58,855 nucleotides of DNA from positions 1-58,855 of IMG/VR virus record IMGVR_UViG_3300036915_000009; one strand, 5' to 3'. Below, one piece after another: positions 1 through 58,855 of the stretch; position 1 is the stretch's first letter; every line of letters begins with the position of its first letter. The stretch comes from a virus. The notes beneath the pieces were generated by a model. It ran no database searches and was not told the DNA's origin. It saw only the letters and a list, made by a program, of their open reading frames with translations. The translations under genes and the position numbers were made by a program.

Positions 1-399
1 AGGATCCGATCTAGGATCGGGCTGGCGTTTAAGAAGATCCGATCCATGTTTTTTTTCGTTAACGCGCCCCTTCCGCTTGGCCGTCTTGGCGGATTGCCGA
101 GCTGCGACTTGCTCCCGGCTATCATTCCAATCGAGATAGTCATGGACGGCGTAGTCATCGCCACACCGGTCCACGAGCCCCACCTCCAGCAGTGTGTCGA
201 GTGCCTTTCGTCGCCATCGAGGAGCGGGTCCTGAGAGCTTTGAAAGCACTTCCTCAGGGACGATGCCATCGGTCAGATGGCGCTTGCAGTAGCCCACCAT
301 GGCCAACCACAAGTGAAGCGGGGTCGAGCCCGCCATGCGTTGCGCGCGGACAAACTTTGGATGATCCAGAAATCCGTCGTCTAACTTCAACCAGCTCAT
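1..399 (-). CDS. Replication initiator-like protein, N-terminal part (runs off left edge)
   Basis: An open frame runs from an ATG at 399 to the window edge without a stop (133 codons). It begins MSWLKLDDGFLDHPKF, followed by a helical segment LHLWLAMVGYCKRHLTDG and a basic region. That opening is typical of the winged-helix N-terminus of phage replication initiators (replisome organisers), which bind the origin and help load a DnaB-type helicase. A matching C-terminal domain lies at the right edge (58434-58855), so one gene is probably split by linearisation. Upstream lies an RHH regulator on the same strand. The function is inferred from the N-terminal pattern and from the DnaB gene nearby on a circular map. 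Confidence 0.7.
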   Translation of the reverse strand, partial: MSWLKLDDGFLDHPKFVRAQRMAGSTPLHLWLAMVGYCKRHLTDGIVPEEVLSKLSGPAPRWRRKALDTLLEVGLVDRCGDDYAVHDYLDWNDSREQVAARQSAKTAKRKGRVNEKKHGSDLLKRQPDPRSDP

Positions 400-419
400 A
401 GGGGTGGGAGCCGAAGGCT

Positions 420-623
420 CTACCAGGCGGGCTGACGGGTGCGCGGGCGCAAGTCGGTCGCCGTTGACGCTTCGGCGGCAATCTTCGCGTCGAGCTGCTT
501 TCCAAACGCCTTCACCGAACGGCGGACGATCTCCGCCATTGAGCAGTTTGCAATGCCCGCGAGCCGCTCCACCTCGCGGCGCTGGGTCTCATCGAGATGA
601 ACGGGTAACACTTTCTTGGCCAT
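420..623 (-). CDS. Ribbon-helix-helix DNA-binding protein
   Basis: This 67-aa protein has the pattern of Arc/CopG-type regulators: a short beta strand (KKVLPVHLDETQ), helix RREVERLAGIAN, turn CSMAEIVRRSV and helix KAFGKQLDAK. Such proteins act as dimers that insert a two-stranded sheet into the major groove. The start at 623 was chosen over an upstream one at 743 because AAGGGAAG precedes it and the longer N-terminus has no domain-like character. The gene lies immediately upstream of the replication gene and is divergent from the recombination operon, next to inverted repeats at 691-725 and 751-769. It is therefore a candidate early regulator binding that interval. Confidence 0.75.
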   Translation of the reverse strand: MAKKVLPVHLDETQRREVERLAGIANCSMAEIVRRSVKAFGKQLDAKIAAEASTATDLRPRTRQPAW

Positions 624-690
624 AGCGATTCGTCTTCCCTTGCTTCGTTGGCGCGCCCCCGCGATCCCGATCTCGATCCACAATAGCGAT

Positions 691-725
691 CCAAATCGGG
701 ACAGGGAAGCCGTTTGCCGATTTGG
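691..725. promoter_or_regulatory. Inverted repeat, candidate operator
   Basis: A perfect 9-bp inverted repeat, CCAAATCGG (691-699) and CCGATTTGG (717-725), has 17 bp between arms. It lies in the divergent interval between the RHH gene and the recombination operon. The size and position suit a dimeric repressor, plausibly the adjacent RHH protein. The binding partner is inferred. Confidence 0.45.
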
Positions 726-750
726 TCTATTGCCCACGTTCACTTACCGA

Positions 751-769
751 TCCACGCTTGGTGCGTGGA
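751..769. promoter_or_regulatory. Short hairpin or operator in the divergent interval
   Basis: TCCACGC (751-757) and GCGTGGA (763-769) form a 7-bp stem with a 5-nt loop. No T-run follows on either strand, so it is more likely a protein site or leader structure than a terminator. The rest of 624-1016 holds an ACCAAGACCA-type motif near 863 and a GATCCATGGATC palindrome. No convincing gene was found there. Confidence 0.3.
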
Positions 770-899
770 GTGAGCATCAGGCTCAAAACACGCTCGATTC
801 GCGACTGGCCCGAGATACCTGGGTCAATGTGGGACGCCGCCATACTGGCAGCGTGAACACCGAAACCAAGACCAAATCAGTAAGCCCCGCGCGCGGTGT

Positions 900-911
900 G
901 ATCCATGGATC
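900..911. repeat. GATCCATGGATC palindrome, copy 1
   Basis: This is one of five exact copies of a 12-bp palindrome in the window. It lies about 105 bp upstream of the YqaJ start and is followed directly by a second palindrome, GATCTAGATC. Unlike the other copies it is not at the 3' end of a recognisable gene. Confidence 0.7.
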
Positions 912-1016
912 TAGATCGTCGTGGCGGGGGGTCGCTGCGGTTGTTTCCTCACGAGCGCGAGAGATACAACGACAGCTCGCAACGCCATCACGAAAGGGGG
1001 CGCGAGCTGCTTAGCC

Positions 1017-2174
1017 ATGAGTGACCAAGACATGACGACATCAGCGAAGAACCACTTCGAGGGGGCTTGCATCGACACCGGCGTCAGCAGCCGGGAGCGA
1101 ACCAGCTGGCTCATAGCGCGCCGCGCCGGCATCGGTGGCAGCGACGCCGCCACCATCATGGGGGCGAACCCATTCTCCAGCGAGCTGGCTCTATACGTGG
1201 ACAAGACCAGCGACGATCCGCAGCCTAAGGACGACGCCGGAGAGCCCGCGCAGTGGGGCAACATTTTCGAGCCTGCGATCATCCGCGAATACAATGCTCG
1301 ATCGAAGCGCCGCGTGGTGACCGGCGGGCGCATCCTGCAGAGCCGCAAAGCGCCCCACTACCTCGTGACGCTGGACGGGGTGCAGCTCAGGCGAGCCCCA
1401 GCGTTCGCGCGTGGCAAGGGCCCTGGCGTGGCTGAGATCAAAACGACCGGCTATGGCGAGCGCTACGAGGAGGACATCCCGGTAGAAGTCCAAATCCAAT
1501 GCCAATGGGAAATGTTCGTTACGGGCGCCGCCTGGGCCACCTGTGTCTGGCTCCCCTTCCCCGAGCGAAAGCTGCAGTGGCGCGACATCGAACCACACCC
1601 GGAGTTCCAGGCGCTGCTCGCCGAACGGGTGGATGCCTTCTGGCAGCGCGTGGTCAAACGCAACCCGCCCGATCCGGATGGCAGCGCGGCGAGCAAGCTC
1701 GCGATCCGGCGGATGTTCCCGGAAGACAATGGCGAGGTGATTCGCCTCCTGGGCGCCGTCGATGCGGCTGACGAATACGAGCGATGTGCAGCCGCGATCA
1801 AGCTGCTGCAGAGCCGCCAGGCCGAGATCAAGAACATGCTGGCCTACACCATCGGGGAGGCGAAATATGCGGTGCTGGACGATGGCCGTTACTTCGGCTC
1901 TGCCACCTACAAGGCTCGGGAAGTGAAGTGCCCGGAGTGTGACCACCTGCTGAGCCAGCGCGAGGGGTACCGCACCCATACCCTGCGCAAGCCGAAGAAG
2001 AAGCCCTTCCAGGTGTTCGACGGCGAGCGCATGCTGCAAATGCCGCCGGCCAACGATGACCTGCTGGAACAGCTGGAGGCATCGAACAACTACCTGGATC
2101 CGAAGCTTCTGGCCAAGGACATCCAGAGCGCGAACGAAACGGCGGCGGAGATCAAGACCGGAACCGAGTCATGA
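1017..2174 (+). CDS. YqaJ-family (lambda exonuclease-like) recombination nuclease
   Basis: The 385-aa protein shows the order of PD-(D/E)XK exonucleases of the YqaJ/lambda Exo type. GIGGSDAATIMGANPF is near residues 38-53, followed by GEPAQWGNIFEPAI with the conserved Glu, VTLDGV with the metal-binding Asp, VAEIKTTGYGE with the E-x-K pair, and VEVQIQCQWEM with a conserved Gln. A C-terminal CPECDH pair and a lysine-rich stretch follow. Enzymes of this family resect dsDNA ends 5'-3' for annealing-based recombination. The start at 1017 begins the homologous region; no strong Shine-Dalgarno lies right before it. It heads the early plus-strand operon with a probable annealing partner two genes downstream. 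Confidence 0.88.
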   Translation: MSDQDMTTSAKNHFEGACIDTGVSSRERTSWLIARRAGIGGSDAATIMGANPFSSELALYVDKTSDDPQPKDDAGEPAQWGNIFEPAIIREYNARSKRRVVTGGRILQSRKAPHYLVTLDGVQLRRAPAFARGKGPGVAEIKTTGYGERYEEDIPVEVQIQCQWEMFVTGAAWATCVWLPFPERKLQWRDIEPHPEFQALLAERVDAFWQRVVKRNPPDPDGSAASKLAIRRMFPEDNGEVIRLLGAVDAADEYERCAAAIKLLQSRQAEIKNMLAYTIGEAKYAVLDDGRYFGSATYKAREVKCPECDHLLSQREGYRTHTLRKPKKKPFQVFDGERMLQMPPANDDLLEQLEASNNYLDPKLLAKDIQSANETAAEIKTGTES

Positions 2175-2294
2175 GGCGCTGGGTAGCCAACCCCATAGAG
2201 CTTCACTGATCAGGAGATGGCGCGGGCGCTCCGTTACGGCGGGGGCGCTCGCGCTTGGTCGTTTTCTTCGCCGCAAATTGAGGGAGAGCAAGCC

Positions 2295-2837
2295 ATGGGC
2301 AAGATGCCTGTTCAGAAGCCCGGCAAGAGCCGTCAGGACTACCAGACCCCGCCGGAGTTCATCGAAGCCGTCCAGCGTCGGTTTGGAGCTCTGACCTGGG
2401 ATCTCGCCGCGAGCGCTGAGAACACGGTCGTGCCCGGTCGGTTTTTCTCTCGCGGTGGCATCGACGCCGCCAAAGCAGATTGGACGGACTATCTCGGTCC
2501 GCGCGATTTGTGCTGGCTCAACCCACCCTTCGGCGCCATCAGTCACGTCTGGGCGCCGTTGCTGAGCCACTGGTGCCCGCGCATCCCGGGCATGCGCGTG
2601 CTCTTCTTCGTTCCCGCCGCCATCGGTAGCGAGTGGTATCGTGCTCATGTCCACGGCCGCGCCATGACGCTGGGGCTCGGGCCGCGCGTCACCTTCGTGG
2701 GCGAGGTGCACCCCTACCCGAAGGATCTGATGCTGTGCGCCTTCGGCTTCGGCGTGGCTGGCTTCGACCTGTGGCGGTGGCAAGCGAAGCGCGAGCGCTC
2801 AGCGCCCATCGTCACCGCTGGCGCAGAAGTGGCTTAA
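2295..2837 (+). CDS. Phage DNA N6-adenine methyltransferase (Dam family)
   Basis: The 180-aa protein begins with DYQTPPEFIEAVQRRFG and continues with LTWDLAASAENTVV. It has CWLNPPFGAI, the (D/N)PP(Y/F) catalytic motif of N6-adenine methylases, near residue 75, and FFVPAAIGSEWYRAHV. This order matches the short phage Dam family (PF05869), which methylates adenines to protect phage DNA or to mark replication. GAGGGAGA lies 9-16 nt upstream of the ATG at 2295; an earlier in-frame start at 2217 adds unconserved sequence. The preceding 120 bp contain no other gene. The gene sits between the exonuclease and annealing-protein candidate. Confidence 0.85.
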   Translation: MGKMPVQKPGKSRQDYQTPPEFIEAVQRRFGALTWDLAASAENTVVPGRFFSRGGIDAAKADWTDYLGPRDLCWLNPPFGAISHVWAPLLSHWCPRIPGMRVLFFVPAAIGSEWYRAHVHGRAMTLGLGPRVTFVGEVHPYPKDLMLCAFGFGVAGFDLWRWQAKRERSAPIVTAGAEVA

Positions 2838-2908
2838 TTATGCACCCGTTCGGGACGACGTGGCGGTTTGTGCGCCCGTCGCTTCCGGCTCTGGGGTAGA
2901 GTTTCGAC

Positions 2909-2963
2909 CACCCCGGGGGAATCAAACCGGAAGAAGCCAAGACCACACCACGCACCCCGGGGG
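2909..2963 (+). promoter_or_regulatory. Leader with repeated CACCCCGGGGG and CCAAGACCA motif
   Basis: The 173-bp gap upstream of the annealing-protein gene carries CACCCCGGGGG twice (2909-2919 and 2953-2963). Between them is GCCAAGACCAC, a relative of the ACCAAGACCA leader motif seen elsewhere in the window. Each CCCCGGGG core is self-complementary, and the two copies could also pair with each other. A regulatory role is inferred only. Confidence 0.3.
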
Positions 2964-3010
2964 GCTCCTGCGCCTTGGCTCTTCACCCAACCGACAGAAG
3001 GACAGAACCC

Positions 3011-4171
3011 ATGGAAGCAGCAGAAGACCTCTTCGACGGCTCCGCCGTCATCGAAACGCCGGGCGGGCTCGCCGCGATCAGCCGCAGCGAAGTGGAGATG
3101 CAAGTCGACACCGCCCACAAGTATCCGCGCAGCATCACCAAGTGCCTGCGGGACGCGCTGACGCTGGCCACCTACTCGCCGGACGTGGCCAGGGGGTGCT
3201 GGTATTCGGTCCCCCGCAAGGAACAGGGTCGAAAGAAAATGATCGAAGGCCCATCGATCCGTCTGGCCGAGATGATCGCAAACAGCTGGTCTAATATGCA
3301 CATCGCCGCCCGCGTGGCCCACGTGGACGATCGCTCGCTGACCGCGCAGGCGCTGGTCTGGGATCTAGAGCGTAACGTGAAGGTGGCGATCGAAACCCCG
3401 CGCAGCATCATGACCAGCGGCGGCAAGCGTTTCGGGGACAATATGATCCAGGTCACTGGTGCCGCTGCCATCTCGATTGCCATGCGCAATGCGATCTTCC
3501 GCGTGGTGCCACGGGTGTTCGTCGATCAGATCATGGGCGAGGCGCGCAAGGTCGCAGTGGGTGATGCCAAGACGATCGTTGCCAAGCGCGATACAATGCT
3601 CAGCTGGTTCACGCAAGCCGGCGTTCCCATCGAGCGCGTGCTGGCGCCGCTCGGCGTCCGCGAGATCGGGGACGTATCGATCGACCACCTCGCAACGCTC
3701 ATCGGTATGCGCAACGCCATCAAGGAAGGAACGGCGACGCTTGACGAGATGTTCCCCGACCCGCAAGCGGCGCGGTCGTCCGCTCCCCCCGTCAGCGCCG
3801 GCAACGCGCTGAGCGCCCTGGTGGCGCAGGACAAGGAAGCCAAGAAGAAGGCAGCCGAGCCGAAGGCAGAAGTCGAGAAGCCCGCCGAGCCAGCGCCAGC
3901 GCCTGAGCAGCCCAAGCCCCCTGCCCCGCTCGCCACCATCGAGGTCCAGGCGGCGCTCGTCCGAATCGATGAGCAATGGGGCACCGAGGCCGGCCACTTT
4001 CTCATCGAGCAATGGACCGACGAACAGCGCGCAGCGGCCGTTGCCTGGGCGGAAGCGTCGAACGATGGCGAGCCCCCCCCCGCCTTCATGGTGCAGAACG
4101 AAGAGCAGAAAGCGCCGCCAGCGGACAAGGCCGAGAAGAAGTCCTCGAGCCGCAAGCGGGGTGGACGATGA
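3011..4171 (+). CDS. Putative ssDNA-annealing / recombination partner protein
   Basis: The 386-aa protein has a globular region of about 250 residues with KMIEGPSIRLAEMIANSW, AQALVWDLERNVKVAIE, GDNMIQVTGAAAISIAMR and NAIFRVVPRVFVDQ. A Pro/Ala/Lys/Glu-rich linker and a very basic tail (KKSSSRKRGGR) follow. I recall this pattern from phage proteins encoded next to YqaJ exonucleases, where an annealing protein is expected. I cannot assign it firmly to RecT, Erf or Sak. AAGGA lies 8 nt before the ATG. The linker and basic tail resemble SSB or annealing-protein tails. It overlaps the next gene by ATGA. Confidence 0.55.
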   Translation: MEAAEDLFDGSAVIETPGGLAAISRSEVEMQVDTAHKYPRSITKCLRDALTLATYSPDVARGCWYSVPRKEQGRKKMIEGPSIRLAEMIANSWSNMHIAARVAHVDDRSLTAQALVWDLERNVKVAIETPRSIMTSGGKRFGDNMIQVTGAAAISIAMRNAIFRVVPRVFVDQIMGEARKVAVGDAKTIVAKRDTMLSWFTQAGVPIERVLAPLGVREIGDVSIDHLATLIGMRNAIKEGTATLDEMFPDPQAARSSAPPVSAGNALSALVAQDKEAKKKAAEPKAEVEKPAEPAPAPEQPKPPAPLATIEVQAALVRIDEQWGTEAGHFLIEQWTDEQRAAAVAWAEASNDGEPPPAFMVQNEEQKAPPADKAEKKSSSRKRGGR

Positions 4172-4638
4172 GCGAGCAGGGCGAAAGTCGCATCGACATC
4201 AATGGGCTACCGAAGCCGCTCGTGCTGTGCGCCCTCTACAACATGGCGAAGGGTGACAGCATCCTAGCGAGAGCGATCAGTCACGCCATGGGACCGATGC
4301 CGTACCGCGTGGCAAAGACCTTCTTCGGCGAGCACGGCAGTCGGTTGGGCGCGGTGGCTGGGCGCGTGCTGAGCGTCGACATCAGCAGCGAGAGCTTCGA
4401 CCCCACCGAATACGATAGGGCGAACGGCGAAGGCATGGCCGCCAAAGCGATCGGCCTGCTGCGCGGGACCGCCGCGCTCGAACAAGCGCTCTCGGCCGTC
4501 GCGGTCCTCGTGCTGAGCTGGCGCGAGAGAACACCGCGCGAGGAGTGCCTGAAGTCTGCGCTCCTGCTTTGGGATGCCGCCGAGGAGCTGCACCGAATGG
4601 CGTTCATCGCGAAGGCGAAAGAGGAAGCCGAGCGATGA
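4168..4638 (+). CDS. Hypothetical early protein
   Basis: This 156-aa mostly helical protein starts in an ATGA overlap with the upstream gene and ends in an ATGA overlap with the next, so it is translationally coupled in the recombination operon. Visible segments are LPKPLVLCALYNMAKGDS, an alternating Gly/Ala helix LGAVAGRVLSVDI, and a C-terminal helix EELHRMAFIAKAKEE. No family is recognised and no catalytic motif is evident. The operon position suggests a role in early DNA metabolism, which is inference only. Confidence 0.65.
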   Translation: MSEQGESRIDINGLPKPLVLCALYNMAKGDSILARAISHAMGPMPYRVAKTFFGEHGSRLGAVAGRVLSVDISSESFDPTEYDRANGEGMAAKAIGLLRGTAALEQALSAVAVLVLSWRERTPREECLKSALLLWDAAEELHRMAFIAKAKEEAER

Positions 4639-4850
4639 ACGCCCACGGGGACTTGTACAACTCGGAAGGCGTCCGCGAGTTCGACGCCTTCCTGGAATCG
4701 AGTCATTTCTACGATCTCGCTCAGAAGTATCGGCACGCCTCCGTAGTCACCCAGCTAAACGTGGGCAAGGCCTATGAGGATTTGAAGGCCGAGCTTCGCA
4801 AGCGGGTGCGCTTCGCCATCGAACTCGATCGAAAGGATCGAAGCCAATGA
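4635..4850 (+). CDS. Small hypothetical early protein
   Basis: The 71-aa product is coupled by ATGA overlaps on both sides. It is mainly helical (EFDAFLESSHFYDLAQKY, AYEDLKAELRKRVRFAIE) with a mixed-charge C-terminus. No membrane segment, Cys pair or known motif is visible. It lies directly before the DHH phosphoesterase gene and may act with it; that is only suggested by coupling. Confidence 0.6.
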   Translation: MNAHGDLYNSEGVREFDAFLESSHFYDLAQKYRHASVVTQLNVGKAYEDLKAELRKRVRFAIELDRKDRSQ

Positions 4851-5728
4851 AGCTCGTAACTCATGACCACTGTGCTGATGGGTTGGCTTGCGCCATGCTG
4901 GCGCTGGACTCGTTCCGCGCCGCCGAGGTCACGTTCGTGGACTACGGTTCGCCCGAGCACGCAAACTTGCCCGCCGAGCCCGGAATGGTGTTCGCTGATA
5001 TGACCCCGCCACGCGAGCGCGTCCAGGAGTTCGTGGACGCGGGCGCCACCGTGCTCGATCATCACGCATACGCGAAGGACATCGTCGAGCAGTTCGGCTC
5101 GCGTGGCATCTACTCCGACGAGCCCGGCGTCAGCGGCGCGGTGCTATTCGCTCGCTACGGTTGGAATGGACCCTCGCTCTACGGTCATCGGTTCGCGGCG
5201 CTCGTCGGCATTCGCGACACCTGGCAGAAGGATCACGACGCTTGGGAGCGCGCCCGACAGTTGCATGCGGTGCTGATGCAGCTGCCTCGGGACTACTGGT
5301 GCGGTCACTCCGACGGCATCGACCACGCGATGACCCTGAGCATGGCGCTGGGAGCGTGTCTGCTGAAGGAGCGTAAGGCGAAGGTCGACAAGGCGCTGCG
5401 CCACCTGATGCGCGAGAGCATCACGATTGCAGACGGCAAGTCGCTGAAGTGGGGTGTGTTCTCCGATCCAGACAACCTGATCAGTGACGTGGCCGAGCAT
5501 GCTCGGCAGACGACGGATCTGGATGTCGTTATCGGCTGGCGCTCTGTCATGGTCGACGGCGAGTTCGTGGATAAGTTCTCGCTCCGCAGCACCAACTACG
5601 ACGTGGGCGCTCTGGCTCGCCATTTCGGTGGCGGCGGACACAAGGCGGCGGCCGGCTTCACCGCGCCTTGCGCGCAAGACCCTGTGGCGATGAGCTGGCT
5701 TATCATCAGAGAGTTGATCATCAAATGA
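4847..5728 (+). CDS. DHH-family phosphoesterase
   Basis: The 293-aa protein carries DHH superfamily marks: an N-terminal THDHCADGLACAML block (metal-binding Asp/His), FADMTPPRERV, the signature DHHAYAKD near residue 72, and a C-terminal DHHA1-like glycine-rich GGGGHKAAAGF near residue 272. Related enzymes include RecJ-type nucleases and small nucleotide or oligonucleotide (nanoRNA, cyclic dinucleotide) phosphoesterases. The lack of extra RecJ domains favours the NrnA-like short class. Possible roles are recycling short oligonucleotides made by the exonuclease, or destroying a cyclic-nucleotide defence signal. Neither is shown by the sequence. Confidence 0.82.
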   Translation: MKLVTHDHCADGLACAMLALDSFRAAEVTFVDYGSPEHANLPAEPGMVFADMTPPRERVQEFVDAGATVLDHHAYAKDIVEQFGSRGIYSDEPGVSGAVLFARYGWNGPSLYGHRFAALVGIRDTWQKDHDAWERARQLHAVLMQLPRDYWCGHSDGIDHAMTLSMALGACLLKERKAKVDKALRHLMRESITIADGKSLKWGVFSDPDNLISDVAEHARQTTDLDVVIGWRSVMVDGEFVDKFSLRSTNYDVGALARHFGGGGHKAAAGFTAPCAQDPVAMSWLIIRELIIK

Positions 5729-6189
5729 CGCCGGGATGGATCTTCACTTTCGGCTTCGGTCATGTCCACCCGCTCACCGGCGAGAACTTGATCGGTCGTT
5801 TCGTCCGCATCGGTGGCACGGAGACACAGGCACATACCGCCATGTGCGTTCTGTTTGGGCAGAAGTGGGCAGGACGTTACAAGGACGAGGAAGCGGCCGG
5901 CGTCCACGAGTATGGCCTGAGGGAATTACCGATCGATGACCTCGCCGAGCATCTTCTCCAGGGCGCTCGCACCGCGATCGCCTATCTACTCCATGCCAGC
6001 GCAAAGCACCGCTTCGCCGAAACGCACCCAGAGTGGCGACGGCTCGCAACGGGGTGGCTGGACGTGGAAAGCGTCACGTTCGTGGGCGAGCCCGGCAAGC
6101 TCGGTCAGATGGTGCTCGCTCTGCTGGACGAGGTCGAGCAGCTGCGCGGCGAGGTCGATCGTTTTTCACGTGAAAAGGATCCGAGGTGA
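5725..6189 (+). CDS. Hypothetical early protein
   Basis: This 154-aa protein is ATGA-coupled to the DHH gene. It begins WIFTFGFGHVHPLTGENL, a glycine/aromatic segment that recurs in small phage proteins I cannot name, followed by ARTAIAYLLHASAKHRF and a helical C-terminus ending DRFSREKDPR. The codons of that tail contain a perfect palindrome, TTTTCACGTGAAAA, at 6163-6176, discussed with the parS-like array. No enzymatic motif is seen. Confidence 0.65.
   Translation: MTPGWIFTFGFGHVHPLTGENLIGRFVRIGGTETQAHTAMCVLFGQKWAGRYKDEEAAGVHEYGLRELPIDDLAEHLLQGARTAIAYLLHASAKHRFAETHPEWRRLATGWLDVESVTFVGEPGKLGQMVLALLDEVEQLRGEVDRFSREKDPR
6162..6177. promoter_or_regulatory. parS-like palindrome inside a coding region
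   Basis: The 16 bases centred on CACGTG read TTTTTCACGTGAAAAG. They match the general chromosomal parS consensus TGTTTCACGTGAAACA at 13 of 16 positions, with a perfect 14-bp palindrome. The site overlaps the last codons of the upstream ORF. The link to ParB binding rests on sequence similarity only. Confidence 0.35.
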
Positions 6190-6410
6190 AGACCAAGGCC
6201 AGGGTGGGTGATCTCGTCCAGTGCCTGATGGGATCCTTCATGCGGGACGTCATCTTCCATGTGACGGCAGTCCGGCGCGAAGAAGTGGTGGGCTTACGTC
6301 TGTTGCCGCGCCTGCAGCAGTCAGTCGAGGCGCGGCTGCCCCATGGGTGTTACCGGAACATCTCGCGGCTCGGAGAGATCGACCTTCAGTGGCTCCGCAA
6401 AAGGGGCTGA
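6186..6410 (+). CDS. Small hypothetical protein
   Basis: The 74-aa product starts at a GTG overlapping the previous stop (GTGA). It has a basic, beta-rich look (KARVGDLVQCLMGSF, VIFHVTAVRREEVVGLRLL) resembling small SH3-like or KOW-like barrels, but no family can be claimed. It is the last coupled member of the recombination operon. A 46-bp gap then precedes the lipoprotein gene. Confidence 0.55.
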   Translation: MKTKARVGDLVQCLMGSFMRDVIFHVTAVRREEVVGLRLLPRLQQSVEARLPHGCYRNISRLGEIDLQWLRKRG

Positions 6411-6456
6411 GTTAACGTTTCTCAAGTCGCCCGGGGAGTGGTCGATCTCTCCGGGC

Positions 6457-7134
6457 ATGACCGCCAAGACCACCAAGACCCGTTTTGGGGCGCTGCTCGT
6501 CGCCCTGTCCTCGTTCGCCTGTGGCGCGATCGCGCATGAGCCCGACGAGAGCGCCCCAGACGACCCGCTCGCCACATCCGCCCCGAGAACGGTCGCCAGC
6601 GACGCCAGGAACGCGCCTCCCGTCGTTTCGGCTCCGTTGACGCACACTGATGCGTCCGGGGAAGAAACGACGCCAGAGCGCGAGCCTGAGACCCCGCCCG
6701 ATAGTGTCGATCCGACACAATCCGATGACGCCGAGTCAGTCGACCCTCCCGCGACCGACCCAGAGCCAGAGCCACGGATCGAGTCCTGCGGCTACGAGGA
6801 GCAGTGTGACGATTGCGAGGCGCGAGCAGACAACGACCCCACCCTGGTGTGTGAGTTGCTCCCGCAGTGTGTGAGCCGTTCCGATTGCGACGCTTGCGCC
6901 GCTGCTTCGATGGAGGCCGGGACGTACCCAGAGCTTCGGTGCGTGTATTATTGGTGCGACACGGACGCCGATTGCGCCGAAGGGCTGGAGTGCCTGGAGG
7001 TGACGGCGGGCGGTCGGCTGCACTGCCGTGAACCGCTGCGCGGGTATCGTTCGCGCTGTGAGACGGACGCCGATTGTGACCGCGGGTGGTATTGCACCTA
7101 CGACGCCACGACCGGGCTGGACGTCTGCCTGTAA
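6457..7134 (+). CDS. Cysteine-rich secreted lipoprotein (myxococcal type)
   Basis: The 225-aa protein has a basic start, a hydrophobic stretch FGALLVALSSF and a Cys two residues on (SSFAC), giving a plausible lipoprotein signal peptide. An acidic Pro/Thr-rich linker of about 90 residues follows. The C-terminal half has about 20 cysteines in repeats such as CDTDADCAEGLECL and CETDADCDRGWYC. CxxDxDC repeats of this kind are common in exported proteins of Myxococcota, which suggests the host or a captured host gene. It ends the early plus operon and could be a lysogenic-conversion or superinfection-exclusion factor at the cell surface. That role is inference. Confidence 0.75.
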   Translation: MTAKTTKTRFGALLVALSSFACGAIAHEPDESAPDDPLATSAPRTVASDARNAPPVVSAPLTHTDASGEETTPEREPETPPDSVDPTQSDDAESVDPPATDPEPEPRIESCGYEEQCDDCEARADNDPTLVCELLPQCVSRSDCDACAAASMEAGTYPELRCVYYWCDTDADCAEGLECLEVTAGGRLHCREPLRGYRSRCETDADCDRGWYCTYDATTGLDVCL

Positions 7135-7143
7135 ACAGCGAAA

Positions 7144-7181
7144 CGGCACCGCGCCTCTAATTGGGAGTGCAAGCGGTGCCG
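7144..7181 (+). terminator. Hairpin after the lipoprotein gene
   Basis: A perfect 9-bp stem, CGGCACCGC (7144-7152) with GCGGTGCCG (7173-7181), starts 10 nt after the lipoprotein stop. The loop is 20 nt. No U-tract follows, so intrinsic termination is uncertain; it may instead protect the 3' end. The remaining gap to 7391 holds a weaker GC hairpin, a minus-strand ACCAAGACCA motif near 7250 and the CACGTG array. Confidence 0.4.
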
Positions 7182-7331
7182 TCTATGCGCTAGTGTTGAA
7201 GCCCCGAGTCCGTCGAGACGGGCCGCGGGGCTGCGCGGGTTTTGAATCAATTGGTCTTGGTTTTCCCCGCGTGGCCCTTCGACCCCTCTCAACGGACTCG
7301 CTTCGTTTTGTGGGGTGCCCCGCGGGGGGTG

Positions 7332-7375
7332 TGTTTCACGTGTTACGTTCCACGTGCAACGTAACACGTGAAACG
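7332..7375. promoter_or_regulatory. Triple CACGTG array, parS-like centromere or operator
   Basis: Three CACGTG hexamers lie at 7337, 7351 and 7365, exactly 14 nt apart. They are nested in a 16-bp perfect inverted repeat whose arms are 7334-7349 and 7358-7373. The 16-mers centred on them match the parS consensus TGTTTCACGTGAAACA at 13, 12 and 12 of 16 positions; the middle one resembles the GTTCCACGTGGAAC variant. A further pair, TGCAACGT/ACGTTGCA, spans 7355-7380. The array is intergenic between convergent genes. ParB-type binding is an inference; a phage repressor is an alternative. Confidence 0.5.
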
Positions 7376-7391
7376 TTGCACGCTGGCGGTT

Positions 7392-7622
7392 TCACGACTC
7401 GGCGCCTTCGATCTGGTCGGCCATGCCGCGCAGTAGCGAAGGCAAGTGGAGGTTAGTCACCGGGCGAGCCGCGACCGAGAAGCCGCCGCCCCGGACGCCT
7501 CCGATCACGATGACGAGCACGGCCACCGCATCCTCGCGCTTCAGCAGCTGCTCGCAATCGGGGCCAAACTTGCCACCACCGGGTTGAGCCGCGCCAAGCG
7601 GTCTGTTGCTCTGGTCGCTCAT
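7392..7622 (-). CDS. Small hypothetical protein
   Basis: The 76-aa product has a polar N-terminus, a hydrophobic strand-like core DAVAVLVIVIGGVRGG and an amphipathic C-terminus. Its start overlaps the stop of the Cys-rich gene upstream on the same strand, which supports a two-gene unit. The hydrophobic stretch is too short and glycine-rich to call a transmembrane helix with confidence. No family is recognised. Confidence 0.45.
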   Translation of the reverse strand: MSDQSNRPLGAAQPGGGKFGPDCEQLLKREDAVAVLVIVIGGVRGGGFSVAARPVTNLHLPSLLRGMADQIEGAES

Positions 7623-7921
7623 GCTGATCTCGAATAGGTGGCGGCGAGGACCTCCGCGCTGAACTGGTCGAACGTCAGCGGACGGCGACCCGCAAGAGCC
7701 GAGTGGTTGGCGCAGAGTACCTGCTGGCCATCAGTGAAGGAGTGCCAGCGCAGCATCCGCGGGTGACTGACCGGGCACACCGCGCAACGCTCTCCAGCCA
7801 CCAGCGAGCCACGGCACTTGCGGACACGGCACCCGGTGCAGACGTTGCCCTTCCCGATGGGGGTGGAGCAGAGTTCGCACTTCTTGGATTCTGTGATCTT
7901 GGTTTCCATAAGTGCACCCAT
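7619..7921 (-). CDS. Small zinc-finger-like protein
   Basis: The product is up to 100 aa with C-x2-C pairs at CELCSTPIGKGNVCTGC and further CRVRKC, ERCAVC and CANH residues, consistent with one or two structural zinc sites. A start at 7909 (METKITES) is as likely as 7921. The codons at 7909 include the GGAAACCAAGA string that serves as a leader elsewhere. It is divergent from the wedge-like gene with only 36 bp between, leaving little room for two promoters. Function unknown. Confidence 0.5.
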   Translation of the reverse strand: MGALMETKITESKKCELCSTPIGKGNVCTGCRVRKCRGSLVAGERCAVCPVSHPRMLRWHSFTDGQQVLCANHSALAGRRPLTFDQFSAEVLAATYSRSA

Positions 7922-7957
7922 GGCAAGTTTTCTGCCGTTGGGCTAGTTTTCCGATCC

Positions 7958-8413
7958 ATGACCGCCTCCGTGCCGCCTGCTGGCTCGACTCCCGCGTCCG
8001 CCTACTCTCTGACGGTGACCCAGCCCCAAGAGCCGCCGCCGGCCATCTTGGCCGATCCCATCGGCATCGACGGCGAGTGGACCGATCTGCTGACCAGCGC
8101 CTCGATCGCCGATGGCATGGCGCGCGAAGCGATGGCCATCGAACGAGCCACGGGCGCGGCGGTGCGGGATCTCGGTCAGCGCTTCCGCTTCCTCAGCCAC
8201 GTGGACGACCAGAGCGATGAGGTGCTGGAGACGATGGCGCGCGAGGCATTCCGGCCTGCGGTGGAGGCCGGAGTGCTCTCACTAGAGCGAGTCTATTCGG
8301 AGGTCGATCCGAGTGACGGCACGCAACTCAATGCGGTGGTCGAATATCGCGATCTGCTCGCGCCGCCATCGGCTGCGTCCCGGCGCATCGAGTTCCCGCT
8401 GGGCACCACGTAA
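7958..8413 (+). CDS. Putative baseplate wedge protein (gp25/gp46-like)
   Basis: In this 151-aa protein, after a Pro-rich N-terminus, residues about 45-130 resemble the GPW/gp25 wedge family. The pattern is ASIADGMAREAMAIERATGA, a short RFRFLSHVDDQSDE segment, then a helix ETMAREAFRPAVEAGVLSLERV and strand NAVVEYRDLL. Mu gp46 belongs to this family and joins gp47 in the baseplate wedge. The assignment is tentative. The gene is on the opposite strand and 7 kb from the gp47-like gene, which is unusual. Its 3' end overlaps the lysozyme-like gene for 132 bp on the other strand. Confidence 0.45.
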   Translation: MTASVPPAGSTPASAYSLTVTQPQEPPPAILADPIGIDGEWTDLLTSASIADGMAREAMAIERATGAAVRDLGQRFRFLSHVDDQSDEVLETMAREAFRPAVEAGVLSLERVYSEVDPSDGTQLNAVVEYRDLLAPPSAASRRIEFPLGTT

Positions 8414-8956
8414 CAAGCGCAGGGTTAGCGCCGCTCGCCGCTCGCCCTCGGGCGATGGGGCACATCGATGACCGCTCGTGTATGCGGTGTGGACTGCAGA
8501 CAACAAGGGACGACCGCGAGCGGTGCCAACGCGTCGAGCGCATAGGCGGCGGGCGGCGACCAGACTGGCGACACCAGCGTCCGCACACAGGCGCGTGGCC
8601 TCCGGATCCACACCAGCCAAGGCCCTCCAACCGGTGGCAGCGAACGCGTCGGGATTGCCACGGTTGATTTGCATGAAGCAGATCGAACGGCCCCGATCGC
8701 CAAGGCGCTCACCGGAGTGCACCCCACGATCGAGCCCACCGCTTTCGCGCGCCGCCGTCGCGGCCACTGCGGCCGCCCACAAGCGTCGTTCGTGACCGGG
8801 CAGATTGCCGGTCATGACGGCCACGTTGATGGCATCGGCGAGCGCTGAAGCCATCACCTCGATCCGCTGTGCTCGGGCTGCCTCAGGCTCGCTCGATCCG
8901 TATGGCGGCGGTACCATCAGCAGCGCTGCCAGGATCCAATGGGCGAGGGGAGTCAT
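8282..8956 (-). CDS. Exported lysozyme/transglycosylase-like endolysin component
   Basis: The 224-aa protein begins with a hydrophobic export signal (LAHWILAALLMVPPPYG). It then shows AAAVAATAARESGGLDR, with the catalytic-type Glu of the lysozyme/SLT superfamily, and GRSICFMQINRGNP, the MQI substrate-binding motif, followed by an Ala-rich helix bundle. It would cleave glycan strands in the periplasm. Its ATG overlaps the preceding stop (ATGA), placing it in the lysis operon after the amidase. The last 44 codons are antisense to the wedge-like gene, so the true C-terminus may be less conserved. Confidence 0.65.
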   Translation of the reverse strand: MTPLAHWILAALLMVPPPYGSSEPEAARAQRIEVMASALADAINVAVMTGNLPGHERRLWAAAVAATAARESGGLDRGVHSGERLGDRGRSICFMQINRGNPDAFAATGWRALAGVDPEATRLCADAGVASLVAARRLCARRVGTARGRPLLSAVHTAYTSGHRCAPSPEGERRAALTLRLLRGAQRELDAPGRSRWRREQIAIFDHRIELRAVTRIDLRIDSL

Positions 8957-9384
8957 CGGTTCCACCGCATCGGAAACTGGAACACCTTCGCCCACGGTTG
9001 CAACTCTGGCGCCTCGCTCCGCTTCTCGTCCGTCACAGGCTCCTCGTGCGCTACGCGACCGAGCCCAACGATCACTTCCGCGAGCTTCCGCGCAGCTCGG
9101 TTAGCGTCGCGCTCAACGTGCTCTCTAACCATGCGAACATACTTTTTACGGTTGAGGCGTGAACGACCATGAAGCGTTCTTCCCTCTTTGACTGCTCTAG
9201 CAAATTGGATTCGGTGCTTCGGAGCAAGCGCTCTGAGAGTTGCGAGTTCCTCTCCCTCAAGTCCGCGTTCAGCTTCCGCAAGCTCCAGATCCAAAGGGCC
9301 ATCACTACAAGCGCCCCATAGGGCCCGAGCACGAGCCCGATCCATTGCTCTAGCGATAGATCGGCGGAGGGCATGAAGCTTCAT
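8953..9384 (-). CDS. Arg-rich ORF overlapping the membrane lysis gene
   Basis: This 143-aa ORF starts in an ATGA overlap with the amidase stop, with AAGGA 7 nt upstream. It ends in an ATGA overlap with the lysozyme-like start, so its junctions look like real translational coupling. The product is very basic and lacks a signal or membrane segment (ARAMDRARARALW, then RRxxR-rich helices). It shares 9072-9374 with the membrane-protein ORF in another frame. In that shared part third positions favour the other frame, while beyond 9071 they favour this one. Either both are used, or the real gene is a shorter 3' part. Confidence 0.45.
   Translation of the reverse strand: MKLHALRRSIARAMDRARARALWGACSDGPLDLELAEAERGLEGEELATLRALAPKHRIQFARAVKEGRTLHGRSRLNRKKYVRMVREHVERDANRAARKLAEVIVGLGRVAHEEPVTDEKRSEAPELQPWAKVFQFPMRWNR
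9072..9374 (-). CDS. Small membrane protein with coiled coil (holin or i-spanin-like)
   Basis: The 100-aa protein has one N-terminal transmembrane helix, IGLVLGPYGALVVMALWIW, followed by a charged heptad-rich helix (KLNADLRERNSQLSERLL) and a Ser/Thr-rich end. One N-terminal anchor plus a coiled coil is the layout of Rz-type inner-membrane spanins and of some holins. Its position between amidase and lysozyme-like genes fits a lysis role. The start at 9374 has no Shine-Dalgarno of its own except the AAGGA shared with the overlapping frame. Codon third positions support this frame. Confidence 0.6.
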   Translation of the reverse strand: MPSADLSLEQWIGLVLGPYGALVVMALWIWSLRKLNADLRERNSQLSERLLRSTESNLLEQSKREERFMVVHASTVKSMFAWLESTLSATLTELRGSSRK

Positions 9385-10190
9385 GCTAGCATCCTTGTTT
9401 GTTGCACGATGCGATCGAGGTAGGAAGCCATCGGGAACTTTGAGCCGGGGTCGGTGTGGGTGCTTTTCCCCCACGCCTTGGTTACGTCCCAATGGGTCGT
9501 AATGCCCCACGCCCCATAGTAGATCTTAGTGGCGTCCACATAGCGGATCGGGATCCGGAAGCGTGAACAGAGCTGCGCCGAGAGCTGCGCCGAGAGATCG
9601 AGCATTCGCTGCGAAAATGGATCCTCCCACTGCGCCGAGCTCTGGCGAGAATAGCCGGCATGTTCAAGGCCGATTCCAACACGATTGGCACCCGGTGCGT
9701 GCCACGCGATCCGATCGGGAGGAACGCACGAGATCACCGTCCGATCGTCAATGCAGTAGTGGGCGCTAGCGCGCGGAGGTGGGCCCTTCTGCCCAGCGAA
9801 CCAGCGAGAGCAACTTTCTGCCGTCGTGGAAGCCTCCGGCGCTTCCATGACGTGGATCACGATCAGCCGCTTTTCTTGCGGACCGACCCAACGCGTCCAG
9901 TTCGCCGCCTCGATGTACGGCAGTGATCGGTGATCCTCTAGCGGCTCGATGACGACGCTGATCGGGGGCGCATCGATCATGGCGATCGTCTTAGGTCCGA
10001 CGATCCCATCTGGATCGAGTCCTCGCTCGGCTTGCCACGCGATCGTGAAGTTGTGCGTCTGCCCGCCGAACACCCCATCGACGAGGACCGGATACTCATC
10101 GCCTTCGAGCACCTCTTGCCAGCTGTAGACATCGTCGCCCGTGTCACCCTTGTGCAAGCGTGCTCGCCACTTGGTGTGATGGAGCTTCAT
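9381..10190 (-). CDS. N-acetylmuramoyl-L-alanine amidase endolysin
   Basis: The 269-aa protein has an N-terminal peptidoglycan-binding repeat (HKGDTGDDVYSWQEVL, VDGVFGGQTHNFTIAWQ, GLDPDGIVGPKT). An Amidase_2/PGRP-like domain follows from about residue 90: LIVIHVMEA with the first zinc-ligand His, SAHYCIDD, IAWHAPGANRVGIGLEH, and a C-terminal THTDPGSKFP with the second zinc ligands. It cuts the MurNAc-L-Ala bond. The start at 10190 matches the natural N-terminus; AGGAG lies very close, and a TTG at 10208 is an alternative. It heads the minus-strand lysis operon. Confidence 0.87.
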   Translation of the reverse strand: MKLHHTKWRARLHKGDTGDDVYSWQEVLEGDEYPVLVDGVFGGQTHNFTIAWQAERGLDPDGIVGPKTIAMIDAPPISVVIEPLEDHRSLPYIEAANWTRWVGPQEKRLIVIHVMEAPEASTTAESCSRWFAGQKGPPPRASAHYCIDDRTVISCVPPDRIAWHAPGANRVGIGLEHAGYSRQSSAQWEDPFSQRMLDLSAQLSAQLCSRFRIPIRYVDATKIYYGAWGITTHWDVTKAWGKSTHTDPGSKFPMASYLDRIVQQTRMLA

Positions 10191-10403
10191 GGCTCCTAAG
10201 GGTGCCAACCACTGGCGCGGATAGCAAAGGGAGAACCGGGAGCGCCGCCCCTAGGAACCAACGTCCACCATCCGTCGAGAGCACACCCTAACCAGGCGCG
10301 GAAAAGATGAGCTAACGAGCAGAACTGGAATCAATTCCGAGAGCAATGCCTCCCGGACTCCCTTCAAGCGTTCAAGGTACCGAGCGCGGTCCTGGCTCTC
10401 AAG

Positions 10404-10417
10404 CGATCGGCCGATCG
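10404..10417. repeat. CGATCGGCCGATCG palindrome
   Basis: A perfect 14-bp palindrome lies 14 bp from the GATCCATGGATC copy, in the 257-bp gap between the lysis operon start and the end of the tail-fibre operon. The gap otherwise holds no credible gene. Together the two palindromes could form a regulatory cluster for the lysis promoter; this is inferred. Confidence 0.4.
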
Positions 10418-10431
10418 GTGGTGCGCTTTGC

Positions 10432-10443
10432 GATCCATGGATC
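10432..10443. repeat. GATCCATGGATC palindrome, copy 2
   Basis: Exact copy, extended to a 16-bp palindrome (GCGATCCATGGATCGC). It starts 4 nt beyond the stop codon of the last tail-fibre gene of the late operon. The stem available to RNA would be only 4 bp, so it is better explained as a protein site than as a terminator. Confidence 0.75.
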
Positions 10444-10447
10444 GCTT

Positions 10448-11224
10448 TTAGGTCCCGATCTCGAAGGGACCGTCGGGCAGTATATCGCCGGGAACAAAGT
10501 TGCTTCCGGTCGCATCGTTGCCGTCGCTACCGTGGTCGGTGATCGTTGTGAGCGAGTCGGTGTTGTCGAGCTTGAGCCATTTGTCGGGGGCGGGGGCCGT
10601 GGCTAGGTTGTTCAAATCAGGCGGAGCGCCGTTGTTGTAAACCTCGCCAACGTGCGTCGCGGTCAGCTCGCTTGTCCACATTGCCGCGTGGGCAAAGCGA
10701 GCCGTCGCTCTATTCGCTAGATCGCTGTAACCAGGGCGCCCGATGTACCAAGGCTCGCTTCCGATCAGGCTTGCTGGAGAGTCGTCAACGAGGACGCCGG
10801 TCGTTTTCTGGACGGCGTTGCGAAAGAAGCTGAAGTTTGCCGCCGTCGACCCGCTCGCCTTCGTGACTACGATATTGATCCATTCGTCGACGCCGACGAT
10901 CGGGCGGCAATCGGCATGTGCGATCTGTTTGTCGCCGCTTCTTTCGATCCAAACTGCACATTGTTCTGTAGGCGAAAGAGGGATCCCCGTGAAGCTCGCC
11001 GGAGTGGCAAGCTCTAGCGTGATGCCGAGGAAAGAACCGCTCATTTTCGAGAACGAGAGCGAACCGACGTCATCGAGGTTCTTGACCCAGATCGACCACG
11101 TGAAAGCATCACCATGATCGAAGTCGAGCACGTCACCCAAATTGATGGCTTGCGAGTTCGCGAAGCGGAAGCTGTAGCCTCGGGGTGGTCGCACACACCG
11201 GCCTTCGAATACGCCGAAGCTCAT
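10448..11224 (-). CDS. LamG/concanavalin-like tail protein
   Basis: The 258-aa protein has a laminin-G/concanavalin A-like sandwich pattern. It includes AINLGDVLDFDHGDAFTWSI, LSFSKMSGSFLGITLEL, DEWINIVVTKASGS, FRNAVQKTTGVLVD, WYIGRPGYSDL, FAHAAMWTSELTATHVGE and a closing WLKLDNTDSLTTITDHGSD. Such domains bind carbohydrates and often decorate fibres or act as receptor-binding tips. It is the last gene of the late operon, with a start overlapping the previous stop and a GATCCATGGATC palindrome just after its own stop. Confidence 0.7.
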   Translation of the reverse strand: MSFGVFEGRCVRPPRGYSFRFANSQAINLGDVLDFDHGDAFTWSIWVKNLDDVGSLSFSKMSGSFLGITLELATPASFTGIPLSPTEQCAVWIERSGDKQIAHADCRPIVGVDEWINIVVTKASGSTAANFSFFRNAVQKTTGVLVDDSPASLIGSEPWYIGRPGYSDLANRATARFAHAAMWTSELTATHVGEVYNNGAPPDLNNLATAPAPDKWLKLDNTDSLTTITDHGSDGNDATGSNFVPGDILPDGPFEIGT

Positions 11225-12120
11225 GACGGGATCGGCTTTCGTGAATACCCTATGTAGCGGGCGAAGCTGACGGTGTTTGCGGACTGGTTGTCGATCTCGA
11301 CGGTCACATCGTTGCCGGAGACATCGACGGTGACCGAGTAATTGCCCCCGATCGGCTCCTCCACTGGCGCCTGCGCTGGCTGGTAGTGGATGACCGCCCC
11401 GCCACCGTCGCGATACGCCTCCACCTGCTGGCGGTAGGTGTAATACTCGACGGCCGTGGGGTCCTTGATCGTGACCTCCACCGTGATGGTGTACCAGTAG
11501 CCGTCTTCCAGTGTGAGAGCGACACTGTCCTGGGTGGAGGTCGCCATGTCGTCCCGATCGAAAGCGGTCGGGAGCACCAGCAACTCATAGCCATCACCCA
11601 GCTGGTAGGTGCTCTGCCCAGCCACATCGGCTAGGTCACTCAGCGCGCCAGCCCAGCCGTCAACTTCAAACTGGGCGACTTCGGTGCACACGATCTTGCG
11701 CGTGCTCAGCCCCGTGGGGATGTAAATTCCGCGTTCGTGAATGAGCGTCGGATCGGCAACCGCGGTGCCGTTCGGAAGCTGACGGACGCCGCCATTGACC
11801 ACGCACCGCAGGATCCAGGAGTGAACTCCGCTCGATGGCAGTGTGATCTGGACGGTTCCGTCGACCGTGGCGGGCGAAACCGTCTGCCCGTTCGTCGCGC
11901 CCACGATCGTCAGCTCCGGCGCGCCCTTGCTCGCCCGTGGCGGGTTGGCCGCAATGCCCAGATCAGGATCGAAGCCATCAGCATCGAACACCTGGAAGGC
12001 AACCGAGTTGACGCCCACCGGAGGCGAAGCGCGCAGCCCGATCGTCAGGACTTCGCTATTGGTGGCTGAATAGCCACGGTCGCCGCCGTCGGCGTTGATG
12101 TCGAATAGTGGGCTGGGCAC
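11221..12120 (-). CDS. Putative tail-fibre or appendage protein
   Basis: The 299-aa beta-rich protein has a repeated Gly/Val/Thr pattern. One region looks like an Ig-type or carbohydrate-binding fold (LTLEDGYWYTITVEVTIKD, NYSVTVDVSGNDVTVEI). Another resembles a short collar domain (LIHERGIYIPTGLSTRKI). No specific family is recognised. Its place between small fibre-type genes and a LamG-domain gene suggests a virion appendage. Confidence 0.55.
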   Translation of the reverse strand: MPSPLFDINADGGDRGYSATNSEVLTIGLRASPPVGVNSVAFQVFDADGFDPDLGIAANPPRASKGAPELTIVGATNGQTVSPATVDGTVQITLPSSGVHSWILRCVVNGGVRQLPNGTAVADPTLIHERGIYIPTGLSTRKIVCTEVAQFEVDGWAGALSDLADVAGQSTYQLGDGYELLVLPTAFDRDDMATSTQDSVALTLEDGYWYTITVEVTIKDPTAVEYYTYRQQVEAYRDGGGAVIHYQPAQAPVEEPIGGNYSVTVDVSGNDVTVEIDNQSANTVSFARYIGYSRKPIPS

Positions 12121-12174
12121 GCGATCCTCCGCTGGTGAAAAACCCGCGCCCGGCTTTCGCGGTTCAGCCTACCA

Positions 12175-12519
12175 TCAGGCGCGCGTTCGGTCGCCGGCAA
12201 TGTCCAACGTCAGCGAGCCAAACCATTGGTTGTGAAATTGCTCGGCGAGGCGCACGAGGTGCGAGCCCCCTTCACGGGGCAGGAACGTAAGCCCGGACGG
12301 CTGAAAGCGCCGGAACACGGTGCGAGTCACCTGCTCGCCGCTCGGCCCGGTTACTGTGAATTCCAGCGGCAAGACCACGCCCTCGGGCAACGTGGCGGAG
12401 TAGTCGACCGAGATCAGCACTGGCGTGAAGGTCTGCAGCAACTGATCGCTATCGGTCAGAGTGACGCGGATCCGATCCTCGCCATAGTAGCTCGGCGAGA
12501 TCTCATCGAGGAAGCTCAT
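12175..12519 (-). CDS. Hypothetical beta-rich tail-region protein
   Basis: The 114-aa product is rich in alternating hydrophobic strands (RIRVTLTDSDQLLQTFTPVLI, LEFTVTGPSGEQVTRTV, SGLTFLPREGGSHLVRL), consistent with a small Ig-like domain. It starts in an ATGA overlap with the preceding gene, whose C-terminus has a similar character. The two may form a paired structural unit such as a fibre adaptor. No named family is recognised. Confidence 0.55.
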   Translation of the reverse strand: MSFLDEISPSYYGEDRIRVTLTDSDQLLQTFTPVLISVDYSATLPEGVVLPLEFTVTGPSGEQVTRTVFRRFQPSGLTFLPREGGSHLVRLAEQFHNQWFGSLTLDIAGDRTRA

Positions 12520-12896
12520 GGGTCCACCACATCCAGGTGCATGAAGACTCGGCCATGGTTGGGGCGCGCGAGCACGATCGTGTAATGACCGGCAGCTGTA
12601 GGCGTGAAGGTTTGCACGCTGGACTGACCAGCGGCGCCCGTGAACACCGGGATCGTCGTGAAAGGCCACTCCACCGGCGTCGCAGTGAACAGCTCTCCGC
12701 CTAGGTTCGAGTCCACCTCACCCGCTACGCCATCGACTGATGCCGTCACAGTGATGGGCGTGCCCGTCGTGCCCACGCGGCGACGGTGAGGCAGGTTCGC
12801 CGCGGTGTTGGTGCGATCCGGCTTACTCGCGGTGGCCGGATCACTCCAGACGGCGGAGGTCACTCCCGAGGTGAATGCAACGGTAAAGTCAGCCAT
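12516..12896 (-). CDS. Hypothetical Ig-like tail-region protein
   Basis: The 126-aa product has strands VTSAVWSDPATASKPD, TGTPITVTASVDGVAG and SVQTFTPTAAGHYTIVLARP, the last resembling the closing strands of bacterial Ig-like domains. It overlaps the next gene by ATGA. A virion-surface role is likely from context; it is not named with confidence. Confidence 0.55.
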   Translation of the reverse strand: MADFTVAFTSGVTSAVWSDPATASKPDRTNTAANLPHRRRVGTTGTPITVTASVDGVAGEVDSNLGGELFTATPVEWPFTTIPVFTGAAGQSSVQTFTPTAAGHYTIVLARPNHGRVFMHLDVVDP

Positions 12897-12912
12897 GGCG
12901 GCGCCGGCCCCT

Positions 12913-13197
12913 TCAGTCCTGTGCTACGTCCGGATCTTCCTCGTCGCGTTGCACGGTCAACGCCCCGAAGGCCTCCCGAGTGGCGCGGAGATCGTCGATC
13001 TTTTCCTGGCACTTCACCCGCTCCGCTTCCAGTGCCGCCACATGCTTGCTCAGCTTCGCGATTTGGCGATCGAGGGTTTGGATGTCCAGCAGCTGCACCG
13101 AGGTCCCGAGCGTCACCACCGCGTGCCGGCTACCAATGCGCCGCAGCTTCGGGGGGATGTGATCGCCGACGCGGGCAAGCTTCTTCTTCGTGGCCAT
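12913..13197 (-). CDS. Small coiled-coil protein
   Basis: In this 94-aa product, residues about 35-75 form a heptad-type helix (DRQIAKLSKHVAALEAERVK, CQEKIDDLRAT). The N-terminus is basic and the C-terminus acidic. It sits between a beta-helical fibre gene and small Ig-like genes. A trimerisation or chaperone-like role for the fibre is plausible, but only from context. Confidence 0.55.
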   Translation of the reverse strand: MATKKKLARVGDHIPPKLRRIGSRHAVVTLGTSVQLLDIQTLDRQIAKLSKHVAALEAERVKCQEKIDDLRATREAFGALTVQRDEEDPDVAQD

Positions 13198-13200
13198 GGT

Positions 13201-14229
13201 CTACAGAACCTCCTGTGTTTGACGCATCCGATTGCGCCGATAGGTCACCGACACCGAGAGAACGTCCAGCTGATCGTCGAACGAATCCGTTCCCGACTCG
13301 CCAATGATGCGGATCTTGATCCGATGACCGCTGACGATGGTGTGTGAGAGCGAGCCGACCGTGATGTCGTGCGCCGCATCATAGGCGGCTTGGCTTGCTG
13401 GCGCGTCCGTCGTGGATCCGAGCGCGCTGGAGGTGCCCGTGCTCTGGGTGATGTCGTCCACGAACACCTGCGGCGGAAACTCTGGGATGTCGGAGTGGGT
13501 GCCACCAGCAACTCTCACGGTTACGCTCTCCAGCACATCGCCAGGGCTCAGGCGAATCGGCATTGAGAGCTGCTTCGCTATGCTGGTGTCGGAGTTGACC
13601 CAGCGGAGGCCAGACATCACCCAACCAACCGTTGCCGAGCTGCCCGCCTGCGTTGCGACGCCGTCCTCGAGTGGCACGTATCCGGTGCGAACGCTCGGCA
13701 CATCGATCTGAATGGTTTCCTGCTCGCCGATCAGGAAGGTGGCGGTCGATTTTACGTCCAGCGTTGCCGTCGAGAGTAGGCTGGTGGTCGTTCCGGCCCC
13801 GAGTTGCAAAGCACCTGTGGCGCCTTGTTCGAGCAGAAAGGTGGCGCCGTTCTCGATCGTCAGATCACTGCCGAGTTCGAAAAGCACGGCTCCGCCATCT
13901 TCGACGGTTACCAATCCACCGCTTCCGACGGCGGCATCCCCGTCGATCGTCAGCAGGCCGCCTGCCTCCACCAGCAACTCTGCAGTGGACTCGATGACGA
14001 GGTTTGCGGTGCCGAGCACGGTCAGCTCGCCGCCGGCAACGATGTCGATATCATCGCTGTCCAGGCGGACATCGTCGCCCGTGAAGATGAGCGGAGCGCT
14101 CAGGCTGTAGGTGCCGCCTGCAGCACCATCAACGGCCTTGAGTAGCTCGGTTTGCAGATGGGTGACCTGGGTTGAGGTCAGGAGATCCTGCAGCGCCCAG
14201 CCGCCGCTTTTCGCTGCTGTCAGTGTCAT
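13201..14229 (-). CDS. Tail fibre protein with beta-solenoid repeats
   Basis: The 342-aa product has residues about 50-180 made of short repeats of the form LTVxGxAxLVIExxAxLxVExGG, a right-handed beta-solenoid-like pattern seen in trimeric tail fibres. A C-terminal globular domain follows (GWVMSGLRWVNSDTS, VTVRVAGGTHSDIPEFP). It follows the gp48-like gene, the usual position of the first fibre gene in Mu-like phages. Receptor binding is inferred. Confidence 0.65.
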   Translation of the reverse strand: MTLTAAKSGGWALQDLLTSTQVTHLQTELLKAVDGAAGGTYSLSAPLIFTGDDVRLDSDDIDIVAGGELTVLGTANLVIESTAELLVEAGGLLTIDGDAAVGSGGLVTVEDGGAVLFELGSDLTIENGATFLLEQGATGALQLGAGTTTSLLSTATLDVKSTATFLIGEQETIQIDVPSVRTGYVPLEDGVATQAGSSATVGWVMSGLRWVNSDTSIAKQLSMPIRLSPGDVLESVTVRVAGGTHSDIPEFPPQVFVDDITQSTGTSSALGSTTDAPASQAAYDAAHDITVGSLSHTIVSGHRIKIRIIGESGTDSFDDQLDVLSVSVTYRRNRMRQTQEVL

Positions 14230-14239
14230 CGTTCGATCC

Positions 14240-14947
14240 TCATGATCCGAAGCTCGTTAGGTCCAGCAGGTCGACGTCCAGCACGAAGCCGACGCTGGTG
14301 GTGGTGCCGAAGCGTTCCCAGGCTGGGAGCATATCACCGAGCAGCTTGTTCGCGGCGATCAACGCTTTCTTGTCCGCTGTGCTCGGCGCCACGCCCGCGC
14401 CAATGTCCAGCAGGACGAACCAAATGTAATCTTGGGCGTAGTTGGGCAGACGGCTCGACTTGCGCCCGCCTCCGAACGGCTCGCTCGCTGTGTAGTCCTC
14501 GAATGCTCGACCGGGATGGGTGGTGTCGGTCTTGGCTCGGTTGATGGTCAGTACCGCGAAACGCGGATCGATGCGCTGGAGCTCCGCCTCCACGTTGGGC
14601 ACGGTGGCCTCGGGGTTGCGCCGATAGCGCCGGGCAATCGTGGCTCGGCGCTCCTCGGTACTGTCGGCGGGGCTGCTCGTGGTCAGAAACAGCCGCTCAT
14701 AGTAATTGAGCAGGTCGGTCGCCAGCGACGGGAACACCTGCAGCACCGCGCGCTCGCCGAACGTGCTCGCTGCGCCGATGCCGACGGCTTTCGCTTGGCG
14801 CCACAAGCCGTCGACGGTGTTGTCTTCATTGTCGGCGGCGCCCCCTTTGCCCGCGTTCGCGCGCAACGCGAGGTAGACGGTCTCGATGGCCGTCTCGCCG
14901 CCACCGAACTCGATGGGAAAGGGGTTATGCCAGCCGAACCCGCCCAT
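14240..14947 (-). CDS. Mu gp48-like tail protein
   Basis: The 235-aa product contains LLNYYERLFLTTSSPADST, RRATIARRYRRNPEATVPN and VEAELQRIDPRFAVLTI, matching the layout of gp48-like (DUF2313-type) proteins that link the baseplate wedge to fibres. The C-terminus adds ADKKALIAANKLLGDMLPAWERFG, a helical tail often seen in the family. It lies two genes after the gp47-like wedge gene, consistent with Mu order, with one extra gene between. Confidence 0.7.
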   Translation of the reverse strand: MGGFGWHNPFPIEFGGGETAIETVYLALRANAGKGGAADNEDNTVDGLWRQAKAVGIGAASTFGERAVLQVFPSLATDLLNYYERLFLTTSSPADSTEERRATIARRYRRNPEATVPNVEAELQRIDPRFAVLTINRAKTDTTHPGRAFEDYTASEPFGGGRKSSRLPNYAQDYIWFVLLDIGAGVAPSTADKKALIAANKLLGDMLPAWERFGTTTSVGFVLDVDLLDLTSFGS

Positions 14948-14950
14948 GCA

Positions 14951-15451
14951 TCAGCCGATCCAGATGGCGACGTCGTTGCCGTCTTCCAGCGCGTCCGATG
15001 CATCGAACACGCAAACCTTCACGCCGTTGGCGGTGCCGGACAGCGGCGTCACCATGACCGACTTGCGTACCGCAAGGCTGGGCGTCACCACGACGCCAAA
15101 GCCCCACGAGAAGCTGAGCGCCACCGAGTTGCCGTCCTTGTCCGTCACCGGCGTGGTGTATTCCACATCGTAGTTCCCCGTGGCCTGTTTGGTCAGGCTC
15201 GGATCGTTGAAGGGTGAAGCAGTCAAGCCGGAGGGGTTCCACGCTTCGGCGCGCGAGATGACCGCGGGCGAGGTGTCGGCACTGAAGCTCAGAAACGCCA
15301 GCGGCGTCACGACGCCCAAGCCGGCGAGCTGAAACTTCATGAGATTGAACCGCGCCGCCGAAAGTGCTCTCGACGGGTCGCGAACCGGGTACACGTCCAC
15401 CGCATCGGGGCCGAGAGCGGCAAGGTCTGGACGGTTCGGGAAGCTAGTCAT
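14951..15451 (-). CDS. Hypothetical structural protein between gp47 and gp48 homologues
   Basis: The 166-aa protein is mostly beta-structured (YDVEYTTPVTDKDGNSVAL, WGFGVVVTPSLAVRKSVMV) with a short N-terminal arm DPSRALSAARFNLMKF. It occupies a slot that is empty in Mu and is spaced 3 nt from the gp48-like start. It may be an added baseplate component; no family is recognised. Confidence 0.5.
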   Translation of the reverse strand: MTSFPNRPDLAALGPDAVDVYPVRDPSRALSAARFNLMKFQLAGLGVVTPLAFLSFSADTSPAVISRAEAWNPSGLTASPFNDPSLTKQATGNYDVEYTTPVTDKDGNSVALSFSWGFGVVVTPSLAVRKSVMVTPLSGTANGVKVCVFDASDALEDGNDVAIWIG

Positions 15452-15465
15452 GCGGGGGGCGCCTT

Positions 15466-17043
15466 TCAGAAGGGATACACAGCAAACTTACCCGCCACGA
15501 GCAGGCTCGGGCCATCGACGGGATCGGTGGGTAGAGTCGGCTCGGAAGTGCTGACGCTCGCCAGCGTGACATCGGTCAGAGCGGAGCCGAGAGCATCGGA
15601 AAGGAAGCTCGTGACCCCTTGCCCCGCCCGCGAGGGGTATTCCTCCGACGGCACCGGATTGCGGAACGCGCGCGAGCCGAGTTCGCTGCTGTCAAGATCC
15701 ACCACTTCACCCGGGCCAAGCGAATCGAAGTAAGCTGACACTGCCTCGTCCACGAGAGTACGGCGCGACATCTCGGGCGATACATAATCCCCGACGGTAA
15801 GGGTCTTGGATGGCGCGGTGCCGAGCAGCACGCGATAGATGCCGCCGCCAAGATCCTCCACTGAGGTCACGTCCAGCGCGACGAACTGGCTGACGGCGTC
15901 GTCCCATACCATCAGCGATACTCCAGCGAGCGGACCCGAAACGGCGCCAGGGAGCTGCCCAGCCGCTCCGGTGGTGATCCGGATGTCCTGCTGAGTGGTG
16001 ACGGTCGTGATCTGGATCGCCGCGGTGCCGTTGATGGGAGGGAAGGGGGTGGCATCCGCCCAGCCAGCGGTGGATCCGAACGCTTGATCGAGCTGCAGCA
16101 CCATGTTCGTGCTCTCGGCAACTGGAGGCACCACCACGACCAACACATGACCCGGGAACAGCGCCGAGCCCGGCGGCACGATGAAGCTGACCACCGCCTG
16201 CAGCGTCGAAAGCCCCGGGATGCGTGCATTGGGGCCAGTGCCGCTGCCTCGCTTGGCGGTGATGGCAACCAGGACGCTGCCAGCATTCAACGCGCAGGGG
16301 TAGACGAACGCATCCTCCACCGAGTTCGCGGCCGCCCGAGCGAACCCGCGGATGTGACTCCAGTTGCCGCTGGCTGGCTTGTGACGGATGCGAGCGGACA
16401 AGCGCGGGGCGAAGTCGGCATCTGTCTCGGCATCGATGCCGCCTTGCATGTCCGCCGTAACGGTCGCAGTGGGCGCGCTGCCCGTCGGGGGGTTAACCCA
16501 TGTGATGACCGCATCCGCCGAAAGGTTCGTCGCGTCGCCACCGTCGAGCGCAACGATTGCCACAGTGGCCTCACCGTTGGCGTCCGCCGTTGCGCTGACC
16601 ACCACCTGATAGCGATTCCCCGCGCTATCGGTGCCGACCGTGGCCAATGGATCGGGAAGCGATGTGGAGCCTTGCCACACGGTGCCCGCGTTGCCTGTTG
16701 CCGCGACGGTACCGCTCGCGCCGAAGGCGGGTAGGTACTCCTCGCCCCAGAAGCTCGCGTGATAGTTGCGAAGGAAGGCCGAGCCAGCTCGATCGATCCG
16801 CAGCTGCTGGGCCAGAAATTCATCGCGCTTCTGAGTGCCGAGCAGCGCAATATCGATGGCTTCCGCTTCGCGATAGAAGCGACTCCCTCTAGCCGTTGAT
16901 CTTCGGATCGTGTCTTCAGTGAACGGCGCGCCTGTGTTCAGATCGTCGAGCAGGCGCAGACCCTCACGATGTTCGCGCAGGATGATCTCGCGAACCTCGC
17001 CGCGACGATAGACAACAAACTCGCGCTCGGCCGGCGTCGTCAT
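15466..17043 (-). CDS. Baseplate wedge protein (Mu gp47 / baseplate J-like)
   Basis: The 525-aa product has an N-terminus AEREFVVYRRGEVREIILRE. The core has QGGIDAETDADFAPRLSAR, the conserved Baseplate J-like segment, followed by RIRHKPASGNWSHIRGFA and AVSFIVPPGSALFPGHVLVVVVPP. The protein is longer than many gp47 homologues, with a Gly/Thr-rich C-terminal extension ending near a Pro-rich tip. It forms the wedge triangle of the contractile baseplate. The start overlaps the previous small gene by ATGA. Confidence 0.82.
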   Translation of the reverse strand: MTTPAEREFVVYRRGEVREIILREHREGLRLLDDLNTGAPFTEDTIRRSTARGSRFYREAEAIDIALLGTQKRDEFLAQQLRIDRAGSAFLRNYHASFWGEEYLPAFGASGTVAATGNAGTVWQGSTSLPDPLATVGTDSAGNRYQVVVSATADANGEATVAIVALDGGDATNLSADAVITWVNPPTGSAPTATVTADMQGGIDAETDADFAPRLSARIRHKPASGNWSHIRGFARAAANSVEDAFVYPCALNAGSVLVAITAKRGSGTGPNARIPGLSTLQAVVSFIVPPGSALFPGHVLVVVVPPVAESTNMVLQLDQAFGSTAGWADATPFPPINGTAAIQITTVTTQQDIRITTGAAGQLPGAVSGPLAGVSLMVWDDAVSQFVALDVTSVEDLGGGIYRVLLGTAPSKTLTVGDYVSPEMSRRTLVDEAVSAYFDSLGPGEVVDLDSSELGSRAFRNPVPSEEYPSRAGQGVTSFLSDALGSALTDVTLASVSTSEPTLPTDPVDGPSLLVAGKFAVYPF

Positions 17044-17306
17044 GGTCGGCCCCCGCCGTTGCCCGGATCATCGGGCCGCCCTTGGCGCCAAATCGCGAGC
17101 GCTGCGTTCTCGTTGGCGGTTTCGGGCAAGAGCACGTTGCGCACCTGGTAGCGATCGGGTCCGTTCTGGCTGACTCCGTTTGAGAAACGGATGCGCTCGA
17201 ATTCTGGCTCGGCGTCGTGCCTATCGTTGAACACGATCGCAATGTCGACGCGACCGAACACGCCGCCGCCGAGGTCTTCCATATGGCTTGGGTACCAGAT
17301 GATCAT
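17040..17306 (-). CDS. Small baseplate-region protein
   Basis: The 88-aa product (MIIWYPSHMEDLGGG..) has one compact beta-rich domain, with RVDIAIVFNDRHDAEPEF and DRYQVRNVLLPETANENA. It is coupled by ATGA overlaps to the LamG-like gene before and the gp47-like gene after, occupying the gp46 slot of Mu. It is shorter than gp46 and lacks the family motifs, while a better gp46/gp25 candidate lies at 7958-8413. Role inferred from position. Confidence 0.55.
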   Translation of the reverse strand: MIIWYPSHMEDLGGGVFGRVDIAIVFNDRHDAEPEFERIRFSNGVSQNGPDRYQVRNVLLPETANENAALAIWRQGRPDDPGNGGGRP

Positions 17307-18073
17307 ACGGTCGGATCCTCGAAGCCGTAGAAGAAATCGCGCGTCCCTTCGGTTGGGATCGTTAGATCCATATAGATGTTGGCAAAGGCCATGCCCTTTC
17401 GCGCGACGCCTTGGAAACAAGCAATGTATGCGTCCGGGCTCGCCGATTGCAGCGTCGAGGGAATGGTGCCGCTGCCACCGGTGCTAGTTTCCTCGCCGCG
17501 GTCGACGAAGTACTTTAGCCGATTGCTTGCTGCCAAAAGCCCGTTGTAGACGACCTCGACGAAATGGTCGCCTGTATCGGGCAACGCTGGGAAGACGAGG
17601 GTTCCGAAAGTGACCATGCTTTCCGCGAGCGTGAAAACATACTCGTTCGTTGTGTTGCGCGCGAACTGCCAAAGCTCGTCGGAAGAGTCCCACTGCGACC
17701 AAAAGTTGCGATTTTGTGTGGTGCCGTCTTGCATCCACGCCGCCCAATAGAACGACGTGGTCGGCGTCATCTTCGCAACGCTGGGAGCCTGCAAGAAGTC
17801 TTGTGTGCCGTCGAAGCTTATCCGTGCAGGCGGACCTGCAATGTATGTTGGCTGCGAAGAGCCAACCGCTTGTGTGAATGTGACCGAGCTTGATCCGGCT
17901 TGGTCTTCCATGGAGGCGACCGTCGAAGCGAAAGCATGCCCGCGGCTCGCTGACAGCCACATTCCATTTGTCGTTAACAGATCGGCGGGAGTGGCGATCG
18001 CGCCGCCGCCCGACTCGTAAATGCGGCGGCGCTTTGCCTCTACAATGCCCCTATGCTTCGGCAGATACAGCAT
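17303..18073 (-). CDS. LamG-like receptor-binding or appendage protein
   Basis: The 256-aa product shows a concanavalin-like pattern: ARISFDGTQDFLQAP, SFYWAAWMQDGTTQNRNFWS, TGDHFVEVVYNGLLAASN, RLKYFVDRGEE and AFANIYMDLTIPT. The FDGTxDFL motif is typical of phage carbohydrate-binding sandwiches. It is a second, only distantly similar LamG-type protein besides the one at 10448. Its location inside the baseplate cluster, between two paralogous structural genes and gp47, is unusual for a fibre gene. Confidence 0.6.
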   Translation of the reverse strand: MLYLPKHRGIVEAKRRRIYESGGGAIATPADLLTTNGMWLSASRGHAFASTVASMEDQAGSSSVTFTQAVGSSQPTYIAGPPARISFDGTQDFLQAPSVAKMTPTTSFYWAAWMQDGTTQNRNFWSQWDSSDELWQFARNTTNEYVFTLAESMVTFGTLVFPALPDTGDHFVEVVYNGLLAASNRLKYFVDRGEETSTGGSGTIPSTLQSASPDAYIACFQGVARKGMAFANIYMDLTIPTEGTRDFFYGFEDPTV

Positions 18074-18079
18074 TCGTGG

Positions 18080-18670
18080 TTAGCCGTTGCGCTCGAAGCC
18101 GTCGATCTCGACGGTCAGCCGCCCCGTGCCACCAGCGCCCATCAAGATCTCGTTTGAAACGAGGATTCCTTCCTCGTTCTCCAGCACGCAAATCGGATGG
18201 TCCGGATCCTCGCGCTGCTCATCGATGAATCCTTTGTAAAGCAGCGATGAGTCCGCAAGCTCGCTAAATGAACCCTGCAGCAGCTGAGCACCGATCGTTT
18301 GGGTGCCGGCGGTGAGCGCGCCCGTCGTCCCGATGCGAGCGGACAAGCCACTGGCCGCGAACTCGGGCGAGCGAGCGAGCGCAGTGATGGCAGTGCCGCC
18401 CGTGTGCGCTGCGCTGTAGCTCGTCAGCTTGAACGCGGCGAGCGCCATCTCCTGAGCCGCAGTGAAGCCCGCGATCGTCTGCCAGTAGACCCGGAGCCGA
18501 GTCACCGCGAACACCTTAGACGCGCTCGCGAAACGCGCCGCAAACACATGCCCAGCGCTCGCGGTGCGAGCGGCTACCGTCGTCAGGAGCCCGCTTACAC
18601 CCACGATCGAATAGAACGCGTCCCGGGCGATGCGATTCGGATCTCGAACGTAGCTGGGCGTCACCGCCAT
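18080..18670 (-). CDS. Structural protein, paralogue 2
   Basis: The 196-aa protein is clearly related to the next one upstream (18671-19240). The shared segments are GYSAAHTGGTAIT/SYSAAHTGGTAIT, ARIGTTGALTAGTQTI and the C-terminal EEGILVSNEILMGAGGTG followed by VEIDGFER. The pair probably arose by tandem duplication. Ala/Gly/Thr-rich beta composition suggests a surface-exposed virion protein, but no named family is recognised. It lies downstream of a GGTAGGCGCGCC leader element, so it is presumably expressed late. Confidence 0.6.
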   Translation of the reverse strand: MAVTPSYVRDPNRIARDAFYSIVGVSGLLTTVAARTASAGHVFAARFASASKVFAVTRLRVYWQTIAGFTAAQEMALAAFKLTSYSAAHTGGTAITALARSPEFAASGLSARIGTTGALTAGTQTIGAQLLQGSFSELADSSLLYKGFIDEQREDPDHPICVLENEEGILVSNEILMGAGGTGRLTVEIDGFERNG

Positions 18671-19240
18671 TTAGCGCTCCCAGCCGTCGATTTCGACCGC
18701 CAACACGCCCACGCCCGAGGCGCCCATCAGGACTTCGTTCCGAACGAGCAGCCCTTCCTCTTCTTCGAGGATCAGCGGATGATCGTCGCGTGGCTCATAC
18801 ACACCTTCGAAGGCTGGCGTGGTGCCGAAGCCGCCCGCCCGAAGCAGTGGTTGGCCGGCGATCGTGTGAGTGCCGGCGGTGAGCGCGCCCGTCGTCCCGA
18901 TGCGACCAGCGGCGACGCTTGCATCGGCCTCGCTGGTGATGCGCTTCGCTGGAGTGATGGCAGTGCCGCCCGTGTGCGCTGCGCTGTAGCCCGTCATCTT
19001 GAACAGGGCGACCACCATGGCCTGGGCTGCACCGAAGGCGACGGTGGGGTGGAAGGCCAATCGAACGCGACTGATGAACACCTTCTTGGTGCTGCTCGGG
19101 TTGCGAAGCACGTACAGATGGCCCGCGGTAGCGCTGCCAGCGGCGACCGTGGTGATCAGCCCGCTCGCGCCCCCGTAGTTGAAGAAAGGACGGTTGTAAT
19201 TGTGTTTGGGGTCGATCAGGTTCGACGGTTCGACGGCCAT
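18671..19240 (-). CDS. Structural protein, paralogue 1
   Basis: The 189-aa protein is the first gene after one of the four GGTAGGCGCGCC leader elements, which suggests strong late expression like capsid and sheath. It shares GYSAAHTGGTAIT, GRIGTTGALTAGTHTI and EEEGLLVRNEVLMGASGVG with the downstream paralogue. The central part differs most between the two, as expected if the variable part meets a receptor or the host surface. Function unknown; virion decoration or fibre component is inferred. Confidence 0.6.
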   Translation of the reverse strand: MAVEPSNLIDPKHNYNRPFFNYGGASGLITTVAAGSATAGHLYVLRNPSSTKKVFISRVRLAFHPTVAFGAAQAMVVALFKMTGYSAAHTGGTAITPAKRITSEADASVAAGRIGTTGALTAGTHTIAGQPLLRAGGFGTTPAFEGVYEPRDDHPLILEEEEGLLVRNEVLMGASGVGVLAVEIDGWER

Positions 19241-19267
19241 TGCATACCTCTCCTGCTGGGTGACAAA

Positions 19268-19284
19268 GAGGCGCGCCTACCTCC
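19268..19284 (-). promoter_or_regulatory. GGTAGGCGCGCC late leader element, copy 1
   Basis: On the minus strand GGAGGTAGGCGCGCCTC can fold with stem GAGG/CCTC and loop TAGGCGCG. It lies 28 nt upstream of the paralogue 1 start. The same core recurs at three other late gene starts. The surrounding 19241-19352 gap shows nothing else of note. Confidence 0.55.
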
Positions 19285-19356
19285 GCGATCGCGTCCCACT
19301 ATGACAGCCGCCCGGATGGCACTACAAAGGGCCGAGCCGGATCCGGTGCTTTTTAA

Positions 19357-19368
19357 GATCCATGGATC
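19357..19368. repeat. GATCCATGGATC palindrome, copy 3
   Basis: Exact copy lying at the very end of an open minus-strand frame that covers the tandem repeat, whose stop is at 19353-19355. It is 89 nt from the late leader element of the next gene downstream. Confidence 0.7.
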
Positions 19369-19428
19369 GGGTTTCGTGCCGGGTATTTGCTGCTGCTCGG
19401 CGCTAGGCTGATCGCTGTGAGTTGCGCG

Positions 19429-19611
19429 CTGCCATCACCGCCTACGCTCGGCTTCACGCTGCCATCGCCAGTCGTGCCCGCGCTGCCCGATCTGCCTGCG
19501 CTGCCCGCTGCGCCCGCTCTGCCTGCGCTGCCATCACCGCCTACGCTCGGCTTCACGCTGCCATCACCAGTCGTGCCTGCGCTGCCCGATCTGCCTGCGC
19601 TGCCCGCTGCG
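19429..19611 (-). repeat. 84-bp tandem repeat, collagen-like on the minus strand
   Basis: Two copies (19429-19512 and 19528-19611) differ at two bases and have a 99-nt period, 33 codons. On the minus strand the ORF 19353-19700 reads as Gly-X-Y-like triplets (GSAGRSGSAGTTGDG, SVKPSVGGDG). On the plus strand one frame is Pro/Leu-rich (ALPSPPTLGFTLPSP). The minus frame has no start of its own outside the spike gene but is in the +1 frame relative to it, beginning right at the spike stop. It could be a frameshift extension, a decayed gene or a recombination site. Confidence 0.5.
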
Positions 19612-19629
19612 TTCTGTCCGCTCGCTTGA

Positions 19630-20406
19630 TCAAACAGGCGAGACGAACAAGCTCGGGCAAGGCGGCGAAGAAGCGCCAGGCAGCAGCGCCACGCCAGCAT
19701 CCGCTTCGGCGCCCACGTATACGTTGCCCTTCAGCGTGATCTTCTGAGCGTTCACCACGAACTCGCCCGCGCTCATGCGCCCGAAGGTGCTGCCATCGCA
19801 TGACCACACGATGCCGGGATCGCCGCCGCCCGCGTCCTCGGTGAGGCTGAAGAAGACGCCGTCGCCATGGATCAGCGAGATCGAGCTATTGCCATCGGTT
19901 GGATCGATGCTGATGGCGTGGGCTTTGGTCGGTGCCCCGTCGCCGTCGAACTCATAAGGGACGTAGATCGTGGTCACGTTGCCCTTCTTGCTGCCCGTGT
20001 TGGCGGAGGTCATCGTGTGGGCGACGAACGCCCCACCGTAGCCACCAAACATCAGCTGACCCTTCGCTGGTGCTGACGTGCCGCCAGCGTTGATGGCGCG
20101 GTGGATCCTCAGATCTCGAAAGGCGAACGGCGTCAGTCCGTCCTCGGTGCGAGCCGCCAGTGCCTCCGCGAACAAGTCGCCTTCTGGTTCAAGTGGGCGG
20201 CCTACGATGCCGAGCGCGCTGTAAGTGTCTTGCTCGTGCGCCTGCTCGCCTTGTTCGTTGTCTTCCTCAGCGCCAGTTATTGCGCCGTTCGCATCAACGG
20301 CAAAACCAGCGATGCCGGCAACGTTGAAAAGGGTCGCCTTGTTCGTGCCCGCCACGCTGGAGGCGACCACTCGAACGAACTCGATCACTTGATTGAGAGC
20401 TGACAC
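19630..20406 (-). CDS. Putative baseplate central spike protein (gp45/gpV-like)
   Basis: The 258-aa product has an N-terminus like other spike or hub-associated proteins. It follows with GKKGNVTTIYVPYEF-type OB-fold character (here SKKGNVTTIYVPYEFDGDG) and a C-terminal segment IVWSCDGSTFGRMSAGEFVV, NAQKITLKGNVYVGAEADAG. Beta strands of this form build the trimeric spike below the hub. It lies a little after the gp44-like hub gene, as in Mu, with a small gene and a plus-strand gene between. Its stop is GTT-TGA, next to a +1 open frame. Confidence 0.6.
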   Translation of the reverse strand: MSALNQVIEFVRVVASSVAGTNKATLFNVAGIAGFAVDANGAITGAEEDNEQGEQAHEQDTYSALGIVGRPLEPEGDLFAEALAARTEDGLTPFAFRDLRIHRAINAGGTSAPAKGQLMFGGYGGAFVAHTMTSANTGSKKGNVTTIYVPYEFDGDGAPTKAHAISIDPTDGNSSISLIHGDGVFFSLTEDAGGGDPGIVWSCDGSTFGRMSAGEFVVNAQKITLKGNVYVGAEADAGVALLPGASSPPCPSLFVSPV

Positions 20407-20412
20407 CAGCCG

Positions 20413-20664
20413 TCACAATACCGCGTTGAGCGCTCGACGCACCAGAGCCCAGACGGAAGCCGAGCGGCGAGGGAAGTCCTCTACTCTCGCGCGCCGCTGA
20501 ACGGTGCTCGGCCTGCCTCGGCGCATGAGTTCCACCACGTAGTTACCGCGGGGCGCGTCCCCCGATCCGTCGCTTGCGGTGCCGTCGTTTGTGATCGCCA
20601 TGCGCCCGATCTCGGTGCTCTTGCCGGTACGACTGGAGTGCAGCTCGATCCGGACGATGAGCAT
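20413..20664 (-). CDS. Small conserved phage-type protein
   Basis: The 83-aa product begins MLIVRIELHSSRTGKSTEIGR, then MAITNDGTASD, GNYVVELMRRG and a basic helix. I recall this pattern of a short beta-sheet protein from other phage tail modules, but it has no function I know. It sits 6 nt before the spike gene and lies divergent to the plus-strand gene at 20817 with a 152-bp gap. Confidence 0.55.
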   Translation of the reverse strand: MLIVRIELHSSRTGKSTEIGRMAITNDGTASDGSGDAPRGNYVVELMRRGRPSTVQRRARVEDFPRRSASVWALVRRALNAVL

Positions 20665-20759
20665 AATTGCCCCACGATACGACCAAGATGGACAGGCCGA
20701 TCAGTTTTTTTTGTTCAGCCTGAGCACCGATCCATGTATTTGATCCAGGTTCAGGGCCA

Positions 20760-20810
20760 AGAGGGGAAACCAAGACCAAACCAACAACCAAGACCAACCA
20801 CGGAAGGGGG
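20760..20810 (+). promoter_or_regulatory. Leader with two ACCAAGACCA motifs
   Basis: The leader of the plus-strand gene at 20817 contains AAACCAAGACCAAACC and AACCAAGACCAACC, two copies of the motif that precedes accessory genes in 45-48 kb. A GGAAGGGGG ribosome site follows. The same 152-bp gap also holds a CCGATCCATGT string and a run of eight T on the plus strand (20705-20712), whose meaning is unclear. Confidence 0.45.
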
Positions 20811-20816
20811 CCAGCG

Positions 20817-22052
20817 ATGGCGTCCAGACAAAATACTAACGCCTCAGGTGGCAGCCCGAGGCGTCAGGTATCCGTGCGAGGAGCTACAGATACGTCGTCA
20901 ATTCGAGACGGACAATATGCTGCAGCTCGTCGCGCAGGCAAGAAAAACAACACACAAAGACAGTCCATGGGCCGGCTGCCACTCGCCCAGTTCAATCGGC
21001 GCGTCAAACGGGCGCTTGCGGCGGCTAGAGCCGTTTTGCGTGATGCCTGGGGAAGTGTACGCGAGCAGTCGAACCACGTCCTGAGAGCGCTGCTTCGCCT
21101 GCTTTTCCGCCATGGTGGGTTCGTTCTCGGTCAGCGGGTCGCTTACTCGGTGGAGCGTTTGGCCGAGGCGCTGGAGTGTAGCGAGCGGACCGTCTATCGG
21201 CACTTGGAGGTGTTGCGCGGCGAGCTGGCGGGGCTGATCCGGGTGGTGAAGATCGAAGCCGGAGAGCTGGCGCATGACGGCTGGCTCGCGCGGAAAAGTC
21301 ATCTTGAGTATGAGCTTCAGCCGGAAGCGCTCGCTCGCCTGACCCCTGACAACCCGTCACTGGGCAAGAGAGCAGCGGACAAGCGCACCCCTGACAACCG
21401 ATCAGCCGATCCATGTTTAGGCACTTCCACTCCTGCAACCCATCAACAAATCTTGGGCCTAAGCCAGGCGACTGCTCCTAATTTTGAGCATTCGACTGCC
21501 AGGAGGAAGGACAAACCGCGCGCCGCGACATACAACCCAACCGAGCCACCACCGCCACCCGAGCGGGTAGCAGAAGCGGAGGCCGCTATTCGCCAGCACC
21601 GAACGCTGGCAGAAGGCAAAGCGGCGGTCGAACACATCGCCCCCGAGGAACTCAGCGTCGCATTGGCCGCGCTGGACAGCTGCACCGAGCCGAGCCGAGC
21701 CGAGCGCCTGGCTTGCCTAGCGGAGGTCAGCAAGCTGGCGCTGCGCGACTCCAAACGCAACGGCCACGGCGTTGCCACGCTGCGCTATGCCTGGGGCGAG
21801 AACGGCGAGTGGGTTCGCGAGCGGCTAGCTCGGTTGCGCGAGGCGGAGCGCGAGGCGGAGCGCGAGGCGGAAGCTCGACAGTGCAACGCCCTGTTTGATC
21901 GGATCGAGCGCAACGCGCCGCGCCAGCCGCCAGTGCCCCGAGCCGTCCGCCGAGCAATCCGAAGGCCTTCCGTTTCGCCGAGCAACCAAGCGCGCCCCAC
22001 CATCGAGGAACTGACGGCGGGGCTTGCCATCGTGGAGGCAAGTTTGCGGTAG
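20817..22052 (+). CDS. Winged-helix protein encoded against the late operon
   Basis: The 411-aa product has a basic N-terminus, then residues about 95-140 form a winged-helix-type unit (GQRVAYSVERLAEALECSER, TVYRHLEVLRGELAGLIRVV). This is followed by a low-complexity Pro/Glu/Arg region and a C-terminal helix with ERLARLREAEREAERE. Replication initiators and transcription factors both have this layout, so its target cannot be stated. It lies between the spike and hub genes but on the opposite strand, with the accessory-type leader, so it probably has its own promoter. Insertion as a moron-like cassette is likely. Confidence 0.6.
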   Translation: MASRQNTNASGGSPRRQVSVRGATDTSSIRDGQYAAARRAGKKNNTQRQSMGRLPLAQFNRRVKRALAAARAVLRDAWGSVREQSNHVLRALLRLLFRHGGFVLGQRVAYSVERLAEALECSERTVYRHLEVLRGELAGLIRVVKIEAGELAHDGWLARKSHLEYELQPEALARLTPDNPSLGKRAADKRTPDNRSADPCLGTSTPATHQQILGLSQATAPNFEHSTARRKDKPRAATYNPTEPPPPPERVAEAEAAIRQHRTLAEGKAAVEHIAPEELSVALAALDSCTEPSRAERLACLAEVSKLALRDSKRNGHGVATLRYAWGENGEWVRERLARLREAEREAEREAEARQCNALFDRIERNAPRQPPVPRAVRRAIRRPSVSPSNQARPTIEELTAGLAIVEASLR

Positions 22053-22067
22053 CGTAGGCGGTTGGGT

Positions 22068-22136
22068 TGGCGGTATACAGTCCGCGCGGGCGGGGTCCGG
22101 GGGTCGAAAGCGTCCCCCCCCGTTTCCCTCCGGGCC
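22068..22136. terminator. GC-rich hairpin region after the plus-strand cassette
   Basis: The 98-bp gap between two convergent genes contains GGGGG-tcgaaagcgt-CCCCC with extra G/C runs on both sides. It could stop transcription from either side, though no clear T-run follows on the plus strand. Borders are approximate. Confidence 0.3.
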
Positions 22137-22150
22137 TTCCCCGCGACCTA

Positions 22151-23299
22151 CTACAGCACCCAAGTGCCTTGGCGCACGAGCGAGAGTGTTGTGGAGTCCG
22201 CATCGGATGCCGTGCGATTCATGGTGACCGCCTCCACGTAGTAAGCGCCGAGCGCGCCGCCCAGTTGCTCGATGATCACATCCACCACCGTGTCGGGCGA
22301 CCATGGCAGCAATTCGCTACCCTCGCGGTAGCTCAGGCCGTCCACGCTGACCGTGATCCGTTCGAGGCCGCGCGAGCGCAGCGAGAACTCGCGACGGGCG
22401 CGCCGCTCGGCAAGTTGTTTGGTTCGCACCGCCTCGTCAACGATGACAGCAGCTCGTCGGAAGCCGCGGGCGATCAGATCGGCGTTGAATTGAGTGGAGC
22501 TAACGCGCGCCCGGCTGAAGTCTCGGCCGCCGCCGATGCCGAACACCCCGAGCACAGTGGGCGCGTCGCTGACGTTCTGCTCGCGGCTGGCGCTGCGAAC
22601 ATTGTTGTACTGCCCGTTGGGCGCTCGGAAGCTGCGCAGCGTGGCGATAGGCTCCTGCGTATCGTCAGGGGCGGCGACCACGATGCGACCGTCCGCGCCA
22701 TCCCAATGCAGCAAGCCATGGCGCCTTAGATGCCGATCCACTGCGCTATAGACGGTTTCGGGCGGGTTGACTTTCGCCTGATCTTCTTTGAGCGGTTCGA
22801 GGTTCGGCGCTGTGCGCTGGCCGCGACTGGTGCGCCCCGTCATCAGATCGCGAGAGACATCCGCCTGGAAGTCGAAATCGACTTCCTCGAGCCCGATGGC
22901 TTCATAGCAACCGAGCACGAAATCCTTGATGCTGCTGCGCTTCAGCTGAAGACCCTGCGGCGCCGATGCTGCCACTGCGTCGGTCATGCGGGTTCGCACC
23001 ACGAATTGCTGTGTGGAACTCTGCCCCGAGTCCAGCGAGCTATTGCGTGCCTCCACGCGTCCGACGATGCGCGAACGGTCGTTGACGGTAACGTAGAAGC
23101 TAGAGCCGAGTTCGCAGGCCGCCTCAATGCGATTATACCCGGTATCATCGCCGAGCTCTAAGCTTGCTTCCGCCGGTCCCGTGATCGAGTGGCTGAGCGA
23201 GAAGCTGGTCCATTCGGAGAAATTGAAGTCGAAATCGCCCGCGTTCGATGGGGTGCCGAGCGCGTAAGCTCGAACGCTATCGATCAGCGACCCGCTCAC
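22151..23299 (-). CDS. Baseplate hub protein (Mu gp44 / gpP-like)
   Basis: The 382-aa product shows WTSFSLSHSITGPAEASLEL, VTVNDRSRIVGRVEARNSSL, a central charged region KRSSIKDFVLGCYEAIGLEE and PPETVYSAVDRHLRRHGLLHW. This order matches phage Mu gp44 and late-control D-type hub proteins that form the trimeric hub at the end of the tube. The start overlaps the preceding gene's stop by ATGA. Length is typical of the family. Confidence 0.82.
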   Translation of the reverse strand: MSGSLIDSVRAYALGTPSNAGDFDFNFSEWTSFSLSHSITGPAEASLELGDDTGYNRIEAACELGSSFYVTVNDRSRIVGRVEARNSSLDSGQSSTQQFVVRTRMTDAVAASAPQGLQLKRSSIKDFVLGCYEAIGLEEVDFDFQADVSRDLMTGRTSRGQRTAPNLEPLKEDQAKVNPPETVYSAVDRHLRRHGLLHWDGADGRIVVAAPDDTQEPIATLRSFRAPNGQYNNVRSASREQNVSDAPTVLGVFGIGGGRDFSRARVSSTQFNADLIARGFRRAAVIVDEAVRTKQLAERRARREFSLRSRGLERITVSVDGLSYREGSELLPWSPDTVVDVIIEQLGGALGAYYVEAVTMNRTASDADSTTLSLVRQGTWVL

Positions 23300-23658
23300 C
23301 GCGATGCCTTGGCTCTCTTCTTCGCCGCCCGCTTCGCCGCCCGCTTGCTGCGCTTGGCCTTGCGCTTCGGCGCCTTCGGCTCATCGCCAAACAAGAGGCA
23401 TCGGACGTCCAGGTCGAGCGCATCGGCGATAGCCGCCGCTTCTGCCAAGTTGAGTGCCACGGGGGGCTCGCCCAGCTCGCTCGCCTCCAGCTCTCGCACA
23501 AAAGCTGGCTCCAGCACGCCCTCACGATCGCGCTCGCATAGTTGGTCAGCAGACAGCCCCAGTTCCAGCCGCCGAGAGCGACACCGCACACCCATGCCGC
23601 CATAGAGAAAATATGCCCGGTTGGCGGGCGACTGTGGTTCATCGATCTGAGTTGCCAT
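23296..23658 (-). CDS. Helix-turn-helix-like small protein in the tail operon
   Basis: In this 120-aa product, residues about 20-85 read like an XRE-type helix-turn-helix: GVRCRSRRLELGLSADQLCE, then ALNLAEAAAIADALDLDVRC and LLFGDE. A lysine/arginine-rich tail (KAKRSKRAAKRAAKKR) follows. DNA-binding-like proteins are not expected between gp43 and gp44 in Mu. It may regulate late genes, or the fold may be reused for tail assembly. The start at 23658 is 4 nt after the gp43-like stop; the upstream GAGGCGAAG is a weak ribosome site. Confidence 0.6.
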   Translation of the reverse strand: MATQIDEPQSPANRAYFLYGGMGVRCRSRRLELGLSADQLCERDREGVLEPAFVRELEASELGEPPVALNLAEAAAIADALDLDVRCLLFGDEPKAPKRKAKRSKRAAKRAAKKRAKASR

Positions 23659-23662
23659 TGCT

Positions 23663-24613
23663 TCACCGCGGGGTGGTTTCGAATATTCGCACCACCTCAC
23701 CACGGGTCAACAGAAACGGATCGCCGACGCGGGACGCGTTCAGATCCAGCAGCTCCTCGGCGTCCTGATCGAAGCGAGCGGCGATCTCGAAGAGACTGGT
23801 CCGCTCGACGTCCACCACGAAGGCACGCACCCGGGGGCGGCTGCGGACCCGCTCATCTTCAGCCGCCGCTTCACGATCGAGCAGCTGCTGGAATTGTCGC
23901 GCCGTTTCGCTGCCACGCGGATCGGCAAATAGACCCTCGTCGCCCGCTTCCTTCCGCGCGGTTCTCACCACGCCTTGGATGATCCGGCGATGGGCTCGCG
24001 CCTGGGCGGCCACATCTGCCGAAGCCGCCCCGGGCGCTCTCATGAGCGTTTCGATCTCGCTTGCTGCCGTGCGCAGGCTGGCGATGCCATCGGACCACAC
24101 TCCACTCTTCTGAGCACTGAAAGTGGTTTGCTCGGCGAGCTTCCGAACGGTCGCGGTTACGGAAGGGGGTTCGAGGATGGAGCGATCCAGCGCGTCCTCG
24201 TTGTCCTGCAGAAACACCACATCCAAGATAGCGGCGTCATCTTCCTCCGGCATCTCGCGGCGGGTGTAGTCCACCACTCGGGCGCGGATCTCGCCCACCG
24301 TTGGGCACACCAGCGTTCCCGTCTCGTGGACGTCGAAGCTATCGATCATCCGCCGCAGCATGAAAGGGTAGAGTGGCTGGGGATTGTCCTCGATGCCGGG
24401 CTCTTCGATGGTGTTGGCGAAGATCATGGCCACTTGCCACTGGCGCGCTTTGCTGCCCGTGTCGTCCAGCTTGGCGCCGTTGCGACCGGGGCGCTCGTGA
24501 GTGACGATGCGGTTGCCACCCTGCTCTGTCACGCTGAGCACCGGAAACACGATCGGATCGAGCGAGCCTACGCGCCAGCGACCCGGCGGGTATTGAGCGA
24601 ATACAATGCCCAT
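23663..24613 (-). CDS. Mu gp43-like tail/DNA circularisation protein with LysM-like end
   Basis: The 316-aa product has N-terminal residues 1-110 (FPVLSVTEQGGNRIVTHERP, KARQWQVAMIFAN, PLYPFMLRRMIDSF) that match the DNA_circ_N-type domain of Mu gp43, a hub/distal-tube protein despite its name. A helical middle follows. The last 55 residues (FVVDVERTSLFEIAARFDQD, AEELLDLNASRVGDPFLL) look like a LysM-type module. It is adjacent to the tape measure gene and probably contacts it. Confidence 0.78.
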   Translation of the reverse strand: MGIVFAQYPPGRWRVGSLDPIVFPVLSVTEQGGNRIVTHERPGRNGAKLDDTGSKARQWQVAMIFANTIEEPGIEDNPQPLYPFMLRRMIDSFDVHETGTLVCPTVGEIRARVVDYTRREMPEEDDAAILDVVFLQDNEDALDRSILEPPSVTATVRKLAEQTTFSAQKSGVWSDGIASLRTAASEIETLMRAPGAASADVAAQARAHRRIIQGVVRTARKEAGDEGLFADPRGSETARQFQQLLDREAAAEDERVRSRPRVRAFVVDVERTSLFEIAARFDQDAEELLDLNASRVGDPFLLTRGEVVRIFETTPR

Positions 24614-26653
24614 TCAGTAGCCTCCCAGCGCTTGGCTCGGTCCCATTGCCATTGGCCCGCGCGTGCCTGGACCGGGATCCGCGTTGCCAGCCGCTCCCCT
24701 TGATCCAGGGTTGGCAAACGCAACGCGCAACGTGGTGCCGCCCATGGCGGACCTCACCGCCTGAGCGATGGCGCGCGCTGACTGATCGTCCAGGTTTACC
24801 TGCTGTTTTTTACCAGGGCGCGTTACAGGTTGCTCAGTTGGTTGTGGAGCGGTGGGCGTCGGGGTTGCTGGTGTGCCGGCTGCCTGCGCCTTCTCCAGCT
24901 TGTCAATATGGGCTTTCTTCCACTTCAGATCCTCCCGCGCCTTGGCGAGTTCCGTCTCCTCCATGCGGCGCTGATCGTCGCTCAGAAAAAGGCTGTTGCT
25001 GAAGCTTCCCAGTTCCTTTTCCTTGGCCGCGATGGCCTTCTCGGCGAAGCGAGCTTCGGCCCGTTCCTTGCTCAGCGACTTGCTCCTCCCAGCGAGCTTT
25101 GCGCGCGCCACCGAAATGCCACCAGTACTCTTCGCGTTCTCGTCCGCGTCCTTGCTGATTTTCTCGGCCGCCAGAGCGCCAGCAATTGCGACGGCTGCCA
25201 GAGCGCCGGCACCCTTGATCAGATTTCCGACCTTCATCCCGCCCACCACATGAGCCTGCGCGATGGTAGCAGCGGCGCCGGTCGCACCCGTCGCGTGCCC
25301 CGAGACAATACTGGCCATCATACTGGTGAGGAAGCCTTTCGCTGCCACGCCACCGAGCCCCAGCGTGCCCGCTAGGACGGGGTTTTTCGCAGCGAAGGAA
25401 ACAAAGTTCCCGAACAGCTTCGCGATCTCGGGCAGCGCAGCCGATAGATCTTCCATCGCTGTGAGTATTTCGGGAGAAGCGAAGGCCTGGTTCAAGTTTT
25501 CGAGCGCCACCCGAAGCCGCGCTTGCGGCTCGGTCGCCTTCTTCGCTGCTTCCTCCTGCAAAGCCGCTGCGTTGAGAGATGTCTTGCCGAACTGAGCAAT
25601 CGATTCGTCCAGCGAGCGCAGCGCTTGCTCGGTCGCTTCTTTGCCCCGCAAGCCGCCGGCCTTGGCTCGCTGCAGCGCTTCCTCGAAGGGCTCGGTGAAC
25701 AGAATGCGGAGCGCGTCCTTTTCTTCGGGGCCGATGAAAGCAGTCTGAAGCGCCTCCATTCCCTTCTTGCCGCGCGAGAGCATTACGCGCATCCGGGCTA
25801 GGAAGTCCTTTTCGTTGAGCAGCTTGCTAGCATCGATGCCGGCGATCTTGGCCATCGTCTTGAGCGTATTGGGGCTCCCGAGCTTCACGAGCATGTTTTG
25901 AATGCCGGACACTTGGCGACCCAAACCACCCATCTGAGCATCCGTGGCGTTCATGGCGCCCGAAAGGAACTCCAGCGCCCGCTTGCCCTCTAGCCCCGCC
26001 GTGATCAGTTTCGCCCCAACCACATCGATGACTTGGGCGAACGCTTCAAAATTGGGTCCACCTTGCTGCGCTTGCTCGTACACCTGCGCCAGCGCTTCCT
26101 TGGCTTCGGCGGCACTCAGCCCAAACTTACGCTGCATTTGTTGTGCGATGGTCGCTACCGTCTTGACCTCTTCGTTGGTCGCGGTGGCAGCCATGCCGAT
26201 GGCCTCCATCATTTCTTTGGTGAACTTCAGATCCTTGGTAGCGCCAAACACTTCCTCGAACGCGGTGGCCATCTCCTCGCTCGTGCGAGTGGTCTTGGAT
26301 GCTGAGCGCTCAACGATTTGCTGGATGTCTGCCGACTTGGTCATCGCCCCGGTGGCCGTCTGCACCCGGAAGGCGAGCGTCGAATAAGTCGAGTTGAGTT
26401 GCACCGCGTTTTTCAACGCAGCGCCAGCGCTGAACGCACCGCCGAGCGTGGCGATGGCCGTCACCCCTCGCTTCGCAGCGCTTGCTAGGCCGCCTAGTTC
26501 CTTCTTGGCTCCCGCAAGGCCCGCCTTGAGATGCTTGGCAGCATTCTTTCCCGTCACGCCCATGCGGCGCAACGAATCGCCGGCTCGCTTCATCCCAGCA
26601 AGGAATTGCGAGTTGTTCAGTGTGAGCTTAACGCTTGCTTCGCGCTGCGCCAT
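24614..26653 (-). CDS. Tail tape measure protein
   Basis: The 679-aa product has an N-terminal SVKLTLNNSQFLAGMKRAGDS, typical of tape measures. A long Ala-rich helical region follows, then a hydrophobic segment near residues 440-490 (GTLGLGGVAAKGFLTSMMAS, GAGALAAVAIAGALAAEKI) that may insert in the host membrane, and a charged coiled-coil and low-complexity end. By the usual 1.5 angstrom per residue rule a tail near 100 nm is expected. It follows the frameshifted chaperone genes, as in most contractile phages. Confidence 0.85.
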   Translation of the reverse strand: MAQREASVKLTLNNSQFLAGMKRAGDSLRRMGVTGKNAAKHLKAGLAGAKKELGGLASAAKRGVTAIATLGGAFSAGAALKNAVQLNSTYSTLAFRVQTATGAMTKSADIQQIVERSASKTTRTSEEMATAFEEVFGATKDLKFTKEMMEAIGMAATATNEEVKTVATIAQQMQRKFGLSAAEAKEALAQVYEQAQQGGPNFEAFAQVIDVVGAKLITAGLEGKRALEFLSGAMNATDAQMGGLGRQVSGIQNMLVKLGSPNTLKTMAKIAGIDASKLLNEKDFLARMRVMLSRGKKGMEALQTAFIGPEEKDALRILFTEPFEEALQRAKAGGLRGKEATEQALRSLDESIAQFGKTSLNAAALQEEAAKKATEPQARLRVALENLNQAFASPEILTAMEDLSAALPEIAKLFGNFVSFAAKNPVLAGTLGLGGVAAKGFLTSMMASIVSGHATGATGAAATIAQAHVVGGMKVGNLIKGAGALAAVAIAGALAAEKISKDADENAKSTGGISVARAKLAGRSKSLSKERAEARFAEKAIAAKEKELGSFSNSLFLSDDQRRMEETELAKAREDLKWKKAHIDKLEKAQAAGTPATPTPTAPQPTEQPVTRPGKKQQVNLDDQSARAIAQAVRSAMGGTTLRVAFANPGSRGAAGNADPGPGTRGPMAMGPSQALGGY

Positions 26654-26819
26654 CGGCTCGCCTCCGTCCGGTCAGGATGTTTCGGAGTTCGTCGGGGGTG
26701 ACGAGTCCAGTGGCGAGGTCGGCGATGGCTGAACCCACGAGGGCGCGTTCGGAGAGCGCAAGGCTTCCTCGGCCATGAGCACTATACAACTGTACTGCGC
26801 GGGCCCAACCATACCGACT
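26628..26819 (-). CDS. -1 frameshift extension of the tail assembly chaperone
   Basis: The -1 frame relative to the chaperone gene is open from 26936 to 26628. After a slip at CCCTTTA (26819-26825) it would add 63 residues starting SRYGWARAVQLYSAHGRG and ending GRRRADGAARSKR, including SERALVGSAIADLATGL and TPDELRNILTG. The fusion would be about 230 aa. This matches the G/GT or gp41/gp42 arrangement. The end overlaps the tape measure start by 26 nt. Confidence 0.65.
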   Translation of the reverse strand, partial: SRYGWARAVQLYSAHGRGSLALSERALVGSAIADLATGLVTPDELRNILTGRRRADGAARSKR

Positions 26820-27319
26820 AAAGGGGCGGGGGTTTTCTCCCCCGCGATGCGAACAATGGTCTGCCAGAGTTGCTCGCCATCGAGTTCGCCGAACCGCGGA
26901 TCGAGCATCTCCACCCAGGCATCGTAACGTCCCCACACCTCCGACAGTGTTTGCCAGTCGTAAGTGTCCAACAGCGCCTTGGCGTCTATGACGTGCTGAT
27001 CGAACGTGCCGGGGTCGCGAATCGCGAAGGCGAGGATCGAATAATTCTCCAGATCGTCCAGGTAGTCTTTGTCTCGATCCAGGTCGAGCTTCAGTTCGGC
27101 GGCAAGTGCTCTCGCCTGGATCCGCGCTCGAAACCGCTGCTGGTTGGTCACGTTGCGCAGCCGGACGTCCACCTCTTTCAAGTCGCCGTTTTTCGTGCGG
27201 CGTTTGAGCGTTGCTGGCAGGTGCAGCACCTCGTTGTGCTCTTCGACACCAAGAGCCTGCCAGTTGTCCAGCGCGATCCGCACCGCGCGATCTTCGGCAG
27301 GCTCCTCAGCGTCACTCAT
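26672..27319 (-). CDS. Tail assembly chaperone (Mu gp41-like)
   Basis: The 215-aa product has a body DKDYLDDLENYSILAFAIRD, DAKALLDTYDWQTLSEVWGR, MLDPRFGELDGEQLWQTIVR with a short variable end. Proteins in this position bind the tape measure during tail assembly. The codon pair at CCCTTTA near residue 166 allows a -1 shift into an overlapping frame, giving a second, longer product. The zero-frame end (SPNAPSWVQPSPTSPL) is low-complexity, as in many unshifted forms. Confidence 0.8.
   Translation of the reverse strand: MSDAEEPAEDRAVRIALDNWQALGVEEHNEVLHLPATLKRRTKNGDLKEVDVRLRNVTNQQRFRARIQARALAAELKLDLDRDKDYLDDLENYSILAFAIRDPGTFDQHVIDAKALLDTYDWQTLSEVWGRYDAWVEMLDPRFGELDGEQLWQTIVRIAGEKTPAPLVGMVGPAQYSCIVLMAEEALRSPNAPSWVQPSPTSPLDSSPPTNSETS
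26819..26825 (-). promoter_or_regulatory. Slippery heptamer CCCTTTA
   Basis: On the minus strand the zero-frame codons are GCC CCT TTA, which fits X-XXY-YYZ (C-CCT-TTA) for a -1 shift. After slippage the frame continues open to 26628. It lies between the tail tube and tape measure genes, the standard site of a programmed frameshift. Confidence 0.65.
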
Positions 27320-27337
27320 GACTTTGCAAGTTCCGCC

Positions 27338-27721
27338 TTACAGGCGGACTTCCTCCATGTGTCCGATGAACGTTGCCGACCCCTTGGTGGCGTCGTCCAG
27401 TGGCGCGTCCAGATCGCAGCCTTGATATGCGCCGTTCACGGTCCAGGCGACATTTGGACCCTTCGCGCGCAGCTGGCGGACGGTGCCCGTTTTCACGTCC
27501 CGCCAATAGTTGCGCTCGGGGCCGTCCTCGTCGATCGCGAAGTCGAACGAGATCGAGCATTCTTCGGTGCCGAGCGTGATGCCGGCTCCCTTGCGCCGCA
27601 GGGTGTGAACCTGCTTCGCATTGTTCGTCAGCGTGATCGTGAAGTTTGTTACCTGGACCAGGTCGCCGTTGCCCTGCGCCAGAAAAACCTTCGGGTAAAT
27701 CAGTTGTTCGCCGTCTGCCAT
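27338..27721 (-). CDS. Tail tube protein
   Basis: The 127-aa product, ADGEQLIYPKVFLAQGNGDL, VQVTNFTITLTNNAKQVHTL, SISFDFAIDEDGPERNYW and GTVRQLRAKGPNVAWTVNG, shows the compact beta-barrel composition of Mu-type tube proteins. It polymerises into the inner tube of the contractile tail. It follows the sheath gene and precedes the chaperone, the canonical order. Confidence 0.8.
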   Translation of the reverse strand: MADGEQLIYPKVFLAQGNGDLVQVTNFTITLTNNAKQVHTLRRKGAGITLGTEECSISFDFAIDEDGPERNYWRDVKTGTVRQLRAKGPNVAWTVNGAYQGCDLDAPLDDATKGSATFIGHMEEVRL

Positions 27722-27754
27722 TGGATGTGCCTCTCGTTAAGTGCCTTCCGCCGT

Positions 27755-29263
27755 TCAGGCGACCTTGCTTGCGACCACGCCGAGCTTCGCGAGCGGCTTG
27801 ACGATCGCGAGCGGTAGGAAAATGTTCACCTGGGTCGGGTCCACGTCATCGATGGCCACCACCAGCTCATCGTTCTCGATGGATGCATCCAGTGCGGGCT
27901 TCTGCACCACGCCCGAGCGAGTCCAGAACGTCAGCCGCGAGATCACGAACTCTTCAACGTCCCTTCGCTCCACCACTCCGGGGGGCAATGCATCAGCGCC
28001 CGGCGGGAGATCTTCCGAGATCGAAGCGTTGGCGAACTGCTGCGGAAGCACGGTTCGCATATCGCGAGCAACCGCATACATGCCGAGCGTGTCCGTCATG
28101 TCGAAAGCGCGGTAATCCTGGGTCGCGCCGTCCAGCGAGTGGGTCGTGATGGGCCGCACCACCACCACCTGGCTCGTCCCTTGTGCCACCTGCAGCGGAG
28201 TGACGCCGTTCTCCAGAAGGTCCTCGACCTCGGCCGCCGTGAGGCGCTCGGCTGAAACATCTCGTGGACCGTAGAGGTTATGCACGTTGCCGATCCGGTT
28301 GTAGTTCGGTCGCAGCGCAGCGAAGGCGAGCGCGTCGCCAGCTTCGGACGCCGCCAGTTCGCACGGCAGATCGTCGAAGGTCTGCCCAAATACGTATTCG
28401 CAGGCTTCGTTATTGCGGTCGATGGCGCCTGCCTTCACGTCCGCGATCGCGCCCGTGTGACCGATCCAAGCCACCTGGAGCAACGCATCAGCGCCGCTTT
28501 CGTAGGTATTGATGTGATCGGTCAAACGCTCGGCGTTGCTGCTGCTGGTGGCGGCCGCATCGGCGTTGCTGGTGCAGCCGATGATCGCCGCGTATTCGGT
28601 GGTTGAGATGGCGGTGAGCGCGGTCGTCCAATCGGGCTCGGTCGTGCCGGATGCAAGCGCGGTTGGGTTGGCTGCGATCGTGATGCCACCTCCGCCTTCG
28701 ATGACCGAAGCGAAGATCCTTACATCATTGCCCCAAGGGCCAGCGACCTTCGCGGTGTAGTCGATGTCGCCGGTTCCACCATCGGCAACCGTGACGAACA
28801 GATCGTTTGCCTGTTGGTTGATGTAACTCACCGCGCGGGTCACGAAAGCGGTATTCGCTTCGCCGCTGAGCCATGGGACATCGATGGATCGACCGTGGAT
28901 CCGAAAGCGGATCGTGCTGTTCTCGGTGGCGGTGCCGCTAAAGGTCTGGGTCTCCGAAGCCGCGGCGCCGCCGCTCGCTGTTGGGGCGAGCACGTCCAGC
29001 TTCCCCAAGCCATTGCGCTCGAAGAAGCGCTTCGCCGCGAGATGGCCTGGCGTGCCTGCGCCGAGCGCTGTGGCCACGTCATCGGCGCCGAAGCACTGGC
29101 GTACCTCGGTGTCTACTGTGATGTCGCCCGCGGAACTCTTGGGGGCGATGATCAATGCTCTCAGGGCTGCGGTGCCTGGGTTGGCTACTGCAGCGAGCAG
29201 ATTGACGGTGAGGAAAAGTCCTGGAGTCTTGACGCTACTCGCTACCGCTTTCGGGATGGTCAT
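27755..29263 (-). CDS. Tail sheath protein (Mu gpL-like)
   Basis: The 502-aa product has an N-terminal VASSVKTPGLFLTVNLLAA, a middle with NDLFVTVADGGTGDIDYTA and GPWGNDVRIFASVIEGG, RPNYNRIGNVHNLYGPRDV, and a conserved C-terminal KPALDASIENDELVVAIDD plus DPTQVNIFLPLAIVKPL. These match Mu-type sheath subunits that contract to drive the tube. GGACAAGCGC precedes the ATG, a string also seen before the decoration gene, and a GGTAGGCGCACC element lies 24-41 nt upstream. The start lies inside the preceding gene's C-terminus. Confidence 0.88.
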   Translation of the reverse strand: MTIPKAVASSVKTPGLFLTVNLLAAVANPGTAALRALIIAPKSSAGDITVDTEVRQCFGADDVATALGAGTPGHLAAKRFFERNGLGKLDVLAPTASGGAAASETQTFSGTATENSTIRFRIHGRSIDVPWLSGEANTAFVTRAVSYINQQANDLFVTVADGGTGDIDYTAKVAGPWGNDVRIFASVIEGGGGITIAANPTALASGTTEPDWTTALTAISTTEYAAIIGCTSNADAAATSSSNAERLTDHINTYESGADALLQVAWIGHTGAIADVKAGAIDRNNEACEYVFGQTFDDLPCELAASEAGDALAFAALRPNYNRIGNVHNLYGPRDVSAERLTAAEVEDLLENGVTPLQVAQGTSQVVVVRPITTHSLDGATQDYRAFDMTDTLGMYAVARDMRTVLPQQFANASISEDLPPGADALPPGVVERRDVEEFVISRLTFWTRSGVVQKPALDASIENDELVVAIDDVDPTQVNIFLPLAIVKPLAKLGVVASKVA

Positions 29264-29618
29264 CGCGCTTGTCCTGTCGTTTGACGGGAGGTGCGCCTAC
29301 CTCCGATGGGTTGCTAGCTAGTGTAGTTGTGGCTCGGGCCTGTTTGGCCTTCAGCTGGGGGGCTTGGCTCGCTCGCCACTCGTCTCCGGTGCGAGCTCGC
29401 AGCGAGCCGTTCGCGATGGCTCGCTGATACTCACGACGATAACGCCGAAGCTCAGCGTAAGGGATGGCGACGATCTGTTCGGGGAAGTAGTTGATGCCGT
29501 TCGAGCCATCGAACCGCCGAGCGGCTCCGATGAGCACCCGCGAGGCGCCGAAGCGCGCCACTGGCTTGCCAGGCACCGAGCTGACGAACAGACCGAAGGG
29601 CTCCGAAGGATCCGCCAT
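29235..29618 (-). CDS. Mu gp38-position small protein
   Basis: The product is 127 aa from the ATG at 29618; a TTG at 29657 would add 13 residues. The N-terminal half (PFGLFVSSVPGKPVARFGAS, GINYFPEQIVAIPYAEL) is beta-rich, and the C-terminal half is basic and Gln/Ala-rich. It sits between gp37-like and sheath genes, as Mu gp38 does. Its last codons contain the late leader element and overlap the sheath start by 29 nt, so sheath signals are embedded in its coding sequence. Confidence 0.55.
   Translation of the reverse strand: MADPSEPFGLFVSSVPGKPVARFGASRVLIGAARRFDGSNGINYFPEQIVAIPYAELRRYRREYQRAIANGSLRARTGDEWRASQAPQLKAKQARATTTLASNPSEVGAPPVKRQDKRDDHPESGSE
29287..29304 (-). promoter_or_regulatory. 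GGTAGGCGCACC late leader element, copy 2
   Basis: On the minus strand GGAGGTAGGCGCACCTCC forms a 6-bp stem (GGAGGT/ACCTCC) with loop AGGCGC. It is 24 nt before the sheath ATG and encoded within the end of the upstream ORF. Compared with the other copies, a base change in the core is matched by a change in the arms that keeps the stem paired. Confidence 0.6.
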
Positions 29619-29661
29619 GGCCGACAAACTACGCCATGCCAGCATCGGCGTCCACAACGGG

Positions 29662-30642
29662 TTACGGATCGTCCGTCATGTCGACCTCCACGTCCACGAC
29701 AGTGAGATCACCGGTTGGCTCGGGCGCCTCCCCGCCAGGTAACGCCTGCGCGATCGCGGAAGTGATCCATGTGTTGAAGGTTCGCGAGTCGATGGGCTGC
29801 AGGGTCTGATTGACGCGCAGGCTGAGGAAATAGATGTAGTGCTTCGCTCCTCGTGCCAACCGATCCCGGTTGACGATCTCGACCCCGGCGCCCACGCTGG
29901 AGAGCGCTTCGCCGTCATCGTTGCATTGGCGATCGGTCAACAGGCGCGTGGCCGCCTGCAGGATCAAAAGGCCTTCCTGACGCCGTTTGGTGTCCCCTTC
30001 CAGTCGCCCGCTGATGGCGTAGAGGCTGAAGGTCTCCCGCATGAAGCGCACCCGCCGAGCGCCACGGGTCGAGCCCTGGCGCAGGCCGGCCGTGGTGCCT
30101 TCGGCTGGCTCGGTGCTCTGCCACGCCAGCATCAGCGCGGGGAAGCGGGCGAGCAGGCTCGCGAAAATGTCCTTCGATGGGTTGGCGGCATCCAGATCCT
30201 CGAAGAAAGCGACCTCCTTCACCAGTTGCCCCGTGTCCGCGCCGTCCACCATGGCAGCGTCGAGCGTGGCGGTTGCGACGAACCCTTCGACTTCAGGCGA
30301 AAAGCGCAGGGTGGTGCCGTCCGCCAAGTTGTGGCGAGCGCCGCCCACGTTGCTCGTGATGGCGACCGATCCCGTCGCGCCGCCTGAGATAGTCCACGCT
30401 CCACCCGTACCGTTCGCGTTCACGGTGGCGGGGTTGCGAGTGACCTTGAACACGAGATCGCTGCGCTCCTGGCCGCCGATCACAGGCACCAGATACGTAT
30501 TGGGCTGCAGCACCTTGTCCGCGCCAGCGTCGGCGGTGACGGTGACAGTGCCGGTCGAACGCACCCCGCACATAGGCGAGAGTTGCGCGAGGATGGCTCT
30601 GCCGAGCTTTTCGATTGTGTTCAGAGCAAGGGACTCGGTCAT
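29662..30642 (-). CDS. Mu gp37-like protein
   Basis: In this 326-aa product the C-terminal half (EVAFFEDLDAANPSKDIF, FPALMLAWQSTEPAEGTT, TFSLYAISGRLEGDTKRRQ, LRVNQTLQPIDSRTFNTW) matches the gp37 (DUF1834-type) family thought to act in tail assembly. The N-terminal half carries a beta-rich domain with VTVTADAGADKVLQPNTYLV and GTTLRFSPEVEGFVATATLD, absent from the shorter Mu protein, so this is an enlarged version. The start overlaps the gpG-like stop by ATGA. Confidence 0.7.
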   Translation of the reverse strand: MTESLALNTIEKLGRAILAQLSPMCGVRSTGTVTVTADAGADKVLQPNTYLVPVIGGQERSDLVFKVTRNPATVNANGTGGAWTISGGATGSVAITSNVGGARHNLADGTTLRFSPEVEGFVATATLDAAMVDGADTGQLVKEVAFFEDLDAANPSKDIFASLLARFPALMLAWQSTEPAEGTTAGLRQGSTRGARRVRFMRETFSLYAISGRLEGDTKRRQEGLLILQAATRLLTDRQCNDDGEALSSVGAGVEIVNRDRLARGAKHYIYFLSLRVNQTLQPIDSRTFNTWITSAIAQALPGGEAPEPTGDLTVVDVEVDMTDDP

Positions 30643-31127
30643 GCCACATGGCCCCGGCTAGGCGGCGCTTCGCTCGGCGATGTGATGCGGGCGACGAGCA
30701 TCTCCGCCATATCGGCCACGTCCTGCTCGAACGCTTGCGTTTCGATGTCGAAGAAGTCGCGCAGCGGGATCTTTTTCCGCGGCTGATGACTGGCATGGTA
30801 CTTCGCATAAGGCACATTGGTGAACACCTCGGCGAAGTCGACGCCATGATCGGGCGTGATGCTGCCCACCAGGTTGCCGGTGTCCTGCAGCAGCTGTGGG
30901 TTGCCGAGCCAGCGGCGCCCTCTAGGCTTGGGCAGTCCCCTGCGCTGCCACCAGAAGTCAGGCCAGGAGCCGAAGCCCTTGGTCTCGAATTGATCGAGCA
31001 CGTATTGGTGGAGTGACTCGGCGGTGACCGCCAGCACTTCCTGGATGCTTAGCTGACCGCGCCGCGTCAGCAAGCCGAGCACATCGCCCATTTCGCGGAA
31101 ATGGAGGTCGATTGTATCGGCCATCAA
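30639..31127 (-). CDS. Virion morphogenesis / tail completion protein (gpG-like)
   Basis: The 162-aa product has VTAESLHQYVLDQFETKGFG, SWPDFWWQRRGLPKPRGRR, LQDTGNLVGSITPDHGVDF and VFTNVPYAKYHASHQPRKKIP. They match the phage virion morphogenesis family (PF05069), which includes Mu gpG and P2 gpS. It helps join tail to head. It is ATGA-coupled to gp36-like and gp37-like genes. Confidence 0.8.
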   Translation of the reverse strand: MMADTIDLHFREMGDVLGLLTRRGQLSIQEVLAVTAESLHQYVLDQFETKGFGSWPDFWWQRRGLPKPRGRRWLGNPQLLQDTGNLVGSITPDHGVDFAEVFTNVPYAKYHASHQPRKKIPLRDFFDIETQAFEQDVADMAEMLVARITSPSEAPPSRGHVA

Positions 31128-31630
31128 AAGCCACCCGGTCCGTTGCGATCGTTGGGGTTGTTTGGATCGCGATTGAAAATGAACGTGGGCGTGGCGGTGC
31201 TCTTTTCCCCGCGCAACGTGCTGTTGATGCCAGCTCCACCGCTCTCCAGTTCCAGGCGGCTGCGGATCTCGCCCCTGCTCATCGCCTTCAGCTCGGCTCG
31301 CGAGCGTTGCCCCAGGCCGTCGAACGGACCTTTGCCTTCATCGTCCAACCACTCTGTTTTGGCTTCGCCAGCGAGCTGCGCACAAATGCCAGCCCAGGCG
31401 CGGACGATCTGGGAGTCAGTCACCAGCAAGGCCAGCTGGGCGAGAGTGAAACCCTTGCCCAGCAGGATGCCGGTAACGACGTCGTTGGCGTCATTGATGA
31501 TCGCTTCCAGCCGAGTCTCGTCGGTGCCCGCCACGAGGCCATCGCCATCGAAGTCGAACAGCTGCACCACGCGCTGGGGCGTGAAGCGGTCCTCGAGCTT
31601 GCTCCGATCACCAAACGCAATCGACGCCAT
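31124..31630 (-). CDS. Mu gp36-like head-tail connector (DUF1320)
   Basis: The 168-aa product starts AFGDRSKLEDRFTPQRVVQL and continues ETRLEAIINDANDVVTGILL, GFTLAQLALLVTDSQIVRAW and AGICAQLAGEAKTEWLDDEG. The helical pattern and length match gp36/DUF1320 proteins acting at the neck. The C-terminus is Asn/Pro/Gly-rich. The start is 4 nt after the upstream gene. Confidence 0.78.
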   Translation of the reverse strand: MASIAFGDRSKLEDRFTPQRVVQLFDFDGDGLVAGTDETRLEAIINDANDVVTGILLGKGFTLAQLALLVTDSQIVRAWAGICAQLAGEAKTEWLDDEGKGPFDGLGQRSRAELKAMSRGEIRSRLELESGGAGINSTLRGEKSTATPTFIFNRDPNNPNDRNGPGGF

Positions 31631-31634
31631 GCGA

Positions 31635-32036
31635 TCAGCCCAGCAGGTTCGCGCCCGGAGGCACGTGAGACGGGGTTACGCTCATCGCTGGCAGCGAACT
31701 CGGATGAACGGGCATTGGAAGGCCGAGATCGCGATGCGTGATCGGCCCGAACTTGATGCCGTCTGCCTCCGCCGCCTTCCGCACTGGCGCCGGTACTTTG
31801 TCGTACTGAGCGCCGCGGTAAACGTGGACGCGGCGACCTTGCACGAGCCCGATCCAGTTGGTCTGAGCCACGTTGCCGGCCTGTGTCAGGTGGACGTTTG
31901 GCTCGGGCTTGAAATCATACCGAGGCGCGCGCTTCTGCTGGCCTGGCAGCGAGGGACTTGCCGCCATGGGCTGGGGCTCGCTCTCCTCGTCGGTGCTGGC
32001 GTTCTCTGGGCGGACTTGGTTTTTCTTGTTTGCCAT
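31635..32036 (-). CDS. Hypothetical structural-region protein
   Basis: The 133-aa product has a disordered, charged N-terminus (KKNQVRPENASTDEESEPQP) and a compact C-terminal part (NWIGLVQGRRVHVYRGAQYD, KVPAPVRKAAEADGIKFG). The ATG at 32036 follows AAAAGGACCCC. It lies between a terminator and gp36, the slot of Mu gp35, to which its size is similar; a homology claim is not justified from sequence alone. Confidence 0.6.
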   Translation of the reverse strand: MANKKNQVRPENASTDEESEPQPMAASPSLPGQQKRAPRYDFKPEPNVHLTQAGNVAQTNWIGLVQGRRVHVYRGAQYDKVPAPVRKAAEADGIKFGPITHRDLGLPMPVHPSSLPAMSVTPSHVPPGANLLG

Positions 32037-32068
32037 GGGGTCCTTTTCGGGGGTTGTGTGGAAAAGAG

Positions 32069-32113
32069 AAAGGCCGCGAAACCACCGCGTGGGAGCGAGC
32101 TTTCGCGGCCTTT
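32069..32113 (-). terminator. Intrinsic terminator after the capsid region
   Basis: A 13-bp perfect stem AAAGGCCGCGAAA/TTTCGCGGCCTTT (32069-32081 with 32101-32113) is followed on the minus strand by a T-rich tract, TTTCTCTTTTCC. It lies downstream of the capsid and the small membrane ORF and just ahead of the next gene. It would attenuate read-through so that capsid transcripts exceed tail transcripts. This is the clearest intrinsic terminator in the window. Confidence 0.8.
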
Positions 32114-32145
32114 GCTGGGGTGCAGTCAGTCGCACCCGCTTGGGA

Positions 32146-32295
32146 TCACTTCATCTGATCACAAGGCGTCGGCGAATAGGCCATCTCACTGCCCACTTCA
32201 AAGCCGAGAGCACTAGCGATGGCGAGCAGGACAGCCACGATCGTCCGCACAATTGCCGGGCGCATTGGTTTGCTGGGTGGATTCACGGTTGTCAT
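32146..32295 (-). CDS. Small membrane protein downstream of the capsid gene
   Basis: The 49-aa product has one hydrophobic segment IVRTIVAVLLAIASALGF after a Pro-rich N-terminus and a short polar end with one Cys. AAAGGGACAGCCCC precedes the ATG, similar to capsid-region ribosome sites. It lies between the capsid stop (30 nt upstream) and the terminator, so it would share the strong capsid transcript. Function unknown; candidates include a holin-like or superinfection factor. Confidence 0.6.
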   Translation of the reverse strand: MTTVNPPSKPMRPAIVRTIVAVLLAIASALGFEVGSEMAYSPTPCDQMK

Positions 32296-32325
32296 GGGGC
32301 TGTCCCTTTCGCTTGGGGGGAGGGG

Positions 32326-33429
32326 TTACTGAATGGTGTTGATCAGGATGCCGCCAACGTTGTTTGCGACCATCTTCACCTGCTCGGCATGGCCGGAGGC
32401 GAGGAAGGCGCCACCGTGCAAGCCACGGCGGTCCAGCTGGAACTCGCGACTGGTGAAGCCATTTCCACTCGGCCCACGCCTGCGGAAAGTCTTGCACGTC
32501 ATGATGTCCTCGCCGGTGAGTGGTGTGCCAGCGGGGGTGCCCGTCGCGATCACATTGTCGGTCAGGATGTAGTCCAGAGCTCCAGTGCTGGGGTTCAGCA
32601 CCTTGCCGGCGACCACGTGGAACGGCGGAAGCCCTGGGATCTGGAAGTCCATGTTGTTCGCTGCGGCCGTTGCTGCAGCAGCGCCAGCGCCCGGTGCTCC
32701 ATCGCCCAGCATGGTGCGAAGGTGATCTCGCACCGCCTCGCTGCGAATGAAGTGATGGGCCACCGCTGGGTTCAGCCAGAGGTCGGTCACTGGCTGCGCT
32801 GATGCCTGGATCAGATCAAATATATCGCTGACGGGATCGCCATTGGCTTGCGAGTTCCACTCCACTCCGCTGGAGATGGTGAATTGGTTGCCTGACGCCC
32901 AGTTCGCAGCAGTGCTGAGCAGGCCGCCCGTGCCGAATACGCGAATCTCGCGATCGAGCGCCAGCGCCCATGCAATGCGCCGGCCCACCGCGGCCCGAAC
33001 GTCATAGAGCCCATTTCCTTCGTTGGCGTTCTCCTCAGTTACCGCCGGAATGAAGCCGCCGAGCGCGCGTTCCTGCACCCGGTAGGTGTCCAGCGATGAC
33101 TCGGGATCCACTTCGGCGATGTCTGCCTGGATCGAGCTGAGCACGTTGATTTGCTGGAAGGCATTGTTCAGACCGAACACTCGAAACTGGTCGGTGTCCT
33201 TGCCAACCAGCATGATCGGACACGCCTCGTCCGCTCGGTAACCCGGTGGTCTGTAGCCAGCCATCAGGGTGTCGACCTCTTCGGAGATCGTCACGTCAGA
33301 CGGCGACAGAGCCAGGTTGATCACATCGCCAGCGCGCCCAAGTCCGGGTGCGTCGGCTACGAGGCGGACGGTCATCCCGTCATTTCCCCCCGAGCGTGGG
33401 GGGGCCGCGAGGGCAGCGCTTGTTACCAT
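32326..33429 (-). CDS. Major capsid protein
   Basis: The 367-aa product has VDTLMAGYRPPGYRADEACP, NNAFQQINVLSSIQADIAEV, LGGFIPAVTEENANEGNGL, VRAAVGRRIAWALALDREIR and a C-terminal LDRRGLHGGAFLASGHAEQV. This E-loop/spine-helix/P-domain order fits a HK97-fold capsid, and the position fits Mu gpT. The ATG at 33429 follows AAGGAAGAATACC; a longer in-frame start at 33453 adds unlikely residues. Its 95-bp leader has the AscI-like element and a G-rich repeat, and its mRNA ends at the terminator at 32069. Confidence 0.82.
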   Translation of the reverse strand: MVTSAALAAPPRSGGNDGMTVRLVADAPGLGRAGDVINLALSPSDVTISEEVDTLMAGYRPPGYRADEACPIMLVGKDTDQFRVFGLNNAFQQINVLSSIQADIAEVDPESSLDTYRVQERALGGFIPAVTEENANEGNGLYDVRAAVGRRIAWALALDREIRVFGTGGLLSTAANWASGNQFTISSGVEWNSQANGDPVSDIFDLIQASAQPVTDLWLNPAVAHHFIRSEAVRDHLRTMLGDGAPGAGAAAATAAANNMDFQIPGLPPFHVVAGKVLNPSTGALDYILTDNVIATGTPAGTPLTGEDIMTCKTFRRRGPSGNGFTSREFQLDRRGLHGGAFLASGHAEQVKMVANNVGGILINTIQ

Positions 33430-33456
33430 GGTATTCTTCCTTTCGGATCCCAAGCG

Positions 33457-33475
33457 GGGTGGCGCGCCTACCGAG
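33457..33475 (-). promoter_or_regulatory. GGTAGGCGCGCC late leader element, copy 3
   Basis: On the minus strand CTCGGTAGGCGCGCCACCCC lies 27-46 nt before the capsid ATG. Pairing here is GGT/ACC around AGGCGCGCC, a different stem from the other copies, so the core sequence rather than a fixed stem may be what is recognised. Confidence 0.55.
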
Positions 33476-33496
33476 CCCCAGAGTGTTTTCTAAAGT

Positions 33497-33520
33497 GGGT
33501 TTGGGTTTGGGTTTGGGGGG
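33497..33520 (+). repeat. Telomere-like G-rich repeat, candidate G-quadruplex
   Basis: The plus strand reads GGG-TTT repeated three times and then six G, fulfilling the G3N3 rule for a four-tetrad-tract quadruplex. It begins 4 nt past the decoration gene's stop and lies within the capsid leader. For minus-strand transcription the G-rich strand is the template. Confidence 0.6.
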
Positions 33521-33524
33521 TGGA

Positions 33525-33914
33525 TCAGGAGTCCAGCTGACCGCGCTGGATGTCGACCTCGATAACGTCACCGTCATCGTCGGCGGCGGTGGCTGCGTAG
33601 CCGAGGATGTATTCACCCGCGGCGGCCACAAAACCTTTGCCGTCTGTGCCACCGGTCACTGGCTCGCCAATGGCGATCGCTTCGCCTGCTTCGACCTTGC
33701 CCCGATTGTTGTGTTGAACATCACCCGTATAGCCATTGAGCACCTCCGCCATGGTGACGCCGTCAATCGGCGCAGTGCCATCGGTGGCCGGGGCGATGGA
33801 GTCGACGGTGGTGCTCTTTATGACTAGGCGCAGGGCCGAGATGGTCGACCCGGTGCCGTTGTACCCGTGGCGGATGTCGCCGCTATCGGCAACAATTGCT
33901 CTCGCTGAAGTCAT
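33525..33914 (-). CDS. Capsid decoration (cement) protein
   Basis: The 129-aa product contains TMAEVLNGYTGDVQHNNRGK, VEAGEAIAIGEPVTGGTDGK and GFVAAAGEYILGYAATAADD, the pattern of DUF2190-like capsid cement proteins that cap HK97-fold shells. It has its own GGTAGGCGCGCC leader element and a GGGACAAGCGCC ribosome region. It lies between protease/scaffold and capsid genes, as usual for such proteins. Confidence 0.72.
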   Translation of the reverse strand: MTSARAIVADSGDIRHGYNGTGSTISALRLVIKSTTVDSIAPATDGTAPIDGVTMAEVLNGYTGDVQHNNRGKVEAGEAIAIGEPVTGGTDGKGFVAAAGEYILGYAATAADDDGDVIEVDIQRGQLDS

Positions 33915-33961
33915 GGCGCTTGTCCCTTTTTTCTTTGGGGGGTTTGAAGTTTTTGAGTCAT

Positions 33962-33981
33962 CGAAGGCGCGCCTACCCTCG
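33962..33981 (-). promoter_or_regulatory. GGTAGGCGCGCC late leader element, copy 4
   Basis: On the minus strand CGAGGGTAGGCGCGCCTTCG forms a 6-bp stem (one G-T pair) around loop TAGGCGCG, 48-67 nt before the decoration protein ATG. The 87-bp gap between the protease/scaffold stop and this gene holds nothing else recognisable. Confidence 0.6.
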
Positions 33982-34001
33982 AAGCTGCTGCAGTGCGGTG
34001 C

Positions 34002-34736
34002 TTAGTTGTTGATGACCAATTGCGACTCGGTTCGAGCCTGGTGAACGCGGGCGAGTTGAGTCTCGATTGGCAGCGAAGCGAAGGCCTGATCCTTCTGGGT
34101 GAAGTAGTGGATCAGTCGTTCCGTCGTATTGCGCCCCCTGCAATTGGTCAGGTCGATTGTCGTCTCCGTACGGTCGCCTTCATCGGCGCGTTCATCGATG
34201 GGCAGGCTGCTGACCTGCTGCCCGCCGGGGCCAGCGACGAGTGGTCGGCTCAGCTGCACCTTTGCCGGATCGTTGATGCCGTACTCTGTCAGGAAGCGCT
34301 TGCGAGCTTCGGCGCGCGCTGCGCGGTGCTGAGAAAGCGTTGGCTCGTGGCCATCCTTGGATAGCTTCGCCAATTCCTCCCGCACGAGCTTCTCGCGAAA
34401 AGCGCCGAGCGCTTTCTTCGCCCCGTCGCCTTGCATCCGCTGCGCGCTCATCGCCGCGCCCACATCAGCGTTTGCGACTTCGGCATCCGACGCCATGTCC
34501 TGCTGCAGCAGCGCGTCCAGTTCGGCGAGCAGGGAAGCAACGCGCTCGCGGGCGCTTTGCAACTCCGGGATCGCCTTCATGGCGTCCTCGGCTCCGGATA
34601 CGCCCAGGGCTTCCAGTAGCCCCTTCAGATCCGACGCTCCGCTCGCTGCTTCCTCGACCGCTTCGGCCACGGCAGCATCGTCTTGCAAGACTCGGATTTT
34701 CAGGGCCTTGCACACCCTTTCGCGTAGTTCGCTCAT
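34002..34736 (-). other. Possible nested scaffold start within the protease gene
   Basis: An internal in-frame ATG at 34736 (MSELRERVCKAL) is preceded by GAGGGCG at 9 nt. In Mu, scaffold Z is translated from an internal in-frame start of protease gene I. This would produce the helical C-terminal half alone (244 aa). The idea rests on the ribosome site and on the domain boundary. Confidence 0.5.
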
Positions 34737-35441
34737 TTGTCGATCGCCCTCGGTTGGAGTTGAGCCGGGCGCCTCCGACTGTGGTGGTCGTTTTACCTCG
34801 CGCTCTCTCGGTTGGCCAGCACCGCGGTTTGCGGCGGCGAGTGGCTGAAGATCGCGCATGAATGGGTGGTTGGTGAACGCGATCGAGGTCAGCACCGGAC
34901 CGATCGACTTGCCCGTCACCCAGTGCACCCCGTCCAGCGTGAAGGCGATCGACACCGATCGATACTGGTTTTCTGCGATTTGTCTGCGGATCTGATCGCC
35001 CAGTTGCGAGAACGCCCACAGCTGCGCCTTGCCATTGTCGCCAAGGCGCACTTCCACATCCAGCACCCAGCCACAGGCGGGAGCGCCGCCGGAAGCGATC
35101 GATCCCTCCCAGGGCGGCATCTCGCTCGCGTGCTCATAGTCGTATTGGATCACCGGCTTGACCCCGCCGGTGAACGACTGGCCATCGCCGAGATCGATGG
35201 TACCGGCCTTGTACTGCGGATCGTCGCGGAAATTGCGAACGAACGCATCGAACACGGACCGCGTCAGGTCGAACTCGCCCTGATGGTGCCCCCTGTACAC
35301 GCCTTCGTTGGCGCAGTGGATCCACTTGTAGGGCGGAGCCAGCTTCGCGGAATTGTCGTTGGCGGGCGCTTCGCCAGCGTCCAGAAGGATCGACGGCGCG
35401 AAGAAGCGGGCGAGGTTTACGCGCTCAGCGGCGGCATTCAT
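34002..35441 (-). CDS. Prohead protease/scaffold protein (Mu gpI-like)
   Basis: In this 479-aa product, residues 1-210 (RFFAPSILLDAGEAP, FDAFVRNFRDDPQYKAGTID, VKPVIQYDYEHASEMPPWEG, GWVLDVEVRLGDNGKAQLWA, SVSIAFTLDGVHWVTGKSIG) match the Mu-like protease I. The C-terminal half is highly charged and helical with ELRERVCKALKI, TTTIDLTNCRG-type end, consistent with scaffold. An in-frame ATG at 34736 with GAGGGCG upstream would give a separate 244-aa scaffold, as gpZ in Mu. The protease matures the prohead. The start at 35441 is the first residue of the family pattern. Confidence 0.8.
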   Translation of the reverse strand: MNAAAERVNLARFFAPSILLDAGEAPANDNSAKLAPPYKWIHCANEGVYRGHHQGEFDLTRSVFDAFVRNFRDDPQYKAGTIDLGDGQSFTGGVKPVIQYDYEHASEMPPWEGSIASGGAPACGWVLDVEVRLGDNGKAQLWAFSQLGDQIRRQIAENQYRSVSIAFTLDGVHWVTGKSIGPVLTSIAFTNHPFMRDLQPLAAANRGAGQPREREVKRPPQSEAPGSTPTEGDRQMSELRERVCKALKIRVLQDDAAVAEAVEEAASGASDLKGLLEALGVSGAEDAMKAIPELQSARERVASLLAELDALLQQDMASDAEVANADVGAAMSAQRMQGDGAKKALGAFREKLVREELAKLSKDGHEPTLSQHRAARAEARKRFLTEYGINDPAKVQLSRPLVAGPGGQQVSSLPIDERADEGDRTETTIDLTNCRGRNTTERLIHYFTQKDQAFASLPIETQLARVHQARTESQLVINN

Positions 35442-35507
35442 GCGTTCAAGTCTACGGACGGAACGTGCTCGCTCGCAATGCAAGGGGCCGATTGACGCCC
35501 CTTTCGT

Positions 35508-35519
35508 GATCCATGGATC
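35508..35519. repeat. GATCCATGGATC palindrome, copy 4
   Basis: Exact copy, beginning 4 nt after the stop of the portal gene, the same offset as copy 2 after its gene. It lies in the 82-bp gap before the protease gene, so it may act on transcription passing from head-assembly genes into the protease gene. Confidence 0.75.
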
Positions 35520-35523
35520 GCGC

Positions 35524-38442
35524 TTACAGCAAAGTGCCGATCCCGGAGGTGAAGCCCGGATCAGGTAGACCCGCGATCGATCCGCCGTTGCGAACCACGT
35601 CCTTGCCCTGGTTGGTGGAGATGGATCGGATCCGGCAACGACAGTTGTAGCCGAAGGGTGGCGTGGCGCGCTGCCAGAAGGGATCGGCGGCGGCCAGAAC
35701 GATCCCATGCACCGCTTGGTGTGATGAACGCTGGCGCGGGGGGCCGTCGTTCACGGTCATGATCTGCCAGAAGGGTCGGAGCTCCAACACCTCAGGCTGG
35801 CGCATTTGGCGGACGCGTCCGCCGTTGTAACCGCTGATCACATTCGTTCGGAAAATGGTCTCTACGTGGCTCGGGTTGGCGGGGGTCCAGCCGGCGGCTT
35901 CGAAACGAGCGACGGCATTCTTTCCGAAGTCCGCCAGATCCGCCCCAATGGCGAGCTGACGCATCAACTCACGTTTGACGGTGCGCACCATCTCCTCGTT
36001 TGCAGCGCGCGCCACAGTGAATGCCCGGCGCTGCGCCGCCTTGCTCATCGAGTCGAATACGTCCCTGGTGACGGCTTCCTTGTCCAGGAACACCCGGATC
36101 GCTTCTTCGATGGGACGCGCAGCGAAGCGTGGATCCCGCTCGGCAAGTAGGTGCGTCGGGTGCAAGGCGGTGAAGCTCTCGACGGCGACCGGCTTGTTCT
36201 CTTCAGCTTCAAAGTCCGCATCCAGCGCGCCGAGCATGCCGCCCTGAAGAAGCTCGCGCTCGATGGGCTCGGCGATTTTGCCATTGTCGAAGCGCTTTGC
36301 CGCTGCTTCGATGGCAGCGCGGATCGATCGCGCGGTCTTCTTGCCTTGCACTGCCTCTACCAGCTCGCGAGCGAAAGCCCCGGTGCCGCTTGCGCTCGTT
36401 TCCGCCACGCCTCGGGTCACGAGAGTATCGGGCGATCCATTCACGCTCTCAGGCTGCACCGCCAGGCATACCGTGGATCCGTGCAAGGCGCAGGCGTGAT
36501 GGGTCGTGGTCTCCGGATCGCGCAATAGCTCCGGACGCCACTCGATCGACTGGCCATCGATTGCGGCGGACAGTATGCCATCCACATCGCACTGCTCGCC
36601 GGCCGTGATGGGTCGAGCTTGCCGCGCCGCTTCGGTTAGTGCTGGCGGCGAGCTTGCCTTGGGTTTGCGGATCGGACGCCAAGCGATCGACCACACCGGC
36701 TCGCCATCGTCAGCGAGTTCGACATCACGAACGCGCTCGATGCCGCATTTGTGGCAGCGGTTGCTGTGCCCATGCTCGCACCGCACGATGCCGAGTTCAG
36801 TCATCTTCGCGGCGAGCGCTTCGATCATCTCGTCCGGTGTGTCCTCGTCGGCCGTCATCGCGGTAGCACCGCCGTCCGGCGGGGGCTCTGGCGGTGGACC
36901 CGCTGGCGGTGGACCCGCGTCACCGGATGGCGGCGGGGTTCCGCTCGGCCCGTTATCGTTGGTGGGAACGTTCAGGCCGATAAACGGGGTATCGGTGATC
37001 TCGCCAGGCGGTGGCGCTTGGCCGACGGGGTAAATGATCGTTGGCGCGGGCGGTGGAGCGACCATGCCGGGCTCCGATGGTCGTTGGATGGTGCGAAGGA
37101 ACGGCTCGCCTTCCTTCAACTCGCGGAAACCCATCTTCTGGCGCGCTTCCTCGAGCGAGACATCGATCCCAATTCGGAGAGCTTTCTCGATCCGATCGCC
37201 TTCCTGCAATCGATCGAGCGGTGGATCGGTGGACAGCAGAAAGCGAGGCGCGTGCCGGATCTCGTTTGGTCCAAAGTTGACCGCGATCATGGCGTCGGTT
37301 ACCGCCGACTCCACCGCTTCCGCCAGGCGTCTGGCATCGGACGCGATGAGCAGATCTTCCTCGGTGACGTGGGCGTCACCAATCGAGGATCCGAGCCCGG
37401 TGCTGACCGCGTCGGTCGTGCCGGTCGAGCCGAGCACGAGCTTGCTCAGGACCTTCATGGCGTGATCGATCGTTTGGTCGTGAACGTCTCCCGCGCCCTT
37501 CTGGGGTTGTGTGATCTGCACCTCCATCCCCGGCGGCATCCGGGCGGTGCTTTGCGCTCCGAGCGCGTTGATCTGCTCGAAGGCGCTGTTGAGCGATTCG
37601 GTGTTGTGAGGCAGATCACCCTTCGGCATGACAATGCGCCAAGGCTTGCCGAACAACTCCAGCAGCGCGAGGCGTTCTCTCGTCCCGAAGCGACAGAAAA
37701 ACGACCAGTAGAGGGTCCGCGGGCTCAGCCCTTCGCGCTCCTGGTAGTCACCGAACATCCGGGGCTTGTGGACGACGAATTTGTAGGGCACTTCTTCGAT
37801 CGCGAAGCCGACGCCGGGTTGAAAGCCAGAGCCATCGCGAGCTGAGTCCACCACACGCAAATCGCGGTTGGGTCCGAAGGACAGCCGGCGGGGGTGGATC
37901 CAGTGCAGATCGTCAATTCGCCACCACCGGCCGTCAGCGCACCAACCGAGTTCGCTCGCTGCGCGGCCGTCGAAGGTGCCCCAGGCCAGATCCATGATGC
38001 GCTCGCGAAAGTTCGGAAGCAGCTCCAACTGGTGGCGCACAAACGTCGCATAGGCTTCCGCCTTGCCCTCGTCGATGCCTTGGCCTTGTGCTGGCTCCAC
38101 AAGCCAATCGAGCGCTGCCACGCGGTTCAATCGCTTCTGCAACAGCGCTGAGAGATGACCGTCGAGCGCCACCGTCTCGCGGGACAAGTCGGTCATGGGC
38201 CGCATGAACCCGTGGTTAGCGCAGCGGATCGAGTAATCGATCCTCGTGAGATCCAGCGAGCGGCCGAAGTGGGTCCGGTAGTTTTCCTGCTGGGGAATGA
38301 TGGCGCCCACGTACGTCCGTTGCAGCACCCCACGATCCGGTGGGGGCGCGGTGGCTGCGGATGCCTGGCGCCTACGAGGTCGAAAGTTCCGTGCTGTGCT
38401 GTTCACGGTCCGCAGCGTACCCGCTCGCGCGGTGCGTTGCAC
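35524..38442 (-). CDS. Fused portal (DUF935) and MuF head morphogenesis protein
   Basis: The 972-aa product's first about 520 residues are a Mu gp29-type portal: HFGRSLDLTRIDYSIRCANH, DGHLSALLQKRLNRVAALDW, RTLYWSFFCRFGTRERLALL and SKLVLGSTGTTDAVSTGLGS. A Pro/Gly-rich linker follows, then a unit with CEHGHSNRCHKCGIERVRD near residue 610. The last about 300 residues are gpF/SPP1 gp7-like: IFRTNVISGYNGGRVRQM, AVHGIVLAAADPFWQRATPP and FGYNCRCRIRSIS. Mu keeps these as two genes. GTG codons at 38442 and 38406 are both possible starts. It forms the vertex gate and helps pack or eject DNA. Confidence 0.85.
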   Translation of the reverse strand: MQRTARAGTLRTVNSTARNFRPRRRQASAATAPPPDRGVLQRTYVGAIIPQQENYRTHFGRSLDLTRIDYSIRCANHGFMRPMTDLSRETVALDGHLSALLQKRLNRVAALDWLVEPAQGQGIDEGKAEAYATFVRHQLELLPNFRERIMDLAWGTFDGRAASELGWCADGRWWRIDDLHWIHPRRLSFGPNRDLRVVDSARDGSGFQPGVGFAIEEVPYKFVVHKPRMFGDYQEREGLSPRTLYWSFFCRFGTRERLALLELFGKPWRIVMPKGDLPHNTESLNSAFEQINALGAQSTARMPPGMEVQITQPQKGAGDVHDQTIDHAMKVLSKLVLGSTGTTDAVSTGLGSSIGDAHVTEEDLLIASDARRLAEAVESAVTDAMIAVNFGPNEIRHAPRFLLSTDPPLDRLQEGDRIEKALRIGIDVSLEEARQKMGFRELKEGEPFLRTIQRPSEPGMVAPPPAPTIIYPVGQAPPPGEITDTPFIGLNVPTNDNGPSGTPPPSGDAGPPPAGPPPEPPPDGGATAMTADEDTPDEMIEALAAKMTELGIVRCEHGHSNRCHKCGIERVRDVELADDGEPVWSIAWRPIRKPKASSPPALTEAARQARPITAGEQCDVDGILSAAIDGQSIEWRPELLRDPETTTHHACALHGSTVCLAVQPESVNGSPDTLVTRGVAETSASGTGAFARELVEAVQGKKTARSIRAAIEAAAKRFDNGKIAEPIERELLQGGMLGALDADFEAEENKPVAVESFTALHPTHLLAERDPRFAARPIEEAIRVFLDKEAVTRDVFDSMSKAAQRRAFTVARAANEEMVRTVKRELMRQLAIGADLADFGKNAVARFEAAGWTPANPSHVETIFRTNVISGYNGGRVRQMRQPEVLELRPFWQIMTVNDGPPRQRSSHQAVHGIVLAAADPFWQRATPPFGYNCRCRIRSISTNQGKDVVRNGGSIAGLPDPGFTSGIGTLL

Positions 38443-38523
38443 TGGCTCTGGCGGTTTGCTGCGCTTGTAGAGATCCCGAAACCTGTATATGGATCACTTC
38501 CGGAGGGAGGCAAGACCAAATTC

Positions 38524-39072
38524 GTGCGTAGAACCTTGGGCAGTGTTCGCTACTCAGGCGACTTGGGGGACTGGATCGTCGAGGACGCCAGAACGTTCTC
38601 GTTGGAGCTTCGCGCTGATTGGAAGTCGGGGCCGTGGCAGCACGAGCCCGATCGCGTGCTGTGGCGCACCGAGCAAGCCCCCGATCTGGTGATGCTCATC
38701 AGCCGGGGGCCGCTCGGCAGTTTCAACGGCTACGTGGGAGTCCCCAAGGGCCATCCCGCCTTCGGCGCATCGTATGAGTCACCCGATCAGCGGTTGGAGC
38801 ATATGGAAGTCCATGGTGGAGTCACGTACACGAACCACGGAAGTCCGTTCATCACCAGCACTTTCGGGCTGGTCGATGACTTGTGGTGGATCGGCTTCGA
38901 TTGCGGCCACGCGGGGGACTTCACTCCTTCCATCCATGCGCGGGCAAGGGTCGGAAACGAGCAATACAGGGATCTCGCTTACGTCCGTTTCGAGGTCGAG
39001 CTACTGGCGGCGCAACTTCAGATCATGGCCGAGCGTGCTCGGCAGACAACAGAAGGGAAACAAAACCAATGA
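38524..39072 (+). CDS. Conserved phage-type protein of unknown function
   Basis: The 182-aa product has HMEVHGGVTYTNHGSPF, a loop, then LVDDLWWIGFDCGHAGDFTP and QYRDLAYVRFEVELLAAQLQ. I recall the WWxGFDCxHxGD block and the YRDxxYVxxExExLAxQL end from many phage proteins with no known role. The chosen GTG at 38524 follows CGGAGGGAGGCAAGACCAAATTC, which combines a strong ribosome site with the CAAGACCAA motif. It opens a three-gene plus-strand cassette inserted between portal and terminase regions. Confidence 0.65.
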   Translation: MRRTLGSVRYSGDLGDWIVEDARTFSLELRADWKSGPWQHEPDRVLWRTEQAPDLVMLISRGPLGSFNGYVGVPKGHPAFGASYESPDQRLEHMEVHGGVTYTNHGSPFITSTFGLVDDLWWIGFDCGHAGDFTPSIHARARVGNEQYRDLAYVRFEVELLAAQLQIMAERARQTTEGKQNQ

Positions 39073-39503
39073 CCAACAAATCTCAATTGCCGAAGCCTGT
39101 GCGTAGGGGCAACGGCCGCTTTTTCGGCGCCGAAACGATCGAAGCTGCGACCAAGGCCATTGCAGACGGTGTGATCGATGTCGCCGGGATGGCAGAGCAT
39201 CTCGGCACCAGCCCCGGCACAGTACGCAAGTGGGTGCGGGCGGAAGGCGCACCCAAGCCGAGAAGAAAAAAGCGCAGCAGCAAGAAGAAGCGCAGGCATC
39301 AGCAGCGCGACGAGCTGGTGGAGACTTCACCGGAGACTTCACCGGAGACTCCACCGGAGACCGAGCAAACGCCCGTTGCCGATCCGCTGCTGCGCACCAT
39401 GATCGAGCGCTATCGCAAGGCCTACGAGGACATCGCAAGCTACATCCGCGGTTGCGGCATCGACCCCGATCAGGTCACGCGCAACCCAATGCTGCGGCCA
39501 TGA
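39069..39503 (+). CDS. Helix-turn-helix-like protein with Lys-rich linker
   Basis: In this 144-aa product, residues about 25-65 (IADGVIDVAGMAEHLGTSPG, TVRKWVRAEG) look like a helix-turn-helix of the resolvase/terminase-small type. A KPRRKKRSSKKKRRHQQRD tract follows, then a short repeat TSPETSPETPPETE and a C-terminal helix. It could bind DNA to control late genes, or be a terminase partner; both are inferred. It overlaps its neighbours by ATGA at both ends and uses an AAACAAAACCA leader. Confidence 0.6.
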   Translation: MTNKSQLPKPVRRGNGRFFGAETIEAATKAIADGVIDVAGMAEHLGTSPGTVRKWVRAEGAPKPRRKKRSSKKKRRHQQRDELVETSPETSPETPPETEQTPVADPLLRTMIERYRKAYEDIASYIRGCGIDPDQVTRNPMLRP

Positions 39504-39931
39504 TCGAGGGACCCTTTCTCTACGAGGGCGAGGAGTATCAGAGCCTTCTTGCCCTCCAGGTTAGATGCGCTTCCCTCTACCACCAGGATCGCGATCGGTG
39601 GTGGCTCTATCATCGGGAGGTGGGAGAGTTGCCGGATCGGCAGTTCCTCGGCTTTGTGGTCGAGACGGGCCCAAACGGAACGGACGTCGTTCTGCAGCCG
39701 GTGCCGCAGACCCTTTGGCTGCAGCCCATGGGTGCAAACTTGCGGCTATCACTGGGGCCAACGGATGGAGTGACCTTCAATTCGAACTATTGCTTCGCTG
39801 ACCGCGCCGCCGCTTGGCAGGCGGCGCTCTCGTGGGACGGCCACGGTGATCCAGATGGCTGGATCCGTCACATCGAGAGTGGGCGGCGAAGGCCTGAAGG
39901 CGATCCGGCGCGAGAATACTACCGCGTTTGA
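39500..39931 (+). CDS. Hypothetical protein ending the inserted cassette
   Basis: The 143-aa product has GPFLYEGEEYQSLLALQVRC, RWWLYHREVGELPDRQFLGF and WQAALSWDGHGDPDGWIRHI, with many aromatic residues. It is ATGA-coupled to the helix-turn-helix gene. Its last 13 bp overlap the 3' end of a minus-strand gene, so the cassette is convergent with the terminase operon. No family is recognised. Confidence 0.55.
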   Translation: MIEGPFLYEGEEYQSLLALQVRCASLYHQDRDRWWLYHREVGELPDRQFLGFVVETGPNGTDVVLQPVPQTLWLQPMGANLRLSLGPTDGVTFNSNYCFADRAAAWQAALSWDGHGDPDGWIRHIESGRRRPEGDPAREYYRV

Positions 39932-40212
39932 GCTTTGCGTGGGCGGTGGCTACGCCATGCGGTGGTAGCCGCCTCCCACGCGCTGCGGACCCGTTGCAGA
40001 AGGGGAGGCGCTGGGTCGAGTTCGCACAGCAACGCTTCGGCCTGCAGTCGCGCCTGTTCAGCGCGCTGGCGCAGCGCAGCCACCTGTGATGCCACTTGCC
40101 GGGCGTCCTTCAGCAATTCAGGGTGCTGGCTGATTCGTTCGATGGCTTCCGCCTCGCCGATGGTGCGACCGAAGCCAACGAAGAGCCCGGCGGCGTCGCG
40201 CAGTTTGTTCAT
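39919..40212 (-). CDS. Small helical protein downstream of the holin-like gene
   Basis: The 97-aa product starts at the ATG at 40212, where the previous stop overlaps (TGATG). It is helical with LRQRAEQARLQAEALLCELD and a basic tail. With the membrane protein just before it, it could form a lysis or connector pair, but no family is recognised. An upstream extension of the frame to 40467 has no support. Confidence 0.5.
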   Translation of the reverse strand: MNKLRDAAGLFVGFGRTIGEAEAIERISQHPELLKDARQVASQVAALRQRAEQARLQAEALLCELDPAPPLLQRVRSAWEAATTAWRSHRPRKAQTR

Positions 40213-40529
40213 CAGTGGGGGCGCTCCAGATTGGCGAGTCGCCGGACGTATTCCTCCGCCTCGGCACGCAGCCTCGCAATGGCCGCTTCGTGATGACCCC
40301 GGAGGCGATCGAAGTGACGGTCTGCTGTCGTCCAAAGCAGAAAGCTCAGCAGGGCCGCAAAAACAAACGCCCAGTCCCAAGAGAAACTGAACCCGAGCAC
40401 CATGCCGCACGGCATGGTGAGGATCGCAGCAAAAGTGAAGCGGCGCCAAAGCGTATGGTGCCGACAATACTGTTCCCGAGCCAGCAGCTGCGGCTCGCGG
40501 GTTCGCTTGGATAGTAGTAGTGGAAACAT
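40212..40529 (-). CDS. Two-helix membrane protein, holin-like
   Basis: The 105-aa product has two hydrophobic segments (RRFTFAAILTMPCGMVLGF and WDWAFVFAALLSFLLWTTA) flanked by basic residues and followed by a charged helix. Such small two-helix proteins are often holins. It sits just after the terminase gene and far from the amidase cluster, where a separate one-helix protein occurs, so a head-region role is also possible. Confidence 0.5.
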   Translation of the reverse strand: MFPLLLSKRTREPQLLAREQYCRHHTLWRRFTFAAILTMPCGMVLGFSFSWDWAFVFAALLSFLLWTTADRHFDRLRGHHEAAIARLRAEAEEYVRRLANLERPH

Positions 40530-40551
40530 TGGCCTCGGTCTTCTGCTGGCT

Positions 40552-42066
40552 TTAGAACGGCGAGGATGCCATGGCGGTCGGGCTGCCCCCTTGCGCTTGG
40601 GCCAGGGCGGCCAGCGCGTGCTCTGAATAGTCGTATAGCTGGGTCAGAGCGTCAATCCGGTTGTCCTTCCCGCCGGGCTTTCCGGTGAAGCGCTTCGCTT
40701 CCTTGTGAAAGCCATCGACCCAGGGAGCGGCGATCGGAGTTCGGATCCGCCCCTTGTTCCAGGCGTTGCCCGCCGGCTGCGCTCGGAACCATTTGTCGCC
40801 CTTCGGAGTGACCGGGTAGATCGAAAGTTGTTTGTTCAGTCGGCGCGCCACCTTGCTGAGCGCCTTGAACGCGCTGACTTCCTCGAGCAGGATGGGTGCG
40901 CCGGGGAAGACCTGCGTTTGCAGCACCTGAAGATAGTCCAATAGCTCGGGCCAGTCGCGCCACTGGTCCTCAGCCAGCAGGACGTCCACGTACACATCGA
41001 AGTCTGGCTTGCCCGGCGCCCAGTACGGCGAAGGCAGGCGGTAGCACGAGCCGACGAGGATGCCGCTGGAGTCGCGCATTTTGTTGTCCTCTACGCCCGG
41101 GTCGACCGAGATCATGACCACTGCGCCGTCGACCCGGGGCGATGTGTAGCGAGCCGGATCGCGGAACAGGGTGTCGCCGCGCGGCCGCCGATCGGTCTGC
41201 CACTGGGAAAACCAATCGTAGTCCCCAGAGTTGTATTTGCGCCGAGCGAGTTCCTTCAGCGACCAGCGAGCGGGCCACAGCGGGGTGCCGCCGATGAGTC
41301 TTCCGGTCTTCTCATCGTACACGGCATCAATGACGGCGGGCAGGCTGATGACTTCCCACTCTTGGCCGTCGTTGCCCTTGCCCATGCCGTCCTTCAGCTG
41401 AGCGATCACATCGAGATCGTTCCACGCTTGGTGCGTGATGAACGCCGAGCCACCGGGGTCGATGCGGTCGGAGAGCATGCCGCGCCAGGTGTCCATGGCG
41501 GCGTCCTGGATGGTGGGGCTCTCGGCCTCCTGGCGATCCTTAAACGGATCGTCATAGACGATCTTTGCGTAGCCATCGCCTTTGAACGAGCTGCGCCGGC
41601 CGCCAGCGGTGAAGCTCCCGCCTTCCACCGTGCCCCAGTGGCTGACGGCTGCGGACGGATCGAAGCGCTTGCCGCCGGGTGGTTGCGAGCGCTGGTCCTC
41701 GCCCACCCAAACGCCGCTTCTGACGGCGATGTCTCGGCACTTGCGGCTCTTTCGCAGCGCCAGCGGCGACGAATACGAGCAATAGGCGATCTCGTCCTGG
41801 GGTCTGTAGCGCAGCCGCCGGGCGCAACCGTGAAGCAGCGTATCCGTCTTGCCATGGCGGCAAGACACCTCCACCAGGGCATAGACTGGCTCGGTCATCG
41901 AGCGATCCAGCGCATCGAGCAACGGCGCCAAGTGCTCGGGGCGCTGATACTCGGGGGTATTGAGTTCGATGAACAGGCCGAGGTCATGCTCCGCCATGTC
42001 GACGAGCGCGCTTTGGCGGGCTCGCGCGCGTTGCTCTAGCTCGTAGTCATCGGCAACCGCTGTCAC
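40552..42066 (-). CDS. terL: Terminase large subunit
   Basis: The 504-aa product has the ATPase motif EVSCRHGKTDTLLHG near residue 65, a Walker B-like KIVYDDPFKDRQEAES, the coupling segment RIDPGGSAFITHQAWND and the nuclease residues VMISVDPGVEDNKMRDSS, DYLQVLQTQVFPGAPILLEE and GKDNRIDALTQLYDY. It packages DNA into the prohead, cutting the concatemer. ATG overlaps the previous gene by ATGA. The motor and nuclease sets both appear intact. Confidence 0.9.
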   Translation of the reverse strand: MTAVADDYELEQRARARQSALVDMAEHDLGLFIELNTPEYQRPEHLAPLLDALDRSMTEPVYALVEVSCRHGKTDTLLHGCARRLRYRPQDEIAYCSYSSPLALRKSRKCRDIAVRSGVWVGEDQRSQPPGGKRFDPSAAVSHWGTVEGGSFTAGGRRSSFKGDGYAKIVYDDPFKDRQEAESPTIQDAAMDTWRGMLSDRIDPGGSAFITHQAWNDLDVIAQLKDGMGKGNDGQEWEVISLPAVIDAVYDEKTGRLIGGTPLWPARWSLKELARRKYNSGDYDWFSQWQTDRRPRGDTLFRDPARYTSPRVDGAVVMISVDPGVEDNKMRDSSGILVGSCYRLPSPYWAPGKPDFDVYVDVLLAEDQWRDWPELLDYLQVLQTQVFPGAPILLEEVSAFKALSKVARRLNKQLSIYPVTPKGDKWFRAQPAGNAWNKGRIRTPIAAPWVDGFHKEAKRFTGKPGGKDNRIDALTQLYDYSEHALAALAQAQGGSPTAMASSPF

Positions 42067-42413
42067 CGGGCCTTCGCGTGGGTCAGGTTCCGAGCGCGCG
42101 CCTCCAGTGAACGGATCGCCCTAGCGAGGCGCTGCTGGCGCTCTCTATTGGTGGTCAGGCGCTCTTGTTCTCGGAAGTCCTCGATGACCGCCGAGTAGGT
42201 TTTAAGCGCGCAATCGGCGCAGGCAAACACGCTGTGCTCGTGGTCGTGCACCCACTGACCGCGCTCGGTCAGCCGCGAGCACTTCGGGCACTCGCGGACC
42301 GCCCGCTTGCCCTCCGGCACATAACTCGCCATGGGGAAGCCCAGGCCATTGAGCACCGGGACGTTGGGGCATTGGGGGCAGATCTGTTGGTCGCTGTGGC
42401 GGCACGCCATCAA
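42063..42413 (-). CDS. Zinc-ribbon protein between terminase subunit genes
   Basis: The 116-aa product has CxxC pairs at CPQCPNVPVL, CPKCSRLTERG and CADCALKTY, with HDHEHSVF between. These can hold two zinc sites like a ribbon or HNH-type finger, but a catalytic HNH order is not certain. The C-terminus is a basic helix (QQRLARAIRSLEARARNL). Being ATGA-coupled to both terminase genes, it may assist packaging. An HNH packaging nuclease is an alternative. Confidence 0.6.
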   Translation of the reverse strand: MMACRHSDQQICPQCPNVPVLNGLGFPMASYVPEGKRAVRECPKCSRLTERGQWVHDHEHSVFACADCALKTYSAVIEDFREQERLTTNRERQQRLARAIRSLEARARNLTHAKAR

Positions 42414-42976
42414 TGGATCCGATCGTCGTCTGCTGCGGCGAGCGCCGTTTGCATCGTCATGCGTGCCGCTCGCCGCGGTTTCCTCCCCGTCTCCGCATAG
42501 GCAAGTTTCTCCTGTGGCGTCCAGCCCTCGAACTCATCTACCCGGGGGTTGATGTCGAAGCGCTTGGCAGGCTCGATACCGAGGTAGAAGCCATACGCGC
42601 GGGTGGCATCGAGCGCCACACGCAAGCCGTTGGGGTGACCGTTCGCCATGGCCTTCGCTCGAATGACCTCGAAGATCTGCAGCATGGCCGCTCTCGCGTC
42701 CGCCTGCGCCTCCGGATCGGTCCGGATCGCCTTGCGCACCATGCGGCTCGCCTCGGCGCTCATCTTGCGGATGGTGTTCGGTGAAAGGCGCCACCGCTTC
42801 GCGAAGTGCTTTTCAGTTACTCCAGTCAGCCAAGCGCCGCGCATCATATGATCGAAGATCTCCTCGATCCGCTTCTCGCGCTCGCTCAGCGAGTTCTGCC
42901 AGCCTCGGTACGTCTCCGGGCTGGGCTTCGGTGGCAACGGGGGTGCCGGCTTGCTGCGTTTACGCTTTGTTGCCAC
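42410..42976 (-). CDS. Terminase small subunit-like protein
   Basis: The 188-aa product has a basic Pro-rich start, then EKHFAKRWRLSPNTIRKMSA as a helix-turn-helix-type unit, a helix MVRKAIRTDPEAQADARAAM and a C-terminal basic region. The position directly before the terminase large gene supports a packaging-initiation DNA-binding role. It overlaps the ABC-ATPase gene's end by 17 nt. Confidence 0.65.
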   Translation of the reverse strand: MATKRKRSKPAPPLPPKPSPETYRGWQNSLSEREKRIEEIFDHMMRGAWLTGVTEKHFAKRWRLSPNTIRKMSAEASRMVRKAIRTDPEAQADARAAMLQIFEVIRAKAMANGHPNGLRVALDATRAYGFYLGIEPAKRFDINPRVDEFEGWTPQEKLAYAETGRKPRRAARMTMQTALAAADDDRIH

Positions 42977-44087
42977 TGATCAACCCACTGGCTTTGCTGG
43001 CGGCCTCGCCGCAATATTCGAAGGTAGCGCACGGTCGACCCCCAACACTCTTGCTCAACCCGCTGGTGGTGGACGTCGCTGAAGCCGCGTTCCGGAAGCC
43101 CGGTTTCTTTATGATGGTCCAGCACCGCGAGCGATCGAAGGCGCCGATCAAAGAGGGGTGGGCGGGGTAAGTGCGAAGCCGCTTACCTTCCGCCTTGTGC
43201 TCGGCGCCGAGCTTATCCACCAGAGCCATGGCAAGCCCCATGCCCTGCCAGTCGGGCAAGGTGACTAGTCTCGACACCTGGTGGACCACCTTGCCGCGAT
43301 CGGGGCCGTTGGATACCGGTATCCAGAGCAGCCCCGCGAAGGCAGCCAACCGCCCATTCGCCCATAGGCCGAAGCAGTGGGCGCCCCGGTGTAGCTCGGC
43401 CGTCAGATAGTGAAACGGAGCGAAGAGCGCCCACGCGGAGTGGGGTAGCCTCCCAACGACACATTCAACGGGCGGGCGTCGTTGAAGTAACCTCCGGGTG
43501 AATTGCCGCGTCGCCATGTCGAGCACCCAGTCGGGCTGGAGCCAGTCGACCAGATCGTGGTGGCAGGTGACGCCGACAAAGCGCTTGCCGTTGCGCCGGC
43601 AATACTTCTGCACCGCGTGGGCGCCGATCTGGGCGACCTGACGATCCACCACTGAGGTGAACTCATCGACCACGATCGGATCGCCGCCTTCGATCATCCG
43701 CCTGGCGAGCTCTACCCGGAATTGCTCGCCGTTGGACAGCACGGCGAAGGGTCGCATCCACGCCGGGATGGTGTTGAAGCCAACCGCCTGGCAAACGGCG
43801 GCCACATCCTTGGTTGCGAGGCCCTTCGGGAAGTCATCGATGACGCTCAGGCCCGTCCACGAGAGCGGCTTTGGCTCGCCCCACACTTCCCGCATGAAGG
43901 TGCTTTTGCCCGAGCCGCTTGGTCCGCATACGAGGCCAACCGACCACGGCTCCCCCTCCAGGTCGACTTCTATATCCCACTCCAGCTTGCACTTCTCCCC
44001 CACCGGGGCGTCAAACATGGACGACAGCTGGCGAGCGCGCACCGAGTTGCTCAGCTTGGTCTCTACGCTGAATTGCACGCGTTGCAT
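42960..44087 (-). CDS. ABC-type ATPase fused to GNAT acyltransferase-like domain
   Basis: The 375-aa product's residues about 50-200 have ABC ATPase marks: VCGPSGSGKST (Walker A), VLSNGEQFRVELARR (signature-like), DPIVVDEFTSVVDR (Walker B) and VGVTCHHDLVDWL (H-loop). After about 225 a GNAT-type part follows: FAPFHYLTAELHRGAHCFGL, VHQVSRLVTLPDWQGMGLAM and RLRTYPAHPSLIGAFDRS. There are no membrane segments, so it is not a transporter. The start at 44087 overlaps the ParB-like stop (TGATG). The pair is a candidate DNA- or RNA-modifying or chromosome-interacting device; function unknown. Confidence 0.75.
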   Translation of the reverse strand: MQRVQFSVETKLSNSVRARQLSSMFDAPVGEKCKLEWDIEVDLEGEPWSVGLVCGPSGSGKSTFMREVWGEPKPLSWTGLSVIDDFPKGLATKDVAAVCQAVGFNTIPAWMRPFAVLSNGEQFRVELARRMIEGGDPIVVDEFTSVVDRQVAQIGAHAVQKYCRRNGKRFVGVTCHHDLVDWLQPDWVLDMATRQFTRRLLQRRPPVECVVGRLPHSAWALFAPFHYLTAELHRGAHCFGLWANGRLAAFAGLLWIPVSNGPDRGKVVHQVSRLVTLPDWQGMGLAMALVDKLGAEHKAEGKRLRTYPAHPSLIGAFDRSRCWTIIKKPGFRNAASATSTTSGLSKSVGGRPCATFEYCGEAASKASGLISGNKA

Positions 44088-44665
44088 CAGCCCACCCACG
44101 GTTTGCAGGTGAGACCATCGGCCTCGAGCCGTTCCATCACCTCGCTCTGGTGGTCCTCGTCGCGGCACTCCACGATGACCGAAAACGAGAGCCCCGAGCC
44201 AAGTGCTTGCCTGGACTCCTTGGGCCAAGGCGCGAACATCAGCGATTTGATCTCCTTTTCCTGAAAGCCGGCGGTCATCCAATCGTTTGGGTCCAGCTCG
44301 CCCAGCCCCACCACCTCGCCGAGCTTGCCAGCGTCCCACTTGCTCTTTTCGCCGAGCTTGTTGTCAGCGACGGCGAGCGCATGCGCTTTCTTCGCCGGCA
44401 AGGACACCCAGCGGACCGGCACCTTGTCCTCGCCCAGACGTTCGGCGGCGAGTAGCGCGGTGTGGCCGACGATGATCTCGCCCTCCAGACCCTTGTGACG
44501 GTTTGCAATGATGGGGCGTCCCCACCCAAACCGTTTGATCGACTCGGCGACGAGCGCGATCGACTCCTCATTGTCTCGCGGGTTCAGAGCCCAGGGCTTC
44601 AGCGATGAACGCTTGACCCATTGGAACTCTTCTTCACTACCCGCGGCACTAGTCCGCTTGGGCAT
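44087..44665 (-). CDS. ParB/Srx-type N-domain protein
   Basis: The 192-aa product has VKRSSLKPWALNPRDNEESI, ALVAESIKRFGWGRPIIANR, GEIIVGHTALLAAERLGEDK and VPVRWVSLPAKKAHALAVAD, the order of the ParB N-terminal nuclease/CTPase fold (here GHT rather than GxHR). There is no HTH spanner or dimer domain, so it is a phage-type ParB-like protein that need not act in partition. AGGAG lies 10 nt before the ATG at 44665. It is coupled to the ABC-GNAT gene and divergent to the accessory island. Confidence 0.78.
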   Translation of the reverse strand: MPKRTSAAGSEEEFQWVKRSSLKPWALNPRDNEESIALVAESIKRFGWGRPIIANRHKGLEGEIIVGHTALLAAERLGEDKVPVRWVSLPAKKAHALAVADNKLGEKSKWDAGKLGEVVGLGELDPNDWMTAGFQEKEIKSLMFAPWPKESRQALGSGLSFSVIVECRDEDHQSEVMERLEADGLTCKPWVG

Positions 44666-44833
44666 TGATCTCGGTCTCCTTTTTTCGTCCCGCGCCTGGG
44701 CTCGTTTCGTTCCCATCGTACACAGCGAGGGTCGACCCGTCCACGAGAACGCGAGCCAGGGGGACGAGGGCGGGCGAGGTGACGCCCGCGCGCGGGGGGC
44801 TAGATAGTCACTCGCGGGCGGGCGCGGGGCGTT

Positions 44834-44865
44834 CCTCGCGCATCCTCGCGGGTCTATGCGCGAGG
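44834..44865. promoter_or_regulatory. 10-bp inverted repeat in the divergent gap
   Basis: CCTCGCGCAT (44834-44843) and ATGCGCGAGG (44856-44865) with 12 bp between form a strong dyad. It lies in the 292-bp gap between the ParB-like gene and the accessory island, which otherwise holds GC-rich sequence but no credible gene. It may be an operator controlling both directions. Confidence 0.45.
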
Positions 44866-44957
44866 GGTGTTTCAGCCCCGAACAGAGCCGTTTTTCCGCT
44901 GTTTTATGCGGTTTGCGCGTTGCGCCCCCTTGGGCCTCCGTAAGACTGTAAAGGGTG

Positions 44958-45125
44958 ATGACGTTGACTCTCTCAGAAGCAAAAGCGCGACTCTCTGCAA
45001 TGAATCGCGAGATCAAGGAACTGCAGAACTTGGCCCCGTCCGTTCGACGCGGGATGCGACAAGCACGACTGCAGTCACTCAAACAACAGCGCGCGGGTCT
45101 GTTGAACGCGTTGCGAGCACTCTAA
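44958..45125 (+). CDS. Small helical protein, first gene of the accessory island
   Basis: The 55-aa product reads LSEAKARLSAMNREIKELQN and RQARLQSLKQQRAGLLNALR, two amphipathic helices that may form a coiled coil. AAAGGGTG sits right upstream. It is followed 26 nt later by the first gene with the GAAAGGAACCCAAGACCA leader. It has not been described elsewhere as far as I know; role unknown. Confidence 0.5.
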   Translation: MTLTLSEAKARLSAMNREIKELQNLAPSVRRGMRQARLQSLKQQRAGLLNALRAL

Positions 45126-45132
45126 GAGAGAA

Positions 45133-45151
45133 CGAAAGGAACCCAAGACCA
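45133..45151 (+). promoter_or_regulatory. ACCAAGACCA leader, copy 1
   Basis: CGAAAGGAACCCAAGACCA precedes the ATG at 45152. The AAAGGA ribosome site is 11 nt from ATG, spaced by the A/C-rich motif that recurs before six more island genes. Confidence 0.65.
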
Positions 45152-45457
45152 ATGAGCTACGAACTATCGTTTTCCCCCGAGTTCTTTTTCGCAGAAGGCG
45201 AGCCCTACGATACCAGCGAACTGTCTTTAGACGAGCAAGGCCGCCCGACGAGCGTCTACAGCGCGCTGAGTCTCATCGCACAAAACGACCCGGCGCGGTG
45301 GCGTGAGATCGCGGACTCTATCGGCATGGATGCGGAGTACGTGAGCGTTGAGGACATCGTGGGCACGATCATCGAAACGAACACTTGCTCGAACATTGAC
45401 ACGCCCGTCCACGTCTGGGTCGACCCCGAAGGCGAGCACACAGTCGCCGTTTACTAA
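45152..45457 (+). CDS. Small acidic island protein
   Basis: The 101-aa product has about 20 Asp/Glu against 3 Arg and no Lys. It has an aromatic N-terminus (YELSFSPEFFFAEGEPYD) and DAEYVSVEDIVGTIIETN in the second half. No catalytic motif is visible. Strong acidity and small size are compatible with a DNA-mimic or inhibitor function, which the sequence cannot prove. Confidence 0.6.
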   Translation: MSYELSFSPEFFFAEGEPYDTSELSLDEQGRPTSVYSALSLIAQNDPARWREIADSIGMDAEYVSVEDIVGTIIETNTCSNIDTPVHVWVDPEGEHTVAVY

Positions 45458-45463
45458 CTCTGT

Positions 45464-45483
45464 CTGAAAGGAAACCAAGACCA
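45464..45483 (+). promoter_or_regulatory. ACCAAGACCA leader, copy 2
   Basis: The sequence from CTGAAAGGAAACC to AAGACCA directly precedes the ATG at 45484. Identical from GAAAGG onward to copy 3 apart from the base pair ahead of it. Confidence 0.65.
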
Positions 45484-45786
45484 ATGCGACCCACCGATCT
45501 CGAACGAATTTGCAAGCAAGATGGCTGTTGCGTGATCAGCGAATGCACGATGGCACCCGAGGACACGATCCCGAAGATGCTGCGCACACTGCAGTCACTC
45601 GACCCGGAAGGCTACGAGCAACTTGCTTGCCCCGCCGTTGGGTTCTCTGCCCTCTACAGTGGCGACGAATACAGCGAGGACGCCTTCGACATCCTGCTCA
45701 ACGCGCTGGACGAACTGTCACCCGAAGGCTTTCGCTTCGGCGCCCACGATGACGATCCGGCGTGTCTCGGGTTCTTCCCGTACTAA
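45484..45786 (+). CDS. Small acidic island protein sharing a domain with the 47954 product
   Basis: The 100-aa product has about 20 acidic versus 6 basic residues. The segment TIPKMLRTLQSLDPEGYEQL, then ALYSGDEYSEDAFDILLNAL, DELSPEGFRFGAHDDDPACL, resembles the C-terminal 95 residues of the protein at 47954 (SLPKLMTALEKLSPAAHAAL, ALYSRIPPD, PPGYEVTWAPTRTGDALLL). So a common small domain occurs alone and fused. The leader GAAAGGAAACCAAGACCA precedes the ATG. Confidence 0.6.
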   Translation: MRPTDLERICKQDGCCVISECTMAPEDTIPKMLRTLQSLDPEGYEQLACPAVGFSALYSGDEYSEDAFDILLNALDELSPEGFRFGAHDDDPACLGFFPY

Positions 45787-45797
45787 GATCAAACTTT

Positions 45798-45815
45798 CAA
45801 AGGAAACCAAGACCA
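45798..45815 (+). promoter_or_regulatory. ACCAAGACCA leader, copy 3
   Basis: CAAAGGAAACCAAGACCA directly precedes the ATG at 45816, with AAAGGA 11 nt before the start codon. Confidence 0.65.
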
Positions 45816-46241
45816 ATGCAGAAGCTACACCTCGTGAACCCGTCCCATCGGGACATCTGCCAAGCCGAGCACAGCTACATTTTCCACTTCGGCGCTTACG
45901 GTTGGACCGCGTGCCGCGTTTGGGCTGACTCGCTCGAAGGCGCGTTAGACATCGCCGCCGACTGGTTGCGAGAGTTCGCGCCCGGACTGATCATGACTCG
46001 CGAGAGCGATGCCTTGATGGAACTCTACAAGGAAGCGCGGGACGAGATCGCGCCCGGCTTCGATCTAAAGTCTGACTGGTCAGAGAACGAGGAGACGTTC
46101 CTGGCGATCGAAGAAAAGGCCACCGCCGATCTGACTCACACCGAGTCCGGCTACATTACTTCGCACGAATGGTCCGTCATCGAGGACCCATCGCGAGAGC
46201 TGATCAAAACCCAATACGAAAGCATCTTCAGCGGCGAGTGA
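45816..46241 (+). CDS. Island protein of unknown function
   Basis: The 141-aa product has HSYIFHFGAYGWTACRVWAD, ALDIAADWLREFAPGLIMTR and TEEKATADLTHTESG-type C-terminal region, with many acidic residues. The aromatic beta-strand followed by an Ala/Asp helix gives a plausible small alpha/beta fold. No named family. It has the standard island leader. Confidence 0.55.
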   Translation: MQKLHLVNPSHRDICQAEHSYIFHFGAYGWTACRVWADSLEGALDIAADWLREFAPGLIMTRESDALMELYKEARDEIAPGFDLKSDWSENEETFLAIEEKATADLTHTESGYITSHEWSVIEDPSRELIKTQYESIFSGE

Positions 46242-46256
46242 TCTCGCGCTGCACCG

Positions 46257-46274
46257 AAAGGAAAACCAAGACCA
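46257..46274 (+). promoter_or_regulatory. ACCAAGACCA leader, copy 4
   Basis: GAAAGGAAAACCAAGACCA precedes the ATG at 46275; one extra A in the spacer separates it from copies 2 and 3. Confidence 0.65.
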
Positions 46275-46616
46275 ATGAAACATTCAAACGCATACTGGAT
46301 TGCTCTCGCCGCCGCCGAAGAAGTGGAGCAAGTATGGGGTCGATCGGATGTCGGACTGACCATCGCACAGGTGGCAGAACGCATCGGACGCCCCGCGACT
46401 TATCGCGAAGCGCTCGCGCTAGCGGCTCGCGTCCACACTGGACGTCTGACCGTCGATCTCAGCGGGATCTTCGGCGTCTATCTCCCCCGCGGCTGCGGCT
46501 TCATCAACCACGCCTACATCGAACGCGTGGGCAGCGATCGCGATGAGTTTACTCGCGTTCCTTGCGATCGCGACCCTTCTCCCACTCCAGAAGAAACCGG
46601 GATCTGGCCGCTATGA
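46275..46616 (+). CDS. Island protein with HTH-like segment
   Basis: The 113-aa product contains GLTIAQVAERIGRPATYREA, which reads like a helix-turn-helix, followed by LALAARVHTGRLTVDLSGIF and an Arg/Asp-rich end. The stop overlaps the next start by ATGA. DNA binding is possible but uncertain. Confidence 0.55.
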   Translation: MKHSNAYWIALAAAEEVEQVWGRSDVGLTIAQVAERIGRPATYREALALAARVHTGRLTVDLSGIFGVYLPRGCGFINHAYIERVGSDRDEFTRVPCDRDPSPTPEETGIWPL

Positions 46617-46999
46617 AGGCGCTATCTGTTCGCCAGCCGTGGGCGTCGCTGATTGCAAGCGGCGTCAAAACGATCGAACTCCGCACCTGGCAGCGCAGCT
46701 ATAGCGGTGATCTTCTGATTTGCGCTAGCTCGAATGTGTGGCGTGGACAGTTTGAAGGTCTGATCGACGCTGACTCGTGGAACAAAGCGCTAAAGGGGCC
46801 GCGCGGTGTTGCTCTGTGCGTCGTGGAGGTGCTCGCGATACGTCCGGCGACTGCAGCGGACGCTTCGGCGGCATGCTCCATGCCTTCGCCTAGAGACTAT
46901 GCGTGGATCCTGCGCAACGTTCGAGCGATACCACCTCGCGCCGTGAGGGGTCGACTCGGGCTATTCGATGCGGACACCGCGATTCCCGCTTCACTATGA
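46613..46999 (+). CDS. ASCH-domain protein
   Basis: In this 128-aa product the opening ALSVRQPWASLIASGVKTIE and LRTWQRSYSGDLLICASS match the ASCH fold, an RNA-binding-like domain also present in cytidine amidohydrolases and some phage proteins. PRGVALCVVEVLAIRPA and the conserved basic sites support it. The substrate is unknown. It is coupled to the upstream gene and followed by a long hairpin. Confidence 0.75.
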   Translation: MKALSVRQPWASLIASGVKTIELRTWQRSYSGDLLICASSNVWRGQFEGLIDADSWNKALKGPRGVALCVVEVLAIRPATAADASAACSMPSPRDYAWILRNVRAIPPRAVRGRLGLFDADTAIPASL

Positions 47000-47010
47000 C
47001 GGCTCTCTCG

Positions 47011-47060
47011 CGTTTTGCGGACCTCCGCCTAGTGTCCAGCTGCTGGACGTCCGCAAAACG
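47011..47060 (+). terminator. Long composite hairpin after the ASCH gene
   Basis: A 12-bp stem CGTTTTGCGGAC/GTCCGCAAAACG (47011-47022 with 47049-47060) encloses a 7-bp dyad GTCCAGC-T-GCTGGAC. It starts 12 nt after the ASCH stop. No U-run follows, so it may be a factor-dependent terminator, a 3'-end stabiliser or a binding site. Confidence 0.45.
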
Positions 47061-47102
47061 GCTCTGAATCGAACCTCGCGGGTTCGTTCACTTTTGAAAC
47101 AA

Positions 47103-47132
47103 TTGCCTGGGGCCACTGTCGCCCCGTAGACT
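47103..47132 (+). promoter_or_regulatory. Candidate sigma70-like promoter
   Basis: TTGCCT and TAGACT are 18 nt apart, ending 15 nt before the ATG at 47148. The match is weak, and nothing shows that it is used. The same GTAGACT/GTAAGACT string lies before the first island gene at 44941. Confidence 0.25.
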
Positions 47133-47147
47133 GAAAGAACCAAGACC
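47132..47147 (+). promoter_or_regulatory. ACCAAGACCA leader, copy 5
   Basis: TGAAAGAACCAAGACC precedes the ATG at 47148; the A before ATG is lost, and the ribosome site is a shorter AAAG. Confidence 0.6.
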
Positions 47148-47525
47148 ATGAAAAAAGACATCCAAGCCGCCATCGCGGCCGGGCACGAAAAGACCGACCT
47201 CCACAACCTGGAAAGTGCCCTCGCATCGGAGCGCCAGGACTTCGACACCGCTCTGACCGCATGGCTGCAACGCGCTCAGGCGCTCGTCACTGCGGAGTAT
47301 GGCAACGAATCGCCGCAGCTGTCTGTTATGGACTCGCGCTATCGGTACATCCGGATCGTGCGCACGATCTACGGCGACCAAAAGAGCGTGTTTTGCTTCA
47401 TTGATCGAGAAACGGGAGACGTGCTGAAAGCAGCCGGGTGGAAGCGACCCGCTAAGCACGCGCGCGGAAACATTTTCACCGGCAAGGATGGAATCACTGC
47501 ATACGGTGGGATCTATATGCGCTGA
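47148..47525 (+). CDS. Conserved phage protein with WKRPAKHARGNIF motif
   Basis: The 125-aa product has an N-terminal helix, then YRYIRIVRTIYGDQKSVFCF, IDRETGDVLKAAGWKRPAKH and ARGNIFTGKDGITAYGGIYM. I recall the VLKAAxWKxPAKHARGNIF block from small proteins in many unrelated phages; its role is unknown to me. It ends at the start of the first long direct repeat. Confidence 0.65.
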   Translation: MKKDIQAAIAAGHEKTDLHNLESALASERQDFDTALTAWLQRAQALVTAEYGNESPQLSVMDSRYRYIRIVRTIYGDQKSVFCFIDRETGDVLKAAGWKRPAKHARGNIFTGKDGITAYGGIYMR

Positions 47526-47594
47526 AAGCGACCGGCGCAGCGCGCCCCCCCGCCAAAGGGGGCTCGCAACGCTGGCCACCTTCGGCCACTGAAA
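47521..47594 (+). repeat. 74-bp direct repeat, copy A
   Basis: The repeat starts at the stop codon (GCTGAAAGCGACCGG..) and includes a C7-G-CC-AAA-G5 hairpin and TGGCC-accttc-GGCCA hairpin, ending CACTGAAA. It feeds straight into the leader of the next gene. Copy B at 47863 differs mainly by lengths of the C and G runs. Confidence 0.75.
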
Positions 47595-47609
47595 GGGACC
47601 AAGACCAAA
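47595..47609 (+). promoter_or_regulatory. ACCAAGACCA leader, copy 6
   Basis: GGGACCAAGACCAAA precedes the ATG at 47610, attached to the end of direct repeat copy A. Two extra A separate the motif from ATG. Confidence 0.6.
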
Positions 47610-47867
47610 ATGACCACGCTAGACAACGCATTCGCACCCGAGATTTCATGCCTCCGATCCCTCGCCCTCGTGCGGGACAACACCGCGCATGAGGGGAAGC
47701 GCATAGCCGAGATCGGGGTGGACAGCCTCGCGCGCGAGCTGCGGCGGGGCGACGATCTCGCTCTTGCGCTGCGCTGGGTCGAGAGCCTGCGTACGACGCT
47801 CGGCACGGCGGCGGCGGCCGAGCTAGACGCGATCCGGGCAGGGGTCGAAAGCAGGCTCGGAAGCTGA
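47610..47867 (+). CDS. Small helical island protein between the direct repeats
   Basis: The 85-aa product has CLRSLALVRDNTAHEGKRIA, SLARELRRGDDLALALRWVE and AAAAELDAIRAGVESRLGS, all helical. The gene is flanked on both sides by copies of the 74-76-bp repeat, so it may have been inserted or duplicated with it, or could be exchanged by recombination between the repeats. Function unknown. Confidence 0.55.
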   Translation: MTTLDNAFAPEISCLRSLALVRDNTAHEGKRIAEIGVDSLARELRRGDDLALALRWVESLRTTLGTAAAAELDAIRAGVESRLGS

Positions 47868-47938
47868 AAGCGACCGGCGCAGCGCGCCCCCCGCCAAAGG
47901 GGGGGGCTCGCAACGCTGGCCACCTTCGGCCACTGAAA
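47863..47938 (+). repeat. 76-bp direct repeat, copy B
   Basis: This begins at the stop codon of the 47610 gene. The two hairpins of copy A are present, with C6 and G8 runs in place of C7 and G5. It runs into the leader of the 47954 gene. Confidence 0.75.
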
Positions 47939-47953
47939 AAGGAAACCAAGACC
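47939..47953 (+). promoter_or_regulatory. ACCAAGACCA leader, copy 7
   Basis: AAGGAAACCAAGACC immediately precedes the ATG at 47954, following repeat copy B. Confidence 0.65.
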
Positions 47954-48781
47954 ATGGCAGATCCAAACGAAACCTGCGGACCATTTACGACTCTTGTCGA
48001 CGCGCAAACCTGGCTCGACAATTCGGGCACCCGCGACTGGCAATGGTTCGCGGGCTACGACGAGGGCGAGCACGCGCTATTCCTCTATCGCTACGCCGAC
48101 GGCGAGCACCCGGACGCCGTGCTCTCGGCGTGGCTGCTGAGCAAGGCCGAAGATCCCCACGACTATTCAATGGATCGCGATCGGGTCGAGGAAGGGGAAG
48201 CGATACTAGCCGCGAACGATCCCTGCCTGCGCGAGAAGAGCCGCGAAGGGATCAGCGACGAGCTGCGAACCGCCATCGAACGCTACGAGCGTCGAGCGGC
48301 CGCCATCGGCTACGGCACGATCGTGCGGGCGACCATGCCGGACGGCGTCGAGCGCGAGGGGGAGTTCGTCGAACTCGGCTATGGCGGCTGCCAGCCGGGG
48401 CTGAAGGCGGACGGAAAGCGTTTCGCGATCCCACCTCGCGAGTTCGAGCGTTTGGCGATCGAAGCAGAGCATCCACTGGGCGGGGAGCTGATAACCGATT
48501 GCTTTGACGATCCGATGGAGTCACTGCCGAAGCTCATGACCGCGCTGGAAAAGCTCTCACCGGCCGCCCACGCCGCACTAACGGCGCCCAATGCCCTCTA
48601 CTCTCGCATCCCCCCGGACGCCATGCGCGATCCGTCGCACGATTGGTGGACCGAGCACGCGGACGAGCTGCTGAAGCCGATGGTGGCCGCTATCTTCGCA
48701 GCGTGCCCACCGGGATACGAGGTCACGTGGGCACCGACTCGAACGGGCGACGCGCTGCTGCTCAGGCGGGTGAACGCATGA
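47954..48781 (+). CDS. Acidic island protein with duplicated-type C-terminal domain
   Basis: The 275-aa product's N-terminal part has AQTWLDNSGTRDWQWFAGYD and EDPHDYSMDRDRVEEGE, and its middle has GTIVRATMPDGVEREGEFVE. The last about 95 residues resemble the whole 45484 product (SLPKLMTALEKLSPAAHAAL, PPGYEVTWAPTRTG). It is negatively charged overall. It is coupled by ATGA to a small downstream gene. No named family. Confidence 0.55.
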   Translation: MADPNETCGPFTTLVDAQTWLDNSGTRDWQWFAGYDEGEHALFLYRYADGEHPDAVLSAWLLSKAEDPHDYSMDRDRVEEGEAILAANDPCLREKSREGISDELRTAIERYERRAAAIGYGTIVRATMPDGVEREGEFVELGYGGCQPGLKADGKRFAIPPREFERLAIEAEHPLGGELITDCFDDPMESLPKLMTALEKLSPAAHAALTAPNALYSRIPPDAMRDPSHDWWTEHADELLKPMVAAIFAACPPGYEVTWAPTRTGDALLLRRVNA

Positions 48782-48957
48782 GGATCCGAACCATCACTGG
48801 CGCGCTGCGGAAGATCGCAGCGTGCAAGACTCACGAGGAACTAGTTCGCGTGGAAAGTTACCTAAGCCGAATTGCATGGAACGACGGGGGGGCAATTCGC
48901 CAAGCCGCCGAAGAGCGGCGCAGCGCGCTATGGCTGGAAGGGGAGCCTGACAAGTGA
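48778..48957 (+). CDS. Small basic protein
   Basis: The 59-aa product is ATGA-coupled to the acidic protein gene. It has IRTITGALRKIAACKTHEEL, a helix, and WLEGEPDK at its end. It overlaps the next gene by GTGA. It could be a partner of the acidic protein because of coupling and opposite char­ge; this is speculative. Confidence 0.5.
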   Translation: MRIRTITGALRKIAACKTHEELVRVESYLSRIAWNDGGAIRQAAEERRSALWLEGEPDK

Positions 48958-49541
48958 TCTCGACCAAGGAAAAGATCGAAGCGGCCGAGCACGCGGTGAA
49001 GGCTTGCGAGGAGCGACTGGCGCAGGCCGTCGAGCAGCTGGCCGCCGAGCACCGCAGGCTGCAGCGCGAGCGTGGCGTCCTCGACCGCTTGCGCAAGCGG
49101 CTGCAGCTGGAGCGGCTCGGCGGCAAGAAGCTGGCCGACGCTGAACTCGGCTTCGATGACGTGGTCGACAGTAAGACGGATGGCGAGCCGCGGGATCACA
49201 GCGCGCAGGCAGCATGGTATCGCGAACTCACACCAGCGCGGCGCGATGCTGTTGCCATCGCGAACGAGGAGAACTATTCCGTCCACGTGGGGTGCGGTGG
49301 CGAGGTGTGGAACGATAGCTCGATCGGCATGCCGGTCTGCGCCCGTTGCAACAGCCGCGTGCTCTCCATCGACATCCAGCACCCCACGGTGACCGTTCAC
49401 CTGCTGAGACATGGCCTTGCCGCCTGCGGCTTCTCGCGCGAGGTGCCAGCGCTCTGGCCCAAGGGGCACCGATGGTGCCGGAACATAACGGGAGTAACTT
49501 GCGCGGGCTGCCGCCACGAGGTGGAGCGAACGACGTGCTGA
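48954..49541 (+). CDS. Coiled-coil and zinc-ribbon protein
   Basis: The 195-aa product starts from a GTG overlapping the prior stop. Its first 65 residues form a coiled coil (EKIEAAEHAVKACEERLAQA, EQLAAEHRRLQRERGVLDRL). The remainder has SVHVGCGGEVWNDSSIGMPV, CARCNSRV and WCRNITGVTCAGCRHEVE, which suggest two zinc-binding sites. It is followed by the PcfJ-like gene, whose GTG lies inside its last codons. Confidence 0.55.
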   Translation: MISTKEKIEAAEHAVKACEERLAQAVEQLAAEHRRLQRERGVLDRLRKRLQLERLGGKKLADAELGFDDVVDSKTDGEPRDHSAQAAWYRELTPARRDAVAIANEENYSVHVGCGGEVWNDSSIGMPVCARCNSRVLSIDIQHPTVTVHLLRHGLAACGFSREVPALWPKGHRWCRNITGVTCAGCRHEVERTTC

Positions 49542-50527
49542 CCGAGCCCATTCGCCAGGCCATCGTGGACGACATCGCTCGGCGGTGGCCGCAGGCGATC
49601 CACGTGGACATGCTGCGCCGCTGTCCCCTTGAGCGGGCGCCCGCCGTGATCGGAGCCATTTGCGTGATGTGGCCGGAAGCTCGCGCCTTCTCGCGCTGGC
49701 TTATCAGCACGACGGCGCCCGACTTTGCCGCTGCAGTGGTGCGATCGGCGCCGCAGTACCCCCACGCTCGGCTAACGCAACTCGCTCGGCTCGTGCTGGG
49801 CGAGTCCCCGGTGCAGCTGAGTGACCACCAGCTAACGCGGCGGGAGGCGCATCAATGGCTTGCTGCGCGCCCAGACGACACCGAGCCCGCCGAATGGTAT
49901 CTACAGCACCACAACATTGCGGAGATCTCGCACTGCAGAACGATCGCGGTAGCTCGCTGGATCGTGCGGTGCAGCAAGGATCCACACAAGTGGCGTTCGA
50001 TGCTGAAGCTGCGCCGGCAAGGATGCTACATCTACCGGGTGGACGAACTCTCTGACGTGGACCTATGTCCTGGCGTTCACGAGACGTTTCGGCGCGCCAC
50101 TCGCAGGCTGGCGGCCAGCAACCGTGCGCTGCAGTTCGCTGCGGACGCGCCGCTCTATGAGCCACCGTCGTGGTGGAGCGAGATCGAAGGGATCCGCCTG
50201 CTGCGGACGATCGATGACCTTCGCGCCGAAGGCCACGCCATGAAGCACTGTGTGGCGGACTACGCTCCGATCGCGGCGATCGGCAGCACCGTGCTCTTGT
50301 CCGTTGAGGCGGACGGCCAACGCTCCACCGCAGAGTTACGCATGAGCAGTGGCGAGGTTGTGCAGCACCTCGGCTGGCGCAACCAACCGCCGCCCAAGGC
50401 TTGCATCAAGCGACTCGAGGAAGCGACTAGGACATGGGCGAAGGCTCAGCGCTTCAGCCAGCACGCATCGCGTGGCATCATCATTGATGATCCCTACCAC
50501 CCCGATCGAGGGCCTCAGGGGGCGTGA
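49535..50527 (+). CDS. PcfJ-like protein
   Basis: The 330-aa product has RTIDDLRAEGHAMKHCVADY, APIAAIGSTVLLSVEADGQR, STAELRMSSGEVVQHLGWRN-type C-terminal segment characteristic of PcfJ-like proteins found on conjugative plasmids and phages, of unknown role. An HCV motif (residues about 230) is typical. The GTG at 49535 has GGAG 9 nt before it. The 3' end overlaps the DUF1353 gene on the other strand by 13 bp and ends the plus-strand island. Confidence 0.65.
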   Translation: MLTEPIRQAIVDDIARRWPQAIHVDMLRRCPLERAPAVIGAICVMWPEARAFSRWLISTTAPDFAAAVVRSAPQYPHARLTQLARLVLGESPVQLSDHQLTRREAHQWLAARPDDTEPAEWYLQHHNIAEISHCRTIAVARWIVRCSKDPHKWRSMLKLRRQGCYIYRVDELSDVDLCPGVHETFRRATRRLAASNRALQFAADAPLYEPPSWWSEIEGIRLLRTIDDLRAEGHAMKHCVADYAPIAAIGSTVLLSVEADGQRSTAELRMSSGEVVQHLGWRNQPPPKACIKRLEEATRTWAKAQRFSQHASRGIIIDDPYHPDRGPQGA

Positions 50528-50952
50528 TAGATGACGGGCGGCGCGAAGGCAGCACTGGACGCGCCGCCGATGCGAACCGCCTGATAGTAGTACCAAGCGC
50601 GCAACGGCGCGCAGCCATCCTCTTTTAGGATGCCATAGAACGTCTCGTCCGCTGCCTTTCGGAAGTCTTGATCGAGCATGCCGAGCCGCATTAGCTCGTA
50701 CAGGCCATCGTGAACGAGCCCGGCTCTCATGTTTGTGCGGTCGTCCCTGGTGGGGCCGCTGCAGCCGTCCCATGTGTAGCCGAGCCGATGAACGAGGATG
50801 CCGTCAGGTCGAAGGTAAAGGCGCTGTGTCTTCACGTTCTGCCCGAAGATCCCGGTGTAGTTCGCCGCCCAGCGCGCAAGCTCGTACCCTCCAGCTCGTC
50901 GAAAGTATTCGATGCGCTTCTGATCCGCGCGTTCGATCACCGCATCGGCCAT
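50515..50952 (-). CDS. DUF1353-type protein
   Basis: The 145-aa product has HRLGYTWDGCSGPTRDDRTN, MRAGLVHDGLYELMRLGMLD and DETFYGILKEDGCAPLRAW, which match DUF1353. The family is frequent in phages and was thought to act on DNA or cell wall, but I know of no proof. It lies at the 3' end of the minus-strand replication arm. Confidence 0.75.
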   Translation of the reverse strand: MADAVIERADQKRIEYFRRAGGYELARWAANYTGIFGQNVKTQRLYLRPDGILVHRLGYTWDGCSGPTRDDRTNMRAGLVHDGLYELMRLGMLDQDFRKAADETFYGILKEDGCAPLRAWYYYQAVRIGGASSAAFAPPVIYHAP

Positions 50953-50991
50953 GCCGAGGAGTGTAGCGCAGCCAGCGAGCCGCCGCCCGCG

Positions 50992-51279
50992 TCAGCGCTT
51001 CGCGTCAGCGCTTGGTGGTGGTGGCGGAGCGACTGGCGGGCGGCAGAACTCTCGGTAAGCGCGATCGAAGGCGGTGGCGAGCGCGAGCGCAAGATCGGTC
51101 AGCGAGAGTCGTGTCTCCACCCAATTGGGCTCCACCTGCTCCCAGCCGATGGCGTCCTGATACCTCACCCGCACTTCGAGATCCTTGCCGTCGCGGACGC
51201 TGATGTCGATGTCGGAGTAGCCCATGGCTTCGATCGCACGGCAGATCATCAAAGCCAGTTCGAGTTCCGTCCGTTTCAT
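50992..51279 (-). CDS. Small hypothetical protein
   Basis: The 95-aa product is ATGA-coupled to the RuvC-like gene. ELALMICRAIEAMGYSDIDI is followed by SVRDGKDLEVRVRYQDAIGW and a Pro-rich end. It may be a beta-strand pair with a helix. No motif. Confidence 0.5.
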   Translation of the reverse strand: MKRTELELALMICRAIEAMGYSDIDISVRDGKDLEVRVRYQDAIGWEQVEPNWVETRLSLTDLALALATAFDRAYREFCRPPVAPPPPPSADAKR

Positions 51280-51830
51280 GAGATGAGCCCGAGCGCTGCG
51301 CGCTGTTTGGCCAGTTCGATGGCATGCCTCCGGCCCGTGGCAACCGCGACGGCCAGCGCATCGGCGGCGTGCTCGCTGCAGCTGACGCCGAGCATACGGC
51401 TGACGGCTTGCTTTACCTGCGCTTTGGAGCCACGCCCGCCGCCCTTGCCGAGCAGCGAAACCTTCACTGTAGCCGGGGCCACCTCGTAGCATGGCAAGCG
51501 ATGGATCCGCGCAGCGCAGCGCAGCGCGCCCACCACCTCGTGGACCCGGCGGCTCGACGCGTTCGAGTGCACCTTGGTCGGGTCTTCCAGCATGAGCTTC
51601 GCTTTGCCTGCTTCGACGCCCGCTTGGTTCTCGTACCCCATCACCTCAGGCTTGTGGAGCTCTAGCAGTTCCAACACCCGATCGCAAATCAGATCCATCC
51701 GCTCAGGCGCGGTCATCTTGGCGGTGGTGCGGAGCGTGTCATGGTGCAGGACGCGAACGCGGCTCGCCGTTAGCAGAAGCACGCCGATGCCAACGAAGGC
51801 GAAGCCAGGATCGCACCCGAGCGCGATCAT
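51276..51830 (-). CDS. RuvC-like Holliday junction resolvase
   Basis: The 184-aa product has the RuvC acidic sites: ALGCDPGFAFVG near residue 5, VMGYENQAGVEAG near residue 80, and a C-terminal SEHAADALAVAV near residue 150. The lysine-rich GKGGGRGSKAQVKQAVSRML also fits. It probably resolves branched replication or recombination intermediates before packaging. The start at 51830 begins the domain; upstream frame to 51887 lacks it. Confidence 0.82.
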   Translation of the reverse strand: MIALGCDPGFAFVGIGVLLLTASRVRVLHHDTLRTTAKMTAPERMDLICDRVLELLELHKPEVMGYENQAGVEAGKAKLMLEDPTKVHSNASSRRVHEVVGALRCAARIHRLPCYEVAPATVKVSLLGKGGGRGSKAQVKQAVSRMLGVSCSEHAADALAVAVATGRRHAIELAKQRAALGLIS

Positions 51831-52258
51831 CGACACTTGGGGCAGGGTGCTGGGAAGTTGTTCGTGGGGCCGCCAGGGCAGCGACACCGCCTAACGTGGC
51901 CGCAGGAATAGATCGTCGTGCCGTGCCCCGGGTGCGAGCCACCAGTGACTGACTTGACCTCGATCTTTTGCTCGGCGCCCACCAGTGGCTCGGTGCTGCG
52001 CGTCTCGACGCATCGGGTTAGTTGATACAGCGCCGCGACGGGCGTCAGGTGGTTATCGGCCACGAGAGACGATATTCCCAAGCTCGCCCCCGTCAGCAGC
52101 TGACGGAACTCCTGCGGCTCGGCTTCGGCAAGCGCCACGCTGATCAAGTGAACGAAGCGGGCGAAGTCAGCGCCCAGCTTCGCCTTCAGTTTGCCGGTCA
52201 GCTGCGGGGACTGGTGCAGCAGGTGGGCAAAGGGGTCGCGCTTGGGGTCGATCATCAT
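51827..52258 (-). CDS. Hypothetical protein with C-terminal zinc ribbon
   Basis: The 143-aa product has helical FARFVHLISVALAEAEPQEF and a C-terminal IYSCGHVRRCRCP plus PCPKCR that could bind zinc. ATGA-coupled to the RuvC-like gene. Maybe a replication accessory; no family. Confidence 0.55.
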   Translation of the reverse strand: MMIDPKRDPFAHLLHQSPQLTGKLKAKLGADFARFVHLISVALAEAEPQEFRQLLTGASLGISSLVADNHLTPVAALYQLTRCVETRSTEPLVGAEQKIEVKSVTGGSHPGHGTTIYSCGHVRRCRCPGGPTNNFPAPCPKCR

Positions 52259-52716
52259 AAGGCCGACTCCTTTTGCAGCAGCGCGAGTGCTGCCCGTTGC
52301 GAGGTTTGGAAGTCAGTATCCGGATTGAGCCGCCCATCGGCGAGCATCCTCGTGAAGCTGCTGAAGATGGCCAGCGCTTGATCGTCCTCCAATGCTTCGA
52401 ACTGGTGAATGAGGTTCACTGGCGACAGAACCGAGATCGTGGAGGCCAGTCCCGGATCCGGATCCACATCCGGGTTCAGTGCATAGATCAGGATCTCGTG
52501 CGAGATATGCTCAGACCACTTATCGGCCTTCGGAAGCTCAGGTGCGTTGCGCAGATGGCATAAGCTAACGAGATAGTCGTGCCACACCGGATGCGCATCA
52601 GGACGGCGAAGCAGCACGCCACGCAAACAGCCAGGCGCGCCGCCACGGAAATCCCAGACGTTTGCGCCCTCGTCGGCGCTGGGTAGCTCGATCGGTTTGA
52701 TGCTTCTTTCAGCCAT
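52255..52716 (-). CDS. Hypothetical protein in the replication arm
   Basis: The 153-aa product has GGAPGCLRGVLLRRPDAHPV, LHQFEALEDDQALAIF-type helices and a C-terminal QRAALALLQKESAL. It is rich in Leu and Asp. ATGA-coupled to the next gene. No family recognised. Confidence 0.5.
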   Translation of the reverse strand: MAERSIKPIELPSADEGANVWDFRGGAPGCLRGVLLRRPDAHPVWHDYLVSLCHLRNAPELPKADKWSEHISHEILIYALNPDVDPDPGLASTISVLSPVNLIHQFEALEDDQALAIFSSFTRMLADGRLNPDTDFQTSQRAALALLQKESAL

Positions 52717-52870
52717 TCGCGCTCTGCTTCCTGCGCCGCTTGCGCTTCGGCGCTGCTTCCCGTTTGCAGTCCTCGCACACTACTGGGTGCCCCGGCTCGT
52801 CGCCGCCCATGAACACGCCGCACCGCTCGCACAGCAGACCCGAGAGCATCATGTCCGCGATCTCACCCAT
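52709..52870 (-). CDS. Small zinc-finger protein
   Basis: The 53-aa product has CERCGVFMGGDEPGHPVVCE with a second CxxC at EDCKREAA, then a KRKRRRKQ tail. A start at 52870 overlaps the upstream gene. It probably binds nucleic acid. Length is typical of phage zinc-ribbon proteins. Confidence 0.55.
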   Translation of the reverse strand: MGEIADMMLSGLLCERCGVFMGGDEPGHPVVCEDCKREAAPKRKRRRKQSANG

Positions 52871-53210
52871 GCGTCGGCCCTCCAGTGTCGGTCGCCCACA
52901 GTCCGCCGAGCCTGCGCTCCTCGTAGCTGAGCCCCTGGGAGCGGTAGAACTCACGAGCCAGCACCATGCCTTCAGACCATCCCCGATCGAGGTAGAAGGC
53001 GCGTCGCTGCAAAGTGGCTGCCATCGCGAGCCCTGCGCTCCTGCCTTGGTCACGTTGCTGCGGATCGCTATCGTCCACCGCGGTCGTCAGCATCTTATGG
53101 CTCGCATACGGCGTCTCAGCGCGCAGCAGGCAGTCCCGGATGCATGCGTCGAGATACACCAGCGCCAGCGGATCGGCTCGGAAGGGGCTCTCGATTGCGA
53201 CGGTGATCAT
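52863..53210 (-). CDS. Conserved phage protein, DUF7768-like
   Basis: The 115-aa product MITVAIESPFRADPLALVYL, DACIRDCLLRAETPYASHKM, RDQGRSAGLAMAATLQRRAF and YLDRGWSEGMVLAREFY resembles small proteins common in phages that look like nucleoside-processing (deoxyribosyltransferase-like) folds. The start at 53210 is the family N-terminus. Substrate unknown. Confidence 0.65.
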   Translation of the reverse strand: MITVAIESPFRADPLALVYLDACIRDCLLRAETPYASHKMLTTAVDDSDPQQRDQGRSAGLAMAATLQRRAFYLDRGWSEGMVLAREFYRSQGLSYEERRLGGLWATDTGGPTHG

Positions 53211-53650
53211 TGCACCGCCTCGCGAGCGAGCAAAGCGCGCCGCGCCCGAAGCCATCCCTCGCACACGGGATAGTCTGGCGCAGTGACGATCCGGCCTTCG
53301 AGCACCACGAGCCGCGGCCGATAGTTGCCCGGCTCAGGCGTGCCGCTGCGCGCTTCGATTGGCATCCCTTGATGGCATCGGAACGGCTCCTGGCGAGCGG
53401 CTAGCTCGGCGAGCATGCCTTCCTCCGGGCTGCCCTTGCGGAATGCACAGTCGAAGCACATCTCGCCGCCCCGCGATTCGTGGTCGGCCCAGGCGTCAAC
53501 CACACACTGCTCGTGACTTGCCTCGGGGTGCGAGCAGGTACAGCGCTCCGGACCCATGGCGGCGGCGCCCATGCATTTCGGATGGTGGTGCACCTCGATG
53601 CACGAGCGCACCAGACGGTGCTCGGGGTAGTCATATCCTGCGGCGCTCAT
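53207..53650 (-). CDS. Cys/His-rich protein
   Basis: The 147-aa product has CTCSHPEASHEQCVVDAW, CFDCAFRKGSPEEGMLA and FRCHQGMPIEARSG, which contain several potential zinc ligands. It is coupled by ATGA to neighbours. It may be a nucleic-acid-binding or modification accessory; no family named. Confidence 0.55.
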   Translation of the reverse strand: MSAAGYDYPEHRLVRSCIEVHHHPKCMGAAAMGPERCTCSHPEASHEQCVVDAWADHESRGGEMCFDCAFRKGSPEEGMLAELAARQEPFRCHQGMPIEARSGTPEPGNYRPRLVVLEGRIVTAPDYPVCEGWLRARRALLAREAVQ

Positions 53651-54006
53651 AGCTCCCCCCGGGCGTTGGCGGCCACCATCTGCTCGAACGACGGATATTG
53701 CTCGCCCACCACCTGCAGCGCCTCGGGGTCGAAGCGATCGGTGGCCAAGGCCATGCGCAGGTGAAAGTTCATCGGCCCGGTTCCGTCGGGCCGAGTCTGG
53801 TTGTGCAAGTACCCAACGCAAGCCGCCTCTCGGCCTTCCGGCGTTTCGTGGCACGCGAACAAGGCTCCAAAACCCTGGCGGATGCTCGGCTCAAGGGCGA
53901 AGAAGCGCGCGAGATTGAAGCGCTGAAGCTGCGCTTGTTTGCGCCATGGGCAAGTCGGACATTGCCGCTTGATGCGAAAGCTCGGCGAGCTGTTGCATTC
54001 ACGCAT
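53647..54006 (-). CDS. DUF6283-like Cys-rich protein
   Basis: The 119-aa product has RQCPTCPWRKQAQLQRFNLA, LFACHETPEGREAACVGYLH and FDPEALQVVGEQYPSFEQM. The CPTCPWR and FACHExxEGxxxACxG blocks are typical of small phage and host DUF6283-type proteins of unknown function. It is downstream of a short leader ORF with the ACCAAGACCA motif. Confidence 0.7.
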   Translation of the reverse strand: MRECNSSPSFRIKRQCPTCPWRKQAQLQRFNLARFFALEPSIRQGFGALFACHETPEGREAACVGYLHNQTRPDGTGPMNFHLRMALATDRFDPEALQVVGEQYPSFEQMVAANARGEL

Positions 54007-54067
54007 CGGACGCCACCACCGTTCCCCTAGTGGTCTTGATCTCTCGCATGGTCTTGGTTTCCCTCAT
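53999..54067 (-). CDS. Possible 22-aa leader peptide
   Basis: A minus-strand micro-ORF from 54067 to 53999 reads MRETKTMREIKTTRGTVVAS and ends DA. It spans the GGAAACCAAGACC string, and a second ATG at 54049 follows that string as in the island leaders. Its stop overlaps the start of the DUF6283-like gene. It may couple translation. Low confidence. Confidence 0.3.
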   Translation of the reverse strand: MRETKTMREIKTTRGTVVASDA

Positions 54068-54371
54068 GTTGTCCCTTCTCGGCGGGAGGCCCGTCGCCCC
54101 CCGGATCCCAAACGATGTAGGTCCCGCGTTCTACCGCCGGATGGCTCACGATGCGATCGCAAAGTGAATGCCGCGGGAGCCGCTTGAAGTCATCGGGGTG
54201 GAGATAGACAAACGAACTCGGGTTCAAAAACGCCCTTGCGAGCGCCTGTGCCTCGGAACGGCCGCGCTCGCCATCGCTCTGCAGCTCGTCCGCGAACCGC
54301 TCCACCTCTTGCTCCTGTAGCTTTGCCAGTCGAGCCATGACGCTCTCGATCGCTGAGCGCAGAGCGATCAC
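54027..54371 (-). CDS. Hypothetical helical protein
   Basis: The 114-aa product starts at a GTG at 54371 that overlaps the previous stop. IALRSAIESVMARLAKLQEQ and EQEVERFADELQSDGERGRS give a helix with HPDDFKRLPRHSLCDRIVSH in the middle. Its disordered end (GQHEGNQDHARDQDH) is read over the leader ORF. No family. Confidence 0.5.
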   Translation of the reverse strand: MIALRSAIESVMARLAKLQEQEVERFADELQSDGERGRSEAQALARAFLNPSSFVYLHPDDFKRLPRHSLCDRIVSHPAVERGTYIVWDPGGDGPPAEKGQHEGNQDHARDQDH

Positions 54372-54514
54372 GACGCCACCACGCGAGCCAGGCAGACGAC
54401 CCACAGCGCGAACACCACCGAGCCAAACAGATCGGGGTGGGTTTGATCGCACCCGCCCATGAAGCCCGCCATCACCAGCAACGCTAGCACCGTCGCAACC
54501 ACTCCCTTATTCAC
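54368..54514 (-). CDS. Small lipoprotein-like membrane protein
   Basis: The 48-aa product is too short for routine ORF listing: a GTG at 54514 overlaps the prior stop (GTGAATAA). The N-terminus VVATVLALLVMAGFMGGC looks like a lipobox (FMGGC), followed by DQTHPDLFG and a second hydrophobic segment SVVFALWVVCLARVV. Its stop overlaps the next GTG. It might be a small lysis or superinfection factor. Confidence 0.55.
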   Translation of the reverse strand: MNKGVVATVLALLVMAGFMGGCDQTHPDLFGSVVFALWVVCLARVVAS

Positions 54515-54935
54515 CTGAGCCCAGCATCAGCTTCGGCATCGTGCCCGATTCGTAGGCCTCGGCGATCCTCGGCGCAACGCTCGTGCCGAGCGTCGAGCCG
54601 TCAGGCAGCACGAGGTCCGCGAGGAACTCCTGCTCGGCGTTGGCGCCACCGCTCGCCACAAGTTCCAGCTTTGCCTTGATAACCAGCAGCAAGACCCGCC
54701 ATCGCTCGCGATCGATCTGCTTCGCGTCCTCGCAACCCTTTGGCCGCCGTGCTGGAACCGCTCGTCGGAACTGTCGGCCATCAAGAGTGAAGGCCACGAA
54801 ACCCTCGCGCTGGTGCACATCCCAACCGTGGACGACCTGAGCGGCGCCATGCTTGTTCAGCGCCCGCTCGATCTCCATGCGCGTGGTGGAGATGTCGACC
54901 TTGGTTCCGTGGGCGTAGCCTCGCCCGCGCGTCAC
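54507..54935 (-). CDS. Conserved phage protein of unknown function
   Basis: The 142-aa product has STTRMEIERALNKHGAAQVV, HGWDVHQREGFVAFTLDGRQ, RERWRVLLLVIKAKLELVAS and EFLADLVLPDGSTLG, ending SGTMPKLMLGSGE. I recall this family from many phages near replication genes, without known role. The GTG at 54935 overlaps the upstream stop by one base (TAGTG). Confidence 0.7.
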   Translation of the reverse strand: MTRGRGYAHGTKVDISTTRMEIERALNKHGAAQVVHGWDVHQREGFVAFTLDGRQFRRAVPARRPKGCEDAKQIDRERWRVLLLVIKAKLELVASGGANAEQEFLADLVLPDGSTLGTSVAPRIAEAYESGTMPKLMLGSGE

Positions 54936-55291
54936 TAGTCGCCCGCTACCGCATTGTCGTTGCTCGCCTTGGCGCGGCGACTGGCGCGCTTCTTCGCTGG
55001 CTTCGCTGGCTTCGCTGCTGGCTCGTCCACGAATGGGTGTCCAGCATCGTACAGTTCCGCCTGAGCGCTCACCCAAGCCTCGCCCGTGTTGACCTCGGTG
55101 GACAGCTGGCGGATTGTCTCGCGGAACTGGCGCAGCTTCTCGTTCCACTCGCGGTTGTGGCTGCGCTTTTTTTCGAGCAGGGCTTCGCGATCGAGTTCGG
55201 CTTGGGCGAGTTCGTCGCTTCGCGCCCTCAACTCAGCTTCGTTAAGTCGCTTTTGGATCATCCCTGTTCGATCAACTGCAGCTTCACCCAT
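54935..55291 (-). CDS. Coiled-coil protein with basic tail
   Basis: The 118-aa product begins with a long helix, QKRLNEAELRARSDELAQAE, LDREALLEKKRSHNREWNEK and a Lys/Ala-rich end (AAKPAKPAKKRASRRAKAS). It may bind DNA by its tail. It opens the downstream operon after the long dyad at 55340-55397. Confidence 0.55.
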   Translation of the reverse strand: MGEAAVDRTGMIQKRLNEAELRARSDELAQAELDREALLEKKRSHNREWNEKLRQFRETIRQLSTEVNTGEAWVSAQAELYDAGHPFVDEPAAKPAKPAKKRASRRAKASNDNAVAGD

Positions 55292-55339
55292 GGGTCGTGC
55301 GCCTCCGGCTTGAATGGTCTTGGCTTGGCGAGGGGGTTG

Positions 55340-55397
55340 TCACCAAGTGGTCCCCACCCTGTGGATATGACTCACAGCAGGGTGGGGGACTTGGTGA
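55340..55397. promoter_or_regulatory. Long dyad between replication operon segments
   Basis: TCACCAAGT (55340-55348) and ACTTGGTGA (55389-55397) enclose CCCCACCCTG/CAGGGTGGGGG and inner CTGTG/CACAG. The whole unit can fold as one hairpin with small bulges. It is in the 193-bp gap between 55291 and 55485. No T-run follows on either strand, so an operator, recombination site or origin structure is as likely as a terminator. Confidence 0.5.
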
Positions 55398-55474
55398 TGT
55401 TCTCGCCCTGCCACGAGCGTAAGGGCAGATCGACCGCGCTAGCAAGCCAAAGGCCGCCGAGTGATCTCGTTTGC

Positions 55475-55486
55475 GATCCATGGATC
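55475..55486. repeat. GATCCATGGATC palindrome, copy 5
   Basis: Exact copy overlapping the stop codon of the last gene in the DnaB operon (55485). It lies 78 bp from the long dyad, so the operon end carries both. Consistent with an end-of-operon site. Confidence 0.75.
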
Positions 55487-55781
55487 ACGCTGGCTCTGCT
55501 GGCTCCGGATCGGGTGGCAGATAGTCGCAGCCGTGAATGTGCACCGTGGTGTTGGCGGGAAGGGCCTTGAGTAAGCTCGTCGCAACTGGCTCGGGCTCGG
55601 TGCCACGGCTGAGATCCAGCACGAGCCCGGCCTCCACCACCAGTTCGAGCGTGGAATGACCGCGGTTGCAATCGTGACTCCAGCGCAATTGGCTGATGTA
55701 AGCGCTGATGTCCACGCCTTCGATGCTGATGCGGGTGCCTTCGTTGGTGCCGTCGCTGCTGATGACGATGGGCGTGGTCAT
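55485..55781 (-). CDS. Hypothetical protein at the end of the helicase operon
   Basis: The 98-aa product has PIVISSDGTNEGTRISIEGV, LRWSHDCNRGHSTLELVVEA and a C-terminal Pro-rich end. It is ATGA-coupled to a small helical gene. A small beta-sheet protein; no family known to me. Confidence 0.55.
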   Translation of the reverse strand: MTTPIVISSDGTNEGTRISIEGVDISAYISQLRWSHDCNRGHSTLELVVEAGLVLDLSRGTEPEPVATSLLKALPANTTVHIHGCDYLPPDPEPAEPA

Positions 55782-56071
55782 GTCGTTGACGCCTGCTGCT
55801 GGTTCGCTTCCTCAGCGCGGCGAGCTGCTACTGCGGCCAGTTCCTGCGCTTCTGCGGCCAGGGTCTTTGCGATGTCGCTCAGCATCGCCTCCTGGTTGCG
55901 CAGTAGCTCAAAGCCCATCGTGCGCTCCATGGAGTCCCCCCGCTGCAGCCGCTTGCGGCCTTGTGCGACCCACTCCCCAATGCTGAGAATCAGCGCTGCT
56001 AGCGCCGTCCGTTCCTTGCTCAGCGTTATCAAGACTTCACTGGTCATAGCTGTGGCTGCTTCACTGGTCAT
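55778..56071 (-). CDS. Small helical protein next to the helicase
   Basis: The 97-aa product is helical: LSKERTALAALILSIGEWVA, RTMGFELLRNQEAMLSDIAK and an Ala/Glu-rich coiled end. ATGA-coupled to the DnaB gene. It could be a helicase accessory such as a loader fragment, but no motif supports that. Confidence 0.5.
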   Translation of the reverse strand: MTSEAATAMTSEVLITLSKERTALAALILSIGEWVAQGRKRLQRGDSMERTMGFELLRNQEAMLSDIAKTLAAEAQELAAVAARRAEEANQQQASTT

Positions 56072-57459
56072 AGCTCTGGCTCCTCTTCTCGGTTCTCTAG
56101 ATCGTCGTAATTGAAACCCGCTTGCTCATCGAGATCGAGGAAGCGGACGCACCAGGGTTGCCATTGCACGGTAACGCTGCCAGCGCTGACGTTGCGACCC
56201 TTGGCGAGGATGAGATCGGTTTCTCCTCGCTCCTCGCCCTCCACCTCGTCGCGATGAACGAAAAGCACCTTGTCCGCGTCCTGCTCAAGGGCGCCCGATC
56301 CACGCAAGTCCGCCAGCGTGGGGCGCTTGTCCGATCGGTCGCGCTGGCCGCGGTTGAGTTGCGAGAGCGCCACCACCGTAACGCCGAACTCCTTCGCTAG
56401 CAGCTTCAGCGCTCGGCTGATCCGTTCGAGTTCGTCGCTGCGGCTCAGGCCCCGCCAGTTCGCCTCAGGGCCCATCAACTGGACGTAATCCACCACCACC
56501 AGACCGAGCTTGCCTTGCTCGTGCTCGCTTCGAAGCCGACTCGCATGGCGGCGTACCCGAGAGCGCAAGCGGCTCGGCGTCAGCTGGCTGCCATCGTCCA
56601 CGATGACGGGCAGGCGCGCGAGATCTACCGTGGCTTGCATGACTTGCGACCACTGCGCCGAGGACAGTTGGCGGCGCTGGAGGTGCGAGAGCCCTACCCC
56701 GCTCGCGGCACTGGTCATGCGCTCGCCCAGTTCGTCGCGTCCCATCTCCAGCGAGAACACCACGCCATGACAATGGCGCTTGGCCGCTGCTGCTACGAGC
56801 CCCATGGCAAGCGCGGTCTTGCCCTGACCGGGGCGGCCGGCGACATACCAAAGCTCTCCCGGCACAAGGCCGAGCGTCATCGTGTCCAGCTCGGTCAAGC
56901 CGGTGGTGTTGCCCCGCGAGCGATGCTCTCGATCGGGGGCCAAGGCTTCGCGCGTGCCATCCATGACCTCGCGCAGCGTGCCGCTCGTTTCACGGTCGAC
57001 CCGTCCAGCAGCTGCGGCGAAGATCTCCGCCTCGCATTGGTTCAAGAAGGCTGGCACGTCCGCCGTCGTCTCCGGCTCCTGCGCCTGCGCCAGTAGTCCC
57101 TGCAGGCACGCCCGCATCCGTCGCAAGTCGCCTAGCCTGCGCACGATGCGCGCATGGCCCACCACGTTGCCGACCGATGGCGTGGCATCGACGAGCTGGG
57201 CGACGAACGCGGTTCCCCCGATGCGAGAAAGCGCGCCATTGGCTTCCAGCTGATGGCACAGCGTGACCACATCGATCACGCTGCCCACACTGTCCAGTTC
57301 CACCAGCGCCTCGAACACAAGCCGATGCTGGATCAGCCAAAAGTCCTCGGCGTCGAGTTCGTCGCGAACCTCGTCCAAACGCTCTGGCGCGAGCACTACG
57401 GCCGAGAGCACCGCGGCCTCGGCGTCCACGTTCTGCGCGGCTTCGTTCGTTCTAGCCAA
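56068..57459 (-). CDS. dnaB: Replicative DNA helicase, DnaB type
   Basis: The 463-aa product begins with DAEAAVLSAVVLAPERLDEV (N-terminal DnaB domain) and has TTGLTELDTMTLGLVPGELW, AGRPGQGKTALAMGL (Walker A), GVVFSLEMGRDELGERMTSA, GLVVVDYVQLM (Walker B), TVVALSQLNRGQRDRSDKRP and LADLRGSGALEQDADKVLF. It is a hexameric 5'-3' helicase that drives phage replication with the initiator at the window ends. All motifs for ATP hydrolysis appear intact. It overlaps the methylase gene by 8 nt. Confidence 0.93.
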   Translation of the reverse strand: MARTNEAAQNVDAEAAVLSAVVLAPERLDEVRDELDAEDFWLIQHRLVFEALVELDSVGSVIDVVTLCHQLEANGALSRIGGTAFVAQLVDATPSVGNVVGHARIVRRLGDLRRMRACLQGLLAQAQEPETTADVPAFLNQCEAEIFAAAAGRVDRETSGTLREVMDGTREALAPDREHRSRGNTTGLTELDTMTLGLVPGELWYVAGRPGQGKTALAMGLVAAAAKRHCHGVVFSLEMGRDELGERMTSAASGVGLSHLQRRQLSSAQWSQVMQATVDLARLPVIVDDGSQLTPSRLRSRVRRHASRLRSEHEQGKLGLVVVDYVQLMGPEANWRGLSRSDELERISRALKLLAKEFGVTVVALSQLNRGQRDRSDKRPTLADLRGSGALEQDADKVLFVHRDEVEGEERGETDLILAKGRNVSAGSVTVQWQPWCVRFLDLDEQAGFNYDDLENREEEPEL

Positions 57460-58249
57460 GCGTCGACCTCAGCACATCCCATGCCGCCGCAGCCACGATC
57501 GGAACTTGTCCGTTGCCAGTGGCTCTAATGCGGTCCATCCGGTGGGCCACGCCATCAGCCACTCGCGTAAGATCAGGGAAGCTCCCCCAAAGCGCTTCTC
57601 TAAACTCAAACGCTTCTTCCCGACCCTTCCGGCGGAGCCGCCCTGATTGTAACCGTACGTGTAAGCCGTTGGCGTCGGCAGCATCGCTAGCAACCTTTGC
57701 GTGGGCTGGCCAGGTGCGTGCCATGTATAAGGGGAGAGCTCGTTCGCCTTCGTGGTCGGCGTTGGCAACAATCCACATTCGGCGGCGCTCGTGCGGCGCA
57801 CCGAAGTGATCAGCACCGAGCACGCCCCACGCCACGCGATACCCCAAGCGGGTAAGCCCTTCGATGACGAGGTCCAGGCCGCGAGTTCTGAGATGCGGGG
57901 AGTTCTCGGCAAACACCCACTGAGGCCCCACCTCGTCAACGATGCGGAGCATCTCTCGCCATAGCCCCGAGCGCTCGCTTTCGATTCCCGCCCGTTTGCC
58001 GGCGCTAGAGATGTCCTGGCAAGGGAAGCCGCCGGAAATAACATCAACTGCACCCCGCCACGGCCGGCCATCGAAGGTGCGGATGTCACTCCAGATCGGG
58101 AAGCTCGGCAGACAGCCGTCGAGCTGGCGTTGGCGCAGCGTGCGGGCGCAATAACTGTCGATCTCGACCCCGCCGATCGGAGCCCAGCCAAGTAGGTGGC
58201 CAGCGAGCAACCCGCCACCTGCTCCGGCGAAAAGTGCCAGCTCATTCAT
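57452..58249 (-). CDS. DNA cytosine-5 methyltransferase (frame A)
   Basis: The 265-aa product has motif I ELALFAGAGGGLLAGHLLGW, motif IV ISGGFPCQDISSAGKRAGIE with catalytic Cys, motif VI FAENSPHL, motif VIII GADHFGAPHERRRMWIVANA and motif X DRIRATGNGQVPIVAAAAWD. It probably methylates phage DNA to avoid restriction. A +1 reading frame in the last third also looks conserved (next entry). The start at 58249 overlaps the upstream gene by ATGA. Confidence 0.87.
   Translation of the reverse strand: MNELALFAGAGGGLLAGHLLGWAPIGGVEIDSYCARTLRQRQLDGCLPSFPIWSDIRTFDGRPWRGAVDVISGGFPCQDISSAGKRAGIESERSGLWREMLRIVDEVGPQWVFAENSPHLRTRGLDLVIEGLTRLGYRVAWGVLGADHFGAPHERRRMWIVANADHEGERALPLYMARTWPAHAKVASDAADANGLHVRLQSGRLRRKGREEAFEFREALWGSFPDLTRVADGVAHRMDRIRATGNGQVPIVAAAAWDVLRSTLG
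57469..57790 (-). other. Alternative conserved-looking +1 frame in the methylase C-terminus
   Basis: In the +1 frame relative to the methylase, this interval reads GLLPTPTTKANELSPYTWHA, LLAMLPTPTAYTYGYNQGGS and ASLILREWLMAWPTGWTALE, LATDKFRSWLRRHGMC. I recall LPTPTA, YGxNQGG and EWLMGWPxGWT from C-terminal regions of other phage cytosine methylases. The start border is approximate. It would be reached by a frameshift from the methylase or by internal initiation. Confidence 0.5.
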
Positions 58250-58437
58250 TCGCCGCCTTGTGTGTGACGCCGCACGATGTGGTTGGCTTCGAGCAGGCCG
58301 ACGCCGAACACCTTGCTGATCGCTTCGACCAGTTGCCAGTGGGTTGCACCAAAGCATCTCGATTGCTGCACCAAGCGCTTCACCAGTTCGTCGTCCTTCA
58401 ATGGCTCCGGAAGCCCTGCCTCGATCTCGTGCTTCAT
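58246..58437 (-). CDS. Small hypothetical protein between replication and methylase genes
   Basis: The 63-aa product is ATGA-coupled on both sides. KDDELVKRLVQQSRCFGATH and VFGVGLLEANHIVRRHTQG look helical. No motif; operon position suggests a role with replication or modification. Confidence 0.5.
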   Translation of the reverse strand: MKHEIEAGLPEPLKDDELVKRLVQQSRCFGATHWQLVEAISKVFGVGLLEANHIVRRHTQGGE

Positions 58438-58855
58438 GCGAACAGCTGGGTGACGTTGGTTTCGAACTCCTCCGGTACCGGCGCAGCGCTTTCCGTTTTG
58501 GCCTTGGATCGCGCGAGAGCGGCCTGGTAAGCGGCTTTGCGAGCTTCCGTCCTCGCATCACGCTGGATCGGTTTCAGCCCCTTCACCTCCGCCACCTTGC
58601 GCAAGCGGTTGCGGTAGCACGCTTGCCAGTCGGTCATCATTTTGCCGTTGGCTCGCCAGTAGTCCACGAACTCTTCGCGGCACCGAAGCTCGTAAGCTTG
58701 CGAGAACCCGAGTTCCTCCGCCTTCGCCAGCACCGAAGCGTTTGGGGCGAAGTCTGCAGCTATCCGGCTTTTCCCTCGGTTCGACGAGCCTGACAAGCGG
58801 GTATTTTTCGACCTTGGATCATCATCCACCTCGTTCTGAGCGGGGGGGTTATGAA
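58434..58855 (-). CDS. Replication protein, C-terminal part (runs off right edge)
   Basis: The frame is open to the right edge (about 140 codons). After an acidic/basic linker, SRIAADFAPNASVLAKAEEL, then EEFVDYWRANGKMMTDWQAC and YRNRLRKVAEVKG match the C-terminal domain of phage replication initiators and DnaT-type primosomal proteins. The left edge has the N-terminal part on the same strand. Joining end to end leaves the frame off by one base; an extra C in the C7 tract (minus strand) would restore it. This is the probable initiator for the DnaB helicase. Confidence 0.75.
   Translation of the reverse strand, partial: HNPPAQNEVDDDPRSKNTRLSGSSNRGKSRIAADFAPNASVLAKAEELGFSQAYELRCREEFVDYWRANGKMMTDWQACYRNRLRKVAEVKGLKPIQRDARTEARKAAYQAALARSKAKTESAAPVPEEFETNVTQLFA

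Follow-up and report, generated by a model that had tools for sequence, protein, structure and literature searches.

A recurrent hairpin ahead of virion genes as a putative mRNA control site in a group of uncultivated tailed phages

Several late genes of one uncultivated phage are preceded by the same short sequence, which raises the question of whether that sequence acts as DNA, for example as a late promoter, or as a structured part of the late mRNA. The window analyzed here is a whole IMG/VR virus record (G000) of 58,855 b, from a GC-rich phage with a contractile tail. Its gene set comprises sheath, tape measure, baseplate wedge, capsid, protease, portal-MuF, terminase, RecE-like exonuclease and DnaB helicase, and the minus strand is the late-gene strand. 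There is no close named phage, the nearest reaching only 26-30% in the sheath. A single 972-aa ORF at 35524-38442 (-) matches both portal and MuF-like minor head protein, and two DNA methyltransferase genes, of Dam type and C5 cytosine type, lie at 2217-2837 (+) and 57452-58561 (-).

A preliminary description of this DNA reported a repeated core ahead of late genes at four sites, and this held up: GGTAGGCGCRCC was found four times in the window against 0.03 expected, and four copies were reached in 0 of 100 shuffles. All four cores are on the minus strand, at 19270-19281, 29290-29301, 33461-33472 and 33966-33977, which is 2-4 nt away from the positions first given; the copy at 29290-29301 differs by one base (GGTAGGCGCACC). 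They do stand before start codons, at a measured spacing of 26-51 nt rather than 24-67 nt. The core is part of a hairpin that stands 35-60 nt ahead of start codons and has a stem of about 5-8 bp closed by the hexaloop AGGCRC, and a scan for this hexaloop with a stem turned up a fifth copy, at the first position listed below, that had been missed. The copies and the genes that they precede are as follows.

34763..34780, minus strand: hairpin AGTCGG[AGGCGC]CCGGCT before the nested scaffold start; covariance model score 27.2 bits
34002..34736, minus strand: scaffold-like gene, 244 aa, nested in frame in the protease ORF, internal ATG at 34736, homologous in relatives
33961..33982, minus strand: hairpin TCGAGGGT[AGGCGC]GCCTTCGA before the decoration gene, non-coding; good stem
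33525..33914, minus strand: small head/decoration protein, 129 aa, phrog_673
33456..33479, minus strand: core copy GGGGctcGGT[AGGCGC]GCCaCCCC before the capsid gene, non-coding; 18.6 bits
32326..33429, minus strand: major capsid protein, phrog_1005
29287..29304, minus strand: hairpin GGAGGT[AGGCGC]ACCTCC before the sheath gene; good stem, 28.9 bits
27755..29263, minus strand: tail sheath protein, phrog_165
19267..19284, minus strand: hairpin GGAGGT[AGGCGC]GCCTCT before the 189-aa gene, non-coding; fair stem, 25.2 bits
18671..19240, minus strand: 189-aa gene, no PHROG match

Three copies had been assigned to short stems, and such stems are present at the sheath, decoration and 189-aa genes; the capsid stem is weak, with only 3 contiguous pairs and an offset GGGG/CCCC. 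AGGCGC is the commonest hexaloop in the window on stems of at least 6 bp, with five hairpins against three for the next loop, and AGGCRC hexaloops on such stems number 0.37 on average, and at most 2, in 60 shuffles. One of these five hairpins, at 42127 (+), is unconnected with any gene start; the five do not include the capsid copy. As first described, one of the original copies lies inside coding sequence: this is the sheath copy, which falls within the 3' end of the ORF before it (29235-29657).

The fifth copy places its loop 38 nt ahead of the in-frame internal ATG within the protease ORF (34002-35708, minus strand), which matches phrog_328 as a whole. The gene that appears to begin at this ATG has its own start in the ingroup relatives as well, and we infer that it encodes the scaffold because of its position; the arrangement is similar to that of lambda C/Nu3. 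The 189-aa gene has a tandem paralogue at 18080-18670 (-), 50% identical, and within this pair (18080-19240) a hairpin stands before the first gene only.

Relatives were gathered from IMG/VR, about 20 contigs by sheath and capsid queries and 4 more by the DNA pattern of the scaffold form. A portal query found no relatives, and the sheath and capsid alignments found no prophage relatives in bacterial genome contigs. In about ten related contigs the hairpin occurs 35-65 nt before the starts of the same virion genes, namely scaffold, sheath, decoration protein and capsid, and once before baseplate J (wedge). Of 12 distinct ingroup contigs that extend over the scaffold start, 11 carry the hairpin there. 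The twelfth, G007 (with its near-copy G008), has a 6-bp hairpin there with another loop, AGACGT; this structure, CGTCGG[AGACGT]TCGACG at G007 38437 (+) and G008 2258 (+), may be a version of the element that has diverged. Ahead of the sheath gene, copies with GAGG-type stems are found in G001, G002, G003, G006 and L102, and copies with G-rich stems and the loop AGGCAC in G004, G011 and G009. The G017 sheath copy, GAGGT[TGGCGC]GCCTC, is the only one of all the copies whose loop departs from AGGCRC.

The sheath-upstream element is absent from G005, G007 and the deeper relatives. On the sheath tree, two forks of which lack resolution, the presence or absence of the element needs two changes, a pattern that would fit an old element which G005 and G007 have lost. 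Decoration copies (G000, G006 and L102) and capsid copies (G000 and G019) are absent from most relatives and come and go. The baseplate-wedge copy is found in G006 only and is on the other strand. The wedge gene of G006 (43312-44933, minus strand) is opposite in strand to the sheath gene, as it is in G001, G003 and G017; wedge and sheath share one strand in the window, and the tail block has therefore been rearranged. A covariance model, put forward earlier as a check together with a search of viral databases, recovered these copies. Copies score at least 21.6 bits, except the window capsid copy, while the scaffold copies of G004 and G011, which have the loop AGGCAC and two stem mismatches, are missed by the model. 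Matches in the same score range at L006 1115, L097 3656 and L030 10983 are probably unrelated to the element, and AGGAGGCGC before genes at G006 27143 and L102 13864 is a plain Shine-Dalgarno sequence. The element is real and wider than first noted, and its function is putative.

The stems are one argument that the element works as RNA. The paired stem changes of the preliminary description are borne out by compensatory changes on both sides in 5 of the 6 stem pairs. The covariation score is 0.652 for the full set of copies, a set chosen partly by pairing, as against 0.191 when shuffled and at most 0.167 when slid; for this reason the count was redone on orthologous sites alone, giving 0.255 versus 0.111 shuffled at the scaffold (1/500) and 0.238 versus 0.126 shuffled at the sheath (5/500). 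Sense-strand stem cells comprise 122 Watson-Crick pairs, 14 G-U and 2 A-C, in a set again chosen partly by pairing. An excess of G-U over A-C is what folding of the sense RNA would give, though G-U pairs were permitted in the search.

These results bear directly on the possibility that the element is a late promoter or another protein-binding site on DNA. Its repetition upstream of late genes in one orientation would suit such a site, as would a mildly raised A+T content between -28 and -16, the only upstream feature resembling a motif. However, a scan for promoters of the sigma-70 type found 0 sites with -35/-10 hexamers in three regions, sense-strand wobble pairs are tolerated, and the arms change in compensation around a fixed loop, when a bound DNA site would be expected to keep its arms. 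Arms that vary around a fixed loop are the opposite of a dimer-bound DNA palindrome. A DNA element is thus improbable. Of the two functions first suggested, the late promoter found no support and the structured RNA did: stem changes are compensatory, the same loop persists both in non-coding leaders and in two different reading frames, the element recurs before virion genes in about ten relatives, and no Rfam family matches it.

The reading frames also speak to the possibility that conserved peptides (E-x-G-A-P-R and S-E-A-P-G) and a high GC content simply yield hairpin-like DNA. At the sheath and the scaffold, the copies do translate into recurrent peptides, and GC-rich hexaloop hairpins are frequent; the other exact matches to the pattern in IMG/VR are coding coincidences, and on this ground an occurrence of the element outside the clade was rejected. 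Yet the sheath and scaffold copies, both coding, carry the same loop in different codon frames, and the three wobble positions at each are fully conserved, compared with 0.32-0.41 upstream (a lower bound, as the comparison is ungapped). Six further copies lie in non-coding leaders, which already disfavors a protein constraint, and so does the excess of the core over expectation. We regard coincidence as very improbable.

How the RNA folds is less uniform. When only the local context is folded, 22 of 25 copies form the hairpin, as might also happen while the RNA is being transcribed; in full leaders that include the start region it is seldom the favored fold (P<0.2 in most copies). No copy is followed by a T run, and no minus-strand terminator-like site coincides with a copy, so that intrinsic termination finds no support. 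An H-type pseudoknot between the loop GGCRC and a downstream GYGCC, assessed by eye, is plausible for scaffold copies; it was rejected for the element as a whole, the partner being missing from most sheath, decoration and capsid leaders.

A hairpin that forms locally would also suit a processing or stability site, which would mark or protect the 5' end of a cleaved late mRNA and allow each abundant cistron, the nested scaffold included, to be translated from its own stable transcript. Placement before single cistrons within a long late block and before a nested start agrees with this, and the sequence just 5' of the non-coding copies is AC-rich and probably open. Nevertheless, a generic stabilizing hairpin needs no fixed loop, and the loop here is nearly invariant. 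We consider such a site rather unlikely.

Alternatively, the element could be a two-state switch, in which its 3' half pairs with the ribosome-binding site and a ligand or protein decides between the hairpin and a masked start. Scaffold-type copies do pair with CGGGTGCC by the start, with 8 of 9 at or below 0.03 relative to shuffled start regions, and the G006 baseplate copy likewise pairs with its start region. In the scaffold type the competing fold would mask this RBS-like sequence, which is why a switch is suggested there. The complementarity of hairpin GGCGCCCG to CGGGTGCC is seen at L026/G001 3314 (-), G003 38953 (-), G006 18961 (+) and other scaffold leaders, and it extends to as many as 11 pairs in the G006 baseplate copy (44933, minus strand). 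On the other side, the window's own scaffold copy (0.127) does not stand out, nor do most sheath, decoration and capsid leaders; the scaffold copies are orthologues and therefore not independent; and the signal is weaker when other genes' start regions serve as the control (mean percentile 0.14). A masked ribosome-binding site was discarded as a general property of the copies, since outside the scaffold type it did not reach significance, and we consider a switch unlikely.

The reading that we prefer, with a probability of roughly 0.5, is a shared mRNA operator that acts on the translation, or the mRNA processing, of abundant virion cistrons and is read through its loop. The element would be a cis-acting hairpin on the late mRNA, repeated before cistrons needed in quantity (scaffold, decoration protein, capsid and sheath). 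Its AGGCRC loop would be recognized by a factor acting in trans, most likely an RNA-binding protein of the phage or its host. Bound upstream of the ribosome-binding site, this factor would set the output of each cistron, either by altering ribosome access or through mRNA processing or stabilization at the hairpin. A trans-acting reader of the loop is made likely by a loop change that one subclade shows at two sites. At loop position 5 most genomes carry G and the G004/G009/G011 clade carries A; G004 and G011 have this A at both the sheath and the scaffold sites, which are separated by about 7 kb and differ in codon position. Such a parallel change is what a single reader of the loop would impose, but as one event in one clade it is suggestive only. 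Recurrence, position, strand, compensatory stems, conserved loop and the same loop change at two sites are direct observations, from which the trans factor and its effect on translation or mRNA processing are inferred.

Against an operator stand the full leaders in which the hairpin is seldom favored, the weak capsid stem in the window, the patchy decoration and capsid copies, and the two relatives, G005 and G007, that have no hairpin before the sheath gene. A comparison of gene content between long relatives with and without the element brought out no candidate for the trans factor. The RecE-like exonuclease is the only gene present in 6/6 long relatives with the element and 0/3 without it, and it was set aside, those three being fragments or distant. 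A small RNA that pairs with the loop is another possible partner. More speculatively, there might be a virion-assembly regulon in which one phage RNA-binding protein reads AGGCRC ahead of all four kinds of gene (scaffold, decoration, capsid and sheath) and so matches synthesis to assembly; this reader could be a structural protein in its free form, for instance the scaffold. Overall, the operator ranks first, followed by the processing or stability site, the two-state switch, the DNA element and, last, coincidence.

One loop motif on many mRNAs with one protein reader is the layout of CsrA/RsmA-type regulons, in which CsrA requires a loop with GGA that mostly coincides with the Shine-Dalgarno sequence. 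The element would share this layout; unlike CsrA sites, its AGGCRC loop has no GGA and stands upstream of a separate ribosome-binding site. The closest architecture is that of the T4/RB69 gene 43 operator, whose hairpin sits about 40 nt ahead of the start codon and has a loop conserved in related phages; the T4 and RB69 operators differ in length and share their top ten bases (PMC3014915). In the gene 32 leader of T4, a pseudoknot provides a structure 67 nt upstream of the start (PMC3014915). The upstream hairpin (35-65 nt here) and the conserved loop are common to the gene 43 operator and the present element. However, the former has a UAAC-like loop and serves the self-control of one replication gene (DNA polymerase mRNA), whereas here an AGGCRC loop precedes several virion genes, with some copies within coding sequence. 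With a different loop, different genes and several sites, the element is not a member of the gene 43 operator family. In cluster K mycobacteriophages, the SAS/ESAS, a short asymmetric repeat GGGATAGGAGCCC, lies upstream of many gene starts in one orientation; SAS sit immediately at the start codon, and the authors saw little evidence that the extended repeats form a hairpin in mRNA (PMC3203893). This is a likeness of layout only, as the element here lies 35-65 nt upstream, has a covarying stem and differs in sequence from GGGATAGGAGCCC.

The statement that no described family resembles the element agrees with Rfam 15, whose covariance models gave 0 matches at the gathering threshold in the whole window and, in 29200-34900, chance-level matches only, away from the copies, with E up to 5. 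A literature search, largely confined to openly available papers, found no paper with an AGGCRC loop or a shared hairpin before phage virion genes, and the element is apparently undescribed.

In this group of uncultivated tailed phages, the element is probably a control site on mRNA. Tailed phages make very unequal amounts of virion proteins from long late transcripts, by means that mostly lack an explanation. Coupling of this kind has a precedent in the scaffold of P22, which controls itself post-transcriptionally. With its small size and defined loop, the motif is suited to simple reporters. If the reading is true, a loop motif common to the leaders of the most abundant virion proteins, a nested scaffold start among them, would offer direct access to the question of how these amounts are set.
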